From NCBI GenBank assembly GCA_023954035.1, contig JAMLIT010000025.1:1-53506 (forward strand): DNA of 53,506 bases, in the 5' to 3' direction. This document shows, piece by piece, positions 1-53,506 of the stretch. This DNA comes from Burkholderiaceae bacterium (GTDB lineage: Bacteria > Pseudomonadota > Gammaproteobacteria > Burkholderiales > Burkholderiaceae_C). The notes under the pieces were generated by a model. That model searched no databases. It was not told the DNA's origin and saw only the letters and a program-made list of their open reading frames with translations. Position numbers and translations under genes: made by a program. Within the stretch, counting starts at the first letter, position 1. The number at the start of each line of letters is the position of its first letter.

Positions 1-52
1 TCTGCCCGATGAAGGCTTGCGGACGCGGGTTCAATTCCCGCCAGCTCCACCA
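1..52 (+). ncRNA. ssrA: tmRNA, 3' end only
   Basis: The first 52 bases match the 3' end of transfer-messenger RNA: a T-arm (GCGGGTTCAATTCCCGC), the acceptor strand CAGCTCCA and the encoded CCA. tmRNA rescues stalled ribosomes together with SmpB. The tag-encoding part lies outside the window, so it cannot be told whether this is the full gene or only a 3' copy left by an integrated element. A plain tRNA is less likely because the acceptor and T-arm sequence is the typical ssrA one. Confidence 0.85.
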
Positions 53-60
53 TTTACCAA

Positions 61-92
61 AATCCCAACCCTTATCGGTTGGGATTTTTTTT
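61..92 (+). terminator. Rho-independent terminator of ssrA
   Basis: AATCCCAACC (61-70) pairs perfectly with GGTTGGGATT (77-86) across a six-base loop and is followed by a run of T. It lies 8 bases after the CCA of the tmRNA and would end that transcript. Confidence 0.9.
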
Positions 93-340
93 GCCCGCAG
101 CGCCAGTGTTGGCGCGGTTTCTGGCCTCGGCCTCGCGAGCGAAATCTCCACACTCCCCAAGTTTTTCCCCTTTCTGACGCCTCTCTGTTCTCCGTTTTCT
201 CTGCTGATCTCGCGAGTGTTCTCGAGGGCACTTCCTTTGCTGGCGCGGCTTTAGAGGTCGTTAGTTGTGATCTGCAACTGCTGTAGCAGCGGCGACTGAA
301 AGCCTTGGCGCGCACTCACGGTTGTGCGCAGCCTCACGGT
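93..340. other. Spacer without a recognisable gene
   Basis: Between the ssrA terminator and the chr promoter I see no ORF with family resemblance on either strand; the three short ORFs here overlap one another and look like noise. A small hairpin (GCGCCA/TGGCGC around 100-115) is the only structure noted. Confidence 0.5.
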
Positions 341-369
341 TTGTAGATTTAGCTACATATATGTAGAAT
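341..369 (+). promoter_or_regulatory. Putative chrB promoter with palindromic operator
   Basis: TTGTAG (341-346) and TAGAAT (364-369) are separated by 17 bases and fit a sigma-70 promoter ending 8 bases before the chrB ATG. The perfect 14-bp palindrome CTACATATATGTAG (353-366) fills the spacer and touches the -10, where a bound repressor would block polymerase. ChrB proteins are known chromate-responsive regulators, so autoregulation here is a reasonable inference. Confidence 0.65.
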
Positions 370-376
370 TATCATC

Positions 377-1318
377 ATGAATATGTGGCTATCGCTCATT
401 ACCACTTTGCCAACCGAGAACGCGACACTGCGCCAACGCGCCTGGCGCGCACTCAAGGCGTCCGGCGCAGCCGTGCTGCGAGACGGGGTGTATCTCATGC
501 CCGAGCGTGATGATTGCCGCGCCACGTTGGATGGCCTGGCGGCCGATGTCCGCGAGGGGGGCGGCAGTGCCCACGTCCTTCGCGTAGAAGAACCCATTGA
601 GGCGGGTTTCATTGCCATGTTTGACCGCAGCAATGAATTTGCCACGCTGCTCAGCGAGATCGCCCAAGTCAGGCAGGTACTTTCAGCAGATACCGTGCAG
701 GATGTGCTGCGACAAGTCAGAAAGCTGCGCAAGTCTTTCTCCAATCTCGCGGAAATCGATTTCTTCCCCGGAGAGGCGCAGAGACAGGCCGACAGCGCCT
801 TGCGCGAACTGGAATTGGCCTGCGCACGCACGCTCTCGCCCGATGAACCGCAGGTCATGGAAGGCGATATTTCACGCCGCCAGATTTCGGACTTTCAAGG
901 GCGCATCTGGGCCACCCGGCAACGCCCGTGGGTGGATCGGCTTGCTAGCGCGTGGCTCATTCGCCGCTTTATTGACCCTCAGGCACGAGTGATCTGGTTG
1001 GCAACGCCTGCGGATTGCCCCGCCGATGCGCTCGGCTTCGACTTCGACGGGGCCATGTTCAGCCACGTCGGCAGCCGCGTCACCTTCGAGGTGCTGGCGA
1101 CGAGTTTCGCACTGGAGCTGCCCGCCCTGGCTCGTCTTGGTTTACTGGTGCACTACCTCGATGTAGGCGGCGTCCAGCCGCCCGAGGCAGCGGGCATCGA
1201 AAGCGTGCTGGCCGGGATGCGCGAGAGCATCACCGATGACGATCAATTGCTGATAGCCGCCTCAAGCGTATTCGACGGCTTGCTGGCCAGCTTCGATAAA
1301 GGAACCCCAAACACATGA
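377..1318 (+). CDS. chrB: ChrB, chromate resistance regulator
   Basis: This 313-residue protein has the ChrB layout: an N-terminal DNA-binding type half (about 1-150) and a C-terminal ChrB domain (about 175-305) that opens with RQRPWVDRLASAWLIRRFID. ChrB is the chromate-sensing regulator needed for full chromate resistance and probably represses its own operon. The start is the ATG at 377, eight bases after the -10 element; an in-frame ATG two codons later is possible. Its stop overlaps the chrA start by four bases, so the two are probably translationally coupled. The palindrome just upstream is the probable binding site. Confidence 0.9.
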   Translation: MNMWLSLITTLPTENATLRQRAWRALKASGAAVLRDGVYLMPERDDCRATLDGLAADVREGGGSAHVLRVEEPIEAGFIAMFDRSNEFATLLSEIAQVRQVLSADTVQDVLRQVRKLRKSFSNLAEIDFFPGEAQRQADSALRELELACARTLSPDEPQVMEGDISRRQISDFQGRIWATRQRPWVDRLASAWLIRRFIDPQARVIWLATPADCPADALGFDFDGAMFSHVGSRVTFEVLATSFALELPALARLGLLVHYLDVGGVQPPEAAGIESVLAGMRESITDDDQLLIAASSVFDGLLASFDKGTPNT

Positions 1319-2679
1319 CCCCATCCGCTCCTCAGACAGACGCCCTCACGACCTCGACGCCGCCATCCATTGGCTTTTGGCAGGCATTCGCCTTCTGGCT
1401 GAAACTAGGCTTCATCAGCTTTGGCGGCCCTGCCGGGCAGATATCGATCATGCATCAGGAGCTGGTCGAAAACCGGCGCTGGATCTCCGAACGGCGCTTC
1501 CTACACGCACTGAACTACTGCATGGTGCTCCCCGGTCCAGAGGCGCAACAACTGGCCACCTATATCGGCTGGCTGATGCATAGAACTTGGGGCGGCATCG
1601 TGGCCGGTGCGCTGTTCGTCCTGCCCTCGTTGCTGATTCTGATCGCACTGTCCTGGGTGTACATCGCTTTCGGTGAGATGCCGTTGGTCGCAGGCTTGTT
1701 CTATGGCATCAAGCCCGCAGTGACCGCCATCGTGGTGCAAGCCGCACACCGCATTGGCTCGCGCGCCCTCAAAAATAACTGGCTATGGGGTATCGCTGCG
1801 GCCTCGTTCATCGCCATCTTTGCGGCCAACGTTCCCTTTCCGGCCATCGTCGCCGCCGCCGCGCTGATCGGCTACATCGGTGGACGGCTGGCCCCCGGCA
1901 AATTCAAGGCAGGTGGCGGGCATGGCCAGTCCGACAAAAGCTATGGCCCGGCACTGATCGACGACGATACGCCGACACCCGAGCACGCCCGGTTCCGTTG
2001 GACGCGCCTGCTGCAGGTGGTCGTGGTGGGCGGTTTGCTGTGGTTGGTGCCGATGGGCTTGCTGACAACAATCTACGGTTGGAACCATACGCTGACCCAG
2101 ATGGGTTGGTTCTTCACCAAGGCGGCCCTGCTGACCTTTGGCGGCGCGTATGCCGTGCTGCCTTATGTGTATCAGGGCGCTGTGGGGAACTACGGCTGGC
2201 TCACGCCGACGCAAATGATAGATGGCTTGGCCTTGGGCGAGACGACTCCGGGGCCGCTGATCATGGTGGTGGCCTTCGTCGGTTTCGTGGGGGGCTACGT
2301 CAAAGCCTTGTTCGGGCCGGATGCGCTGTTTCTCGCCGGTGCGGTCGCCGCCAGTCTGGTTACCTGGTTTACCTTCCTGCCGTCCTTTCTGTTCATTCTG
2401 GCCGGAGGGCCTCTGGTGGAGAGTACCCACAACGATCTCAAATTCACCGCCCCGTTGACGGCCATCACCGCCGCCGTAGTGGGTGTAATTCTGAATCTGG
2501 CCCTGTTCTTTGGCTACCACGTCCTCTGGCCGGACGGCTTCGGCGCTCGCTTTGACTGGGTGTCGGCCGTGATTGCACTCGGTGCTGCCGTCGCCTTGTT
2601 CAAATTCAAGCGTAACGTGATTCATGTGATCGCGGCTTGTGCGGTCATCGGCCTGATCCTGAAAACCATGATTCTGTGA
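1315..2679 (+). CDS. chrA: Chromate transporter ChrA
   Basis: This 454-residue, strongly hydrophobic protein has the two repeated CHR domains of the long-chain chromate ion transporter family. The first half carries GFISFGGPAGQI and PGPEAQQLATY. The second carries the matching LLTFGGAYAVLPYV and GETTPGPLIM. ChrA exports chromate from the cytoplasm, driven by the membrane potential. The two halves are joined by a hydrophilic stretch around residues 200-225. Translation starts inside the chrB stop (ATGA). Confidence 0.95.
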   Translation: MTPSAPQTDALTTSTPPSIGFWQAFAFWLKLGFISFGGPAGQISIMHQELVENRRWISERRFLHALNYCMVLPGPEAQQLATYIGWLMHRTWGGIVAGALFVLPSLLILIALSWVYIAFGEMPLVAGLFYGIKPAVTAIVVQAAHRIGSRALKNNWLWGIAAASFIAIFAANVPFPAIVAAAALIGYIGGRLAPGKFKAGGGHGQSDKSYGPALIDDDTPTPEHARFRWTRLLQVVVVGGLLWLVPMGLLTTIYGWNHTLTQMGWFFTKAALLTFGGAYAVLPYVYQGAVGNYGWLTPTQMIDGLALGETTPGPLIMVVAFVGFVGGYVKALFGPDALFLAGAVAASLVTWFTFLPSFLFILAGGPLVESTHNDLKFTAPLTAITAAVVGVILNLALFFGYHVLWPDGFGARFDWVSAVIALGAAVALFKFKRNVIHVIAACAVIGLILKTMIL

Positions 2680-2688
2680 GGTGGCACC

Positions 2689-3141
2689 ATGCAATGGATT
2701 ACACGTGAACGCCCGAAGATCGACCGCATTGCGTGCCCGTGGCTGGTGGCGCGCTTCATCGACAGGGATGCGGAGTTTCTCTACGTTCCATCTGGTGACG
2801 TGCTGCGCATTGCCGAGGAAACGGGAGCGATCCCGTATGACATCCCCGGTGTGGAGCTGTCACACGTCGGCGAGCTGTGCAGCTTCGATGCATTCCTGAA
2901 CAAGTATGGGCTCGATGATCCGGCAATCAAGCAACTTGCTGCCATCGTGCGTGGTGCGGACACCTCGCAGCTTGACCTCACACCTCAGTCAGCCGGACTC
3001 TACGCGCTATCGCTGGGTCTGTCGCAGAACTTCGCTGACGATCATGAAATGCTCAGACATGGCATGGTCATGTACGACGCGCTTTATGCTTGGTGTCGGC
3101 ACTGCCAAAGTGAAACCCACAACTGGCCGCCAAAAATGTAG
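2689..3141 (+). CDS. ChrB C-terminal domain protein (chromate operon accessory)
   Basis: This 150-residue protein consists of a stand-alone ChrB-type C-terminal domain. Its start, RERPKIDRIACPWLVARFID, parallels the domain opening in ChrB two genes upstream (RPWVDRLASAWLIRRFID), but the N-terminal regulatory half is missing. It lies nine bases after chrA on the same strand with GAGGTGG before the ATG, so it belongs to the chr operon. Its biochemical role is not established; the family is found repeatedly in chromate clusters. The C-terminus holds a WCRHCQSETH stretch that could bind metal. Confidence 0.75.
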   Translation: MQWITRERPKIDRIACPWLVARFIDRDAEFLYVPSGDVLRIAEETGAIPYDIPGVELSHVGELCSFDAFLNKYGLDDPAIKQLAAIVRGADTSQLDLTPQSAGLYALSLGLSQNFADDHEMLRHGMVMYDALYAWCRHCQSETHNWPPKM

Positions 3142-3164
3142 CGGAATTGGGCACACTATCACTG

Positions 3165-4205
3165 ATGAACCAGAGCATCTTCTTCGCCATCATGGCAGCC
3201 CTGCTGTTTGGGGCCAGTACACCTTTTGCCAAGCTGCTGATCAATGAAGCATCTCCGATGATGCTGGGTGGGATGCTCTATCTAGGCAGCGGACTTGGCC
3301 TTGGTGTTGCGAGGCTGATCCGGGATCGCGGCTGGAAAAGCGCCGGAATGGCGACAAAGGAATGGCCCTGGCTGCTTGGGGCCATCGTCTTTGGCGGGGT
3401 GTTTGGCCCCGTTGCCCTGATGTTTGGACTGGCACATGCCAGTGGAGCATCGGCGTCTCTTCTGCTCAATCTGGAGGCGGTTTTGACAGCCGTGATTGCT
3501 TGGGTCGTGTTCCGGGAAAACGCAGACCGTCGTGTCGTGTTGGGCATGGCCGCCATCGTGGCCGGAGGTGTGGTTCTGTCCTGGCCCACAGGAGAAACAG
3601 TCTCCACCGCTGGCATCGGCCCGATGGCCATTGCACTGGCTTGCCTGTGCTGGGCGATTGACAACAATCTGACGCGTAAAGTATCGGCATCCGATGCACT
3701 GTTCATTGCGGGAAGCAAAGGACTCATCGCCGGGACGGTCAACTGCACACTGGCGTTAGTTTCTGGCAGCGCTTTCCCGCCGCTTGCAACGGTGGGGTCG
3801 ATCATGCTGCTTGGCCTGCTGGGTTATGGAATCAGCCTCGTGATGTTTGTGTTGGCTTTGCGAGGGTTGGGTACCTCGCGAACCGGGGCCTATTTCTCGA
3901 CAGCGCCTTTCATCGGCGCGCTGATTGCACTGGCATTGCTGCGAGAGCCCGTTACGCCAACTTTCTGGTTGGCGAGCATTCTGATGGGAGTGGGTGTGTG
4001 GTTGCACCTGACGGAGCGTCATGAGCATCTGCACACGCACGAACCGCTGGAGCATCGCCATCCACACCGGCATGATGAACATCACCAGCACGATCATGAT
4101 TTCGAGTGGGATGGGCAAGAGCCTCATTCACATCAGCACGCGCATGCAGTTGCGACGCACAAGCACCCACATTTCCCCGATATCCATCATCGGCACGCAC
4201 ACTGA
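3165..4205 (+). CDS. EamA/DMT-family exporter with histidine-rich cytoplasmic tail
   Basis: About 280 residues form ten hydrophobic segments in the two-EamA-domain arrangement of drug/metabolite transporters. They are followed by a 66-residue tail containing 24 histidines (from HLTERHEHLHTH to HHRHAH at the end). A tail like this suggests binding of a divalent metal. The gene follows the ChrB-like gene by 23 bases in the same direction and probably closes the chr operon. I chose the ATG at 3165; an in-frame TTG at 3147 would add six residues. The substrate is unknown; metal or amino-acid export are the main options. Confidence 0.8.
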   Translation: MNQSIFFAIMAALLFGASTPFAKLLINEASPMMLGGMLYLGSGLGLGVARLIRDRGWKSAGMATKEWPWLLGAIVFGGVFGPVALMFGLAHASGASASLLLNLEAVLTAVIAWVVFRENADRRVVLGMAAIVAGGVVLSWPTGETVSTAGIGPMAIALACLCWAIDNNLTRKVSASDALFIAGSKGLIAGTVNCTLALVSGSAFPPLATVGSIMLLGLLGYGISLVMFVLALRGLGTSRTGAYFSTAPFIGALIALALLREPVTPTFWLASILMGVGVWLHLTERHEHLHTHEPLEHRHPHRHDEHHQHDHDFEWDGQEPHSHQHAHAVATHKHPHFPDIHHRHAH

Positions 4206-4211
4206 TGCAGC

Positions 4212-4694
4212 TCACCTCTGCGGATTGAGTGAGCGCAACAATTCCTGTTGCTCTCGCCATAGGCAGGGCCAGGGTCGACGCATCAGCTGCTCCAGAACAG
4301 AGCTTGGTGAGACCACCAGCCGCTCCACGATCTCCGGGGCCATCAGGGTCAGCCGCATGACCCGGCGCACCTGCGTCACGTCTATGCCCTCTGCTTCTGC
4401 GATGTCGCTCGCCGAAGTGATCCGCCCCTCGTCCAGCAACCGCTGCCAGTGGTGCGCGAGGCCGAGCGCCCGCATCAAGGGGGTGTCCTGCGCCATCTCG
4501 CGCACCTGCCGCTCACGGAGGGCCTCGTCCAGGAACTCCTGCGGCGCGTCCAGCGGCGTGATGACCTGCTTCTTCAAACCCCGGCGCACCAGTGTCCAGG
4601 GCAGGAAGGTTTCCATCTGCACGCCGCCAGCAGGCAGCGGCGTCTGATACGTCACTGGGTCGCCCTTGGCGTGGCCACGATGCTTCTTGCTCAT
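4212..4694 (-). CDS. Recombinase-associated HTH-like protein, paralogue of the preceding gene
   Basis: This 160-residue protein is the last gene of a five-gene overlapping operon. From METFLPWTLVRRGLKK onward it lines up with the product of 4691-5062 (METFVPLTFRRRG), and both share a helix-rich C-terminal part: RRVMRLTLMAPEIVERL here, NELLRLTLLAPDIIEQF there. That pattern (RL-x-LMAPEIVE, then W-x-x-Q) resembles the extreme C-terminal segment of many proteobacterial large serine recombinases. A role as DNA-binding partner of the recombinase is inference. A GAGGAGG ribosome site precedes the ATG, which overlaps the upstream gene by four bases. The ORF is open further upstream, but that extension overlaps its neighbour and has no ribosome site. 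Confidence 0.75.
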   Translation of the reverse strand: MSKKHRGHAKGDPVTYQTPLPAGGVQMETFLPWTLVRRGLKKQVITPLDAPQEFLDEALRERQVREMAQDTPLMRALGLAHHWQRLLDEGRITSASDIAEAEGIDVTQVRRVMRLTLMAPEIVERLVVSPSSVLEQLMRRPWPCLWREQQELLRSLNPQR

Positions 4695-5062
4695 ACGTCC
4701 TCCTCGAAGGTGGCCATGAGCTGGCGCTGGGCCTGCCAGTCGACCATCAGGCGGTTTCGCTGAAACCACATCAGCGTCAGCCGCCGTGGCTGCTTGCCCG
4801 CCATGAACTGCTCAATGATGTCGGGGGCCAACAGGGTCAGGCGCAGCAGTTCGTTGACCACCGAGTGGTGCAGCTTCTCGGCGCGGGCGATGGCCGACCC
4901 GCTCTGCATCGCGCCGGTGTCCAGCAGGTGCTGCCAGTAAAAGGCCCGTGCCACACCGTCGAGCAGGGTCACGTCGTGGACGCTGCGCTCGTCGGTGGCC
5001 ACGCGCTGGACGCCCCGGCGTCGGAACGTCAGGGGCACGAAGGTTTCCATCGGTTCGTCCAT
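4691..5062 (-). CDS. Recombinase-associated HTH-like protein
   Basis: This 123-residue protein begins MDEPMETFVPLTFRRRG and has a predicted helix-turn-helix around residues 60-90 (SAIARAEKLHHSVVNELLR), then LTLLAPDIIEQFMAGKQP and a VDWQAQRQL end. This end is like the C-terminal tail fused to some site-specific serine recombinases, here a separate gene. It starts on the last base of the recombinase stop and overlaps the next gene, its paralogue. No characterised homologue is recognised. Function in DNA recognition for the recombinase is inferred from context. Confidence 0.75.
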   Translation of the reverse strand: MDEPMETFVPLTFRRRGVQRVATDERSVHDVTLLDGVARAFYWQHLLDTGAMQSGSAIARAEKLHHSVVNELLRLTLLAPDIIEQFMAGKQPRRLTLMWFQRNRLMVDWQAQRQLMATFEEDV

Positions 5063-6450
5063 CAGGCTTCGACCTCCAGCAGTTCGGCACCGATGCTGTC
5101 CGGGGCGAACTCCGCGATGAGCGCGTTCCAACCCACCTCACGCCACTTCACCTTGATCCCCTGTACCTCGCCCGTGTGGACGAGGTCGATGCGCTCGATC
5201 ATCAGATTGGCGATGCGGTGGCGTTCGACCGGGAACAGTTGATCCCAGACGTTGTTGAGCCGTCCCATCGCCATCACGGTGGTGGCCTCGTCGATCTGGG
5301 CCCCGTTGCGTTGGATGTGCCGCACCACCGACGCTACGGTCTCCGGGCTGGTCAGCACCGTGCGGATCTGGGCCACCACCGCCCCCTCGATCTCCGGCGC
5401 GGGCACGCGCTCATAGCCCTTGCCCGGCGCGCCGAACCGCGCTTCCGACTTGGACACGTAGTAGTGGTACTTGCGCCCGTTCTTGCGCGAGTAGGTCGGG
5501 TACATCCGCTCGCCTGAGGGTGCGTACAGCAGGCCGCGCAGCAAGGCGTCGGTGCGCGACCTGATCTTGGTTTCCACCGACCGGGTGTGACCGTCCTTGG
5601 CCAGCACCTCGTGAACCCGGCCCCACAGCCCGGGATCGATGATGGCTTGATGCACGCCCGGGTACCAATTGCCCTTGTGCGACAACTCCCCGAGGTAGAT
5701 GCGGTTGCGCAGCAACTTGTGCAGGTACTTCTTGTCGATGCGCGTGCCCGCCCGCGTCTGGCCGTCCTGTGTCGTCCACGCCTTGGTCGTGATGCCATCC
5801 AGCGTCAGGTTGGCGGCAATCTGGGTGGGCGAGCCGATTGTCAGCATCTCCTCAAAGATTCGCCGCACCACCGCCGCCTCCGCGTCGTTGATGACCAGCA
5901 GACGGTTCTCTACGTCGAAGCCGAGCGGCGGGACACCACCCATCCACATCCCTTTGCGTTTGCTGGCGGCGATCTTGTCGCGGATGCGCTCGCCGGTGAC
6001 CTCGCGCTCGAACTGGGCGAAGGACAGCAGCACGTTGAGCATCAGCCGTCCCATCGACGTGGTGGTGTTGAACTGCTGCGTGACCGACACAAACGACACG
6101 CCGTGGCGCTCGAACACCTCGACCATCTTGGAGAAGTCGGCGAGGCTGCGCGTCAGGCGGTCGATCTTGTAGACCACCACGATGTCGATCTGGCCGCGCT
6201 CGATGTCGGCCATCAGGCGTTTCAGCCCGGGCCGATCCGTGTTGCCGCCGGAGAAGCCAGGGTCGTCGTAGTCGTCGGCCACCGGAATCCATCCCTCGGC
6301 ACGCTGGCTGGCGACGTAGGCGTGGCCTGCCTCCTTCTGCGCGTCGATGGAGTTGAACTCCTGGTCAAGGCGCTCGTCCGACGACACCCGGCAGTAGACG
6401 GCGCAGCGTTTGCGAGCCTTGGGAGAGGCGATCTGGGTGGCGTCGCTCAT
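5062..6450 (-). CDS. Large serine recombinase (resolvase/invertase family)
   Basis: This 462-residue protein has an N-terminal resolvase domain (about 15-165): CAVYCRVSSDERLDQEFNS contains the catalytic serine in YCRVSS, and VVYKIDRLTRS carries the conserved Arg. A Recombinase domain (about 185-300; GFDVENRLLVINDAEAAVVR) and a zinc-ribbon-like region (LLRGLLYAPSGERM) follow. It would catalyse site-specific integration, excision or inversion. The protein starts at MSDATQIAS (6450), overlapping the DUF2924 stop by four bases; the much longer open frame upstream is a shadow of that gene. Its own C-terminus is short, matching the presence of two separate tail-like proteins downstream. Confidence 0.92.
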   Translation of the reverse strand: MSDATQIASPKARKRCAVYCRVSSDERLDQEFNSIDAQKEAGHAYVASQRAEGWIPVADDYDDPGFSGGNTDRPGLKRLMADIERGQIDIVVVYKIDRLTRSLADFSKMVEVFERHGVSFVSVTQQFNTTTSMGRLMLNVLLSFAQFEREVTGERIRDKIAASKRKGMWMGGVPPLGFDVENRLLVINDAEAAVVRRIFEEMLTIGSPTQIAANLTLDGITTKAWTTQDGQTRAGTRIDKKYLHKLLRNRIYLGELSHKGNWYPGVHQAIIDPGLWGRVHEVLAKDGHTRSVETKIRSRTDALLRGLLYAPSGERMYPTYSRKNGRKYHYYVSKSEARFGAPGKGYERVPAPEIEGAVVAQIRTVLTSPETVASVVRHIQRNGAQIDEATTVMAMGRLNNVWDQLFPVERHRIANLMIERIDLVHTGEVQGIKVKWREVGWNALIAEFAPDSIGAELLEVEA

Positions 6451-6899
6451 TGCGCACCTGCCTTGCCGGTCAGGCCGAAGAAGAGCGGCCCCGACCAGTG
6501 CGTGCCGGTGATCTGCCGGGCCACGGCTGTCAGGCTCTTGAAGGTGCTGCCCTCGTACTCGAACAGACCTTCGGCGGTGACCGCCACCTTGTGCTCGCGG
6601 TCGCCCCATTCGCGCAGCAGCACGGTGCCGGGCGCGAAGTTGGTGTCGCGCGGGCGAGCCCGTAGCTTGATCTTGGAATGCTTGGCACCGATGGCCTCCA
6701 AGCGCTGGCGCGTGTTGTGCGCCAGACCGCCGAAGGCTTCCTCCTGCATCTTGTAGGCGATGCGCGACTCGATGAATACGCGGTTCGGGTTGATGGGGTG
6801 GCTGCTGAAGTACCGATCCCACACTGGCCACAGCTCGGCGATGGGCAGGCTCGACAGCTCCGCGATCCGTGCGGCGACGGATGCTTGTTTCTCGTTCAT
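6447..6899 (-). CDS. DUF2924 domain protein
   Basis: This 150-residue protein matches the DUF2924 family: VWDRYFSSHPINPNRVFIES, then RIAYKMQEEAFGGL, and a C-terminal beta-rich part with TVLLREWGDREHKVAV and GSTFKSLTAVARQITG. In proteobacteria this family is found beside large serine recombinases and is thought to assist them; its mechanism is unknown. It overlaps the small gene upstream and the recombinase downstream by four bases each. The start is MNEKQAS, preceded by GGAGAAG. Confidence 0.85.
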   Translation of the reverse strand: MNEKQASVAARIAELSSLPIAELWPVWDRYFSSHPINPNRVFIESRIAYKMQEEAFGGLAHNTRQRLEAIGAKHSKIKLRARPRDTNFAPGTVLLREWGDREHKVAVTAEGLFEYEGSTFKSLTAVARQITGTHWSGPLFFGLTGKAGAQ

Positions 6900-7090
6900 C
6901 ACAACTTCTCCTGTGGATAGGGGGTTGTATGAACGCGCTGGTCGGGCAGGAAGCCAAGGCCAACTTCTCTCTGTTTTGGCGCTTCTGCAACGACGGTGCG
7001 GACGATGGCGGCCGCAAGGATGGCGGCGATTTCGCCAGCACGGGCGCTGGCGTACATCTCCGAGGGAGATGAGAGTTCGAGGTTCTTCAT
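6899..7090 (-). CDS. Small protein, first gene of the recombinase operon
   Basis: This is a 63-residue ORF (MKNLELSSPSEMYASARAG...) with CGGAG upstream. Its stop overlaps the DUF2924 start (ATGA), the same coupling seen through the rest of this operon, so it is probably translated. The middle is an alanine-rich helix (EIAAILAAAIVRTVV). I do not recognise a family. Confidence 0.6.
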   Translation of the reverse strand: MKNLELSSPSEMYASARAGEIAAILAAAIVRTVVAEAPKQREVGLGFLPDQRVHTTPYPQEKL

Positions 7091-7196
7091 GACGGCTCCG
7101 GGGAATTGCAACCGTCATGGATAGTGAACTTGATCCTTCGGAGAGGATGGCAACGCAGGGTAATCGGCGAAAAATGATTGCGCGTTTACGAAACAG

Positions 7197-7225
7197 TTGA
7201 CCGGAGCGCCTGCTCGCTCTATGAT
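7197..7225 (+). promoter_or_regulatory. Sigma-70 promoter of the XRE/ImmA-IrrE pair
   Basis: TTGACC (7197-7202), a 17-base spacer and TATGAT (7220-7225) give a near-consensus promoter 36 bases before the regulator ATG. The spacer holds an inverted repeat, GAGCG and CGCTC, that could be an operator for the XRE protein. The same intergenic stretch must hold the divergent promoter of the recombinase operon. Confidence 0.75.
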
Positions 7226-7261
7226 CGACAAATTAACAAATCACGCAATTAGGAAACGGCC

Positions 7262-7540
7262 ATGCCTTTTGGAGACTTCATTCGCAAAATGCGCGAAGAG
7301 AAGCAGATCCAGATGAACGACTTCGCGCGTCAGCTGGAGATTTCGCCTGCCTACTGGTCACGCATCGAGCGCAACATGGAAAAGCCCCCCAAGGATGAGC
7401 TGATCCGCAAAGCAGCAGAGATTCTCGGCATCGCCCCGGACGACGCTTTCGTCGAGGCCAGTCGTCTGCCGCCCGACATGCGCGAGGATGTGGGCAACGT
7501 GGTGCGGATGTACCGTCGGGAAGTCACGGAGAAAAAGTGA
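7262..7540 (+). CDS. XRE-family transcriptional regulator
   Basis: This 92-residue protein is almost entirely a lambda-repressor-like HTH: FIRKMREEKQIQMNDFARQL, then SPAYWSRIERNMEKPP as the turn and recognition helix, then a RKAAEILGI scaffold helix. It is followed immediately by an ImmA/IrrE protease gene, the usual repressor/anti-repressor arrangement in mobile elements, and is divergent from the recombinase operon. It probably represses that operon and itself. The AGGAAAC ribosome site precedes the ATG. Confidence 0.88.
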   Translation: MPFGDFIRKMREEKQIQMNDFARQLEISPAYWSRIERNMEKPPKDELIRKAAEILGIAPDDAFVEASRLPPDMREDVGNVVRMYRREVTEKK

Positions 7541-8353
7541 ATGCCGGTGCTGACCCTTGACTACCGGCATTGCGACCGCAAGCGCCCCAAATTCATCAAG
7601 CATGTTGAGATCGAAGCCATCGCAGCGTCTGCCCGCCAGCAACTGGTGGGGAGTGGTGTGGCGGCCATTGCCTTCGACAGGCTGCGCCAGATCGAGCGCC
7701 TGAAGATCAACGGCATCGACTTTGCGCTCGAGGTCAGTACCGACTGTGAGGTGCATGACGAGGACGGTAACCATGTCTTCGGCATCTGCGAGTATGACCC
7801 TGGTGTCCCGGACACCGCGATGGTGTGTGTCTCTCCCGTCGGCGAAAAACTCAGCGAGCTGCTGGCACTCAGCACCCTGGCCCACGAATTGGGTCATGCG
7901 GTGTTCGATGCCCCTGGCTGGATCATGGATGGAAGCGAGGGACCGGGACTTTTTGACGCCTTTGAGCCCAGTGCGCAGCGCGCCTACCGTACCACCACGC
8001 CGGACAGCGACCATTTGGCGAAAACGCCCACAGCTGCAACGGCAGCACTGGCTACAGACGTGCAGTTTGCCGAGCTGCGCGCCAACGAGTTCATGGGCTC
8101 GCTGCTGGTGCCACGTCGTCTGTTGAGTGCGGCCGCAGAGGAGTTGGCCCCGGAATACAACGTCCGCGTCCATCGAGGACCATCACTTGATCCGGAGTTC
8201 CCTGGCACCAGCCTGCACCTTGCTGCCCGTGACGCTGTCGACATGGGATTACTGGAGCGGGCGCTGGCCATGCGCTTTGGCGTCAATCCGCGCTTTGTGC
8301 AGGTGCGCTTGCAGCGCTACGGCATCACTCGACCGGGGGCTGCCTTGCGCTGA
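7541..8353 (+). CDS. ImmA/IrrE family metallopeptidase
   Basis: This 270-residue protein has the zinc-protease signature LAHELGHAVF at about 125-134 and a downstream ELRANEFMGSLLVP helix supplying the third metal ligand. Both are typical of ImmA/IrrE (Peptidase_M78) proteins, which cleave partner XRE repressors after a stress signal. It starts directly after the XRE stop, so the two are co-translated. Release of the divergent recombinase operon by cleavage of the XRE protein is an inference from this arrangement. Confidence 0.88.
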   Translation: MPVLTLDYRHCDRKRPKFIKHVEIEAIAASARQQLVGSGVAAIAFDRLRQIERLKINGIDFALEVSTDCEVHDEDGNHVFGICEYDPGVPDTAMVCVSPVGEKLSELLALSTLAHELGHAVFDAPGWIMDGSEGPGLFDAFEPSAQRAYRTTTPDSDHLAKTPTAATAALATDVQFAELRANEFMGSLLVPRRLLSAAAEELAPEYNVRVHRGPSLDPEFPGTSLHLAARDAVDMGLLERALAMRFGVNPRFVQVRLQRYGITRPGAALR

Positions 8354-8375
8354 ACATTGCCCCCAACCATCCCAC

Positions 8376-8398
8376 GCCGACCTCGGTCGGCATTTTTT
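8376..8398 (+). terminator. Rho-independent terminator after the ImmA/IrrE gene
   Basis: GCCGACC (8376-8382) pairs perfectly with GGTCGGC (8385-8391) over a two-base turn, followed by ATTTTTT. It closes the XRE/protease operon 23 bases after its stop. Confidence 0.88.
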
Positions 8399-8457
8399 GA
8401 GTCCCTCTATTAACCCTTCGCGCAATCGCGCACATTGTTTTTTAAGGAGTGGCGTGT

Positions 8458-9157
8458 ATGACAACCATCGAACTGAACACCATCCAATCCGGCGACGTGT
8501 CTGCGGTTGCCGAGCAGGAAGGTGGCAAGCCCCGGACGCGCGGCAAGGACAACGGCCCCACCACCTTGCCGCATCTGGAGCATCTCGTTCACATCACCCG
8601 CAAAGTGCAGCGGCCGATGCTGCTCCGGGTGCTTCTGGAATCGGCGCATGGCCAGGCGCTCCCTGCCGCACAGGCGCTGACCGATGCCGCCAAGGGTTCG
8701 CTGCCCATTCCATCGCGCAACGTGCTGTTTGCACTGGTGGCCGAGATGGAGATGGAAGTTCAGGCACGCCTTGAGCGCGCCGCCGAGCGCGTCGCGCTGC
8801 TGGCCGACGAGTACGGTGCAATGGCGGTAACGGAACTGATGGATGCGGGCAATCCTGACGATGCTGCCGTTCTCGCGGCCCCGTCCGACAAATATAGCCG
8901 GGCCCTGTACCTGTATCTGGAACAAGAGTTTTCTCCGTCGGGGGCGACGGAAGACCGCTTCGATCACGCCGAGCGCCGCCAGCAGATGCTGCGGCATTTT
9001 CAGAGCGAAAAATACTCCAGCCATTACCTTGGCCCCAAAGGCGCGCAGCCTTCACTGGGCGATGCTGCAGTGGAAAGCCTGAAGCAGCGCCTGGCAGAAC
9101 TGTTTCCGCAGGTCAAGCCAGAGGACATCCTGGTCGAGCCGTTTGCCCACAGGGAAA
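8458..9157 (+). pseudogene. Hypothetical protein gene truncated by the IS element
   Basis: About 233 codons remain of a gene beginning MTTIELNTIQSG, with an AAGGAG ribosome site. It runs into the left terminal repeat of the IS at 9158; the native 3' end is not found on the other side of the IS. The remaining part is hydrophilic and helical (QALPAAQALTDAAKG; MEMEVQARLERAAERVALLA) and ends with LFPQVKPEDILVEPF. I do not recognise the family. An in-frame GTG at 8449 is a poorer start. It belongs to the same accessory block as the XRE/protease pair but has its own leader. Confidence 0.7.
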
Positions 9158-9197
9158 GTGAACCGCCCCGGCTTTCGTGGAGGCCATTTGGTTTAAG

Positions 9198-10145
9198 TCA
9201 GGCCACCAACGTGGTGGCCTGCTTGGCAAGCTGCCGGTAATAGTTTGCCTCAGCTTCTGCCGGCGGGATATACCCGATGGGTCCGAGCAGCCTGTGCTGG
9301 TTGAACCAAGATACCCATTCCAGGGTGGCCAGCTCCACCGACTCTCGTGTTGGCCAGGACCGGCGATGAATCACCTCCGCCTTGTACAGGCCGTTGATTG
9401 TCTCGGCCAGGGCGTTGTCGTAGCTGTCGCCCTTGCTGCCCACAGAGGGCTCAATCCCTGCCTCTGCAAGCCGCTCGCTGTAGCGAATGCTGACGTATTG
9501 CGACCCCCTGTCGGAGTGGTGGGTCAAGGCACCATCGCGCTCGTGCTTCCTGGCGTACAGCGCCTGCTCCAAGGCATCGAGAACAAAGTCTGTGTGCATG
9601 GAACTGCTCACGCGCCAGCCCACGATGCGCCGCGCGTACACGTCAATGACGAAGGCGACGTACAACCAGCCTTGCCAGGTTGAAACATAGGTGAAGTCCG
9701 ATACCCACAGCTGATTGGGGCGCTCAGCCTTGAAGATGCGATTGACCCGGTCCAGCGGGCACGGTGCTTTGGCATCACTGATGGTGGTGCGCACCACCTT
9801 GCCACGGCGCACCCCTTGTATTCCCATCCGTTTCATCAACCGCTCTACCGTGCAGCGGGCAACGCCAATCCCTTCGCGATTCATCTGTTTCCAAACCTTG
9901 TCGGCACCGTAGACCCGCATATTGGCTTGCCAGACCCGCTCGATATGGGGTGCCAAGCCGTCGTCCTGCTTGGCGCGTGTACAGCGCAGATGGGGGTTGC
10001 GCTCAGAGGCGGCGTGGCGCCAGTAGCCTGATGGGGCGATCTGCAACACCTTGCAGATCGACTCGACCCCGTAGGCTTGTCGATGCTGGTCGACGAATTT
10101 CTTCAGGACTTCAAACGGCGGTCGAGTTCCGCCTGGGCGAAAAAA
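9198..10145 (-). CDS. IS3-family transposase OrfB (DDE domain), expressed by -1 frameshift
   Basis: The reading frame carries the rve integrase core with the three acidic residues: Asp in LWVSDFTYV, Asp in HSDRGSQY and Glu in [15 protein letters not shown]. It has an upstream HTH_21-like region ([20 protein letters not shown]). No good start codon is present. It is entered from orfA at the T-TTT-TTC slippery heptamer (10145 down to 10139), which gives TTT-TTT-CGC in this frame. The coordinates mark the part after the shift. The frame looks intact, so the element may be active. Confidence 0.88.
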
Positions 10146-10426
10146 GCGCTCGCGAGCTTGAGAATCTCGTTGGCTTTGCGCAGCTCTTTGACCTCGCGCT
10201 CCAGCGCCTTCATCTGCTCGCGTTCGGAGGTGGTGATGCCATCGCGCACACCAGTGTCGATCTGGTCGCGTTTGACCCATTCATGCAAGGTCTGCGGCAC
10301 GCAGCCAATCTTGGGCGCCAGGGATTCGATGGCAGCCCACAACGACGGGTAGTCGCCTCGGTGCTCGCGCACCATACGAACAGCGCGTTCGCGAACCTCA
10401 GGTGAGAACTTGTTCGACTTCTTCAT
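10103..10426 (-). CDS. IS3-family transposase OrfA (HTH protein)
   Basis: This 107-residue protein starts [19 protein letters not shown] and has the HTH_Tnp_1 fold ([14 protein letters not shown]) plus a leucine-zipper-like helix ([20 protein letters not shown]), as in IS3-family OrfA. The -1 slippery run lies near its end. Alone it would regulate transposition; fused to OrfB it makes the transposase. Confidence 0.9.
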
Positions 10427-10476
10427 AGCTCAATCCTCTCAGAAAAAAGAGCCTCCTCAAAAGCCGGGGCGGTTCA

Positions 10477-10652
10477 CCTTGCGCTTCTGCTACATGGCGC
10501 AGAGCAGCCAGCAGCGCAGTTTGGCCGCCGGGCTCGCCGGCTTCCTCAAGGGCAGCGGCCAGATACTCATTGGCAAAGTCGGGGTCGGCCTTCAGCAGCT
10601 CCACCACAACAGCATCGTGCGGGCGGCTTGCGCGTTGCGGATTTGTGGTCAT
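10477..10652 (-). pseudogene. Putative addiction-module antidote (COG3636-like), truncated by IS
   Basis: The first 58 or so residues (from MTTNPQRASRPHDAVVVELL through QTALLAALRHVAEAQG) match the start of the XRE-like antidote proteins of type II toxin-antitoxin systems. The DNA-binding half is replaced by IS sequence. The open frame continues 25 codons into the IS, which is meaningless extension. No RelE/ParE-type toxin gene is present upstream, so this is a remnant. Confidence 0.7.
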
Positions 10653-10703
10653 GTCGTTTTCCTTCGCTGTTGCCAGTTGTGCCTGTTCGCAAGGGCGAAA
10701 ACG

Positions 10704-11129
10704 TCAGGTGTGCACAGCCTCGCGCCCCTCGAAAGCCATGCGGGCAATAAACCCTGAGCGGGTTTCGCCAGCACTGCGGGCGCGGGCGTCCAGGCGGTGC
10801 AGCACGCGGCGGGGCAGACTGATATTGACCCGTTCAAGCGTGTTATCCAGCATGGCAGGGTCAACCTTCACCAGCGCCCACAACCAGTCAGCAAATTCGG
10901 GATGGGCGGCGCGAAGCGCCTCAATATGCGACGGCGCCGGTATGTCTTGTCCGCCATCAATGGCAGCCTCAATCCATCCGGTGATAGCGTCCTCTGCCTG
11001 AATCAGGGCTTCTTCCAATGTGTCACCCGCTGAAAAGCAGCCGGGAAGGTCAGGCACGACAACGCCCCACGCAGTAGTGTCGTTTCCGGGTTCGATGGCA
11101 ATGGGATAGCGCACTGGGTCACCTTTCAA
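10704..11129 (-). CDS. hicB: HicB-family antitoxin
   Basis: This 141-residue protein has a partially degraded RNase-H-like HicB domain (about 1-70; YPIAIEPGND, then WGVVVPDLPGCFSAGDTLEE) followed by a ribbon-helix-helix type end (ERVNISLPRRVLHRLDARAR). It neutralises HicA and represses the operon. The order here is toxin first: the hicA stop overlaps this start by four bases. GC-rich and intact. Confidence 0.9.
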   Translation of the reverse strand: MKGDPVRYPIAIEPGNDTTAWGVVVPDLPGCFSAGDTLEEALIQAEDAITGWIEAAIDGGQDIPAPSHIEALRAAHPEFADWLWALVKVDPAMLDNTLERVNISLPRRVLHRLDARARSAGETRSGFIARMAFEGREAVHT

Positions 11130-11305
11130 ATACCGGCCTGCCGCCGGATGGCTTTGACCAGCCCTTGCCCCAAGTCTTTCTTGGGGTGCGGCACCACCAC
11201 GATGCCGGGGCGGTTCGGGTGCTTGAAGATGTGGTGCGAGCCATTCACCCGGTCAAGCCACCACCCGGCACGCTGCATGTCTCGTATCAGGTCAGCGCTG
11301 GTCAT
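11126..11305 (-). CDS. hicA: HicA-family mRNA interferase toxin
   Basis: This 59-residue protein has the double-stranded-RNA-binding-like HicA fold. It carries the catalytic histidine motif GSHHIFKHPNRPG and the conserved VVPHPKKDLGQGLVKAIRRQ. HicA cleaves mRNA when not bound by HicB. I start it at MTSADLIRDM; the frame is open further upstream but crosses the palindromic operator. It lies next to the integrase, where a stabilising toxin-antitoxin pair is often found. Confidence 0.9.
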   Translation of the reverse strand: MTSADLIRDMQRAGWWLDRVNGSHHIFKHPNRPGIVVVPHPKKDLGQGLVKAIRRQAGI

Positions 11306-11309
11306 TGGT

Positions 11310-11322
11310 GTGTATAGTACAC
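11310..11322 (-). promoter_or_regulatory. Operator/promoter of hicAB
   Basis: GTGTA-TAG-TACAC is a perfect 5-bp inverted repeat starting five bases upstream of hicA. It overlaps a plausible -10 (TACTAT on the minus strand) with a weak -35 (TTGCAT) 17 bases away. It fits autoregulation by HicB. Confidence 0.6.
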
Positions 11323-11357
11323 ATTGATAGTTGTCGATGCAAGCAGGGCCGCGTTGA

Positions 11358-12671
11358 CTACCCGGCCACCACGCGCAGCTTGCCGGGTTCGCTGGCGCTG
11401 TCGAATTGCACCCCGGCAAGGCTCAAGATATGGGCCTCCACGCGCTCTGCCTGAGGGCGCAAATCATCCATGCTCAAGATGGCGTATCCATCAGCAACAG
11501 CGCTCGGGGAATGCCCTGCCATTTGCGCTGGCACACCATCCGAGGCGACATTGCGGCCCCGTCGGATATAGGTGCGGCGCAATCCGTGAAACGTCAGGTG
11601 CTTAACCTGTGCGTGCTTTAACACCTCGCCATGTGCTGCGCGGGCGTCGACAATGCGCCCTGCCTTTCCTGTGCTGGCAAACACATATGGCCCCACCCTT
11701 GGCAGCGTCGCCAGCAATTGCGCCAGATAAGGGGTCAAGGGGATGGTGCGGGTGATTTCCACCTTGTCCGCAATAGTCAGTCTGCGCCACCGAAAATCGA
11801 TATCCTCCCAGCGCAGGGCGGCCATTTCCTCACGGCGAGCACCTGTCAGCAGCAACGCGCGCAGATACACGCTTGCCGTGCGATTGCTCAGTTGCTCGGT
11901 ACCGGCCCACCACCCTGCAATTTGCTCTGCATCCAGGGCGTCAGTGCGGCGCGTGGTCGGCGGCAGATTCTCCAAGATGGCGGGGGCCTTGCCTGCATCA
12001 CGGTCCGTCAGCTTCCGATATTCAGGCTGGGAAGCACACCAACGCAGGAAACCCCGGAACATCATCAGTGCGCGGGCCGCTTGGTGCTTACCGGTCTGTG
12101 CTTCTTTGTCGTGCCAACTTTTCAGCGTGTCCTCATTTACCCCGGCCAGCGGCAGCGCCAGCAGCGGATACAGCGGCCCCGGCCTTGTCACGCCCTGCCC
12201 TCGCTTTTTCTTTTCACCACCAGGCGCGGCCATTGCGGCAAGGTCGGCACGGTAACGGGGCTTCCACGAGTCCTTGCGCTTGGGTTTGCCATTCTCCAGA
12301 TACAGCGGCCATAGGTCTCCCACCGTCACGGATCTGGCAGTCGCTGCGACCTTCGCTGCAACCTTCTCTGCCAGTTGCTGGCGCTCAACCTCGCGGGGGT
12401 CGATGCCACTGTCCACCACCACCTTTAGGCGCTTCGCCTCGCCTCGGGCCTTTTCAATCGGCCAATCGGCGGCGGTGCCAATGTTCAGGCGCATGGTTGC
12501 CCCGTTCAGGCGCGACTCAAACACGTAGGTTTTACGGCCCGTGGGCGTCACACGCAGCGCTAGCGCGGGAGCTTCGGTATCCCATAGGAAAGCCTGGGAC
12601 TTTCCGGGCGGGCATGTGAAGTCTGTAACCCGGCCAGCGGTCAAACGAACCCGACTCTTTTGTCCACTCAT
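11358..12671 (-). CDS. int: Tyrosine recombinase/integrase of the island
   Basis: This 437-residue integrase of the P4-like type has a DUF4102-like N-terminus (RLTAGRVTDFTCPPGKSQAF) and a core-binding domain. Its catalytic domain carries Arg in LLLTGARREEMAALRW, HxxR in LTFHGLRRTY, His in AGHSPSAV and Tyr in ADGYAIL. It would integrate and excise the element at the tRNA-Thr site 150 bases upstream of its start. I start at MSGQKSRVR (12671); an in-frame start at 12737 would add 22 residues but would include the direct repeats. Confidence 0.92.
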   Translation of the reverse strand: MSGQKSRVRLTAGRVTDFTCPPGKSQAFLWDTEAPALALRVTPTGRKTYVFESRLNGATMRLNIGTAADWPIEKARGEAKRLKVVVDSGIDPREVERQQLAEKVAAKVAATARSVTVGDLWPLYLENGKPKRKDSWKPRYRADLAAMAAPGGEKKKRGQGVTRPGPLYPLLALPLAGVNEDTLKSWHDKEAQTGKHQAARALMMFRGFLRWCASQPEYRKLTDRDAGKAPAILENLPPTTRRTDALDAEQIAGWWAGTEQLSNRTASVYLRALLLTGARREEMAALRWEDIDFRWRRLTIADKVEITRTIPLTPYLAQLLATLPRVGPYVFASTGKAGRIVDARAAHGEVLKHAQVKHLTFHGLRRTYIRRGRNVASDGVPAQMAGHSPSAVADGYAILSMDDLRPQAERVEAHILSLAGVQFDSASEPGKLRVVAG

Positions 12672-12687
12672 GGAGCCCCCTGAAATA

Positions 12688-12707
12688 TGTAGGCAATCTG
12701 TAGGCAA
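12688..12707. repeat. Tandem direct repeat beside the integrase gene
   Basis: TGTAGGCAA occurs at 12688-12696 and again at 12699-12707, an 11-bp period, between the integrase start and the attachment site. Pairs of short direct repeats in this position are the usual form of integrase arm-binding sites. Confidence 0.5.
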
Positions 12708-12820
12708 ATTCATCGAATTTAGCCATGTACAAATCAACAGTTCAGCGCGCTATCTTTTGCTTAACTTGTTGATTTGATTGATTGTATCTACAAAAATCAA
12801 CAGGAGCAAATAGGCATATC

Positions 12821-12871
12821 CGCTCATTCGTAATGAGAAGGTCGGGTGTTCGATTCATCTCTCCGGCACCA
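12821..12871 (+). other. attR/attL: Attachment site: 3' part of tRNA-Thr(CGT)
   Basis: The last 51 bases of a tRNA-Thr gene are present: anticodon loop TTCGTAA, variable loop, T-loop TTCGATT, acceptor strand CTCCGGC, discriminator A and CCA. The 5' half (which should begin GCCGGAG) is absent, and the first base pair of the anticodon stem is broken. Homology to a true tRNA therefore starts near CTCATTCG, which is where strand exchange would occur. This is the end of an element that used tRNA-Thr as its target; the intact tRNA gene should lie at the other end, outside this window. Confidence 0.8.
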
Positions 12872-12883
12872 AGTTAGTAAAGG

Positions 12884-12922
12884 AAACCCCGCTATTTAAC
12901 AGGTAGCAGGGTTTTGCTTTTT
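12884..12922 (+). terminator. Terminator downstream of the tRNA-Thr fragment
   Basis: AAACCCCGCTA (12884-12894) pairs with TAGCAGGGTTT (12904-12914) with one mismatch and is followed by a T-rich tract. It is probably the native terminator of the tRNA-Thr transcript, so chromosomal sequence resumes here. Confidence 0.75.
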
Positions 12923-13009
12923 CTGCGCCGTACAGACTATTTACAGATCACAGGCGGTGGTTAACTTGTGGTTAACTTGGCCCTGCGAGACCATGCGACC
13001 CAGGGCGGG

Positions 13010-13106
13010 CTCACTTGCTTTGCCCGTGCTGGCGAACATGCGGCCCCACCCTGGCCAGGGTTCGCAGTGATTGCTCCATGTTCGGACTCAGGAGAATGGT
13101 TCGGGG
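13010..13106 (-). pseudogene. Decayed fragment of a second tyrosine integrase
   Basis: Read on the minus strand from 13106, the DNA encodes RTILLSPNMEQSLRTLARVG and PHV, then after a two-base deletion FASTGKASEP. The intact island integrase has RTIPLTPYLAQLLATLPRVG, PYV and FASTGKAG at the same place, so this is a remnant of a related gene. Its upstream part is missing and replaced by the small ssb-like gene, whose last codons overlap it in another frame. Confidence 0.6.
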
Positions 13107-13414
13107 CGCATTTCATGTGCATCATGCGCCGCCAACACCGCATTGGCCACCATGTCCAGACTGGGCCGGGCGTTGCCCTGTTTGTCCGTCCAGACGCGCG
13201 GCGTAAGGCTTCCGGTCAGGGCGAGACTGTCGCCTTCGCGCAAAGCGAGCAGCGCCGTGCAGGTCTGCTTGCTAAAAGCGATGACATTGACGAACAGGTT
13301 TTCCCCGTCGCAGGCAGCGGCCAGCACCTTGGCAACTACGAAGGCGTTGCCCGCCTTGTCTATCCGCTCACCGGGTGCCCCGTGCAGGCGTCCCGCCACC
13401 AATCCGTCAATCAT
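13088..13414 (-). CDS. Small single-stranded DNA-binding protein (OB-fold)
   Basis: This protein of about 108 residues begins MIDGLVAGRLHGAPGERIDK and carries OB-fold strand patterns typical of SSB (LFVNVIAFSK, then DSLALTGSLTPRVWTDKQGN). It lacks the acidic C-terminal tip of a housekeeping SSB and is like the short SSBs found near integrated elements. An in-frame start four codons upstream is possible. The last few codons run into an integrase remnant, so the native C-terminus may have been altered. A tandem repeat lies 44 bases upstream. Confidence 0.75.
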   Translation of the reverse strand: MIDGLVAGRLHGAPGERIDKAGNAFVVAKVLAAACDGENLFVNVIAFSKQTCTALLALREGDSLALTGSLTPRVWTDKQGNARPSLDMVANAVLAAHDAHEMRPEPFS

Positions 13415-13457
13415 CTTGCATCCCACCGGGCGTTGCGCCAGGCTCCGAGCTTAAGCG

Positions 13458-13520
13458 CCAAACACCAAACACCAAACACCAAACACCAAACACCAAACAC
13501 CAAACACCAAACACCAAACA
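13458..13520. repeat. Nine perfect copies of a 7-bp tandem repeat
   Basis: CCAAACA is repeated nine times without error from 13458 to 13520, immediately after the alpha/beta hydrolase stop and upstream of the ssb-like gene. A perfect array like this is prone to slippage. It lies between genes, so copy-number change would alter the leader of the ssb-like gene, not a reading frame. Confidence 0.97.
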
Positions 13521-14420
13521 CTAACGCCAACCACCAAGCGGAGAAAGTGAGCCAGTCTCCACCTGGGCCAGAAATGCATCGACCAACGCCAGTTGTGCGG
13601 GCACGTTGAGCGCGGGAGCATGGCCGCAGCCGGCCACCTGTATCACTTGCAATTGGGCCCGCGCGCCGGGGCCGCGGGTCTGCATGGCGGCAGTGGTTTG
13701 AGGCAGCACCAGATCGGAATCGGCGCCTCGCAAGCACAGCACGGGCACGTTCAGCGCGTCGTAGTGGTCCCAGATCAAGTAGTCGTTGTCGTGGCCGGTG
13801 AACTGCTGCACCATGGCCGGGTCGTAATGCGGCGTGACGCGGCCGTTCGGCAAGCGGCGGGTGGAAGTCTCGGTCAGCTGGCGCCACTGCGCGTCGGGCA
13901 GCCAGCCGTAAGGAGCGTAGACCTGCCGGAAGAAGGCTTCGAGCTCGGCCACGGTATCGAAGGCCGGCGGTTGGCCGGCGTAGGCCTTGATGCGATGGAG
14001 CGCGGTCTCTGCAAGCTGGGGCGCATTGTCGTTGAGCAGCAGGCTGCGGATGGTCCCTTGCATCGCGGGCTCGAACAGGCCGCTTGCGCAGACGGTGCCA
14101 ATGGCGCCGCCCATCGAGGTGCCAATCCAGTGCGCGGCTTCAATGCCCAATTGCGCAAACAGGTCGGCCGCGATACGCGCATAGAAGCGCAGGCGGTATT
14201 CCTCAGCCGGGTAACGCGCCCACTGGCTCAGGCCCCGCCCGAGTGTGTCGGGACAGATGACGCGGTAGCGATCGGCCAGGTGCTCGGCCAAGGGGTCCAT
14301 GTCGCGTCCGGTGCGCGCCAGGCCATGCCAGGCGATGACCACCGGAGCATCGGGCGCGCCCCATTCCATGTAGTGAATTTCATAGCCGGCACAGATGGCG
14401 TAGCGCGAGCGCGGTTGCAT
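13521..14420 (-). CDS. Alpha/beta hydrolase
   Basis: This 299-residue protein has the alpha/beta-hydrolase fold: oxyanion region IAWHGLARTG, nucleophile elbow WIGTSMGGAIG (Ser), acid GADSDLVLP and catalytic His in GCGHAPAL. It hydrolyses an ester, amide or C-C bond; the substrate is not predictable. It has no signal peptide, so it acts in the cytoplasm. It follows a periplasmic binding protein gene by 20 bases and is probably the last gene of the liv-type operon. The start MQPRSRYAI has AAGGACC before it. Confidence 0.88.
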   Translation of the reverse strand: MQPRSRYAICAGYEIHYMEWGAPDAPVVIAWHGLARTGRDMDPLAEHLADRYRVICPDTLGRGLSQWARYPAEEYRLRFYARIAADLFAQLGIEAAHWIGTSMGGAIGTVCASGLFEPAMQGTIRSLLLNDNAPQLAETALHRIKAYAGQPPAFDTVAELEAFFRQVYAPYGWLPDAQWRQLTETSTRRLPNGRVTPHYDPAMVQQFTGHDNDYLIWDHYDALNVPVLCLRGADSDLVLPQTTAAMQTRGPGARAQLQVIQVAGCGHAPALNVPAQLALVDAFLAQVETGSLSPLGGWR

Positions 14421-14440
14421 GCGAGGTCCTTGACGAGGGC

Positions 14441-15604
14441 TTATTTCATGAGCCGGCCGGTGCTGCCGATCACGGTGACTTCCACGCTGCGCGAGCCGAT
14501 GCGGTTGGTCGGCGAATAGCTGACCACAAGGCCGCCCAGATCCCATTTTTGCAGCGACTCGAGCGCCTTGGTCACCCGCTCACGCGTGGGCGCAGGCCCG
14601 GCGCGGCGCAGCGCTTCCACCAGCACCTTGGCGCCCAGAAATTCCTCGAAACTGGTGTAGTTCACTTCGGCGCCAGGGGCGTACTTGGCCAGCAATTGCT
14701 GGTATTCGCGCACGACCGGCAGCTTGGGCTGGTACGGAAACGGCACCACCTGGCTGATGCCCAGGCCATGGGCGTTTTCCAGACCCGCCAAGCGCACGAT
14801 CTCGGCGGGGTTGACCACCGAGATGTTGTAAAGCTGAGCCCCGCCGCCTGCCTCGCGGTACTTCTTGATGAACGCTGCCGCGGGCTTGTTCACCGCGATC
14901 ATGATGACCGCGTGCACCTGTGCGGCCACGATGGTCTTGACGGCGGCGGCGACGTCGTCTGTGTTGCGCGGGTAGCTGGCCTGGGCCACCAGCTGCAGCT
15001 TGCGCCGGGCCAGCGCGGCCTGCACGCCCTCCAGTCCCGATTGGCCAAAACCGTCGTCCTGGTACATCACCGCGATGCGGTTCATGCCCAGCGTGGTGAG
15101 TTGCTGCACCATGTGCTCGGCCTCATCCACATAGCCGGCGCGCACATGGAATATCCAGGGGTTGAACGGCGAGCGCAGCGATTCGCCGCCGGTGTAGGGC
15201 GCCACCAGCGCCGCGCCCCCTTCGGCCAGCACGCCGTCCTTGAGCAATTGGGTGATGTTGGCCGTGCCGGCAAAGCCAAACAACGCCACAACCTCAGGCC
15301 GGGCCAGCAGCTCGCGGGTCCGGCTGACCGTCTTGGCAACGTCGTAGCCGTCGTCCACCACCAGCTGGTGCAGCGTGGCGCCATGCACGCCGCCCTGTGC
15401 ATTGACGGCGTCAAAATAGATCTTTCCGCCCAGCACCATTTGCTCGCCGGTGCTGGCGAGCACGCCGGTCAGCGGCGCGACCTGCCCGATGACGACCTCC
15501 GCCGCATGCAGCGGGCCCAGGGCACACAAAGCGGCCGCCGCCAACGCCCTGACCGATCCGCTGCGCAGCGCAGCCAAAGCGCGAGTCAAAAACCAAAACT
15601 TCAT
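14441..15604 (-). CDS. Periplasmic ligand-binding protein, branched-chain amino-acid type (second copy)
   Basis: This 387-residue protein has a signal peptide (MKFWFLTRALAALRSG... cleaved near LHA-AE) and a Peripla_BP_6 fold: VVIGQVAPLTGVLASTGEQM, then VALFGFAGTANITQLL, and AVMYQDDGFGQSGLEGVQAA. It delivers a ligand to the inner-membrane LivHM-type permease encoded upstream. It is only distantly similar to the other binding protein of this locus (21475-22662), so the transporter may accept two classes of ligand. AGGAGGCGTC precedes the ATG. Confidence 0.9.
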   Translation of the reverse strand: MKFWFLTRALAALRSGSVRALAAAALCALGPLHAAEVVIGQVAPLTGVLASTGEQMVLGGKIYFDAVNAQGGVHGATLHQLVVDDGYDVAKTVSRTRELLARPEVVALFGFAGTANITQLLKDGVLAEGGAALVAPYTGGESLRSPFNPWIFHVRAGYVDEAEHMVQQLTTLGMNRIAVMYQDDGFGQSGLEGVQAALARRKLQLVAQASYPRNTDDVAAAVKTIVAAQVHAVIMIAVNKPAAAFIKKYREAGGGAQLYNISVVNPAEIVRLAGLENAHGLGISQVVPFPYQPKLPVVREYQQLLAKYAPGAEVNYTSFEEFLGAKVLVEALRRAGPAPTRERVTKALESLQKWDLGGLVVSYSPTNRIGSRSVEVTVIGSTGRLMK

Positions 15605-15690
15605 GACGCCTCCTGTCGACAAGGGACTCTTTGCGGTGTCTGGGCCCTCGTGCGCCGCCGCGAGGCCGGCGCGCGAGGGCGGCCGGAAAA

Positions 15691-17448
15691 TCACTCCACG
15701 CGGATGCTCTTGGCCGTGGGCGTTGCGTCGAACACCAAGGTGCTCGGCCAGACGGGCCAGGCGACGCCGAGTGCGGCGTTGTTCGGGTCACCGCTGCGCG
15801 CGAAGCTGCCCAGGGTCTGCATCATTGCGGCCGACAGCGTCTCGCGGCCAGGCCGGTTCGCGGTGTTGAACCAGACGTTGCCAAACAGAGAAGGGCCGAA
15901 GTTGCCGAAGACGAAGGGCAGGTCCACCACGTGGACCGCGCCATAGATGGCGTTCCAGGGCGCGGGCTGCTCGTCCCAGTCGAAGCGGTAGTACCAGACG
16001 TTTTCCTGCCGCGTCTTGAGCGCGTTGAGCACGCTGTCGCGGCTGTTGAGAAAGAAGATGCGGTTGAGCGTTTCGGCGCGCGCGGTAAAGCCCGTGGTGG
16101 GCGCATCAACGGGCAGGTAGGACGGGGCAATCCATTCCTCCACCGTAGTCTGCGGGGCGGCGTCGGGCTGGTAGCCCAAGTGGTTGGCGAAGAGCTGTGC
16201 GTCGCTCACCAGGCGCGCATTGCCCGTGCCGCCCACCAGCGGCAGAAAGGCCGAGAACAGCTTGCCCTCGTCGCGCGTGTTGCCCGCCAGCACCGGCACT
16301 TTAAGGTAATTGCCTGCGCCAATGGCGGCAATCGGGTCGGAGGCCACCACCGTGCCGTCCGGAATGGGGCCCGAGCCGGCCAGGCCGGCGGCGGCCAGGC
16401 GCGTGAGCAGCACGCCCAGCAGCTGCGCCGGCGTCTTGCTGCGCAAATACGCTGCCACCTGGGCCTGGCTCCAACCTGCCAGGTAGGCCTGCGCAGCGGC
16501 TGCGTCGCTGGCAAGTCCTTCGGCGATGACGAGGTTTTGCACCAGCGCATTGCCCTGCGCCAGCGCCACGGCCGCCGTGTTGAGCGTGGGCAGGCTGCCT
16601 GGGGGCAGGTTGCTGGCCATGGAAATGCCGCCCGACAGAGGCACGACCCGGTGGAACAACTGCGGTTTGGCCGCCACCATCTGCGGCGAAGTCTGCAGCG
16701 CCCAGACGTTGATCGCCCCGGCCGACTGGCCCATGATGGTCACGTTGTCTGGGTTGCCGCCGAAGGCCGAGGCGTTGCCGCGCACGAACTGCAGTGCCTT
16801 GACGCTGTCGAGCAGGGCGAAGTTGCCGGAATCGGCCAAAGCATTGCCCGTCTTGAGCTGCGGCACGTTCAGGAAGCCGAAAATGCCCAGGCGGAAGTTG
16901 GACGTGACGACGATGGCGTTGGCGCTCTTGGCCAGCTGTGCACCGTCGTACACCGGGTCGGCCGTGTAGCCCGAGACGTTGCTGCCACCGTGGAAGAACA
17001 CGATCACCGGCAGGTTCTTTTCCTCCGTCGCAGGCCTCCAGATGTTCAGGTACAGGCAGTCCTCGCTGCCCACAGCCTGGTTGAGCGTGGTGCCGATGGT
17101 GGCGTCGTAGCGGTTGTTCGCGCCCGGGCCGTAGATGCGGCCGTACTGCGCGCACGCGGGGCCGAACGCGGTCGCCGCCCGGGTCGTGGTCCATGCGGTC
17201 GCGTCCTGCGGCGCCTGCCAGCGCAAGTCACCCACGGGCGGTTGGGCGAAAGGGATTCCTTTCCAGGCGTAGGTGCCGGGCGCGGAGCCTGCCACGCCCT
17301 GCACCTCGCCCAGAGCCGTTTTGCGCAGCAGCGGATCGTCTCCCGACGAGCCGCCGCATGCAGCCAGCAGCAGCGCCAGGGCCAGCGGAGCCGCGCGCGC
17401 GCAGCGGCGTACGCCGGACCAGGACAAACACTCGATAGCAGTCATCAT
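15691..17448 (-). CDS. Type-B carboxylesterase lipoprotein
   Basis: This 585-residue protein has a lipoprotein signal (LALALLLAACGG, cysteine near residue 31) and a full carboxylesterase type-B domain. The nucleophile motif is GQSAGAINVW, where Gln replaces the usual Glu of GESAG. The catalytic acid is in NTRDEGKLF and the His in GAVHVVDLPFVFGN. It would hydrolyse ester substrates at the outer surface or in the periplasm. It sits between the permease gene and the second binding protein, so its product is probably imported by this transporter. AAGGAG lies just before two adjacent ATGs (17448, 17445). Confidence 0.9.
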   Translation of the reverse strand: MMTAIECLSWSGVRRCARAAPLALALLLAACGGSSGDDPLLRKTALGEVQGVAGSAPGTYAWKGIPFAQPPVGDLRWQAPQDATAWTTTRAATAFGPACAQYGRIYGPGANNRYDATIGTTLNQAVGSEDCLYLNIWRPATEEKNLPVIVFFHGGSNVSGYTADPVYDGAQLAKSANAIVVTSNFRLGIFGFLNVPQLKTGNALADSGNFALLDSVKALQFVRGNASAFGGNPDNVTIMGQSAGAINVWALQTSPQMVAAKPQLFHRVVPLSGGISMASNLPPGSLPTLNTAAVALAQGNALVQNLVIAEGLASDAAAAQAYLAGWSQAQVAAYLRSKTPAQLLGVLLTRLAAAGLAGSGPIPDGTVVASDPIAAIGAGNYLKVPVLAGNTRDEGKLFSAFLPLVGGTGNARLVSDAQLFANHLGYQPDAAPQTTVEEWIAPSYLPVDAPTTGFTARAETLNRIFFLNSRDSVLNALKTRQENVWYYRFDWDEQPAPWNAIYGAVHVVDLPFVFGNFGPSLFGNVWFNTANRPGRETLSAAMMQTLGSFARSGDPNNAALGVAWPVWPSTLVFDATPTAKSIRVE

Positions 17449-17502
17449 CGTCTCCTTGGTGGACAGTGGTTGGAATTGGACGAAAGCCAAGACAGGCAGC
17501 CT

Positions 17503-18576
17503 TCAGCCGCGGCGCCGCGCAGCGCCCGCGCGCAAGCGGCCGACCACGCCGGTAGGGAAGTAATAAACCGAGAGCACGAACAGCACGCCCAGCCACAGCA
17601 GCCAGCGGTCCGGCGAGAACAAGGTGGCGAGCCAGGGCAGACCGCTTGCCGCCTCGTTGCCCAGGCGCAGCAAATCCTGCAGGTAACTTTGTGCGATGAG
17701 AAACAGCACGGCGCCAATGGCTGCGCCGTAAATCGTTCCCATGCCGCCGATGACAACGATCAGCAGCACGTCGATCATGATTTCAAACGACAGCGAGGTG
17801 TCCGGCCCGTTGTAGCGCAGCCAGATCGCCAGCATGGAGCCCGCCAGGCAGGCGAACAGAGCGGAAAGCACCGAAGACAGCGTGCGATACACCACCACGC
17901 GGTAGCCAATGGCCTCAGCGCGGAACTCGTTTTCGCGAATCGCCTGCAGCACGCGGCCAAATGGTGAGTTGACGATGCGCAGCATCGCCAGCACCAACAC
18001 CACGGCCGCAACAAAGAGCAGGTAGTACGTCAGCAAGCGCCCATCCAGCGACGCGCCCAAAAAGGGCTCTTCCGCAAATTCGTGGCTGGGCGTGAGCAGT
18101 TCGGGCAGGCGAAAGCTCAGGCCGTCCTCGCCGCCGGTAATCTCGAACAGCTGTGAAGCCAGCGTCTGGAACGCCGCCGCCACGGCCAGCGTGATCATGG
18201 CAAAGAAGATGGCCCGCACCCGCAGCGAAAACAGCCCCACGGCAAGCGCGAGCACGAAGGACAGCGCAAGCGCCCCCAAGATGCCCACCGCCAGTGCATC
18301 CCAGCCGGCGCCCATGCGCGTGCTGGCCACCGCCACACCGTAAGCGCCGATGCCAAAAAACATGGTGTGCGCAAAGCTCACGATGCCGGTGTAGCCCAGC
18401 AGCAAGTCAAAGCTGGCCACCAGCACAACAAAGATCAGCACCTTGGCAGCCACCGAGAGCGCCTTGACGCCGGGAAACAGGAAGGGCGCGAACGCCAGAC
18501 CCAGAAAGATCGCGACCAGCACCACGGTCAGCACGCGGCTGCGCGGGAAATCGCCAGAGAGAATTCGGTTCAACAT
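17503..18576 (-). CDS. livM: Branched-chain amino-acid type ABC transporter permease, LivM family
   Basis: This 357-residue inner-membrane protein has the LivM pattern: GYTGIVSFAHTMFFGIGAYG near the first third, LPELLTP, the RENEFRAEAIGYRVVVYR coupling loop and a late IGGMGTIYGAAIGAV. It pairs with LivH to form the channel. It is 13 bases after livH in the same operon. The substrate is not fixed by sequence; the neighbouring esterase suggests acids released from esters. Confidence 0.92.
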   Translation of the reverse strand: MLNRILSGDFPRSRVLTVVLVAIFLGLAFAPFLFPGVKALSVAAKVLIFVVLVASFDLLLGYTGIVSFAHTMFFGIGAYGVAVASTRMGAGWDALAVGILGALALSFVLALAVGLFSLRVRAIFFAMITLAVAAAFQTLASQLFEITGGEDGLSFRLPELLTPSHEFAEEPFLGASLDGRLLTYYLLFVAAVVLVLAMLRIVNSPFGRVLQAIRENEFRAEAIGYRVVVYRTLSSVLSALFACLAGSMLAIWLRYNGPDTSLSFEIMIDVLLIVVIGGMGTIYGAAIGAVLFLIAQSYLQDLLRLGNEAASGLPWLATLFSPDRWLLWLGVLFVLSVYYFPTGVVGRLRAGAARRRG

Positions 18577-18589
18577 GGCAGACTCCCGT

Positions 18590-19573
18590 TCATCGGTTCG
18601 TCACGGGGTACACACCCTGGGGACGCCAGAGCAGAATGGCGACCATCAGCGCAATGTTGGAAAAAAGCGCCACCTTCGGCATCAGAAAACCGGTGTAGTT
18701 CGCCATCAGCCCCACCAGCAGCGCGCCAATCAGCGCCCCGCCCGTGCTGCCCAGCCCGCCGATGATGATGACGATGAAGATCAGCACGTTGACCTGCGCA
18801 CCCATCTGCGGAATCACGCTCTGCTGGTACAGGCCCCACATCACGCCGCCCAGGCCGGCAAGCGCGCTGCCGGCAACAAACACGCCAATGAACAAACGCC
18901 GGATGCGGTAGCCCAGCGACTCGACCATCTCGCGGTCCTGCACGCCGGCGCGGATCAAAAGGCCCACCTTGGTGCGCGCCAAGGTCCAGGCCAGGATGCC
19001 GAAGACCAGCAGGCCCACGACCACGGCAATGAGGCGGTATTTCTCGATGGCAGCGTCGCCGACGAAGAGCGAGCCTTGCATGCCAGCCGGCAGCGGCAGC
19101 GGAATCTGCGCCGGCCCCCAGATCATCTTGATGATTTCTTCACCGATGATCATTCCGCCCATGGTGATGAGAATCTGCTTCAGGTGCTGGCCATACACCG
19201 GCCGCACGATGAAACGCTCGAACGCCAGGCCCACGGCACCCGCCACCAGCATGGCAATCAGCATGGCAGGCACCACGGCCACCAGGTTGCGCCACAGCGC
19301 CTGCGAGCCGGTCCAGTCGCCCATGCTGCCCAGCACGCTGACGGCGACGAAGGCGCCCAGTGCAATGAACACGCCGTGGCCAAAGTTGAGCACGTCCATC
19401 AGGCCGAAGACCAGCGTCAGGCCCGAGGCGATGATGAAAATGATCATGCCCATCGCGAGGCCTGCCACGGTGAGCGTGAGCCAGGTGGAAGGCGATCCGA
19501 TAAAGGGCAGCACCGCCAGCACCAGCACGGGCACCAGGGCGAGCGGCTTCCAGTCGAGTTCGCGCCAATTCAT
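18590..19573 (-). CDS. livH: Branched-chain amino-acid type ABC transporter permease, LivH family
   Basis: This 327-residue inner-membrane protein has the LivH motifs GLMDVLNFGHGVFIALGAFV and VQDREMVESLGYRIRR, plus a C-terminal GGLGSTGGALIGALLVGL. Together with LivM it forms the transmembrane part of the importer. A palindromic repeat separates it from livF upstream, the only sizeable gap (about 90 bases) in this part of the operon. GGAGGTGCAGC precedes the ATG. Confidence 0.92.
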   Translation of the reverse strand: MNWRELDWKPLALVPVLVLAVLPFIGSPSTWLTLTVAGLAMGMIIFIIASGLTLVFGLMDVLNFGHGVFIALGAFVAVSVLGSMGDWTGSQALWRNLVAVVPAMLIAMLVAGAVGLAFERFIVRPVYGQHLKQILITMGGMIIGEEIIKMIWGPAQIPLPLPAGMQGSLFVGDAAIEKYRLIAVVVGLLVFGILAWTLARTKVGLLIRAGVQDREMVESLGYRIRRLFIGVFVAGSALAGLGGVMWGLYQQSVIPQMGAQVNVLIFIVIIIGGLGSTGGALIGALLVGLMANYTGFLMPKVALFSNIALMVAILLWRPQGVYPVTNR

Positions 19574-19612
19574 GCTGCACCTCCAGCGAATGAACGCTTC
19601 ACTATTGATTTC

Positions 19613-19648
19613 ATAGCTGCAAGCGCAGACGCAATAAGCGCTAGAGGC
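19613..19648 (-). repeat. Dispersed palindromic repeat, copy A (intergenic)
   Basis: This is a 36-base core, read on the minus strand as GCCTCTAGCGCTTAT, seven variable bases, then a second half ending CAGCTAT. It lies between livF and livH. Flanking AT-rich bases extend it to about 60 bases (19605-19665). Confidence 0.85.
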
Positions 19649-19664
19649 CTAAAAGTATTGAAAT

Positions 19665-20417
19665 TCATAGCGCCAACCCCAGCAGCGAGCGCTGCAGTGC
19701 CTCGTCCTGCGCCAGCGCCGCCATGCGCCCGGCGTGCACGACAACGCCGTTGTCCATGACCGCCACGTTGTCGCCCAGGCGCTTGGCGAAGTGGATGTTC
19801 TGCTCGACCAGCAAAATCGTGACGCCGCGCTTTTTGAGCTGATCGAACGCGTCGATCATGTTGTTGATGATGGCGGGCGCCAGTCCCTTGCTGGGCTCGT
19901 CCACGATGAGCAGTTCGCGGGGCTCGACGATGGCGCGTGCCACCGCCAGCATTTGTTTCTGCCCGCCCGAGAGCTTGCCGGCTGGGTGGTTCCAGAACTT
20001 CTCCACCGCAGGAAACAGCCGGAAGATCCAGGCCAGACGCTCGGCGTCGATTTGGGCGGCGGTGCGCGCGCTGCGTGCGGCAAGCACCATGTTTTCCCTG
20101 ACCGTCAGGTCTCCAAAGATGCCCATGGTTTCGGGCACATAGGCGATGCCGAACCCGGCAATCTGCGGCGTGGCCAGGCGCGTGATGTCCTGCCCCGCGA
20201 ACTTCACCGTGCCCTGGGACGCGCGCCACAGTCCCATGACGGTGCGCAGCGTTGTCGTCTTGCCCGCGCCATTGCGCCCGAGCAGCATGGTGACTTCGCC
20301 ACGCGGCACCGTCAGGTCGACGCCGTGCAGGATGTGGTACGCCGCGATGTGCGTGTGCACACCGGAGAGTTCGAGCAGCGGCGCGGCACTGTCGGTGTGG
20401 GCAGTTGCAGTGGTCAT
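19665..20417 (-). CDS. livF: ABC transporter ATP-binding protein, LivF family
   Basis: This 250-residue ATPase has Walker A GRNGAGKTTTLRTVMG, signature KLSGGQKQMLAVARA, Walker B LLIVDEPSKGLAP and the H-loop region LLVEQN. It powers the LivHM importer as a heterodimer with LivG. Its start overlaps the livG stop by four bases. Its stop lies against a copy of the dispersed palindrome. Confidence 0.94.
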   Translation of the reverse strand: MTTATAHTDSAAPLLELSGVHTHIAAYHILHGVDLTVPRGEVTMLLGRNGAGKTTTLRTVMGLWRASQGTVKFAGQDITRLATPQIAGFGIAYVPETMGIFGDLTVRENMVLAARSARTAAQIDAERLAWIFRLFPAVEKFWNHPAGKLSGGQKQMLAVARAIVEPRELLIVDEPSKGLAPAIINNMIDAFDQLKKRGVTILLVEQNIHFAKRLGDNVAVMDNGVVVHAGRMAALAQDEALQRSLLGLAL

Positions 20418-21181
20418 GCTGCTTCCTCCTGCACCACGCCCAAGTAGGCTTCCTGCACCACGGGCGAGGCAATCACTTCGGCGGGCGCCCCGTCGGCCAC
20501 CAGCGTGCCGTTGGTGAGCACGATGATGCGGTCGGCCAGTTCGCGCACCACATCCATCTTGTGCTCCACCAGCAGGATGATCTTGGTTTGGTCTTTCTTC
20601 AGCTCGCGGATCAGGTTCAGGATCACGGGCGCCTCGTCGTGGCTCATGCCGGCCGTGGGTTCGTCAAACATGTAGACCTGCGGCTCCAGCGCCATCAAGA
20701 GTGCCACTTCGAGCTTGCGCTGGTCGCCGTGCGGCAAGCTGGCTACAGGCGTGTCGGCGCGATCGCGAAGTGACACGCTGGCAAGGATGGCGTCGGCCTT
20801 GGCGATGAGGTCGGCGTGGTCGCTCCAGATGCTCCAGAGGTTGAGGCCGCGCCGGTGCTTGCCCTGCTGGGTAGCCTGCACCGCCAGGCGCACGTTTTCC
20901 TGCACAGTCAGTTGGGGGAACAGATTGGTCAGCTGAAATGCCCGGCCCAGACCGGCCCGCGCACGTTCTGGCACCGACAGACCCGAGAGTTCGCGCCCAC
21001 CCAGCAGAACCTGCCCCTTGGACGCCTTGAGCTGCCCGGAAATCAGGTTGAAGTAGGTCGTCTTGCCCGCCCCGTTCGGGCCGACGATGGCGGTCAGCGT
21101 ACCGGGCGCGAAGGCGCAGCTCACCGCATTGACGGCCACGTGGCCGCCAAAGCGGATGGTCAGGTCTCGGGTTTCAAGCAT
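20414..21181 (-). CDS. livG: ABC transporter ATP-binding protein, LivG family
   Basis: This 255-residue ATPase has Walker A GPNGAGKTTYFNLISG, the LivG-specific GRAFQLTNLFPQLTVQENV, signature SLPHGDQRKLEVALLMA and Walker B VYMFDEPTAGMS. It pairs with LivF. It is separated from livK by about 290 bases of hairpin-rich spacer, so expression of livK may exceed that of the downstream genes. Confidence 0.94.
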   Translation of the reverse strand: MLETRDLTIRFGGHVAVNAVSCAFAPGTLTAIVGPNGAGKTTYFNLISGQLKASKGQVLLGGRELSGLSVPERARAGLGRAFQLTNLFPQLTVQENVRLAVQATQQGKHRRGLNLWSIWSDHADLIAKADAILASVSLRDRADTPVASLPHGDQRKLEVALLMALEPQVYMFDEPTAGMSHDEAPVILNLIRELKKDQTKIILLVEHKMDVVRELADRIIVLTNGTLVADGAPAEVIASPVVQEAYLGVVQEEAA

Positions 21182-21205
21182 GGCGCTGAAATTTAGGCAA
21201 AAAGT

Positions 21206-21241
21206 GGCTCTAGCGCTTGCTACGTAAGCGCTTGGAGCTAT
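21206..21241 (+). repeat. Dispersed palindromic repeat, copy B (intergenic)
   Basis: A 36-base core, GGCTCTAGCGCTTGC followed by six bases and then AGCGCTTGGAGCTAT, lies 25 bases upstream of livG. Its two halves pair around AGCGCTT/AAGCGCT. Confidence 0.85.
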
Positions 21242-21269
21242 GAAAAAAGTAACAATCGAGCGCTACGAC

Positions 21270-21470
21270 AAAGCCGGCTACGGCCTAGGCCAGCGGACGC
21301 CGCGCAAGGGCCGCCCCGCCGCGCTGGCGTCGTCCCCCTTCCCGCAACGCGCAGCGTTGCGAGAGAAGGGGCTGAGGGCCGCAGCTCCAAGCCTGCCTGC
21401 GCAGGCTTGGACGGCTCCGAAGGGCTTGCGCCTCTGGCGCTTGCTCGGAGCGGCAAAGCCGCTCAGGGGG
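21270..21470 (-). other. Hairpin-rich spacer between livK and livG
   Basis: About 200 bases hold at least four inverted repeats in a row: GCAACGC/GCGTTGC inside CCCTTC/GAAGGG (about 21338-21371); AAGCCTGC/GCAGGCTT (21389-21408); CTCCGAAG...CTCGGAG around GCGCC/GGCGC; and GCGGC/GCCGC. No gene resemblance. It could act as an mRNA-stabilising or attenuating barrier between livK and the rest of the operon. Confidence 0.6.
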
Positions 21471-21474
21471 ATGC

Positions 21475-22662
21475 TCACCGGTTGTTCCGGATCGGAATGT
21501 CCATTTCTTCGGGCTTGATCTCGTGCACCAGCTCGGGCACGCCCCAGGCAAACGCCGGATCGTTCTTGATCTTGAAGTGGTACATGCTTTGCATCGCCTG
21601 ATGGTCTTCCTTGCGGAAGGTCATCTTGCCCTTGGGCGTGTCGAAGCTCATGCCTTCCATGGTCTTGATGAGCTTGTTGGTGCCGGTGTCGCCATTCGTC
21701 TTCTTGAGCGCCGTCACCAGCGCCATGGCTGCCGAGAAGCCGCCTGCGGTAAAGAAGTCTGGCGGCGTCTTGAACTCTTTGTAGTGCGCGGTCACCAAGG
21801 CGTCGTTCACGGCGTTCTTTGGAATGCCGAAGTAGTAGTAGGTCGCGCCTTCCATACCGGGGAAGTTCTTGTAGCTCGCCATGGCGGGGAGAATGTTGCC
21901 GCCGGTGAAGACGTCGATGCCATAGCGCTTCTTCAGGTCTTGCGCAGCCAGGGCGTTGAACGGAGGCGTGCCACCGGCCCAGATCACCTCAATCGCCTTC
22001 TTGCCCGGCTTGTCCTTGAGTGCATCGACGATGCGCTGAATACCGGCGGTGAAGTCGGTGGTGTTCTGTGGCAGGTATTCCTCGTGCCCGATCTTGGCGT
22101 GCTTCAGGTTGGCCTTGAAAGCCTTCACACCGTCGCGGCCAAACGCGTAGTCCTGTGCCAGCGTGGCCACGGTCACACCATCCTTGTCCATCGCCACGGC
22201 GTTGCTGATGGCATCCTGGCTGGAGTTGCGGCCGGTGCGGAAGATGTATTTGTTCCACTTGTCGCCAGTGATCGAATCGGCCACAGCGGGCTCAACCAGC
22301 AAAATTTTCTTGTATTCCTCGGCGACGGGCAGCATGGCCAGCGCGACGCCCGATGAGGTGGGACCGACGGCGATGTCGGCCTTGTCGTCTGCGTAGGCAG
22401 CTGCCAGCAGGCTCTTGCCCAGGTCGGGCTTGCCCTGGTCGTCGCGCTCAATCAACACCAGCTTCTTGCCCGCCACCATCATGGTGCCGCCGGTGGCGTA
22501 CTCCAGGCCCATCATCAGGCCGGTCTGGGTCTGCTTGCCATAGGCTTCGAGCGGACCCGTCTTGCTGTAGACGTGGGCGATGCGGATTTCTTCGGCCGCA
22601 AAAGCGGATACAGATACCGTGGCGGCGAGGGCCGCGAGTGCGGTGAAGGTGCGACGATGCAT
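21475..22662 (-). CDS. livK: Periplasmic ligand-binding protein of the liv-type transporter (first copy)
   Basis: This 395-residue protein has a Sec signal peptide (MHRRTFTALAALAATVSVSA, cleaved at AFA-AE) and a Peripla_BP_6 domain: IRIAHVYSKTGPLEAYGKQT, then DIAVGPTSSGVALAMLP, and the C-terminal EMDIPIRN. It captures the substrate for LivHMFG. It is the first gene of the operon, behind a sigma-54 promoter and a large dyad. AGGAGGCATTCC gives a strong ribosome site. Confidence 0.93.
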   Translation of the reverse strand: MHRRTFTALAALAATVSVSAFAAEEIRIAHVYSKTGPLEAYGKQTQTGLMMGLEYATGGTMMVAGKKLVLIERDDQGKPDLGKSLLAAAYADDKADIAVGPTSSGVALAMLPVAEEYKKILLVEPAVADSITGDKWNKYIFRTGRNSSQDAISNAVAMDKDGVTVATLAQDYAFGRDGVKAFKANLKHAKIGHEEYLPQNTTDFTAGIQRIVDALKDKPGKKAIEVIWAGGTPPFNALAAQDLKKRYGIDVFTGGNILPAMASYKNFPGMEGATYYYFGIPKNAVNDALVTAHYKEFKTPPDFFTAGGFSAAMALVTALKKTNGDTGTNKLIKTMEGMSFDTPKGKMTFRKEDHQAMQSMYHFKIKNDPAFAWGVPELVHEIKPEEMDIPIRNNR

Positions 22663-22693
22663 GGAATGCCTCCTGTTGTGATGCAGGCATTGA

Positions 22694-22711
22694 TTGCACG
22701 GACCGTGCCAA
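22694..22711 (-). promoter_or_regulatory. Sigma-54 promoter of the liv-type operon
   Basis: On the minus strand TTGGCACGGTCCGTGCAA matches the -24/-12 consensus: TGGCAC, five bases, then GTGC, with GG and GC exactly spaced. It ends about 30 bases before the livK ATG. An activator of the matching class is encoded immediately upstream. Confidence 0.85.
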
Positions 22712-22757
22712 CTCGCAAGCTATTGATTCATAAGCAATCCCTGTGCCGTCAGAATGC

Positions 22758-22803
22758 AAACGTATATTTTTCAGACAATCAATTGTCTGAAAAATAGACG
22801 TTT
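22758..22803. promoter_or_regulatory. 46-bp dyad, probable enhancer for the sigma-54 activator
   Basis: Two 22-base arms pair with one mismatch around a two-base centre (CA). The inner part, TTTTTCAGACAAT and ATTGTCTGAAAAA, is perfect. A further TGTCTGAC half-site abuts it at 22803-22810. It lies about 50 bases upstream of the -24 element, between activator gene and operon, where an upstream activating sequence is expected. It could also fold as a terminator-like hairpin after the activator gene. Confidence 0.8.
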
Positions 22804-22812
22804 GTCTGACAT

Positions 22813-24315
22813 TTATTCAGGGTTTTCCAGACGTCCGTACAGCGTCGCGCGCGAAATTCCTAGCATGCGTGCCGCGGCCTGCTTGTTGCCACCAGAGGCG
22901 GCCAGCGCCGCGGCAATGGCGCGCCGCTCAACTTCGGCCACCTGCTGGGCAAGGGGCCGAAGCAAGGCCGCATCGTCTGGCGCAGCGCTGGCCACCTCGG
23001 CCAGCGGCGCGGCGGGCTCAACGCCCGACTCCCGCAGGATGCTGGTGAGTTGCTCGGCGTCGATGCTCTGCGATTCGCTGCGCATGGCGGCCTGCTCCAG
23101 CACGTTGCGCAGCTCGCGGATGTTGCCGCGCCAGGGCTGGCCCATCAGCAGTGCCAGCGCGTCCGGGCGCAACTCAGGCGGCGCGCTGCGGCTGCGCAGC
23201 GCCATGTCCTCGCCCAGCAGTTCAACCAGCGCCGGGATATCGCTGCGCCGCTCACGCAGCGGCGGCACGCGCAGTGGCAGCACGTGCAGGCGGTAATACA
23301 AGTCTTCGCGGAACCTGCCCTCGCGCACCAGCGCGCCCAAGTCGCGCGACGTGGCGGCCACCACGCGCACGTCGAACGGCACCAGCTGGTTGGAGCCCAG
23401 CGGCTCGATCTCGCCCTCCTGCAGCGCGCGCAGCAGCTTGGCCTGAAGGTTTTGCGGCATGTCGCCAATTTCGTCGAGGAACAAGGTGCCGCCATCGGCG
23501 AGCTTGAACTTGCCATCGCGCGCCTTGCGGTCGGCGCCGGTGAAGGCGCCGGGCGCCACGCCGAAAAACTCCGCTTCCAGCAGCGTGTCGGGAACGGCGG
23601 CGATATTCACGCTGACAAACGGCCCGGCAGCGCGGCTCGATGCGGCGTGGATGGCGTGCGCCAGCAGCTCCTTGCCGGTGCCCGTCTCGCCCAGCAGCAG
23701 CACCGGGCTCATGGACTGCGCGGCGCGGCGCGCCTGGCGCTTGACTTGCGCTGCTGCCGGGCTGGAGCCGACGAAGCTGGCAAAGGTGTACTTCGCCCGC
23801 CGCGTGCCGTCGCCGCTGCCGCCGTGCAACTGGCGCCCGCGCTGCACCGCCAGCTCGCGGCGGGCGTCGTCCAGGTCGCGCTGCAACAAGGCAAATTTGC
23901 TGATCAAGGGCTGCAGCGTGGTTTCCGGATGGTCGAACAGCACGATGCCGATGGCGCCGATCACGCGCTCGTCGTCGCCCCGCAGCGGAATGCGGCTGAC
24001 CACAAAGGTGCCGGCGCGGTTGGTGAGCAGATCGATCAGCACCGCCTCGCCGGTTTCCAGCACGCGGCGCATCTGCGTATTGGGGATGACGTCCTCCACC
24101 ATGTGGCCAAGGAACTGGTCCACATGGGTCAGACCGAGTTCGGGCAGAAAGCGCTGGTAGCCCTCGTTCACCCAGACGATGCGCCCGCGCAAGTCGACCA
24201 GAAACATGCCCTGGCTGACGCTCGAGAACAAATGGAACATCGAGCGCGCCGCCAGCTCCAGAATGCCCTGGGCATCGAGCGGCAGCGCAGGGGTGTCGGG
24301 GGCAAGCGCGTCCAT
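22813..24315 (-). CDS. Sigma-54-dependent transcriptional activator with PAS sensor
   Basis: This 500-residue protein has an N-terminal PAS domain (about 25-140; GMFLVDLRGRIVWVNEGYQR). The AAA+ domain has Walker A GETGTGKE, the sigma-54 contact loop GAFTGA, Walker B LFLDEIGDMP and Arg-finger region FREDLYYRL. A Fis-type HTH ends it (NKQAAARMLGISRATLYGRL). It has no receiver domain, so it senses a small molecule or a partner rather than a phosphate. It is upstream of and parallel to the liv-type operon and probably activates it. Its ligand is unknown. Confidence 0.94.
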   Translation of the reverse strand: MDALAPDTPALPLDAQGILELAARSMFHLFSSVSQGMFLVDLRGRIVWVNEGYQRFLPELGLTHVDQFLGHMVEDVIPNTQMRRVLETGEAVLIDLLTNRAGTFVVSRIPLRGDDERVIGAIGIVLFDHPETTLQPLISKFALLQRDLDDARRELAVQRGRQLHGGSGDGTRRAKYTFASFVGSSPAAAQVKRQARRAAQSMSPVLLLGETGTGKELLAHAIHAASSRAAGPFVSVNIAAVPDTLLEAEFFGVAPGAFTGADRKARDGKFKLADGGTLFLDEIGDMPQNLQAKLLRALQEGEIEPLGSNQLVPFDVRVVAATSRDLGALVREGRFREDLYYRLHVLPLRVPPLRERRSDIPALVELLGEDMALRSRSAPPELRPDALALLMGQPWRGNIRELRNVLEQAAMRSESQSIDAEQLTSILRESGVEPAAPLAEVASAAPDDAALLRPLAQQVAEVERRAIAAALAASGGNKQAAARMLGISRATLYGRLENPE

Positions 24316-24365
24316 GGGCGGATGGTAACGCCGGGCCGCGGCACCAACGAATTACTATGACTTTG

Positions 24366-24401
24366 ATAGCTGCAATGGCCCACAGATAAAGCGCTGCAAC
24401 C
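24366..24401 (-). repeat. Dispersed palindromic repeat, copy C (intergenic)
   Basis: A 36-base core, read on the minus strand as GGTTGCAGCGCTTTAT and ending TTGCAGCTAT, lies in the gap between the sigma-54 activator and hslR. It is one of the less conserved copies in the left half. Confidence 0.75.
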
Positions 24402-24480
24402 TGATTTTTCTTGAAATCTGGCGCACACCACCGGCCTGCGAGGTCGGCGCCAGGCAGCAGAGCGCAGCAAAATACGCGCG

Positions 24481-24900
24481 ATGGACACCATCCAAAGCAT
24501 GCGCATCGACAAATGGCTGTGGTGCGCACGATTTTTCAAGACGCGCAGCCTGGCCGCCGAGGAAATCGCAAGAGGGCGTGTGCGGATCAACGGCACCGTC
24601 ACCAAAGCTTCGCGCGAAGTTCGCTGCGGCGACACGGTGGACCTGCGCCAGGGCCGGGTGCCGCGCTCCGTGCTCGTGCGCGGCATCAACCAGGTGCGCG
24701 GGCCGGCACCTGTGGCGCAGTTGCTGTACGAAGAAACCCCGGAGAGCGCAGCTGCGCGCGCAGCCGCCGCCGAGCGCCAGCGCCTGGCACCAGAGCCGGC
24801 AGCGGCTCTGCACGAGGGGCGGCCGACCAAGCGCGACCGGCGAGACATCGACAAGGCACGCGACTGGGGCAGCCGCTGGAGCGCGTCGCTCGACGAATGA
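24481..24900 (+). CDS. hslR: Hsp15, heat-shock S4-domain RNA-binding protein
   Basis: This 139-residue protein has an S4 RNA-binding domain at the start (MRIDKWLWCARFFKTRSLAA, then GRVRINGTVTKASREVRCGD) and a basic C-terminus (PTKRDRRDIDKARDWG), as in Hsp15. Hsp15 binds free 50S subunits that carry nascent chains and helps recycle stalled ribosomes. The ATG at 24499 (MRIDKW) is an alternative start. It stands alone, divergent from the activator gene. Confidence 0.9.
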   Translation: MDTIQSMRIDKWLWCARFFKTRSLAAEEIARGRVRINGTVTKASREVRCGDTVDLRQGRVPRSVLVRGINQVRGPAPVAQLLYEETPESAAARAAAAERQRLAPEPAAALHEGRPTKRDRRDIDKARDWGSRWSASLDE

Positions 24901-24999
24901 GCGGCCGCCCCCGGAAAATGCGTTCCCCGGTTTATAGTGAGCCCGGGTAAGGCCCTTCCCGACACTCCCCACGCCAGCCGCTTGAAGGAAAAAGAAACG

Positions 25000-25221
25000 A
25001 TGTTCCCTGAATACCGCGACCTGATCACCCAACTCAAAAATACCGACCACCATTTCACGCGCCTGTTCGACAAGCACAACCACCTGGACGAAAAAATCAA
25101 ACACATGGTGGCCGCCACCGGCCCGTCGGCGGATCTGGAAATCGAAGCGCTCAAAAAGCAGAAGCTGCAACTCAAGGACGAGCTGTACGCCTTGCTCAAA
25201 TCCAAGGCCACGGGCAACTAA
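25000..25221 (+). CDS. YdcH family protein (DUF465)
   Basis: This 73-residue all-helical protein has the DUF465 pattern: FPEYRDLITQLKNTDHHFTR, FDKHNHLDEKI, and KKQKLQLKDELYALLK. It is likely a small coiled-coil hairpin; function unknown. GAAGGAAAAAG precedes the ATG; an upstream in-frame start has no ribosome site. Confidence 0.88.
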   Translation: MFPEYRDLITQLKNTDHHFTRLFDKHNHLDEKIKHMVAATGPSADLEIEALKKQKLQLKDELYALLKSKATGN

Positions 25222-25264
25222 GACGACACTGGCCGGCGCTGCAGTCGCTGGCCCTTTGCTTCGC

Positions 25265-25804
25265 TCAGCGGTAGCTGCTGAACACGCGGGTGTTGCCGTC
25301 GCGGGCCACCAGCAGCACGTCGTACGGATCGCGCCGACCGCCGTAAACCGCACCGTCCATACCCGGTGAGCCCACCGGCATGCCGGGCACGGCCAAGCCC
25401 AAGGCTTTGGGTTTTTGCGCGAGCAGCTTGCGCACATCGCTCGCGGGCACATGGCCTTCAAGAAGATAGCCGCCGACCAGCGCCGTGTGGCACGAACCGA
25501 GCTTTTGCGGCAGGCCTAGCCGGCTGCGCACTGCGTTGTTGCCGCTGTCGTGCACTTTGACGGCAAAGCCGTTCTCCTCCATGTGCACCACCCAGTCCTT
25601 GCAGCAGCCGCAGCTGGGGTCCTTCCAGACCTCGACGGCCAGAGGGTCCGTGGCGGCCCGCGCCAGGCGCGGGGCGACCATGGCTGCGCCGAGCAGGCCC
25701 AACGCAGTCAGCAGGTGCCGCCGTGGCACGGGCTTTGCCTCTGCGGGAAAGCGATCGGTCGCAAAAGCCTGGGGTGCGGATACGTTTGAAAAGATGTGGG
25801 GCAT
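25265..25804 (-). CDS. DUF411 metal-binding protein, exported
   Basis: This 179-residue protein has a twin-arginine-like signal (PRRHLLTALGLLGAAMVAPR) and a DUF411 domain with the cysteine motif WKDPSCGCCKDWVVHM, plus a later Cys/His in GSCHTALVGGY and GHVPASDV. Proteins of this family (CopG-like) occur with copper and other metal resistance genes and bind metal in the periplasm. Here it lies 140 bases from a small Cys-rich exported protein and a CadA-type ATPase, so a metal-defence role is likely. Confidence 0.85.
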   Translation of the reverse strand: MPHIFSNVSAPQAFATDRFPAEAKPVPRRHLLTALGLLGAAMVAPRLARAATDPLAVEVWKDPSCGCCKDWVVHMEENGFAVKVHDSGNNAVRSRLGLPQKLGSCHTALVGGYLLEGHVPASDVRKLLAQKPKALGLAVPGMPVGSPGMDGAVYGGRRDPYDVLLVARDGNTRVFSSYR

Positions 25805-25947
25805 GGAATTTCCTTGGGTATTGAAGTTTGGGCCAGAAGCCGTGTTGCTGCTCGCAAGCAGCCTTATTCACGGCGCGAATCGAGGGCAACAGCCAAGCCG
25901 AGGAGGCTCCCGCGTGCGGCATGTGCGCAGGAATGGGACGTCTCAGC

Positions 25948-26274
25948 TCAGGCCACCCGGCGCGCAATGGGCGGTTTGAGGGCCGGCGCCAGCGCTGCAC
26001 TGGCAAAGGCCCAATCAGCCTGCGCAGCGGGCAGTGGAGCGCCCAAACCTGCGGACCCCGCCGCCCCCGGCAAAGGCAGCGCTACTGCGTGGCAGAGCAA
26101 GCAGTCCGCGCAGGCAGCACAAGCAAGGGTTGCCGCGTCGCCATCAGCGCAGTGCGTGGCCGCCGCTTCGGCGGCCGCTGGCGCGCAACGCTGGCCGGCC
26201 GCCAGCGCCACATCGGCGCCCAGCAGCATGCGCAGCACCAGCAGAGACAGAGCAAGGCAACGAAGCAAACGGCG
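25948..26274 (-). CDS. Small exported Cys-rich protein, unknown function
   Basis: This protein of about 108 residues has a signal-like start (MRRLLRCLALSLLVLRMLLG, cleaved near ALA-AG) and a mature part with seven cysteines, including a CAACADCLLC cluster. I do not recognise a family; the position after a CadA-type ATPase and the cysteines suggest metal binding. The frame is open further upstream to 26379, but that extension runs through a dispersed palindrome. The start is uncertain (26289 is an alternative). Confidence 0.55.
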   Translation of the reverse strand, partial: RRLLRCLALSLLVLRMLLGADVALAAGQRCAPAAAEAAATHCADGDAATLACAACADCLLCHAVALPLPGAAGSAGLGAPLPAAQADWAFASAALAPALKPPIARRVA

Positions 26275-26341
26275 CATGCCTGCATGGAGCATGCCACGCA
26301 CCAAGTGGTTCCCCACTGCGATCGCTATTGCAATCGTTTTT

Positions 26342-26377
26342 ATAGCTGCTCGCGCACCCTGTATAAGCGCTGGAGGC
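26342..26377 (-). repeat. Dispersed palindromic repeat, copy D (intergenic)
   Basis: A 36-base core, read on the minus strand as GCCTCCAGCGCTTAT followed by bases ending CGAGCAGCTAT, starts six bases after the cadA-type gene stop. It matches copies A and F at both ends without gaps. It lies in the leader of the small Cys-rich gene. Confidence 0.85.
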
Positions 26378-26382
26378 ATTTT

Positions 26383-28500
26383 TTACCGATTTTTTTGATC
26401 TGCACCTTGGCCTCTGCGCTGAACGGGTTCCGCGCGCAGCATGCGCAGGCCATTGGCCACCACCAGCAAGCTGGCGCCCATGTCGGCAAACACCGCCATC
26501 CACATCGTGGCCTGCCCGGCCAGCGCCAGCGCCAGGAACACCAGCTTGATGCCCAGCGCCAGCGCAATGTTCTGCACCAGCACCTGGTGCGTGCGGCGCG
26601 AGAGGCGCACCGTCTCAGCCACGCGGCGCAGGTCGTCGTTCATGATCACCACGTCGGCGGTTTCCATGGCCACATCGGTGCCGGCGGCGCCCATGGCAAA
26701 GCCGATGTCGGCCTGCGCCAAGGCGGGCGCGTCGTTGATGCCGTCGCCCGCCATGGCGGTCATGCCGTGCAGTTTTTGCAATGTGGCGATGGCGCCCTGC
26801 TTGTGCTCGGGCAGCAGATCGGCCTGCACCTCGTCGATGCCAGCGGCGCGGGCGGCGGCCTGCGCAGCGGCGCCATGGTCACCGGTGAGCAGGATGGGCG
26901 TGATGCCCAGAGCACGCAGTTCGGCCACTGCTTCTATGGCCTGCGGGCGCAAGGTGTCGGCCACGGCAAACAGCGCGCGCACGCCGCCGCGCTCGGCCAG
27001 AAAGGTCAGGCTGCGGCCCTGGGCCTCGTGCTCGGCGGAAGCGGCCGCTACCGTCTCGGTCCACAGGCCCTGCTCACGCATCCAGCGCCGGTTGCCCAAG
27101 GTCCAGCGCTCGCCGCCCACCCTGCCCTCGACGCCGCGCCCGGCCTGGGCAGTGAAATCGCTCAGCTCCGGCAAGGCGCCCTGCTGCGCACCCAGTCCGA
27201 GCGCAATTGCCTGCGACACAGGGTGGTCCGAGCGGCTCGCCAAGGCCAGCGCCACGTCGTGCGCCGCGTCGCAGCCCAAGGCGCTTTGCCCCACCAGCAC
27301 CGGCCGGCCAGTGGTGATGGTGCCGGTCTTGTCAAAGGCCACGGCACGAATACCGCGCGCCAACTCCAGCCAGGCCCCGCCCTTGATCAAAATGCCGCGT
27401 CGCGCCGCTACAGCCAGACCGCTGACCACGGTGACCGGCGTGGAGAGCACCAGCGCGCAGGGGCAGGCAATCACCAGCAAGACCAGCGCACGGTAAATGG
27501 CGTCCAGCCAGGCCCAGCCGAGCAGCAGCGGCGCGCCGACGGCCACCAGCACGGCCATGGCAAACACGGCCGGCGTATACACGGCGGCAAAGCGGTCCAC
27601 CAGCCGCTGCGTCGGCGCACGCGTGGCCTGCGCCTCCTCGACAGCGCGAATGATGCGGTCCAGCGTGGTGTGGCCCGAAGCAGCCGTCACGCGCATCTCC
27701 AGCTCGGCCTGGGCGTTGAGGGTGCCGGCAAACAGCGGATCACCCAGCGTTTTGTCCACCGCCAGGCTCTCCCCGGTGACGCTGGATTCGTCCACGGCGC
27801 TGGCGCCGCGCGTCACGCTGCCGTCCAGCGGCACCCGGCCACCAGGGCGAATGCGCAGCGTGTCACCCAGCGCCACGTCGGTGGCCGGCACGCTGCGCCA
27901 CTGACCATCCGCGCCGAGCCGGTCCGCCCGATCGGGGCTGAGCGCCAGCAAGGCGCCAATGGCATGGCGTGCCCGCCCCACCGCTCCCTGCTCGATGCGC
28001 TCGGCCAGCGCATACAGCGCCATCACCATCGCCGCCTCAGGCCACTGACCAATGGCAAAGGCGCCGGTCACCGCCACGGCCATGAGCGCACTGATGCCCA
28101 ATTGCCCACGCATCAGCGAGCGAACCCCGCTTTGGTAGACGCCCAGGCCCGCCAGCACAATGGCCACCGCCGCCAGCACCATGCCGCCCGCGTGCCAAGG
28201 CCAGGTGTCGGGCCCGAGCAGGTGCAGCAGCTCTGCTGCGGTAGCGGCAAGCAGGCCAGCCGCGATACGCGCCCAGCCGGGCAAGACACTGTGGTCGTGG
28301 CCGTCGCCGTGCTGCCGATCGGGGGCACGGCTCCCGGCATGCGCATGACCTGCGTGCGCCCCATTTAGGTGCTCGCCGTCGCCCGCGTGTTTGCCGCTGC
28401 AGCGGGCTTGATCCGCTGCAGCGGCGTCTTCTGCCACAGGGCAGCAGGAGAGGGAAATGCGCGGGCCGACAGGGCCTGTAGTGGTGGTCTCGGCTGACAT
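26383..28500 (-). CDS. cadA: Heavy-metal P1B-type ATPase (CadA/ZntA-like)
   Basis: This 705-residue protein has all P-type ATPase motifs: TGES, IACPCALVLSTPV (CPC metal site in the membrane), phosphorylation site FDKTGTITTG and hinge GDGINDAPAL. It exports divalent soft metals such as Cd, Zn or Pb from the cytoplasm. The N-terminus lacks a CxxC heavy-metal-associated domain. Instead it has a Cys/His-rich stretch (LSCCPVAED, then repeated HAGHAHAG and HGDGHDHS) before the first membrane helix. It is divergent from a MerR-type regulator with the shared operator between them. Confidence 0.92.
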   Translation of the reverse strand: MSAETTTTGPVGPRISLSCCPVAEDAAAADQARCSGKHAGDGEHLNGAHAGHAHAGSRAPDRQHGDGHDHSVLPGWARIAAGLLAATAAELLHLLGPDTWPWHAGGMVLAAVAIVLAGLGVYQSGVRSLMRGQLGISALMAVAVTGAFAIGQWPEAAMVMALYALAERIEQGAVGRARHAIGALLALSPDRADRLGADGQWRSVPATDVALGDTLRIRPGGRVPLDGSVTRGASAVDESSVTGESLAVDKTLGDPLFAGTLNAQAELEMRVTAASGHTTLDRIIRAVEEAQATRAPTQRLVDRFAAVYTPAVFAMAVLVAVGAPLLLGWAWLDAIYRALVLLVIACPCALVLSTPVTVVSGLAVAARRGILIKGGAWLELARGIRAVAFDKTGTITTGRPVLVGQSALGCDAAHDVALALASRSDHPVSQAIALGLGAQQGALPELSDFTAQAGRGVEGRVGGERWTLGNRRWMREQGLWTETVAAASAEHEAQGRSLTFLAERGGVRALFAVADTLRPQAIEAVAELRALGITPILLTGDHGAAAQAAARAAGIDEVQADLLPEHKQGAIATLQKLHGMTAMAGDGINDAPALAQADIGFAMGAAGTDVAMETADVVIMNDDLRRVAETVRLSRRTHQVLVQNIALALGIKLVFLALALAGQATMWMAVFADMGASLLVVANGLRMLRAEPVQRRGQGADQKNR

Positions 28501-28542
28501 GAAATCCTTGCAATCAACGCGGTTGTAGGCCGCAATGGCACC

Positions 28543-28573
28543 ATTGGAATCCTTGAAGCCACTTGAAGGTCAA
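28543..28573 (-). promoter_or_regulatory. CadR/PbrR-type operator and promoter of the cadA-like gene
   Basis: On the minus strand TTGACC (28573-28568) and TCCAAT (28548-28543) are 19 bases apart, the long spacer typical of MerR-regulated promoters. The spacer holds the dyad ACCTTCAAGTGGCTTCAAGG, which has the layout of known CadR boxes. MerR-type activators untwist this spacing when metal binds. The ribosome site of cadR lies inside the operator. Confidence 0.82.
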
Positions 28574-28576
28574 GCC

Positions 28577-29056
28577 ATGCCCCTACAGGACACCGCCGTG
28601 TGGCGGATTGGCGAGGCGGCGCAACGTTCGGGGGTGTCCGCCGCCAACATCCGCTTTTACGAGAAAGAAAAGCTGCTGGCGCCCAGCGCGCGTGCGGACA
28701 ACCGCTACCGCCTTTACAGCGCCGCCGACGTGCACCGCCTGCGCTTCATTCGCCTGTGCCGCAGCATGGACATGTCGCTGGGCGAGGTGCGCACGCTGGT
28801 GGCCCTGAACGCTCAGCCGCCGGACGACACCCATGCGGCCTGCCACACGCTGGACGAGCACCTGACTCACGTGCGCGCCCGGCGCAAGGAACTGCGCGCC
28901 TTGGAGCAGGACCTGCTCGCGCTGCGCGGCCGCTGCGATGGCAGCGACGACGCCCACTGCCATGTGCTGGATGCGCTGCACGCGCAAGCCGATGCACAGG
29001 CCGGCGCCCTGCCCGGCGCGCCGCCGGCCGGCGGGGGCGGCAAGCGGCATGTGTAG
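28577..29056 (+). CDS. cadR: MerR-family metal-responsive regulator (CadR/PbrR type)
   Basis: This 159-residue protein has a MerR HTH (WRIGEAAQRSGVSAANIRFY) and a long dimerisation helix. The metal cysteines of the Cd/Pb-responsive branch are present: one in FIRLCRSMDMS, one in HAACHTLDEHL and one in LRGRCDGSD; a further one is in AHCHVLDAL. It represses and, with metal, activates the divergent ATPase gene. The ATG at 28577 is preferred because the longer frame would place the operator inside the coding sequence. Confidence 0.92.
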   Translation: MPLQDTAVWRIGEAAQRSGVSAANIRFYEKEKLLAPSARADNRYRLYSAADVHRLRFIRLCRSMDMSLGEVRTLVALNAQPPDDTHAACHTLDEHLTHVRARRKELRALEQDLLALRGRCDGSDDAHCHVLDALHAQADAQAGALPGAPPAGGGGKRHV

Positions 29057-29083
29057 CCGCCCGGCGCGCAACACCCGTCGACA

Positions 29084-29974
29084 ATGACTCCGCTCTCCCG
29101 CCGCCAGCTCATCGGCCTGGTGCTGCTCACCCTCATGTGGGGTCTGAACTGGCCGGTGATGAAACTCGCCCTGCGCGAAATCAGCCCGCTGCACTTTCGC
29201 GGACTGACCATGGGCCTGGGCGCAATGGTGCTTGCGGGCTACTTCGCTGCGCAGGGCATCCGCCTCTGGCCCAAGGGTCTTTCAGAATGGCGAACCGTGC
29301 TCGTCCTGGGCGGACCCAACATCCTGGGCTGGCATGCGCTGTCCATCATCGGAGTCGCGCACCTGCCGGCCGGGCGGGCGGCGATTCTGGGCTTCACGAT
29401 GCCGGTGTGGACGGTGCTGCTGGGCACCCTGCTGTACCGCGAGCAACTCACCGCGCGCCTGCTTCTGGCGGTCGTCGCCGTTCTCTGCGGCATTGGCCTG
29501 CTGCTGTGGAACGAATGGGCGCAACTGGCGGGCCAGCCCGTCGGCATCGCCTGGATGCAGGGAGCGGCCTTGTGCTGGGCGGTCGGCACGATCTGGATGC
29601 GCCGCGCGCAGCTGACACTGCCCGCAGAAGCGCTGGTCGTCTGGATGATGGTCCTGTCGGCGGCCGTCATCATGCTGCTCGCATGGGCGCTGGAGCCTTC
29701 GCAACACGGAAATCTGAGTGCGGCCATCTGGGTCAGTCTGGTCTGGAGCGTGCTGATCAACTACGGCGCCGCGCAGGTCGTCTGGTTTGCGCTGGCACGC
29801 GAGCTGCCGGCCACCACCAGTGCCATGAGCGTGATGGCCGTACCCCTCATCGGCACCTTGAGCGCCCCGCTCATCGTCGGCGAATGGCCGCATTGGCAGG
29901 ACCTGGCTGCCATGCTGTGCGTGGTGGTCGCCATCGGCGCCGTCCTTCTGCGGCGGCCGAAACCCGGGGCCTGA
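29084..29974 (+). CDS. EamA/DMT-family transporter
   Basis: This 296-residue inner-membrane protein has about ten hydrophobic segments in two EamA repeats (LLTLMWGLNWPVMKLALREI at the start; LIVGEWPHWQDLAAMLCVVV near the end). It probably exports a small metabolite. It begins 27 bases after cadR in the same direction and may share its transcript, but a link with metal resistance is not shown. It is not closely similar to the His-tailed DMT protein of the chromate operon. Confidence 0.88.
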   Translation: MTPLSRRQLIGLVLLTLMWGLNWPVMKLALREISPLHFRGLTMGLGAMVLAGYFAAQGIRLWPKGLSEWRTVLVLGGPNILGWHALSIIGVAHLPAGRAAILGFTMPVWTVLLGTLLYREQLTARLLLAVVAVLCGIGLLLWNEWAQLAGQPVGIAWMQGAALCWAVGTIWMRRAQLTLPAEALVVWMMVLSAAVIMLLAWALEPSQHGNLSAAIWVSLVWSVLINYGAAQVVWFALARELPATTSAMSVMAVPLIGTLSAPLIVGEWPHWQDLAAMLCVVVAIGAVLLRRPKPGA

Positions 29975-30143
29975 GCACCCAAAACAGCGCCGATGCGGCG
30001 GCTTTTGTGGTCTGCGCGATGCGCCCACTGCGCCGACCGGCGCGTGCGGCGCGCTCTTACGCGCCCGTGCGTCGCCTGGTCTTACCCTGGAAGGCCGCTG
30101 CAAATGTCCGCACGCTCCGTGCCCAGCGCCAGAAACAACCGCC

Positions 30144-30926
30144 ATGCCCAGCCCCGCCGAAACCGCCCCCAATGCGCCCGCGCCACGCAAAAGCGCCCGT
30201 CTGTACCGCATGGTGATGGACAAGCATGTGTGCCCGTACGGCCTCAAGGCCAAGTACCTCTTGGAGCGAGAAGGCTATGACGTCGACGACCACTGGCTGA
30301 CAACGCGCGCCGAAACCGACGCGTTCCAGGCCCAGCACCACGTCGACACGACGCCGCAAACCTTTATCGACGGCAAACGCATTGGTGGTTACGACGATAC
30401 CCGCAGATTCCTTGGCAAGGCAGTGAAAGACCCGGACGCGGTTACCTACGTGCCAGTGATCTCCATCTTTTCCGTGGCGGCGCTGATGGCGCTCGCAAGC
30501 CACTGGGCGCTTTCAGGCCACGCGTTGACGCTGCGCAGCCTGGAATGGTTTGTGGCGTTTTCCATGTGCCTTCTGGCCTTGCAAAAGCTGCGCGACGTTG
30601 ATGGCTTTGCCACCATGTTTCTGGGCTACGACCTGCTGGCAAGACGCTGGGTGCCCTATGCCTACCTCTACCCCTTTGGCGAACTGCTGGCCGGCGTGCT
30701 CATGATCGCGCATGGCTTGCCCTGGATAGCCGCGCCAGTGGCGCTGTGGCTCGGCTCGGTGGGCGCGGTGTCGGTCGTCTACGCGGTCTACGTTCAGAAA
30801 CGCGAACTCAAATGCGCCTGCGTGGGCGGCGGCTCCAACGTGCCGCTGGGCTTTGTCTCGCTCACCGAGAACGTGATGATGGTGGTCATGGGCCTCTGGA
30901 CGCTGGCCAGAAGCTTCGTCGGTTGA
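30144..30926 (+). CDS. Glutaredoxin-MauE fusion, membrane thiol protein
   Basis: This 260-residue protein has an N-terminal glutaredoxin domain (about 18-95) in which the usual CPYC is VCPYGLKAKYLLEREG, a one-cysteine CPYG active site. It keeps the TTPQTFIDGKRIGGYDD substrate-binding part. A membrane domain with four to five helices of MauE/DoxX type follows (about 100-260), ending with a second Cys pair, KCACVGGGS. It may move electrons or thiols across the inner membrane. No partner gene is adjacent. Confidence 0.85.
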   Translation: MPSPAETAPNAPAPRKSARLYRMVMDKHVCPYGLKAKYLLEREGYDVDDHWLTTRAETDAFQAQHHVDTTPQTFIDGKRIGGYDDTRRFLGKAVKDPDAVTYVPVISIFSVAALMALASHWALSGHALTLRSLEWFVAFSMCLLALQKLRDVDGFATMFLGYDLLARRWVPYAYLYPFGELLAGVLMIAHGLPWIAAPVALWLGSVGAVSVVYAVYVQKRELKCACVGGGSNVPLGFVSLTENVMMVVMGLWTLARSFVG

Positions 30927-30989
30927 GCGATCGAACGGAGGCCTTCTACTTCGGGCATCAGTTGCGAACTGTATCTATGAACCATGCCA

Positions 30990-33900
30990 TCAGTGATACA
31001 CCCTAGCACCCTCACCAAACCCGGCCATATAAATGTGCGCAAACACGGCGTTGGCCTTGACGTTGATCTCGTCAGCGTCGTAGGCGCCTGACGGCAGGTG
31101 CGCAAACAGGTGCTTGATGATTTCGGCCTTGACCTGGGCCTGCGCCGTGGCCTTCTCGCGCCAGTGATCGATCTGCAGCTTGCCGCTGGCTAGGTTGTTC
31201 AACAACTCCTTCGCCACCTTCTTCATGGCGTCCCGGTCACCCTTGGTCAGGCTGTCCTTCTGCAACAGATCGAAAACGGCCAATTGGTCTTCGCTCTCCA
31301 GCCCCTCTCGCAGGTAACGCTTTTCTTCTTCGTTGAGGTTGTCGTTGAAGGTGAACAGGTCGTCCATCACCTTCTGGATTTCGGCGGCATCCTTGTCCTT
31401 GTTGTATTCCTGAACGATCTCCTGATAGCGCTCGTACAGGTCGACCCGGGTCGGGTTGCGCGCCACCATCATCGCCAGCCGCTCTTCGATTTTCTCCTTC
31501 AGGTTCAGGGTGACCACGTTCTTGAACGGCGATTTTTCAAACTCGGCCCGCAGTCGTGAAAAGTCGATGTTGGAGAGGTCGTACCGCGCATGGCCCTGGT
31601 TGGCCACGGCAGGCGCTGGTTTGCCGTCCGTCGTCAGTGCGGTGTCGACCACCTCGTACAAGTCCTGCAGCAGCGCGCTGACGTCGGGCGTTTCGCGTGC
31701 ATCCTGCAGCTTGTTGTAAATCGCATTGACGGCGCTTTCTTCCGCATCGAAGTCGAACAGTCCCGAGTGCGGGAACAGGCCCCGGTGGCGGGCCTGCACA
31801 TCCTCCACGATCACCTGATAGGTCTTGCGGCGCTCATCGCTCTCGCAGAGCAGATTTACGGCGACCAGGATCTGCTGCTGCTTGTCAAAGCCCTTGGCGG
31901 CAATCAGCCCATCCAGATCGAAGCCGAGATTCACCAGAAAGTCTCTGGCGGCTTTCAGGCTCTGGGCGTACTCGGCCAGCGCTTCCGAGTCGTCGCGCAC
32001 GGTGTTTTGCTCGCCTTCACCCTTGCCGGTGCCGGCGCGGTCACCCTGGGCAAACGTGGCCAGCGCCTTGCGCAGACTTTTGAGCATGCCGTTGTAGTCA
32101 ATGATCAGGCCGTGCTTCTTGCCCCCGCCCACACGGTTGACGCGGGCGATGGCCTGCATCAACGTGTGGCCCTGCATCGGCTTGTCGAGGTACAGCGTGG
32201 CCAGGCATTTCACGTCGAAGCCCGTCAGCCACATGGCGCAAACAATGGCGATGCGGAATGGGTTCTCGGCCTGCTTGAACTCCTTTTCCAAGTTGCGCTT
32301 GACCATCTTCTCGCGGTGTGGCGTGATGTCCAGCGGCTCGTCGCGAAAATTGCGCCACTTGGCGAATTCGGCCACCTCGCCCTGCTCCTGCGAAACCACC
32401 ACGCAGCATTCGGTGGCCTTCATCCATTCAACCTGTTCGCGGCGCTGTTGCAGAAGCTTCGGCAGGGCTTTGCGCTTGGCGACGAACAGCGCCTCCTCAG
32501 CGGCCACGCTCGCCTCCAACTGGGCGGCCTTCTCCTGCCATTTGGCTTTGACCAGATCGTGCATCTTCACGCAAGTGATCTTGTCCAAGCAGACCATCAT
32601 GGCCTTGCCGCCGCCGGTGTCGACTACCCTCCATCGCTGGTGGAAGTGATCGACGAAATCCTGAGCCACCTTTTCCAGGCGCGTGGGCGAAGTCAGGATG
32701 GGGTAGTCGCGCGCCAGCTCTCGGTAGAGCTTTTCCTCCTTCTCGTCGGTCCACGGATCGTCAAGCGTGGCTGCCTGCCGCGCAGCTTCGATGTGGTCCG
32801 CTATCCGTTCGCTGACCTTGGGGTCGACAATCTTCAGTTTTTCACCCCGGTTCTCGTAGAACAAGGGCAAGGTCGCGCCATCGGCCACCGCACGCTGGAA
32901 GTCGTAGATCGACACGTAGTCGCCAAACACTTCGCGCGTCAGCTGCTTCTCACCGGCATCGATCAGGGGCGTGCCGGTGAAGCCCAGGAACTTGGCTCGC
33001 GGTAGCCCCTTGCGCATGTTCAGCGCCAGGCGGCCGTACTGGGTGCGGTGCGCCTCGTCGCTGATGACAATGATGTCGTCACGCTCGGAATAGGCCTCCT
33101 TCACTAGCTCACGGTACTTCTGGATCAGGCCGAACACGTAGCGGCGGTTCTGGTCCCGCAGCATCTTACGTAGGGTTTCGCCGCTGGAGGCCTGGTCGGT
33201 CTTGCTGTTGGCGCGACCGGCATTGGTATAGGTGGAGGCGATCTGGTCGTCCAGCTCCGTGCGATCGGTGATCACCACAAAGGTGTAGCTGCCAGAGATC
33301 CGGCGGTGGATCTTCTCGGTCAGAAACAGCATCGAATACGACTTGCCCGAACCTTGGGTATGCCAGAACACGCCCAGTTGTCCAGCCTTCACCTCGGCCT
33401 TGATAGTCGGATCGACAGACATGAGGCGCTCGATCACCCGGTTGACGCCCAGATACTGGTGGTTGCGCGCCACGATCTTGTGCGTGCCCCCTTCGCTGGC
33501 ATCGAACAGCACGAAGTTTTCGACAATGTCCAGCAAACGGGCCTTGTCCAGCATGCCCTTGAGCAAGATGGGCAGCAGGGGTTGGTCCTTGCCAGGCTCC
33601 GGATCGTCCTCGTCCAACCGCTTCCAGCGATAGAAGTGCTCGCGGGTGCTGGTCAGCGAGCCGTACTGCGCATCGTGGCCGTTGGAGATCACCACCAGCG
33701 CATTCCAGTGGAACAGGTGCGCAATGGTGTCCAGGTAGTCGCTGTAGTTCTTTTTGTAGGCGCTGTCGATGTGCACTTCGAAGCGTTTGAGCTCGATGAA
33801 CACCAGCGGTAGGCCATTGACGTAGCCGATCACGTCTGGGCGACGCAACCACAGGCGCCCGCGCACCCACAGCTCGCGCACCGCCTGGTAGCGGTTGTTG

Positions 33901-34286
33901 TGAGGACGGTCGAAGTCGATCAGGCGCAGGCGCTTGTCCACCAAGCGGCCGGCTGCATTCCGATACTTCACCGGTACGCCATCGCGCAGCAGCTTGTACT
34001 TCTCTTCGTTGAGGGCGATCAGCGTCTTGGTGATGTCGTCCTGCAGCACCTGCGCCAGGGCCTGGCTGTAGGCCTCTGGCGGCAAGCCCGGGTTCAGGAG
34101 CTTCAGCGCGGCCAGCACCTCGCGGCAAAGCACCACCTCGGTGTCGTTGCTGCGGCCCAGAAGGCTGTCGGGCCCGAAATCCTCGTCGTCTTGGGCGAAC
34201 ACGGTTTGCCAGCCGAGCTGCTTTTCCAGCAGTTCGGCCGTCGGCGCCTGGATCAGCAGGTCTTCGGAATAGTCCTTCTTGGCCAT
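30990..34286 (-). CDS. hsdR: Type I restriction enzyme, HsdR subunit
   Basis: This 1098-residue protein has an N-terminal nuclease region (GLPLVFIELKRFEVHIDSAY contains the E-x-K of the PD-ExK site) and then a SF2 translocase with motif I TQGSGKSYSMLFLTEK and motif II ISDEAHRTQYG. Later motifs are FLGFTGTPLI and LDKPMQGHTLMQAIARVNRV. It cuts unmethylated DNA after ATP-driven translocation. It is the last gene of the operon; a separate promoter-like sequence precedes it. An in-frame GTG at 34307 is an alternative start. Confidence 0.95.
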   Translation of the reverse strand: MAKKDYSEDLLIQAPTAELLEKQLGWQTVFAQDDEDFGPDSLLGRSNDTEVVLCREVLAALKLLNPGLPPEAYSQALAQVLQDDITKTLIALNEEKYKLLRDGVPVKYRNAAGRLVDKRLRLIDFDRPHNNRYQAVRELWVRGRLWLRRPDVIGYVNGLPLVFIELKRFEVHIDSAYKKNYSDYLDTIAHLFHWNALVVISNGHDAQYGSLTSTREHFYRWKRLDEDDPEPGKDQPLLPILLKGMLDKARLLDIVENFVLFDASEGGTHKIVARNHQYLGVNRVIERLMSVDPTIKAEVKAGQLGVFWHTQGSGKSYSMLFLTEKIHRRISGSYTFVVITDRTELDDQIASTYTNAGRANSKTDQASSGETLRKMLRDQNRRYVFGLIQKYRELVKEAYSERDDIIVISDEAHRTQYGRLALNMRKGLPRAKFLGFTGTPLIDAGEKQLTREVFGDYVSIYDFQRAVADGATLPLFYENRGEKLKIVDPKVSERIADHIEAARQAATLDDPWTDEKEEKLYRELARDYPILTSPTRLEKVAQDFVDHFHQRWRVVDTGGGKAMMVCLDKITCVKMHDLVKAKWQEKAAQLEASVAAEEALFVAKRKALPKLLQQRREQVEWMKATECCVVVSQEQGEVAEFAKWRNFRDEPLDITPHREKMVKRNLEKEFKQAENPFRIAIVCAMWLTGFDVKCLATLYLDKPMQGHTLMQAIARVNRVGGGKKHGLIIDYNGMLKSLRKALATFAQGDRAGTGKGEGEQNTVRDDSEALAEYAQSLKAARDFLVNLGFDLDGLIAAKGFDKQQQILVAVNLLCESDERRKTYQVIVEDVQARHRGLFPHSGLFDFDAEESAVNAIYNKLQDARETPDVSALLQDLYEVVDTALTTDGKPAPAVANQGHARYDLSNIDFSRLRAEFEKSPFKNVVTLNLKEKIEERLAMMVARNPTRVDLYERYQEIVQEYNKDKDAAEIQKVMDDLFTFNDNLNEEEKRYLREGLESEDQLAVFDLLQKDSLTKGDRDAMKKVAKELLNNLASGKLQIDHWREKATAQAQVKAEIIKHLFAHLPSGAYDADEINVKANAVFAHIYMAGFGEGARVYH

Positions 34287-34315
34287 CTTCTTGTTTCCCT
34301 CCAGCACCCAGGCCC

Positions 34316-34345
34316 GCCATAGGTGGCGCCCGGCCGTCTTGTCAA
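34316..34345 (-). promoter_or_regulatory. Possible internal promoter for hsdR
   Basis: On the minus strand TTGACA (34345-34340) and TATGGC (34321-34316) are 18 bases apart, about 30 bases before the hsdR start, in the 173-base gap after the DUF3800 gene. The -35 is perfect and the -10 is poor. It would allow HsdR to be made separately from the methylase. Confidence 0.5.
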
Positions 34346-34459
34346 GTCATGGTCGATCCGCTACCATTTCGCGCAAATGGGTTGCGACTACGCCACCGGC
34401 GTTGGGCTTCCGAGACTTCTCGGGGGCCCTTCTGCTTTCTGGGGTGCGGTTTTCGCTGG

Positions 34460-35236
34460 TCAAGGAAACACCTTCAGTCCCACGCCCAGCTTGCTGCCGG
34501 TTTTGCCCCGGTAGAACTTCTCTTCCAGCACCTGCGCCGCCCTGTTGGCCTGTTCCGGCCGAAGCACCGACAAGCCAATGGGCCGCGCCGTGAGGTCCGC
34601 CAGCTGCAGGCCTTCCGAGTTGGTTTTCTTGTCGGCAATGATCAGGTCGAACGGCAAGGGGCGGTGGAAGTAGTTCGCACCGTCACGGATGCGGCGAAAC
34701 TCCAGCTCAAGCTCCAGATCTTCCTGGGCGCCGCGTGCCTCGCAGACGATGTGGGTGACCGTCCCGTGCTGGCCAGCCTCGCACAGCAGCTCGAATAGAC
34801 TTTGCAAGCCCATGGCCAGCGCCAGGTGGTAGGCATGCCCTGGCGAATCCGAAGCTTTCTTGAGGCGGGTTTTGTCGATGACGGCAGCCACCAACTGAAA
34901 ATCGGCCTGCGCAATGGTGCCGGTCACGTCGTCCAGAAACTGTTCGCGCGGCACCTGCATCAAATGGGCAAACGCCCCACGGCGGCGGCGCATGTCCGAC
35001 TCGTGCAGCACCACCATGTCGTGCCCGAAAGCGGCAAACTTCAAGCGCCGCAGCGCGGGCGCCACCTGCTCGTTGTAAACCGCCTTGCGAAACACACAGA
35101 ACGACAACACAAACAGCGGATAGCGCGGGTTGATGGACGTGAGGCTGTGGTCACCGCTTTCGTCCACGTAGACAATGTAGTCGCTGTGGCCGACGCCGGC
35201 CCGAGGGATGACGTAACTCGCCACCGGTTCGGTCAT
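34460..35236 (-). CDS. DUF3800 protein embedded in the type I RM operon
   Basis: This 258-residue protein has the DUF3800 signature: YIVYVDESGDHSL at the start and IADKKTNSEGLQLADLTARP near the end. The Asp and Glu residues resemble an RNase-H-like nuclease fold. The family turns up in defence islands; its function is unknown. It overlaps hsdS by four bases and precedes hsdR, so it is produced with the restriction enzyme. Confidence 0.85.
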   Translation of the reverse strand: MTEPVASYVIPRAGVGHSDYIVYVDESGDHSLTSINPRYPLFVLSFCVFRKAVYNEQVAPALRRLKFAAFGHDMVVLHESDMRRRRGAFAHLMQVPREQFLDDVTGTIAQADFQLVAAVIDKTRLKKASDSPGHAYHLALAMGLQSLFELLCEAGQHGTVTHIVCEARGAQEDLELELEFRRIRDGANYFHRPLPFDLIIADKKTNSEGLQLADLTARPIGLSVLRPEQANRAAQVLEEKFYRGKTGSKLGVGLKVFP

Positions 35237-36477
35237 GCCGTGGCCTCCTCGTGCAGGCGGATACCGGACACATCAAGCTGGCCGGACATCAGTTTGGGGA
35301 GCAGCAGGTCGCGGGCGCGTGCGAGTTGCTCATTCTGATTGCAGAGGGTCTCAATCTGAGTAAACGAGTCCTTGACCGCCTGCTCAAACTGAGCCAGGAC
35401 AGGTTGAGGTGGTTGCAGGGTAATAAGCTGGTCAAAGCATTTCGGATTGACCCGCTGTCGCCCGTCTGACCCTGCCATGCTGCGAATCGCGTGCTCGCGG
35501 AAGTTGGCCTCGCGAGCCATGCAATAAACCCACCACGGATTGACAGTAGCGCTTCGTAGCACGATGAATTCGGTCGATCCGCTCGCGACCGCGTTCTCGT
35601 CCTCCAGAAACTGCACGAATCCGGTCTTGCCGTTTTCTGTGCAAGGTGTAATTCGGGCGAACAGCGTGTCACCGTTCTTGAACTTTGCGCCCCCACCGAT
35701 CACCCGCATCGAAGGATTGCCAATGACCATTGAGGTTTCCGAGAGCGCCGACATTTCGATGAAGGGGCGCTCAATGTCTTTGATGAACGGTGTGCGCGGA
35801 TTGATTTCCACGAGGTCGGCAAAGGTCGCAGATTGCCACCCCTCCGGCACCCCGTCCTTCACAACCACCGACTCATGACCAGGAAAGCGCAGGTGCACGA
35901 ACCACTCGCGATACAGGCGGCGGGCCGCGTCTTCGAGCAAGGCGATGCGACGCTGGTTGGTGGCAATCAGGTCATCGTAGGCTGACAGCACTGCCGCAAT
36001 CCGTTTTTGTTCCTGCAAATCAGGAACCAACACCTCGAATTCCGGGAATGTGGTCAAGGGAATGCGATCAACCGTCGCACCTGTCAGTGTGTTCGCCTCC
36101 ATCTGCGCACGCCACCTGGGCGAAAAGAAGCAGTAGAAGAGAAAGCGATGGTCGATTTGGGATGGATCTGGGCGTATCAGTGCTGTGCGTCGCCCCAAGC
36201 AGCACCTGAACCCGTCTGGAATGATCGCGTAACGGTTCAGCGTGGCTTCGTAGGTGAAGACGATGTCATTGGGCTGCGGCGTGACGCGGCGTGTCCACTT
36301 CGCCAGATCGCGTTCAGCTACCCATCTGGCGGCTGTCACATCGATCCGCCCGTCTGGCAGCAGGTTCGGTATACCGAGAAATACCGCAGAGCCCTCGTCG
36401 TGGAGTTCCGGGGTTGCATGGGGGCCGTCGTACACGCCAACGGATATCTCCCGGATCGTCTTCACCACCGCTGTCAT
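35233..36477 (-). CDS. hsdS: Type I restriction enzyme, specificity subunit HsdS
   Basis: This 414-residue protein has two target-recognition domains (about 1-150 and 200-350). They are separated by a conserved coiled region (QKRIAAVLSAYDDLIATNQR) and a matching one at the end (ARARDLLLPKLMSGQLDV). It chooses the DNA sequence for methylation and cutting. The recognition sequence cannot be predicted. It overlaps hsdM and the DUF3800 gene by four bases each. Confidence 0.93.
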   Translation of the reverse strand: MTAVVKTIREISVGVYDGPHATPELHDEGSAVFLGIPNLLPDGRIDVTAARWVAERDLAKWTRRVTPQPNDIVFTYEATLNRYAIIPDGFRCCLGRRTALIRPDPSQIDHRFLFYCFFSPRWRAQMEANTLTGATVDRIPLTTFPEFEVLVPDLQEQKRIAAVLSAYDDLIATNQRRIALLEDAARRLYREWFVHLRFPGHESVVVKDGVPEGWQSATFADLVEINPRTPFIKDIERPFIEMSALSETSMVIGNPSMRVIGGGAKFKNGDTLFARITPCTENGKTGFVQFLEDENAVASGSTEFIVLRSATVNPWWVYCMAREANFREHAIRSMAGSDGRQRVNPKCFDQLITLQPPQPVLAQFEQAVKDSFTQIETLCNQNEQLARARDLLLPKLMSGQLDVSGIRLHEEATA

Positions 36478-38672
36478 CCCAGCAACTCCTCAAAGTTGCC
36501 AGCAATCCGCCCCGCCAGTTCCACCGCCTTGTCGTTCAGGCCGGCCAGCTCGTCGTGGATTTCGCGCAACTTTTCGGCGAAGTCGTCCTCGTCTTCGGCG
36601 GCTGCCGCCGCTGCGCCCACGTAGCGCCCCGGCGTGAGCGAATAGTCGTTGGCGGCGATCTCGTCCAGCGTGACGGCCTTGCACAGGCCGGGCACGTCTT
36701 CAAACCAGCCGTTGGGAAAGCGGCTTTGTATCCAGTGGGCCTGGTGGATGAAATAAATGGCCTGCCTGAGCGCCTCCAGCACCTCGTCGCGCACCGTGGG
36801 GGGCTCGTTCTTTTTGCTGTCTGCTGCCAGCAGGGCGCGCCGCACCGCGCGGAAATCCTTGCCGTCCATGCCTTTGAACTGGCGTGCGCGCAGGGTTTTG
36901 TCTGCCGTATCCAGCAGCTTGAGCCATTGCTTGTGGCGTGCCTCCAGCGCTTTGGACATTTGCTTGAGCAGTGCGACCAGCCCGTCAAAGCCGCCCAAGC
37001 CATGCTGAACGGAAAGGTGGTGGTCGTAGCTGCCCTGTACAAGGTGGCTGCCGTTGATGGGCGCAACCCTCTGGCTCACCTCGGCTGCGGCTTGCAACAG
37101 TTGTGGCACGGATGCTGCCAAGGGCGTTACAAGCGCCACACCGAGTTCATTTTGAAAGCTTGCCCATGCCTCGGGCGTGATGTGCATGTCGGTGCCATAT
37201 CCGGCATTGAGTTCATCCAGCACAGCGTTGTCAGCAAACCGCTGTAGCAGGCGGGCTGCGTCGTCCACAGCGGCGCTGTCTGCCGCCATGCGCTCTGGCA
37301 GACAGTCCAGCCAGTGCGCCGCCAGCCGCTGATACCGGTGAATGAGCGAGGTCACCTTTTCGATTTCGCCCCGATACAGCCAGACGATGGCGTTGAGGTT
37401 GGCGAGTTGCTCGTCGGTGAAGACGTGCGAGCGTGCCGAGACGACGTGGTACACGTTGCGCGCGTCGATCATCAGCACCTGGTCTTGCAGGTCCTGCGGC
37501 TTGCCCTTGTCGAAGAACCACAGCGTGCAGGGCAGGCTGCGGGTGTAGAAAAACTTGTTGCCGATGGCCATCATCACGTCGACGTGGCCGGTCTTGCCCA
37601 ACTTTTCGCGGATGTCGCGGTCTTTGTTGCCAGCATCCGAGGCGCTGGACGCCATCACGAAACCGGCGCGGCCCGTGTCGTTCAAATAGGCGTAGAAATA
37701 CTGAATCCACAGGCTGTTGGCGTTGCTGATGGCACCGGTCTTGGCGTTGGTGCCGGGCAGGCCGAAGGGCAGGCGCCCGCTGTCGCTGGCCTGGCCTTCC
37801 ACTTTCTTGGTGTCCACACCGTCCACGTTAAAGGGCGGGTTGGCCATGACGAAATCGCACTGGCCGATGAGGTGGTCCACCTGGTCGTAAAAGGTGTTGC
37901 CCTGGCGGATGTTGGAGGCGTCCAGCCCGTGCACCACCAGGTTCATGCGCGCGAGCTTGGTGTTGGTGTCGCTCTTTTCCTGGCCGTGGAAGGTGACGGT
38001 GTCGTTGGCCTGCTGGTGCCGCACGTCTTCGATGAAGTGGCCGGTTTGCACAAACATGCCCGCCGAGCCGCAGGCCGGGTCCAGCACCAGGCCGTGGTCC
38101 GGCTCGATGATGTTCACGATCATGCGCACCAAAGATGGCGGCGTGAAGAACTCGCCGCCTTCCTGCGCGCCGCTCATGGCGAACTTGTTGAGGAAGTATT
38201 CGTAGATTCGGCCGAACACGTCGCCCGTGGCGCTCTTGATGGCCGGGCGGTCGAAGATCTTCACCAGTTCGGCCAGCAGGTCAATCTCGAAGGCCGGGTA
38301 GCCGCGCGGCAGCGCGCCCTTCAGCACCTCATATTCGGCCTCAATCACGTCCATGGCGCGGTCGATCACCTCACCCACGTTCGCCCCTTGCGGAAGGCTG
38401 GCGATGGGGTCAAAGCGCGCTGCTTCGGGAAGGTAGATGGCGGCCTTGCCCTGAAAGCCCAGCTTGATCAGTGTCTCACGCTGGGCGGCCGGCACCTGCG
38501 GTGGAATGTCGGCCTCGATTTCGGGGAGGTAGGCCTTGAAGCGGTTGTCGGCGTGGCGCAGGAAGATCAGGCCAAGCACCGGCATCGCGTATTCGGCGGC
38601 GGTGAGCTTGGAGTTGGCGCGCAGCTGGTCGGCGGCCTCCCAGAGTTCGTTTTCGAGTTGCTGGACGTTCAT
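36474..38672 (-). CDS. hsdM: Type I restriction-modification DNA methylase HsdM
   Basis: This 732-residue protein starts with an HsdM N-terminal helical domain (VQQLENELWEAADQLRANSK). It carries N6-adenine methylase motif I (LDPACGSAGMFVQTGHF) and catalytic motif IV (ANPPFNVDGVD). The long C-terminal part (about 430-732) contains AANDYSLTPGRYVG. It methylates adenine using S-adenosylmethionine. It follows the HTH gene with no gap and overlaps hsdS. Confidence 0.95.
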   Translation of the reverse strand: MNVQQLENELWEAADQLRANSKLTAAEYAMPVLGLIFLRHADNRFKAYLPEIEADIPPQVPAAQRETLIKLGFQGKAAIYLPEAARFDPIASLPQGANVGEVIDRAMDVIEAEYEVLKGALPRGYPAFEIDLLAELVKIFDRPAIKSATGDVFGRIYEYFLNKFAMSGAQEGGEFFTPPSLVRMIVNIIEPDHGLVLDPACGSAGMFVQTGHFIEDVRHQQANDTVTFHGQEKSDTNTKLARMNLVVHGLDASNIRQGNTFYDQVDHLIGQCDFVMANPPFNVDGVDTKKVEGQASDSGRLPFGLPGTNAKTGAISNANSLWIQYFYAYLNDTGRAGFVMASSASDAGNKDRDIREKLGKTGHVDVMMAIGNKFFYTRSLPCTLWFFDKGKPQDLQDQVLMIDARNVYHVVSARSHVFTDEQLANLNAIVWLYRGEIEKVTSLIHRYQRLAAHWLDCLPERMAADSAAVDDAARLLQRFADNAVLDELNAGYGTDMHITPEAWASFQNELGVALVTPLAASVPQLLQAAAEVSQRVAPINGSHLVQGSYDHHLSVQHGLGGFDGLVALLKQMSKALEARHKQWLKLLDTADKTLRARQFKGMDGKDFRAVRRALLAADSKKNEPPTVRDEVLEALRQAIYFIHQAHWIQSRFPNGWFEDVPGLCKAVTLDEIAANDYSLTPGRYVGAAAAAAEDEDDFAEKLREIHDELAGLNDKAVELAGRIAGNFEELLG

Positions 38673-38891
38673 TCAATCGTTCTCGTCGTTTTTTTCGGAG
38701 CTGGCCGCAGCCCCCTCGTCGGCCCCGCCCGTGCGCACCCATTCATCCACCTCGGATAACTGGAACTTCCACAGCCGTCCGATCTTGTGTGCGGGCAGGC
38801 CTTTACGCTCCCGCCAGCGGTAAACGGTGTCTTTCACAACGCCCAGATGCCGGGCGACATCAATCGCTGTGACCCACGGTTCGGCGTTCAT
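38673..38891 (-). CDS. Helix-turn-helix (excisionase-type) protein at the head of the RM operon
   Basis: This 72-residue protein has an HTH_17-type winged helix (WVTAIDVARHLGVVKDTVYR, then IGRLWKFQLSEVDEWVRTG). Proteins like this often lead type I RM operons and probably control their transcription. It ends directly against the hsdM ATG. Confidence 0.88.
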   Translation of the reverse strand: MNAEPWVTAIDVARHLGVVKDTVYRWRERKGLPAHKIGRLWKFQLSEVDEWVRTGGADEGAAASSEKNDEND

Positions 38892-39101
38892 GGCATTGGT
38901 GCTCGGCGTATGGCCTCAAAGTCGTTTTAAATCGTCATCAGTCTACCAAGCGGTGGAAGTAGCGCCCCCATCACCCCTGCCGGAAGCTGGTGAAGCGGAA
39001 AGGTGAGTTCTTGCCCAAATTGGGGCAATGGGATACCGGATCGAAATAGCGATGGATGTCCAAAGTCAGCCTACGTCACCCAACAACAGCCAATTGGTCG
39101 C

Positions 39102-39123
39102 GGCATACCAAATGGCATACCAA
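39102..39123. repeat. Pair of 10-bp direct repeats near tRNA-Ser
   Basis: GGCATACCAA occurs at 39102-39111 and 39114-39123, a 12-bp period, in a 285-base stretch (38892-39176) with no gene. The spacing is like the repeat pair beside the island integrase at 12688-12707. It may be the scar of an integrative element that brought the RM operon to this tRNA. Confidence 0.45.
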
Positions 39124-39140
39124 TCAGAGCAAAAAACAAA

Positions 39141-39171
39141 AAAGCCTAAGTGAATCAATCACTTAGGCTTT
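39141..39171 (-). terminator. Terminator of tRNA-Ser
   Basis: AAAGCCTAAGTGA (39141-39153) pairs perfectly with TCACTTAGGCTTT (39159-39171). On the minus strand it is followed by a T-rich tract. It lies six bases after the tRNA-Ser CCA. Confidence 0.9.
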
Positions 39172-39176
39172 TCATC

Positions 39177-39269
39177 TGGCGGAAACGGAGGGATTCGAAC
39201 CCTCGATGAGGCTCTACACCCCATACTCCCTTAGCAGGGGAGCACCTTCGGCCACTCGGTCACGTTTCC
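39177..39269 (-). tRNA. tRNA-Ser(GCT)
   Basis: On the minus strand the sequence runs from GGAAACGTGACCGAGTGGCC to CGTTTCC followed by an encoded GCCA. It has the long variable arm of serine tRNAs and the anticodon loop CTGCTAA. It reads AGC/AGT codons. It is the boundary between core DNA (lysC side) and the restriction-modification island. Confidence 0.95.
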
Positions 39270-39314
39270 AATCCTGCCATTATGCCCGAAGATCGCGGGT
39301 TCACCACCCTCCGA

Positions 39315-40583
39315 TCAGGCGGTCTGCTGGTCCAGACCAAAGGCCGTGTGCAGGGCGCGCACGGCCAGTTCCAGGTACTTTTCGTCGATGACGACCGAGG
39401 TCTTGATCTCGGACGTGGAGATCATCTGGATGTTGATGCCTTCTTCGCTGAGCACGCGGAACATCTTGCTGGCCACACCCACGTGGCTTCGCATGCCGAT
39501 GCCCACGATGCTGACCTTGCAGATGTTCGGGTCGCCGACCACTTCCTGCGCGCCCATGGCCGGCGCCACCGCTTCGCGCAGCAGGTCGAGCGTGCGCTGG
39601 TAGTCAGCCTGGCCCACGGTGAAGCTGAAGTCGGCCTTGCCCTCTTTGCTGATGTTCTGGATGATGACGTCGACCTCAATGTTCGCATCGGCCACCGGGC
39701 CCAGGATGCGGTACGCAATGCCGGGGGTGTCGGGTACTCCCAGCACCGAAACCTTGGCTTCGCCGCGATTGAATGCGATGCCGGATACGACGGCTTGTTC
39801 CATTTTTTCGTCTTCCTCAAAAGTGATCAATGTGCCCGACTGCATCTCTTCGGCCAGGTCGATGTCCCAGGGCGTGAAGCTCGAGAGCACGCGGATGGGC
39901 ACCCGGTATTTGCCGGCAAATTCCACCGAGCGAATTTGCAGCACCTTGCTGCCCAGGCTGGCCATTTCCAGCATTTCTTCGAAACTCACGGTGTGCAGAC
40001 GCCGTGCGGCGGGCACCACGCGCGGGTCGGTGGTGTAGACGCCGTCGACGTCGGTGTAGATGAGGCACTCGTCCGCACCCATGGCGGCTGCAATGGCCAC
40101 CGCGGACGTATCGGAGCCGCCGCGGCCCAGCGTGGTGATGTTGCCCAGTTCGTCGATGCCCTGAAAGCCGGTGACGATGACCACACGGCCGTCGTCCAGG
40201 TCGGCGCGCACCCGCTCGCTGTCGATCGACTCGATGCGCGCCTTGGTGTGGCTGCTGTCGGTGCGCACGGGCACCTGCCAGCCGGCGTAGCTGACCGAAT
40301 CCATTCCCTCGGCCTGCAGCGCAATGGCCAGCAGCGCCGACGAGGCCTGTTCCCCCGTGGCCGCCAGCATGTCGAGTTCACGGTGGTAAGCGGCGCTGGG
40401 GCGCTGGGGCGCCAGCTCGGCGGCGAGCGCCAGCAGGCGGTTGGTTTCGCCACTCATGGCGCTGGGCACGACCACGATCTGATGGCCTGCGCGCGCCCAT
40501 TTGGTCACGCGGCGCGCCACGTTGCGGATGCGCTCGGGCGAGCCCATGGAGGTGCCGCCGTATTTATGAACAATCAGGGACAT
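39315..40583 (-). CDS. lysC: Aspartate kinase
   Basis: This 422-residue protein opens with MSLIVHKYGGTSMGSPERI, has the kinase-domain GRGGSDTSAVAIAAAMGADE, and two C-terminal ACT domains (about 265-410; VSVLGVPDTPGIAYRILG). It catalyses the first step of lysine, threonine and methionine synthesis and is feedback-inhibited through the ACT domains. The start is ATG at 40583; the open frame further upstream has no homology. An internal start giving a beta subunit (near MEQAVVSG) is possible. Confidence 0.96.
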   Translation of the reverse strand: MSLIVHKYGGTSMGSPERIRNVARRVTKWARAGHQIVVVPSAMSGETNRLLALAAELAPQRPSAAYHRELDMLAATGEQASSALLAIALQAEGMDSVSYAGWQVPVRTDSSHTKARIESIDSERVRADLDDGRVVIVTGFQGIDELGNITTLGRGGSDTSAVAIAAAMGADECLIYTDVDGVYTTDPRVVPAARRLHTVSFEEMLEMASLGSKVLQIRSVEFAGKYRVPIRVLSSFTPWDIDLAEEMQSGTLITFEEDEKMEQAVVSGIAFNRGEAKVSVLGVPDTPGIAYRILGPVADANIEVDVIIQNISKEGKADFSFTVGQADYQRTLDLLREAVAPAMGAQEVVGDPNICKVSIVGIGMRSHVGVASKMFRVLSEEGINIQMISTSEIKTSVVIDEKYLELAVRALHTAFGLDQQTA

Positions 40584-40659
40584 GGGAAATCGGTTGCGAC
40601 GGGAACCAGACTGCGCGGCGCAGGTTGCAAGACGTTTTGGGGCGCCGCCGGTTCCCTGC

Positions 40660-41625
40660 TCAGGGTGCCAAAACGGCCGGATTGTACCAATCAAGCCGGT
40701 CGTTGCTGCGCCGCACAAAGCCCAGGCCGACCTTGATATCGATGCGGTGCGAGCGGGTGGTGCAAACCGCAATCTGGCGCTGCAGCTCGGCCAATTGCGC
40801 CGCGCTGGGCGTGCAGGCGTGCGCACTCACCAGCCAGTGGCGCAGCACGTTGGCCTGGCGCGCGCTGCCCAGTTGCTGCAATGCGCAAATCTGCGGTGGC
40901 GTCCCCACCAGGGCCAGGTCCTGCACCGCCACTTCGGCAAGCAACTGCTGCGCCTGCGCCGCGTGCGCGCTGCTGCGGGAGAAAGTGTCGCGAAAAGCGG
41001 GAAAGCAGGCGTCCAGCGCCGGCAGCAACTGGGCGCGGATGCGATTGCGGGTAAAGCGCAGGTCGGCGTTGCTCGGGTCCTGCACCCAGGGTTCGCCCCG
41101 GGCGCACAGCCATTGCCGCACCGCCGCGCCGGGCACGCGCAGCAAAGGACGGTGCCACTGCAGTCCTGCGCGCTGCCATTGCGCCGGCATGGCCGCCAGC
41201 CCCGGCAGGCCGGCCCCGCGCGAGAGCGCAAGCAACAGGGTTTCTACCTGGTCGTCTGCGTGGTGCGCCAATGCTACGGAAAGAATAGCTGTCTGGGCAA
41301 TACCACTATGCGCTAAGGCGTCAAAAGCCTTGTACCTCGCACTGCGGGCAGCGTCTTCCGGGCTCTGGCCGGGCGCAGCGCCGGCGCTCACCCGCGCCAC
41401 CTGCAGCGGCACCCCCAGGCGCGCGCACAAGGCCTGGCAGTGCGCGGCGAAGTCGTCCGCCGCCGGCTGCAGGCCGTGGTGCACGTGCAGCGCAGCCACC
41501 TGTCCCGGCCAGCGCTCGGCGCAGGCCAGGAGCAAAGCGGTGGAATCGGCGCCCCCGCTCAAGCCCACGGCCAGCGGCAGGGCGGGGGTGAACTGTGCCA
41601 GCGCGTGATCGAAGGACTGCGTCAT
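40660..41625 (-). CDS. tilS: tRNA(Ile)-lysidine synthase with an in-frame palindromic element
   Basis: This 321-residue protein has the PP-loop motif LSGGADSTALLLA and the HHADDQVETLLLALSRGAGL region of TilS, which makes lysidine at C34 of tRNA-Ile(CAT). It is shorter than the E. coli enzyme and lacks part of the C-terminal domain. Residues just before the HHADDQ motif (KAFDALAHSGIAQTAILS) are encoded by a copy of the dispersed palindrome. Normal length and frame are kept, so the protein is probably functional. It lies between accA and lysC. Confidence 0.93.
   Translation of the reverse strand: MTQSFDHALAQFTPALPLAVGLSGGADSTALLLACAERWPGQVAALHVHHGLQPAADDFAAHCQALCARLGVPLQVARVSAGAAPGQSPEDAARSARYKAFDALAHSGIAQTAILSVALAHHADDQVETLLLALSRGAGLPGLAAMPAQWQRAGLQWHRPLLRVPGAAVRQWLCARGEPWVQDPSNADLRFTRNRIRAQLLPALDACFPAFRDTFSRSSAHAAQAQQLLAEVAVQDLALVGTPPQICALQQLGSARQANVLRHWLVSAHACTPSAAQLAELQRQIAVCTTRSHRIDIKVGLGFVRRSNDRLDWYNPAVLAP
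41285..41320 (-). repeat. Dispersed palindromic repeat, copy E (inside tilS)
   Basis: A 36-base core, read on the minus strand as CGCCTTAGCGCATAGTGG and ending CCAGACAGCTAT, has the same length and ends as copies A-D. It lies wholly within the tilS reading frame. It is more diverged than the intergenic copies, as expected if the coding sequence is under selection. Confidence 0.7.
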
Positions 41626-41661
41626 CGGCCGACCCTGCGCCAGGCAGCAGGACGGCGCCGC

Positions 41662-42639
41662 TCAGCGGCTGTCGGCCTTGGTATCGGCAAAGCGCCCGTA
41701 GCTCTGCAGGCGCTCATAACGGCGCTCAATGAGTTCCTTGACCTTGAGGTCGGCCAGCTGGCGGAAGGCGTCGCCCAAAGCGCGCTTGAGGAAGGCCGCC
41801 ATCTGCTTGGGGTCGCGGTGCGCGCCGCCCACGGGTTCATTGACGATTTTGTCCACCAGGCCCAGGGCCTTGAGTCGGTGAGCGGTGATGCCCAGGGCCT
41901 CAGCAGCGTCTTGCGCCTTGTCGCTGGTTTTCCACAGGATGGACGCGCAGCCCTCGGGGCTGATCACCGAGTAGATGGAGTACTGCAGCATGAGCAATTG
42001 GTCGCACACGCTGAGCGCCAGCGCGCCGCCTGAGCCACCCTCTCCGATGATGGTGGTGATGATGGGCACTTCGAGCTGCGCCATTTCGTAGATATTGCGG
42101 CCAATGGCTTCGGACTGGCCGCGCTCCTCGGCATCGATGCCGGGGAAGGCGCCCGGCGTATCGACGAAAGTGAACACCGGCAGCCCGAACTTCTCCGCGG
42201 TCTGCATCAAGCGCAGCGCCTTGCGGTAGCCCTCCGGACGCGTCATGCCGAAGTTGCGCAGGGCGCGCTCCTTGGTATCGCGCCCTTTCTGGTGCCCTAC
42301 GACCATGCAGGCCTGGCCATTGAAGCGCGCCAGGCCGCCGACGATGGACTTGTCATCGGCAAAATGCCGGTCGCCATGCATTTCGACGAAGTCGGTGAAC
42401 AGGCTCTGCACGTAGTCCAGCGTATAGGGCCGCTCGGAGTGGCGCGCGATCTTGGTGATCTGCCAGGGCGTCAGGTCGGAATAAATGTCCTTGGTGAGCT
42501 GCTGGCTCTTCTTGCTGAGCTGGTCGATCTCCTCGGAAATATCGACCGCGCTTTCGTTCTGCACGTAGCGCAGCTCTTCGATCTTGGTTTCGAGTTCGGC
42601 AATCGGGCTCTCGAAATCCAGAAATGTCTTTTTCGCCAT
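41662..42639 (-). CDS. accA: Acetyl-CoA carboxylase carboxyltransferase subunit alpha
   Basis: This 325-residue protein opens with [19 protein letters not shown] and carries the AccA motifs [20 protein letters not shown]-like (here [20 protein letters not shown]), [20 protein letters not shown] and [15 protein letters not shown]. It makes malonyl-CoA together with AccD, the first step of fatty-acid synthesis. The start is 42639; the extension upstream has no homology. Confidence 0.96.
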
Positions 42640-42682
42640 GTTGTCTTCCTTGCGCACGGGGCGCTTGGCTGCGGGCAGCCGC

Positions 42683-43345
42683 TCAGTAAGCGACGGGCAG
42701 CGGGTCCAGCGAGCGCCAAATATACCAAGTGGCCACGCTGCACCAGGGCTTCCAGGCCTGAGCCACTTCGCGCGCATCGCTGCGGCTGACCGGATCGCCC
42801 GAAAAGTAGTTCTTGCTGATGCCGTTGAGCAGGCCGACGTCGTCCAGCGGCAGCACGTTGGGGCGCATCAGGTGAAAGATGAGAAACATCTCGGCAGTCC
42901 AGCGGCCAATGCCGCGAATCGCCACCAGCTCGGCAATGATGGCCTCGTCGTCCATCGCCTGCCAGGCATCGACGTGCAGCTTGTTGCCGTCAAAATGCAG
43001 CGCCAGGTCCACCAAATATTCGACTTTGCGCACCGACAGGCCAGCGGCGCGCATGTCATCGATTTTCAGGCGCAGCACTTCGGGCGGCGTCAAGGCGGGC
43101 GCGAGCAAAGCGAAGCGGTCCCAGACGGTTTGCGCCGCTTTGACCGAAATCTGCTGGCCGACGATGCTGCGCGCCAGCGTGACGAAGGCGTCGCCCCGCG
43201 TTTGCAAGGTGGCTTCACCAAACTGGGGGATCAGGCGCTTCATCACCCGGTCTTTTTTCATCAGGTGGCTTCGCGCCTGGGGCCAGTAGCCGGGAACGGT
43301 CAGATCGGCGGCGCCCGTTAATGCTATTACTTTCGAAGCATTCAA
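42683..43345 (-). CDS. DNA-3-methyladenine glycosylase (AlkA-like)
   Basis: This protein of about 220 residues has a helix-hairpin-helix glycosylase domain: [20 protein letters not shown], then [20 protein letters not shown] with the catalytic Asp further on in [10 protein letters not shown]. It removes alkylated bases. No ATG is present at the expected N-terminus. A TTG at 43345 inside a palindromic repeat is the best start, giving [21 protein letters not shown] before the conserved [15 protein letters not shown] later ATG (LMKKDRV) would shorten it by about 24 residues. It is 46 bases after cysS. Confidence 0.88.
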
Positions 43346-43370
43346 CGCTTGTCCCCATTGCGCTGGATGG
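43335..43370 (-). repeat. Dispersed palindromic repeat, copy G (at the glycosylase start)
   Basis: A 36-base core, read on the minus strand as CCATCCAGCGCAATGGGGAC, AAGCGTTGAA and TGCTTC, with a T-rich flank (CAAAATG), lies across the probable start of the glycosylase gene. Only the last six bases deviate strongly from the AGCTAT end of the family. Confidence 0.6.
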
Positions 43371-43391
43371 CATTTTGACGCATTTTTTTGC

Positions 43392-44768
43392 TCACGTGGC
43401 TGCTTCCCAGGTGGTGCCGGCGGCGCTGTCCTTGAGGACGATGCCCTGGGCCAGCAAGGCGGCGCGGATGCGGTCGGCCTCGGCGAAATCGCGCGCCGCC
43501 TTGGCCGCGGCACGCTGGGCAATGTGCGCTTCGATGTCCGCCGCAGCCAGCGTGCTGCCCGCGCGCAGGAACGCCGCTGGCTCTTCCTGCAGCAGCCCCA
43601 GGCAGCCGCCCAGCGCCTTGAGCAGGCCGGCGGCCTGCGGTGAACGGCTGCGATTGACCTCACCAGCCAGGTCGAACAACACAGCCACGGCTTCCGGCGT
43701 ACCGAAGTCCTCGTCCATGGCGGCGCGAAAGCGCGCGGCGTAGGGTTCGGACCAGTCGATGGCAACGTCCTGCGCTGGCACCACACTCAGTGCAGTGTAG
43801 AGGCGCTTGAGCGCCTGGTGGGCGTCGTCAAGGTGCGCGTCGCTGTAGTTGAGTGCACTGCGGTAGTGCGCCCGCACCATGAAGAAACGCAGGGTTTCGG
43901 GTTGGTACTCACGCAGTACGTCGCGGATCGTGAAGAAGTTGCCCAGCGACTTGCTCATCTTCTCGTTGTCCACGCGCACAAAGCCGTTGTGCATCCAGAA
44001 ATGCGCCAAGGGCTTGCCATGGGCGCCTTCGCTCTGCGCAATCTCGTTCTCGTGGTGCGGAAACTGCAGGTCGGCGCCGCCGCCGTGGATGTCGAAGGTC
44101 TCGCCCAGCGTGGCGCAGCTCATGGCCGAGCACTCGATGTGCCAGCCGGGGCGTCCGGCGCCAAAGGCGCTGTCCCATTTCGCTTCGGCGGGCTCGTCGG
44201 CCTTGGCGGCCTTCCAGAGGACAAAGTCGAGCGGGTCGTGCTTGCCATCGTCCACCGCCACGCGCTCGCCGGCGCGCAGCTCGTCGAGTGACTTGCCCGA
44301 GAGCTTGCCGTAGCCGGGAAACTTGCGCACCGCGTAGTTCACATCGCCGCTGCCGGCGCGGTAGGCCAGGCCCTTGCCTTCGAGCGTGGCAATCAGCGAG
44401 AGCATCTGCGGCACGTACTCGGTAGCGCGCGGCTCGACATCGGGCGGCTCGATGCCGAGCCTGGCGATGTCCTGGTGCATGGCGCCAACCATCTCGCCGG
44501 TGAGTTCGCGGATGCCGATGCCGCGCTCGACTGCGCGCCGGATGATCTTGTCGTCGATGTCGGTGATGTTGCGCACGTACGTGACGCGGTAGCCGCTGGC
44601 ACGCAGCCAGCGCTGGACGACGTCGAAGGCCATCATCATGCGGGCGTGGCCGATGTGGCACAGGTCATAAATGGTCATGCCGCAGACGTACATGCGCACA
44701 TGGCCGGGTTCGATCGGAGAGAACTCTTGCAGGGAACGCGCGAGCGTGTTGTAGATGCGCAGACTCAT
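43392..44768 (-). CDS. cysS: Cysteinyl-tRNA synthetase
   Basis: This 458-residue class I synthetase has the first zinc ligand in [20 protein letters not shown] with its HIGH motif, and [17 protein letters not shown] with KMSKS. The zinc site includes WHIECSAMS and [11 protein letters not shown]. It charges tRNA-Cys. It is the upstream gene of the accA-side cluster and divergent from the TPR gene. Confidence 0.96.
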
Positions 44769-45025
44769 GGAGGATGGGGGCAGGATACTGGCAGCGAGGC
44801 AGAGTGGCAGGGAGGGCGCAGCGGCGTGGCGCGTCGCGGCAGCGCGGGAGCGGACGCGCGAGAGGCGGCAGAGGCCTTGGCCCGGCCGCTTCGAGTGCCT
44901 GCCAGCCCAGCGTGAAGCCTGTCTGCGGCGCTCATGGCAGCGTGTCGTCTGGACCCCCTCTCAGCTACAATCCGCCGCAGTATAAGCGCCTGCCTGGCGT
45001 CCCGCTGATCACTTCACGGACCTTC
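44769..45025. other. Divergent intergenic region cysS / TPR gene
   Basis: These 257 bases hold no convincing gene. TACAAT at 44966-44971 is a plausible -10 for the TPR gene but no clear -35 lies at the right distance; the cysS promoter is not obvious. Confidence 0.45.
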
Positions 45026-46180
45026 ATGACATCCTCCCGCCGCACCCTCACCCCTATCGTGCGTCTCGCGCGTCTTGTGGCTTTTTCTGCGCTGCTGGGC
45101 GCGGCAGCCGTGCATGCGGAGGATTATTCGGACATCACCAGCCTGCTCAAAAGCGGCAAGGCAGCCGATGCCCTGGTCAAGGCCGATCAGCGGCTGACCA
45201 GCGCACCCAAGGACCCGCAGTTGCGCTTTTTGCGCGGCGTGGCGCAGGCCGATTCGGGCAAACCCACCGAGGCCATCGCCACGTTCACGCAGCTCACGCA
45301 GGAGTACCCCGAACTGCCCGAGCCCTACAACAACCTGGCGGTGCTCTATGCCAGCCAGAACCAGCTGGACAAGGCACGCACCGCGCTGGAAATGGCGATC
45401 CGCACCAATCCCAGTTACTCGACGGCACACGAAAATCTCGGTGACATCTACGCCAAGCTGGCCGCACAGGCCTACAACAAGGCGCTGCAGCTGGACGCGA
45501 CCAACAGCGCCGCGCTCAACCCCAAGCTGGCACTGATTCGCGAGCTGTTTGCACCGGGCCGCACACCAACGCGCGTCGCAGCGGCGCCGGTCGCGGCGCC
45601 GGCGCCGGCGCGAACCCCTGCTCCAGCGCCCACAGCCACGCCGACGACGGCGCCCGCCGCCCCCACGCCCGCCGCAGCGTCGGCCGCCGTTCCCCCGGCG
45701 CCGGCGCCCGCCGCCAAACCCCCGGTCGCTGCGCCCGTGACACCGGTGGCCGAGGCAGCCGCCCCTGTGCGCCCGCCCGCAGCAGAACCGGCCAGCGCGC
45801 CACCGGCCCGCACCGAGAGTGCTTCGGGCGCGCAAACCGTGGCCCAGCAGGACGTGGAATCGGCCGTCAAGGCCTGGGCAGCGGCCTGGTCGGCGCGCGA
45901 CATGAAAAACTATCTTTCGTCCTACGGCAAGCAGTTCGATCCGCCCGGCAAGCAAAGCCGGGCCGCCTGGGAGAAAGAGCGCGAAGCACGCATCGTCGGC
46001 AAAAAACACATCAAGGTCACCATCAGCGACCTGTCGGTGGACGTGCAGGGCGATCGCGCCACGGCGCGCTTCCATCAGGCCTACGATGCCGACACGCTCA
46101 GCGTGGCGAGCCGCAAGACGCTGGAACTGGTACGCAGCCAGGGCCGCTGGGTGATCGTGCGCGAGACCACGGGAAGCTGA
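45026..46180 (+). CDS. Exported TPR protein with a C-terminal NTF2-like domain
   Basis: This 384-residue protein has a signal peptide (VAFSALLGAAAVHA, then EDYSD) and three TPR units (about 40-165; LRFLRGVAQADSGKPTEAIA). A proline/alanine-rich linker of about 100 residues follows (180-275). A C-terminal NTF2/SnoaL-like domain ends it (VKAWAAAWSARDMKNYLSSY, then KTLELVRSQGRWVIVRETTG). It is likely an envelope scaffold. It begins a plus-strand run with an L,D-transpeptidase that has a similar C-terminal domain. Confidence 0.85.
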   Translation: MTSSRRTLTPIVRLARLVAFSALLGAAAVHAEDYSDITSLLKSGKAADALVKADQRLTSAPKDPQLRFLRGVAQADSGKPTEAIATFTQLTQEYPELPEPYNNLAVLYASQNQLDKARTALEMAIRTNPSYSTAHENLGDIYAKLAAQAYNKALQLDATNSAALNPKLALIRELFAPGRTPTRVAAAPVAAPAPARTPAPAPTATPTTAPAAPTPAAASAAVPPAPAPAAKPPVAAPVTPVAEAAAPVRPPAAEPASAPPARTESASGAQTVAQQDVESAVKAWAAAWSARDMKNYLSSYGKQFDPPGKQSRAAWEKEREARIVGKKHIKVTISDLSVDVQGDRATARFHQAYDADTLSVASRKTLELVRSQGRWVIVRETTGS

Positions 46181-46202
46181 TGTCCCACGGTATTTTCCTG
46201 CG

Positions 46203-47594
46203 GTGCACCGACTGCGCCGCCGTCCCGCATTGATCGCGCCCGCGCCGCGCCAAGCGCGCGCCTGGCCGGGCACAGGCGCTGCCTGGATCACCGCGGCCTG
46301 GTTCGCGCTGGGCGCCCTCACCGCGCTGCCCGGCTGGGCGCGCGAGCCGAGCCGCAATGCGCCGAAGAAGGCGATTCATTCCCAAACAGCGACCAAGAGC
46401 GCACGTGCCAGCGCGCCAAAACGCCAACGCAGCGCTCCCGCCGCAGTCGCTGCTGCCGCATCCCGGCCCGCCGGCGCAGGCCAGAGCGACCAGGCCGAAT
46501 CCAGGCTGATCCGCGTGTACCGGCTGACGGCGCAGGGCCGCGCCGACGAAGCCCTGTCCCAAGCCCAGGCGTTGGCGCGCGACTTTCCGAACTTCCAGCT
46601 GGCCCAGTTGGCGCTGGGAGACTTGCTGGCCGCGCGCGTGCGGCCGCTGGCGCAGTTTGGCGACGCGGCGGCGCCGCTGCCCGAAGCCGACGTTGCGCTG
46701 GCCGAGCTGCGCAAAGAGTCGCACCAGCGCGTGGCGGCCGAGCGACTGCGCCCGGCGGCAGGCGCCATTCCGGCGGCCTTCGTCGAGATTTCCGATCGCA
46801 CGCGCCATGCCATCGCGGTCGACGCGTCCCGCTCGCGCCTTTATCTGTTTGAAAACGGCAAGCAGGGCCTGCGCCTGGTGGCGGACTACTACGCCTCGGT
46901 CGGCAAGCTCGGGATCGAAAAGGAATTCGAGGGCGATCAGCGCACTCCCTTGGGCGTGTACTACATCACCAGCCGGCTCGACGCCAAGCAACTGGCCGAC
47001 CTCTATGGCTCGGGCGCGCTGCCGCTGAACTACCCCAACGCCCTCGACCTGCGCCGCGGCAAGACCGGCAGCGGCATCTGGTTGCATGGCACGCCCAGCG
47101 CCCAGTTCGCGCGCGCGCCCCAGGCCACCGACGGCTGCGTGGCGATTGCCAACCCGGATCTGGAGCGCATTCTGAACACGGTCGAGCCGCGCAGCACGCC
47201 GGTAGTCATTGCGAGCCAGTTGCGCTGGGTGACGCCCCAGGGCGTGGCGGGAGAGCGCCAGGCGTTCAACGAGGTGCTGGAGGCCTGGAGCAAGGCCAAG
47301 TCCGAGGGCGACCTGCAGCGCCTGCTGGGCTTCTACACCTACGATTTCCAGGGCATGCGCAGCCAGTCCATCACGCAATGGCGCGTCACGCTGCAGGAAG
47401 ACCTGGAGGCGCTGCGCGGGCGCTCGCTGGTGCTCAAGGACAAGTCCGCGCTGCACTGGAGAGACAGCAGCGAAACCATGGTGGTGACCTTTGCCGAAGT
47501 ACCGCAAGGTGAGCGCAGCGGCCCGGTCAAGCGCCAGTACTGGCGCCGCCAGGGCCAGCGCTGGCAAATATTCTTTGAAGGAGTGATTGGATGA
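46203..47594 (+). CDS. L,D-transpeptidase (YkuD family) with NTF2-like C-terminus
   Basis: This 463-residue protein starts at a GTG and has an N-terminal membrane segment (TAAWFALGALTALPGWA), a short TPR-like helix pair and a YkuD catalytic domain (about 195-340). The catalytic motif is SGIWLHGTPSAQF with ATDGCVAIANPDLE; the cysteine is in DGCV. It cross-links or modifies peptidoglycan. The C-terminus (about 350-463; VLEAWSKAKSEGDLQRLLGF) resembles the NTF2-like domain of the preceding gene. Its stop overlaps the next start by four bases. Confidence 0.9.
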   Translation: MHRLRRRPALIAPAPRQARAWPGTGAAWITAAWFALGALTALPGWAREPSRNAPKKAIHSQTATKSARASAPKRQRSAPAAVAAAASRPAGAGQSDQAESRLIRVYRLTAQGRADEALSQAQALARDFPNFQLAQLALGDLLAARVRPLAQFGDAAAPLPEADVALAELRKESHQRVAAERLRPAAGAIPAAFVEISDRTRHAIAVDASRSRLYLFENGKQGLRLVADYYASVGKLGIEKEFEGDQRTPLGVYYITSRLDAKQLADLYGSGALPLNYPNALDLRRGKTGSGIWLHGTPSAQFARAPQATDGCVAIANPDLERILNTVEPRSTPVVIASQLRWVTPQGVAGERQAFNEVLEAWSKAKSEGDLQRLLGFYTYDFQGMRSQSITQWRVTLQEDLEALRGRSLVLKDKSALHWRDSSETMVVTFAEVPQGERSGPVKRQYWRRQGQRWQIFFEGVIG

Positions 47595-48175
47595 TTTCTA
47601 GAAGAAAATGGGCTCTCGCGCTGAATGCGATTGCGCTCACAGCTATATTTTCAGTAGCGCCTCTGGCCGGCGCCGAGGAAGCCCCCAAAGTCAAGCTGGC
47701 CACGTCCATGGGCGACATCGTGGTGCAGCTCAACCCCGAGAAAGCGCCCAAAACAGTGGCCAACTTCCTGCAGTACGTGCGCGAGAAGCACTACGACGGC
47801 ACGATCTTTCACCGCGTGATCGACGGCTTCATGATCCAGGGCGGGGGCTTTACGCCCGACATGGTGCAAAAACCCATGCGTGCACCCATTCCGCTCGAAG
47901 CCGGGAACGGCCTGAAGAACGACAAATACACCATCGCCATGGCGCGCACCGGCGTGCCCGATTCGGCCACCGCGCAGTTTTTCATCAACGTGAAGGACAA
48001 CGCCATGCTCAACGCCCCCCAGCCCGACGGCCACGGCTACGCGGTGTTTGGCAAGGTGGTGGAAGGCACCGACGTGGTGGACAAGATCCGGGCTGTAGCC
48101 ACCAGCAACAAGGGACCGTACCAAAACGTGCCCAAAGACCCCGTCACCATCAACTCGGCCACCGTGGTCGAATAA
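47591..48175 (+). CDS. ppiA: Periplasmic cyclophilin-type peptidyl-prolyl isomerase
   Basis: This 194-residue protein has a signal peptide and a full cyclophilin domain: [18 protein letters not shown], then [28 protein letters not shown] and [15 protein letters not shown]. It speeds proline isomerisation during periplasmic folding. The signal peptide [20 protein letters not shown] is largely encoded by a dispersed palindrome (47611-47646), and a mature start near AGAEEAPK remains normal. It overlaps the L,D-transpeptidase stop and is followed by a cytoplasmic paralogue. Confidence 0.93.
47611..47646 (+). repeat. Dispersed palindromic repeat, copy H (encodes a signal peptide)
   Basis: A 36-base core, GGCTCTCGCGCTGAATGC and ending GCTCACAGCTAT, is preceded by AGAAGAAAAT, which nearly matches the flank of copy F (AGAAGAAATT). 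Over 55 aligned bases H and F share 33 identities without gaps, concentrated at both ends. It is read in frame as the basic and hydrophobic parts of the ppiA signal peptide. Confidence 0.75.
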
Positions 48176-48198
48176 GCGCATTCGCGAAAGGAATTCCC

Positions 48199-48705
48199 AT
48201 GAGCAACCCCCAAGTCGAACTCCACATCGCCGGCTACGGCGTCATCACTCTGGAACTTGACCAGGAAAAGGCGCCCAAGTCGGTCGCCAACTTCCTCGCG
48301 TACGTCAACAAGGGCCACTACGACAACACCGTCTTTCACCGCGTGATTCCTGGCTTCATGGTGCAGGGCGGCGGTTTTGAGCCCGGCATGAACCAGAAAC
48401 CCACCGATGCGCCGATCGAAAACGAAGCGCAAAACGGCCTGAAAAACGCCAACTACACGGTGGCCATGGCGCGCACCAACGACCCGCACTCGGCCAGCTC
48501 GCAATTCTTCATCAACGTGGCCGACAACGGCTTTCTGAACCACACCGCGCCCTCGGCCCAAGGCTGGGGCTACGCCGTATTTGGCAAAGTGGTGGGTGGC
48601 ACCGATGTGGTCGACAAGATCAAGGCCGTTCCCACAGGCCGCAAGGGCTTCCATGACGACGTCCCCAAGGACGACGTGGTGATCGAAAAAGCCGTCGCCC
48701 TCTGA
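48199..48705 (+). CDS. ppiB: Cytoplasmic cyclophilin peptidyl-prolyl isomerase
   Basis: This 168-residue cyclophilin has no signal peptide: [56 protein letters not shown] and [15 protein letters not shown]. It catalyses proline isomerisation in the cytoplasm. It lies 23 bases after its periplasmic paralogue with an AAAGGAATTCCC ribosome site; the pair looks like a tandem duplication. Confidence 0.94.
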
Positions 48706-48726
48706 TCTGATTCACGCAGCGCGCGC

Positions 48727-49506
48727 GTGAACCCGGCCGTGCCCCAGGCGCAAGAGCTGCTGGCTCCGGCGCACTGGCGCACCGTCGATTTTTTGTCGGA
48801 TCTGCATTTGCAGGCAGCCGAGCCCGAAACGCTCGCCTGCTTCGAGCGCTATCTGGCGCGCACCACGGCCGACGCCGTCTTCATCCTGGGCGATCTGTTC
48901 GAGGTCTGGGTCGGCGACGACGCCTGCGACGAAGCCGGCAGTTTTGAAGCAAGGCTGGCCCAGCGGCTCGCTACAGCGGCGCAGCAGCGCCCGGTGTATT
49001 TCATGCACGGCAACCGGGATTTTCTGGTGGGAAGCTCCTTGTTCGAGCACACCGGCATCATCGGGCTATCGGATCCCAGCGTGCTTATCTTTGGTACGCA
49101 GCGGCTGCTGCTGAGCCACGGCGACCTGCTTTGTCTCGACGACATGGACTACCAGCGCTTTCGCAGCCTGGTGCGCAGCCGCGCCTGGCAGCAAAGCTTT
49201 CTGGCACAGCCGCTCGCCCTGCGGCGCGCCCAGGCGCGCGCCATTCGCAGCCAGAGCGAAGCGCGCAAACAAGGCGGCGAAACCTATGCCGACGTGGACG
49301 GTCCGGCCGCGCTGGCCTGGCTGCAGGCGGCGGGTGCACGCACCCTGGTCCATGGCCACACGCACCGCCCGGCCGAGCATGCGCTGGCACCCGGCTACCG
49401 GCGCGTGGTGCTCAGCGACTGGGACTGCGCCGCCCAACCGCCACGGGGAGACGTGCTCCGCTTGTCGGCGCAGGGCCTGGAACGCCTGCCCATGGGCCCC
49501 ATATAG
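48727..49506 (+). CDS. lpxH: UDP-2,3-diacylglucosamine diphosphatase
   Basis: This 259-residue metallophosphoesterase has the LpxH motifs FLSDLHLQAAEPE, FILGDLFEVWVGDD, FMHGNRDFLVG, LSHGDLLCLDD and VHGHTHRPAEH. It makes lipid X in lipid A synthesis, acting at the inner face of the membrane. The start is a GTG at 48727. Confidence 0.94.
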   Translation: MNPAVPQAQELLAPAHWRTVDFLSDLHLQAAEPETLACFERYLARTTADAVFILGDLFEVWVGDDACDEAGSFEARLAQRLATAAQQRPVYFMHGNRDFLVGSSLFEHTGIIGLSDPSVLIFGTQRLLLSHGDLLCLDDMDYQRFRSLVRSRAWQQSFLAQPLALRRAQARAIRSQSEARKQGGETYADVDGPAALAWLQAAGARTLVHGHTHRPAEHALAPGYRRVVLSDWDCAAQPPRGDVLRLSAQGLERLPMGPI

Positions 49507-49511
49507 GCCGC

Positions 49512-50333
49512 ATGGTTCCCTTCTTCAACCGCCTGCGCAGCAGCCTGCGCGCCACCCTGGCCCCGGTGCCCGACATCTCGGCCGAGCTGTGGCTCCAGAC
49601 CCTGGGGCGCTACCCCTTTCTCGCCGCACTGCCGCTCGCACAGCAGGCCAAGCTGCGTGCCCTGGCGGCGCTGTTTCTGGATGGCAAGGAATTCCACGGC
49701 GCCCACGGCCTGGAGGTGACCGACGCCATGGCCATCGACATTGCTGCGCAGGCCTGCCTGCCCCTGCTGCACTGGGGCGATCCGCACGAGGCGCTCGCCT
49801 GGTACGACGACTTCGTCACCATCGTGGTGCACCCCGGCGAGGCCGTCGCACGCCGCGAGAGCATGGACGCCGCCGGCGTGGTGCACCAATACACCGAGGT
49901 CCTGGCGGGCGAAGCCATGGAACGCGGGCCGGTGATGCTCAGCTGGAGACACGTGGCCGAAGGCAGCACGAGCGCAGGCCATGGCAGCAACGTGGTGGTG
50001 CACGAATTCGTCCACAAGATCGACATGCAGAACGGCCACGCCAACGGCTGCCCGCCCCTGCCGCGCGGCCTGCTGGGCACGCGTGGCCCGCGCGCGGCGC
50101 TGGCGGCCTGGCAGGCCGCGTGGAAGCCGGCGTATGCCGATTTCCGTGAAGCGGTGGTCAAGGCCGAACGCTTTGGCGCCGAGCGGCCCTGGCTGGATGC
50201 CTACGGCGCCACGGCGCCCGCAGAGTTCTTTGCCGTGGCCTGCGAGGCCTATTTCGTGAACCGCGAACGCTTTGCGCTGGAGTTTCCCTCGCTCATGCCG
50301 GCGCTGGACGGGTTTTTCAAACGCCCGGCGTGA
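49512..50333 (+). CDS. mtfA: MtfA-family zinc-dependent peptidase
   Basis: This 273-residue protein opens MVPFFNRLRSSLRATLAPVP and has the zinc motif VVVHEFVHKIDMQNG (HExxH), with the third ligand in APAEFFAVACEAYF. In E. coli, MtfA (YeeI) binds the repressor Mlc and controls glucose PTS expression; here Mlc is not seen. It begins 5 bases after lpxH. Confidence 0.9.
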   Translation: MVPFFNRLRSSLRATLAPVPDISAELWLQTLGRYPFLAALPLAQQAKLRALAALFLDGKEFHGAHGLEVTDAMAIDIAAQACLPLLHWGDPHEALAWYDDFVTIVVHPGEAVARRESMDAAGVVHQYTEVLAGEAMERGPVMLSWRHVAEGSTSAGHGSNVVVHEFVHKIDMQNGHANGCPPLPRGLLGTRGPRAALAAWQAAWKPAYADFREAVVKAERFGAERPWLDAYGATAPAEFFAVACEAYFVNRERFALEFPSLMPALDGFFKRPA

Positions 50334-50340
50334 TACCGGA

Positions 50341-50361
50341 CCTCCCCTGCAAACGGGGAGG
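50341..50361. terminator. Hairpin between convergent genes
   Basis: CCTCCCC (50341-50347) pairs with GGGGAGG (50355-50361) over a seven-base loop in the gap between mtfA and the DUF3014 gene. There is no T-run on either side, so a two-way terminator role is only possible. Confidence 0.45.
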
Positions 50362-50366
50362 GAGGC

Positions 50367-51245
50367 TCAAGGCTTGGCTTTGGCCACCGCACCGGTAGCC
50401 ACCAGGGCCCGCAGCGCCCTCAGCCGCGCCTTCAAGCGCCGTTCGTTCACCAAACCCACGCGTACCATGATTTTTTGCCCGCTCGACAAGGCCTGCAGTT
50501 GCGGATCGGCAAATTCGTAACGCACCCAGGGGCGGGCCGAGCTCCATTCGCCCTTGACTTCGGTGAGCTGCACGCGCACCGGCTCGGCCGGCTCGGGCGC
50601 CGCAAGCAGGTGGTCAATCACGGCCACCAGGCGGTCATTGAAGTAGCGGCCGGGATAGCCAAGCTCTTCGTAGGCCTGCTGGAACAACGGGTACAGGCGC
50701 GCGTACAGCGCCACGGCGCGCTGCAAATCCACCGTTTCCACCCATTGCACCACCGCGCTGTAGCGCGCTGCGTTGTCAGGCGCGATGTGCTGGCCCTCGC
50801 CTTCGCCCTGCACGGTAAAGCGACCTTGCGTGGGCTGCACCGGCCACATACCCGCAGGGGCCTGCGCACGCGCCAGGTTGTCGACTGTGGCGACGACGCG
50901 GCGCACCAGGCCGTCGATTTGCAGAAAGCTTGCCACCTGGCGTTGGCCCAGCAACTCGGCAATTGCCTGCGCGACGTAGTCGTCGGCACTGGCCAGCGCC
51001 GGCAACGCCGCATCGGGCGGGGCCAGTGCATCGATCAGGTTCTGCGGGCCCGAGGCGGGGGTGGATGCTGGTGCAGCCACCGGCGTTGCGATGGGCGGGG
51101 AGGCGCTCACGACCACAGGCTGCGTCCGGTTCTGCCACCACCACCAGCCCCCTGCCGCCAGCAGGACCACCACGACCAACAAGGCCAGGGGCCAGCGCGA
51201 GCGCTCTTGGGGGGGAGTCAAGGTGCTTCGTTCCTGTCCAGACAT
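50367..51245 (-). CDS. DUF3014 inner-membrane-anchored protein
   Basis: This 292-residue protein has one membrane helix near the start (WPLALLVVVVLLAAGGWWWW), a proline/alanine-rich linker, then a DUF3014 domain (about 70-290; QVASFLQIDGLVRRVVATVD, and LYPLFQQAYEELGYPGRYFN). Function is unknown; the domain is likely periplasmic. It is in the same direction as aceE but separated by a strong hairpin. Confidence 0.88.
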   Translation of the reverse strand: MSGQERSTLTPPQERSRWPLALLVVVVLLAAGGWWWWQNRTQPVVVSASPPIATPVAAPASTPASGPQNLIDALAPPDAALPALASADDYVAQAIAELLGQRQVASFLQIDGLVRRVVATVDNLARAQAPAGMWPVQPTQGRFTVQGEGEGQHIAPDNAARYSAVVQWVETVDLQRAVALYARLYPLFQQAYEELGYPGRYFNDRLVAVIDHLLAAPEPAEPVRVQLTEVKGEWSSARPWVRYEFADPQLQALSSGQKIMVRVGLVNERRLKARLRALRALVATGAVAKAKP

Positions 51246-51297
51246 GGGCGTCTTCCTTTTCGCATCAATAGGGTGTCCTGCACCACTCTACGCGAAG

Positions 51298-51332
51298 GGG
51301 AGCCAGTGCAGTGCTTCACTGCACTGGCTCCC
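51298..51332 (-). terminator. Strong hairpin directly after aceE
   Basis: GGGAGCCAGTGCAGTG (51298-51313) pairs perfectly over 16 bases with CACTGCACTGGCTCCC (51317-51332), loop CTT. It ends one base before the aceE stop codon. No T-run follows on the minus strand (CCCCTTCG), so it may stabilise the 3' end or be a weak terminator. Confidence 0.75.
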
Positions 51333-51333
51333 G

Positions 51334-53506
51334 TCAGGCACCGCCATTCTGCAGCGCAAACCGGGCCGCCTTCGCCACCGATTGCGCGTCCACGCCGAAA
51401 AACTCACGCAGTGCCGCCCGCGTGTCGCTGCGTCCAAAGCCGTCGGTGCCCAGCGTGAGGTAACGCCGTCCGGCGGGTACCAAGGCGCGCACAGTCTCGG
51501 GCACGGCGCGCACGTAGTCGGTGGCGGCGATCACCGGGCCACGGGTTTCTGCAAGCTGCTGCGTCACCCAGGGCACGCCGGGCGCGGCCTCGCCCGCCAG
51601 CGCGCGCTGTTCACAGGCCTGGCCGTCGCGCGCCAGCTCGCTCCAGCTCGTCACGCTCAGCACCGTCACCTCCAAACCCTCGGCCGTCAACAGCTCGGCG
51701 GCCTTGACGACTTCAGTCAGGATGGCGCCCGAACCCAGCAGGGTGACATTTTTAGAAGAAATTGGCCTCTCGCGCTTATCTGACAAGCGTCTCCAGCTAT
51801 CGAAAATGTAGCAACCACGCAACACACCCTCGGCGGCGCCTTCTGGAAGATCAGGCTGGGCGTAGTTCTCGTTCATCAGCGTGACGTAATAGAAGACGTC
51901 GCGCTGCTCGGTCACCATCTCGCGCATGCCGGCATCGACGATGACGGCCATTTCGCCCGCATAGGCCGGGTCGTAGGCCTTGCAGTTGGGGATGGTCGCT
52001 GCCACCAGGTGGCTGGTACCGTCCTGGTGCTGCAGGCCCTCGCCGCCCAATGTGGTGCGGCCTGAAGTCGCGCCCAGCAAAAAGCCGCGCGCGCGCTGGT
52101 CGGCGGCGGCCCAGATGGCGTCCCCCACGCGCTGAAAGCCAAACATGGAGTAGTAGATGTAGAACGGCAGCATGGCCAGGCCGTGCACGCTGTAGCTGGT
52201 GGCGGCAGCCGTCCAGCTGGCGATGGCGCCGGCTTCGCTGATGCCCTCCTCCAAAATCTGCCCATCCAGGGCCTCGCGGTAGGCCAGCACCGAGCCGATG
52301 TCCTCGGGCGCATAGCGCTGGCCCACACTGCTGTAGATACCGATCTGCTTGAACAGGTTGGCCATGCCAAAGGTGCGCGCCTCGTCGGCCACGATGGGCA
52401 CGATGCGCGGCCCCAGCATGGCGTCTTTCAGCAGGCCCGTGAGCATGCGCACAAAGGCCATGGTGGTGCTCATCTCTTTGCCATCGGCCTGCAGGGCGAA
52501 CTGGGCGTAGCTGGTGATGGGCGGCACGGGCAGTGCCTCGCATGCGGTTTCGCGGCGCGGCAGGTAGCCGCCGAGCTGCTGGCGGTGGCGGCGCAGGTAC
52601 TGCATCTCTGCGCTGTCCTCTGCGGGCTTGTAAAAAGCCAGGCCCGTGGCCTGCTCGTCAGTGAGTGGCAGGTTGAAGCGGTTGCGAAATTCGATCAGGT
52701 CGGCGCCATCGAGCTTCTTCTGGCTGTGCGTGGTCATCTTGCCCTGGCCGGAGGTGCCCATGCCATAGCCCTTCTTGGTGTGGGCGAGGATGACGGTGGG
52801 CTGGCCCTTGTGCGCGCTGGCTGCGGCGTAGGCGGCGTGGATTTTCACCAGGTCGTGGCCACCGCGCTTGAGCCGGTCGATCTGCTCGTCCGTCATGCCC
52901 TGGGCCAGCGCGGCCAGTTCCGGGTTCTGGCCGAAGAAGTTGTCGCGGTTGAAGCGCCCGTCTTTCGCAGCAAAGGTTTGCATCTGGCCGTCGACCGTGC
53001 CCTCCAAAGCGCGCGCCAGGGCGCCTGTGAGGTCGCGGGCAAACAGGCCGTCCCAGTCGCTGCCCCAGACGAGCTTGATGACGTTCCAGCCGGCGCCGGC
53101 AAACAAACGCTCCAGCTCGTCGATGATGCGGCCGTTGCCGCGCACCGGGCCGTCGAGCCGCTGCAGGTTGCAGTTGACCACCCAGACGAGGTTGTCCAGC
53201 CCTTCGCGCGAAGCCAGGGTGAGCGCGCTGGTGCTCTCGGGCTCGTCCATCTCGCCGTCGCCAAACACGCCCCACACTTTTCGGCCTGCGCAGTCGAGCA
53301 GGTTGCGGTGCGTGAGGTAGCGCATGAAGCGCGCGTGGTAGATGCTGCTGATGGGGCCGATGCCCATCGAGCCCGTGGGGAACTGCCAGAAATCCGGCAT
53401 GAGCCACGGATGCGGGTAGCTCGACAGGCCGTGCGCCCCTGCAGCGGGCGCACTCAACTCCTGGCGGTAGTACATCAAGTCCTGCTCGGAGAGCCCCCCT
53501 TCGAGA
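51334..53506 (-). CDS. aceE: Pyruvate dehydrogenase E1 component, 5' end outside window
   Basis: At least 723 codons of the homodimeric E1 are present; the frame is open to the window end (LEGGLSEQDLMYYRQE), so the start is missing. It contains the thiamin-diphosphate motif VFGDGEMDEPES, GPISSIYHARFMRYL, AAATSYSVHGLAMLPFYIYY and TDGFGRSDTRAALREFFGVD. It decarboxylates pyruvate for acetyl-CoA synthesis. Residues IFDSWRRLSDKRERPISSKN, just before the conserved VTLLGSGAIL, come from a palindromic repeat. aceF does not follow downstream. Confidence 0.96.
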   Translation of the reverse strand, partial: LEGGLSEQDLMYYRQELSAPAAGAHGLSSYPHPWLMPDFWQFPTGSMGIGPISSIYHARFMRYLTHRNLLDCAGRKVWGVFGDGEMDEPESTSALTLASREGLDNLVWVVNCNLQRLDGPVRGNGRIIDELERLFAGAGWNVIKLVWGSDWDGLFARDLTGALARALEGTVDGQMQTFAAKDGRFNRDNFFGQNPELAALAQGMTDEQIDRLKRGGHDLVKIHAAYAAASAHKGQPTVILAHTKKGYGMGTSGQGKMTTHSQKKLDGADLIEFRNRFNLPLTDEQATGLAFYKPAEDSAEMQYLRRHRQQLGGYLPRRETACEALPVPPITSYAQFALQADGKEMSTTMAFVRMLTGLLKDAMLGPRIVPIVADEARTFGMANLFKQIGIYSSVGQRYAPEDIGSVLAYREALDGQILEEGISEAGAIASWTAAATSYSVHGLAMLPFYIYYSMFGFQRVGDAIWAAADQRARGFLLGATSGRTTLGGEGLQHQDGTSHLVAATIPNCKAYDPAYAGEMAVIVDAGMREMVTEQRDVFYYVTLMNENYAQPDLPEGAAEGVLRGCYIFDSWRRLSDKRERPISSKNVTLLGSGAILTEVVKAAELLTAEGLEVTVLSVTSWSELARDGQACEQRALAGEAAPGVPWVTQQLAETRGPVIAATDYVRAVPETVRALVPAGRRYLTLGTDGFGRSDTRAALREFFGVDAQSVAKAARFALQNGGA
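51765..51800 (+). repeat. Dispersed palindromic repeat, copy F (inside aceE)
   Basis: A 36-base core, GCCTCTCGCGCTTATCTG, followed by bases ending CTCCAGCTAT, lies in the antisense orientation within the aceE reading frame. Matching flanks (AGAAGAAATT before, CGAAAAT after) extend it to about 55 bases. It adds roughly nine residues compared with the E. coli protein at this place. Confidence 0.85.

Follow-up and report, generated by a model that had tools for sequence, protein, structure and literature searches.

The window, that is, the whole stretch of 53,506 nucleotides analysed here, carries eight copies of a dispersed repeat. We located all eight where an earlier note on this DNA had placed repeat cores, and five are read on the minus strand. 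Scored with a profile built from 169 copies of the organism's own genome, they reach 21 to 78 bits; these scores are not independent, since as many as seven of them, every one except the tilS copy, are among the profile's source sequences. We also built a covariance model from alignment A1, which holds 17 copies, with 14 pattern hits used for the model. Four window copies (19593, 21176, 24346 and 26322 in its coordinates) match the model by construction, because all four are members of it.

These four had been described as intergenic, which holds with one qualification. The first (19598–19666, minus strand; profile 78 bits, covariance model 70.8 bits) lies just downstream of an ABC-transporter ATPase gene (19665–20417; Pfam), and the second (21188–21256, plus strand; 76 and 73.6 bits) is intergenic; both places are also occupied in the related genomes G012 and G007. 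The third (24351–24419, minus strand; 60 and 57.6 bits), likewise intergenic, has divergent genes on both sides according to the codon-based caller, and the same place scores 73 bits in G012 and 94 bits in G007, with no copy found there in G003. The fourth (26327–26395, minus strand; profile 74 bits), identical at 69 of 69 bases in G012, lies 3' of a P-type ATPase gene (Pfam) and overlaps that gene's 3' end by 13 bp.

The other four copies had been read as in-frame parts of genes, and this stands for tilS, ppiA and aceE. The copy within tilS (41270–41338, minus strand) is weak, at 21 profile bits, and its place scores 21 bits in G012, 41 in G007, 32 in G004, 18 in G003, 15 in G014 and below 10 in G013, so that scores differ between species while the length is unchanged. 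The copy assigned to an AlkA-like gene (43320–43388, minus strand; 42 bits) instead fills the junction between cysS, whose stop is at 43392, and the HhH-GPD (AlkA-like) gene, the start of which is uncertain. It is present in G012, G007, G004, G003, G013 and G014 at 22 to 53 bits. The ppiA copy (47593–47661, plus strand; 54 bits) codes for most of the PpiA signal peptide, and it occurs at 34 to 63 bits in 14 of 17 same-genus genes examined, our own included and a split match in G015 left out; the three genes without it come from motif-free genomes, where the signal peptide is of similar length. Finally, the copy in aceE (51747–51815, plus strand; 75 bits) is antisense to the gene and falls largely in the stretch separating the middle domain from the C-terminal one. 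Eight of nine close genes, our own included, carry it at 24 to 75 bits, with none in G016. Among these non-member copies, aceE (E 1.8e-8) and ppiA (E 1.1e-5) are recognized by the covariance model; the matches to tilS (E 0.15) and to the junction copy (43315–43400; E 2.8) fall within its noise.

The motif, its abundance and its placement

The earlier note described a gap-free palindromic core of 36 bp. The repeat is real, but the conserved unit extends over ∼69 bp (consensus AAAtTtnaaGtnAAAttgGcCTCTAGCGCTTAtncnntAAGCGCtagcAGCTATnaAatnnatAGcaa), aligned almost always without gaps in the profile, and palindromy is limited to its centre and imperfect there. The profile is bipartite, with a GCGC centre and A/T tracts on either side, and the GC content is 40% over 172 copies. 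Among the best 150 covariance-model candidates, 10 matches differ in length from 86 bases. Chance resemblance, which the note had considered for the coding copies, was not borne out: 597 kb of reversed sequence gives no profile match of 10 bits or more.

The note had also proposed a profile search of the genome. Across 20 unselected stretches, chosen by coordinate, this gave 52 copies per 400 kb and none in the reversed control; 340 kb of the motif-free congener G002 likewise held none. From these stretches we estimate ∼430 copies per genome, or 1 per 7.7 kb. Taking the 52 unselected and 8 window copies together, and with gene starts from a simple codon-based caller, 28 of 60 lie wholly within genes when ppiA is counted as coding. 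This upholds the proposal of one repeat family with genuine in-frame coding copies in a beta-proteobacterium, and such copies are much more frequent than the note could tell. Copies called coding average 44 bits (n = 27) versus 61 bits for the others (n = 33, here with ppiA included). Both orientations are used, in genes (15 sense, 13 antisense) and genome-wide, where the best 150 matches in G004 divide into 74 plus and 76 minus and thus show no bias. Spacing on the G004 chromosome is no more even than random (CV 0.98), with fewer pairs closer than 3 kb (8 versus 16).

Between genes, the motif is enriched where the neighbours are convergent, with 12 copies in 25 such regions of at least 60 bp, compared with 18 in 145 tandem and 3 in 40 divergent regions. 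This enrichment, together with a short stem in the motif centre, would suit an element that acts at the RNA level, such as a terminator or a structured untranslated region. However, none of the four predicted pairs is compensatory across 17 sequences, no Rfam family reaches its gathering threshold at the motif places, and coding copies occur in both orientations. We therefore reject RNA structure, and an RNA-level role of any kind seems highly improbable.

Origin of the coding copies

It is tempting to see these repeats as mobile palindromic elements of the RPE, MITE or REP type, which would insert also in frame and then be inherited at each place. The earlier note drew the same parallel with Rickettsia palindromic elements (RPE), which share with our motif the occurrence of a palindromic repeat in frame within unrelated genes. 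High copy number, strong consensus and the persistence of copies at orthologous places would fit, and at the motif place AceE is 9 residues longer than chain 1l8a and TilS 4–6 residues longer than chains 3a2k and 1ni5. Yet an insertion would add 23 residues. Orthologues in motif-free congeners were fetched for 14 of 17 host segments (the others being urate-oxidase-like, YhhN and LpxK), and none of the 14 is short of those 23 residues, the largest gap in the motif part being 4 residues; in this test the CinA alignment spans 13 of 24 residues and one CbiB alignment 19 of 24. The names GlmU-like, PrmC-like and ThiL used for hosts are our presumption. LpxK matches of equal length exist in a separate listing, and IspC and AnmK align without gaps against solved homologues. 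At the tilS place, as described above, scores vary between species at constant length.

The codons point the same way. At residues identical between host proteins and their motif-free relatives, the third position equals the consensus 71 times out of 118; in the relatives this holds for 28 of 118. GC3 is 0.42 in motif codons versus 0.81 in the host genes, being lower in 27 of 27. The absence of 23-residue gaps and the consensus third positions at identical residues thus indicate that the motif was written in place at the DNA level: the coding copies arose by substitution, under pressure on the DNA, and not by insertion. The motif changes no more slowly overall than its flanks: rates were about equal when five orthologous pairs were compared for each of two genomes.

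For the coding copies, the mobile-element reading is thus largely refuted, and overall we give it little chance. We reject the idea that a palindromic element was inserted into the genes, since orthologues and solved homologues are equal or nearly so in length, and with it the Rickettsia-type comparison: RPE are ∼150-bp insertions in the available text of PMC10969869, whereas the host proteins here show no motif-length insertion. The idea of a protein-diversifying repeat fails as well. TilS and AceE exceed their homologues by only the few residues given above, motif-free PpiA keeps a signal peptide of similar length, and the altered protein sequence is a by-product of a DNA motif written in place, not diversification by peptide insertion. 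Chance resemblance of the coding copies is rejected too, given the empty reversed and G002 controls and the third-position signal. Two further repeat classes do not fit: REP with a RAYT transposase are extragenic, while 28 of 60 copies here are within genes, and MITE spread by inserting themselves, while the coding copies show no added segment of motif length. Closer at first sight is the Beta-proteobacterial repeat element (BRE), which is dispersed in Comamonadaceae and relatives with some copies coding, but which the accessible part of its description gives as ∼90 bp long, sometimes in tandem, with a GC content of 63.7–78.9% and a mean of 69.0% in Bordetella (PMC3110155), as against ∼69 bp and 40% here. 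Identity with BRE is unlikely because GC content and length differ; the comparison is with the published description of BRE.

Substitution in place could also be templated. In ectopic gene conversion, copies would overwrite partly similar sequences with length kept, and the motif would spread without uptake. This would account for an over-specified consensus combined with equal length. However, it requires many sufficiently similar starting sites, and the A1 copies, judged by eye, agree at consensus positions rather than in longer shared blocks. We regard gene conversion as quite unlikely, if a shade less so than a mobile element.

Distribution among relatives and foreign-looking DNA

The presence or absence of the motif is sharp between close species. 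Among 26 genus genomes, three have no copy in the best candidates scored (up to 150 per genome). In the wider family the motif occurs in at least 69 of 250 sampled genomes, our own included (up to 17 candidates scored per genome), and an order-level search with strict filters found it in at least 4 of 200, our own included (up to 22 candidates scored per genome). ComEC is encoded in 23 of the 26 genus genomes and a ComP_DUS-family pilin in 20; all three motif-free congeners have such pilins and two of them have ComEC. In the family sample the pilin is found in 235 of 250 genomes, as opposed to at least 69 of 250 for the motif, so the pilin does not discriminate motif-bearing genomes, and neither pilin nor ComEC separates them from motif-free ones. 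The ComP_DUS-family pilin gene directly follows a large gene, which we take to be pilY1. In 340 kb of motif-free G002 we found no other dispersed motif, only words judged by eye to be codon-like. The same genome contains a CRISPR-like array of 31 repeats.

Within the window, two stretches are without the motif. One, island-like and beside the tmRNA (1–13100), holds chromate genes, a resolvase, an IS3-type integrase and a phage-type integrase (Pfam); the tmRNA 3' end and ALIL were found there, and nothing in it matches the G012 stretches that were fetched. The other (29971–39138) holds the type I restriction genes hsdR and hsdM (Pfam) and lacks collinearity with those G012 stretches. None of the eight copies falls in the 22 kb that is not collinear with G012 (p 0.0135, with boundaries drawn post hoc). 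Of the 20 sampled stretches, two contain no copy; both carry defence or mobile genes, and only those two were inspected, after they had been found empty. In this small sample, the pattern suggests that the motif is absent from foreign-looking DNA.

These patterns bear on a further alternative, namely that a DNA-binding protein inside the cell, acting for instance in nucleoid organisation, replication or segregation, binds the motif, which would be kept by selection after originating by substitution. In-place origin and DNA-level pressure suit any selected site, and a bipartite layout, with GCGC in the middle and A/T tracts on either side, could fit a large protein-DNA complex. However, the motif holds 76 bits of information over 69 bp, far in excess of the 14 bits that 430 sites would require. 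Three congeners yielded no copy, the G004 chromosome shows neither orientation bias nor even spacing, and the motif is missing from the island-like stretches, although the sample is small. An intracellular binder is unlikely in our judgement, yet the most credible of the alternatives.

A candidate uptake sequence

The repeats probably serve natural transformation as genomic uptake sequences, a counterpart, in a Comamonadaceae lineage, of the uptake signal sequences (USS) of Haemophilus and the DNA uptake sequences (DUS) of Neisseria; this reading comes from our comparative analysis. It is favoured by the large number of copies and their strong consensus, by the in-place origin of the coding copies under pressure on the DNA and not the protein, by the use of both orientations, by the sharp differences between close species, by the excess of information in the motif, and by ComEC and ComP_DUS-family pilin genes in most genomes of the genus. 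With slightly less assurance, we propose that they form a third family of sequences for self-DNA uptake, independent of the other two and ∼69 bp long, in Acidovorax and related Comamonadaceae. Close relatives would have lost it or never acquired it, and it would have partly rewritten ∼200 proteins in place. The last figure is an estimate from 28 of 60 of the ∼430 copies, and includes the PpiA signal peptide and the AceE interdomain stretch.

How could such a motif build up? A DNA receptor of the type IV pilus would prefer fragments with the motif, and these would be taken up and then recombined into the genome, so that mutations towards the consensus would be copied preferentially. By substitution, the motif would accumulate between genes and wherever a gene tolerates change, signal peptides and linkers among such places. 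That the uptake machinery recognises the motif, that it has such a receptor and that a molecular drive operates are all three inferred. Several observations weigh against uptake: the pilin is found in motif-free genomes too, the motif is long and sparse, its spacing is not even, and it changes no more slowly than its flanks.

As far as the accessible parts of PMC1626085 and PMC7811141 describe them, the USS of Pasteurellaceae share with our motif many copies, a very strong consensus, a core with A/T-rich flanks, no orientation bias, coding as well as intergenic location, and an origin by substitution and not insertion. The USS consensus has been termed 'anomalously strong' (PMC1626085, in the part available), which recalls the excess of information in our motif. 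There are also differences. The same sources give USS as a motif of 31 bp (PMC7811141) with a core of 9 bp, at ∼1 per kb (PMC1626085), as against ∼69 bp and 1 per 7.7 kb here. Our motif is further set apart by an imperfectly palindromic centre, A/T tracts on both sides and a Burkholderiales host, and its uptake role is a prediction. With the DUS of Neisseriaceae and their ComP, the motif shares a beta-proteobacterial host that encodes a ComP_DUS-family pilin; however, the DUS core is 10 bp, and the pilin here occurs also in motif-free genomes.

The uptake sequences described in the sources consulted belong to Neisseriaceae and Pasteurellaceae, and the present motif is longer than any uptake sequence named there. 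If our reading is correct, it would be a third, much longer family besides these two. A Burkholderiales case with motif-free relatives would show whether self-recognition in uptake arises repeatedly, and it would bear on the relation between motif length and receptor and on how a DNA tag reshapes proteins. The hundreds of 69-base copies in genes and gaps may thus reflect an unrecognised system of self-DNA recognition, for which the motif is a direct candidate in Acidovorax-like bacteria. A search of literature listings, subscription papers aside, found no account of this motif, whether for uptake or as a repeat. Sequence-selective transformation dependent on type IV pili has been reported in Verminephrobacter (PMC4212676), and the available part of that paper names no uptake sequence of its own for Verminephrobacter or Acidovorax. 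It does report, in the same part, that Acidovorax temperans and A. facilis are transformable and that DNA of another Acidovorax species did not transform them (PMC4212676). Both A. temperans and A. facilis carry the motif, so that their transformability favours the uptake reading, whereas the failed transformation speaks against it; divergence at recombination could be the reason for this failure.

A dispersed 69-bp motif

The eight 36-bp palindromic cores described in the earlier note (core starts at 19613, 21206, 24366, 26342, 41285, 43335, 47611 and 51765) are present in the window sequence and, oriented alike, form the centre of a longer motif. The repeat family is real and far larger than had been reported. 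A pattern search of the genome assembly (3.33 Mb in 76 contigs) returned 14 copies, 1 of them inside the window, and these align with 3 more window copies without gaps over 86 columns. A covariance model of the 17 copies found at least 150 in the genome, and the length differed from 86 bases in 10 of 150 scored matches. In a profile built on 169 copies from this genome, the motif occupies columns 13 to 81 (about 69 bp) and its information content is 76 bits, against the roughly 14 that 430 sites would require. All eight window copies score 21 to 78 bits, up to seven of them being among the sequences behind the profile, so that these scores are not independent. The covariance model, which itself contained four window copies, independently accepted the copies in aceE and ppiA and did not accept those in tilS (E 0.15) and cysS/AlkA (E 2.8). 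No profile match of 10 bits or more occurs in 597 kb of reversed sequence.

Twenty 20-kb stretches of the genome, picked by coordinate irrespective of the motif, hold 52 copies (0 in the reversed control), which implies about 430 per genome. For these and the window's 8, a simple gene caller placed 27 of 60 copies wholly in genes; a further 4 straddle a 3' end, and 29 are intergenic or overlap a gene by less than 12 bp. Because the caller missed the ppiA start, the intragenic count becomes 28. Pfam scans of 20 of the 24 host proteins from the sampled stretches matched a known family in every case, and hosts of coding copies include IspC, AnmK, LpxK, SelO, RsgA and poly-A/CCA polymerase. The 28 coding copies use five of the six reading frames, most commonly sense frame 1 (12 copies), with 15 sense and 13 antisense to the host gene. 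The mean score is 44 bits for copies called coding versus 61 bits for the remainder. Outside genes, copies concentrate at convergent gene pairs (12 per 25 regions of at least 60 bp), compared with 18 per 145 tandem and 3 per 40 divergent regions. On the chromosome of genome G004 there is no orientation bias (74 of the best 150 copies on the plus strand); spacing more even than random was not found there, which fits an uptake role poorly. One CbiB/CobD-like gene (13715-14734 of fetched stretch L233) carries two copies, of 45 and 71 bits, each encoding a hydrophobic stretch.

Coding copies and their motif-free orthologues

The earlier note likened the copies read in frame in tilS, aceE, ppiA and an AlkA-like gene to Rickettsia palindromic elements, which insert into open reading frames. 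Related genomes offer a natural control: the motif is matched in 23 of 26 genomes of the genus, our own included (75 to at least 150 copies each), and three of the 26, G002, G005 and G008, gave no match. The profile, too, had no match in the 340 kb of G002 scanned, nor in loci of these three genomes totalling 95 kb. In ppiA, the signal peptide carries the motif in 14 of 17 same-genus genes examined (34 to 63 bits); the three genes lacking it are precisely the ones from G002, G005 and G008, which encode signal peptides of similar length.

For 17 coding copies of at least 40 bits, orthologous segments were sought in the three motif-free genomes, and 14 had a fetched orthologue. The 23-residue gap expected from insertion is absent from all 14, which refutes insertion for the coding copies tested. 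In nine (IspC, PrmC-like, ThiL, CCA polymerase, RmlD, GlmU-like, AnmK, SelO and CinA), the motif part is gap-free against all motif-free orthologues, CinA being counted over its aligned part only and CCA polymerase with a distant paralogue (3-residue gap) set aside. One CbiB copy is gap-free over its aligned part, and the remaining four segments (RarA, RsgA, CobU and the other CbiB copy) differ in length by 1 to 4 residues. Identity within the motif part is often low, as in ThiL (4-5 of 24 residues, versus 57-61% for the whole segment). IspC and AnmK are also gap-free through the motif against solved structures. Extra residues do occur at the motif in AceE (9, against chain 1l8a) and TilS (4-6, against chains 3a2k and 1ni5), though far from the 23 of an insertion. 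Between species, the tilS site ranges from below 10 to 41 bits with its length unchanged.

The window's aceE (51334-53506) is truncated by the contig end. A second AceE, on contig C43 of this genome, is about 56% identical to it, and, of 18 genomes of the genus that were searched, our own included, 9 have the window type (at least 87% identity).

Codon positions indicate where the pressure lies. Every one of the 27 copies called coding has a lower third-position G+C than its host gene (mean 0.42 versus 0.81). At residues shared with the best motif-free orthologue (14 segments), the third base in well-conserved columns equals the consensus at 71 of 118 positions in this genome and at 28 of 118 in that orthologue. 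The pull toward the consensus thus acts on the motif as DNA, and protein sequence changes in its wake. RNA structure does not account for this pressure, since none of four pairs in the 17-sequence alignment shows compensatory change. Compared over five orthologous pairs per genome in two genomes, motif and flanks change at about the same rate, a result that fits an uptake role poorly.

Stretches without the motif

Two parts of the window hold no copies. Window 1-13100, beside the tmRNA 3' end (1-52), is by its Pfam content a probable genomic island, with chrB and chrA chromate-resistance genes, a large serine resolvase, a phage-type integrase, and an IS3-type integrase gene with an ALIL pseudoknot (10032-10148). 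The other, 29971-39138, is a type I restriction-modification stretch by Pfam (hsdR 30990-34307, hsdM 36474-38672). What was fetched of the relative G012 shows no collinearity with either stretch. The chance that none of the eight copies would land in these two stretches is 0.0135, with boundaries drawn after the fact. Among the 20 sampled stretches, only L218 and L219 lack a copy, and for that reason the inspection of gene content covered just these two; they encode helicases, methylases, a resolvase, McrBC and a TOTE-type system. L219 (contig C12, 30001-50000) is a defence-rich, probably mobile region, in which McrBC and a TOTE-type primase-helicase are accompanied by a serine recombinase and a D5-type primase. 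USS and DUS, the uptake sequences of Pasteurellaceae and Neisseriaceae, are described as under-represented in newly acquired segments (PMC7811141), and a similar absence from foreign-looking DNA is suggested for the motif here, judged on few and partly post hoc stretches.

A possible role in DNA uptake

We lean toward reading the motif as a new family of long uptake sequences in Comamonadaceae. Redfield and colleagues applied the same gap test to the USS of Haemophilus and showed that these "are not insertions" (PMC1626085); USS evolution is attributed to point mutations, by way of uptake bias and recombination (PMC7811141). The motif resembles USS in its strong consensus, substitution origin, A/T tracts flanking the core and lack of orientation bias; however, it is longer and sparser than the uptake sequences named in these sources. 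The lineage fits an uptake role as well, since natural transformation is reported for Acidovorax temperans, A. facilis and Verminephrobacter eiseniae, in the last as type IV pilus-dependent and sequence-selective; the available text of that report names no uptake sequence proper to the three (PMC4212676).

The main alternative is that the motif is the site of an intracellular DNA-binding protein. This genome encodes ComEC and a ComP_DUS-family pilin (Pfam), the latter adjoined by a large gene that we take to be pilY1; the pilin family and ComEC are present in motif-free genomes as well, so no receptor is singled out. In addition, DNA of another Acidovorax species was not taken up by either A. 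temperans or A. facilis in a published test (PMC4212676), and both carry the motif, which we count against uptake.

Among the matches listed, the strict core is carried by records of Acidovorax (A. temperans DSM 7270 and A. facilis DSM 649 among them), Simplicispira, Giesbergeria, Paenacidovorax, Extensimonas and Comamonas, in metagenome-assembled genomes (MAGs) labelled Rhodoferax and Ottowia, and in less precisely named MAGs. Eighty of the loci listed gave 141 profile matches (control 0); for A. temperans and A. facilis, five loci out of six had 1-4, and the sixth, with its core at the locus edge, had none. Under strict filters, at least 69 of 250 genomes in the family contain the motif, as do at least 44 of 141 genera; across the order it is present in at least 4 of 200 sampled genomes. 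G110, from another genus, has 18 copies with a nearly identical consensus. Among 2.9 million viral contigs, 15 contain the exact core pattern. Separately, locus L415 of motif-free G002 holds a CRISPR-like array (about 17-4917) of 31 repeats with core CTGCCGCATAGGCAG, presumably type I-F-like.
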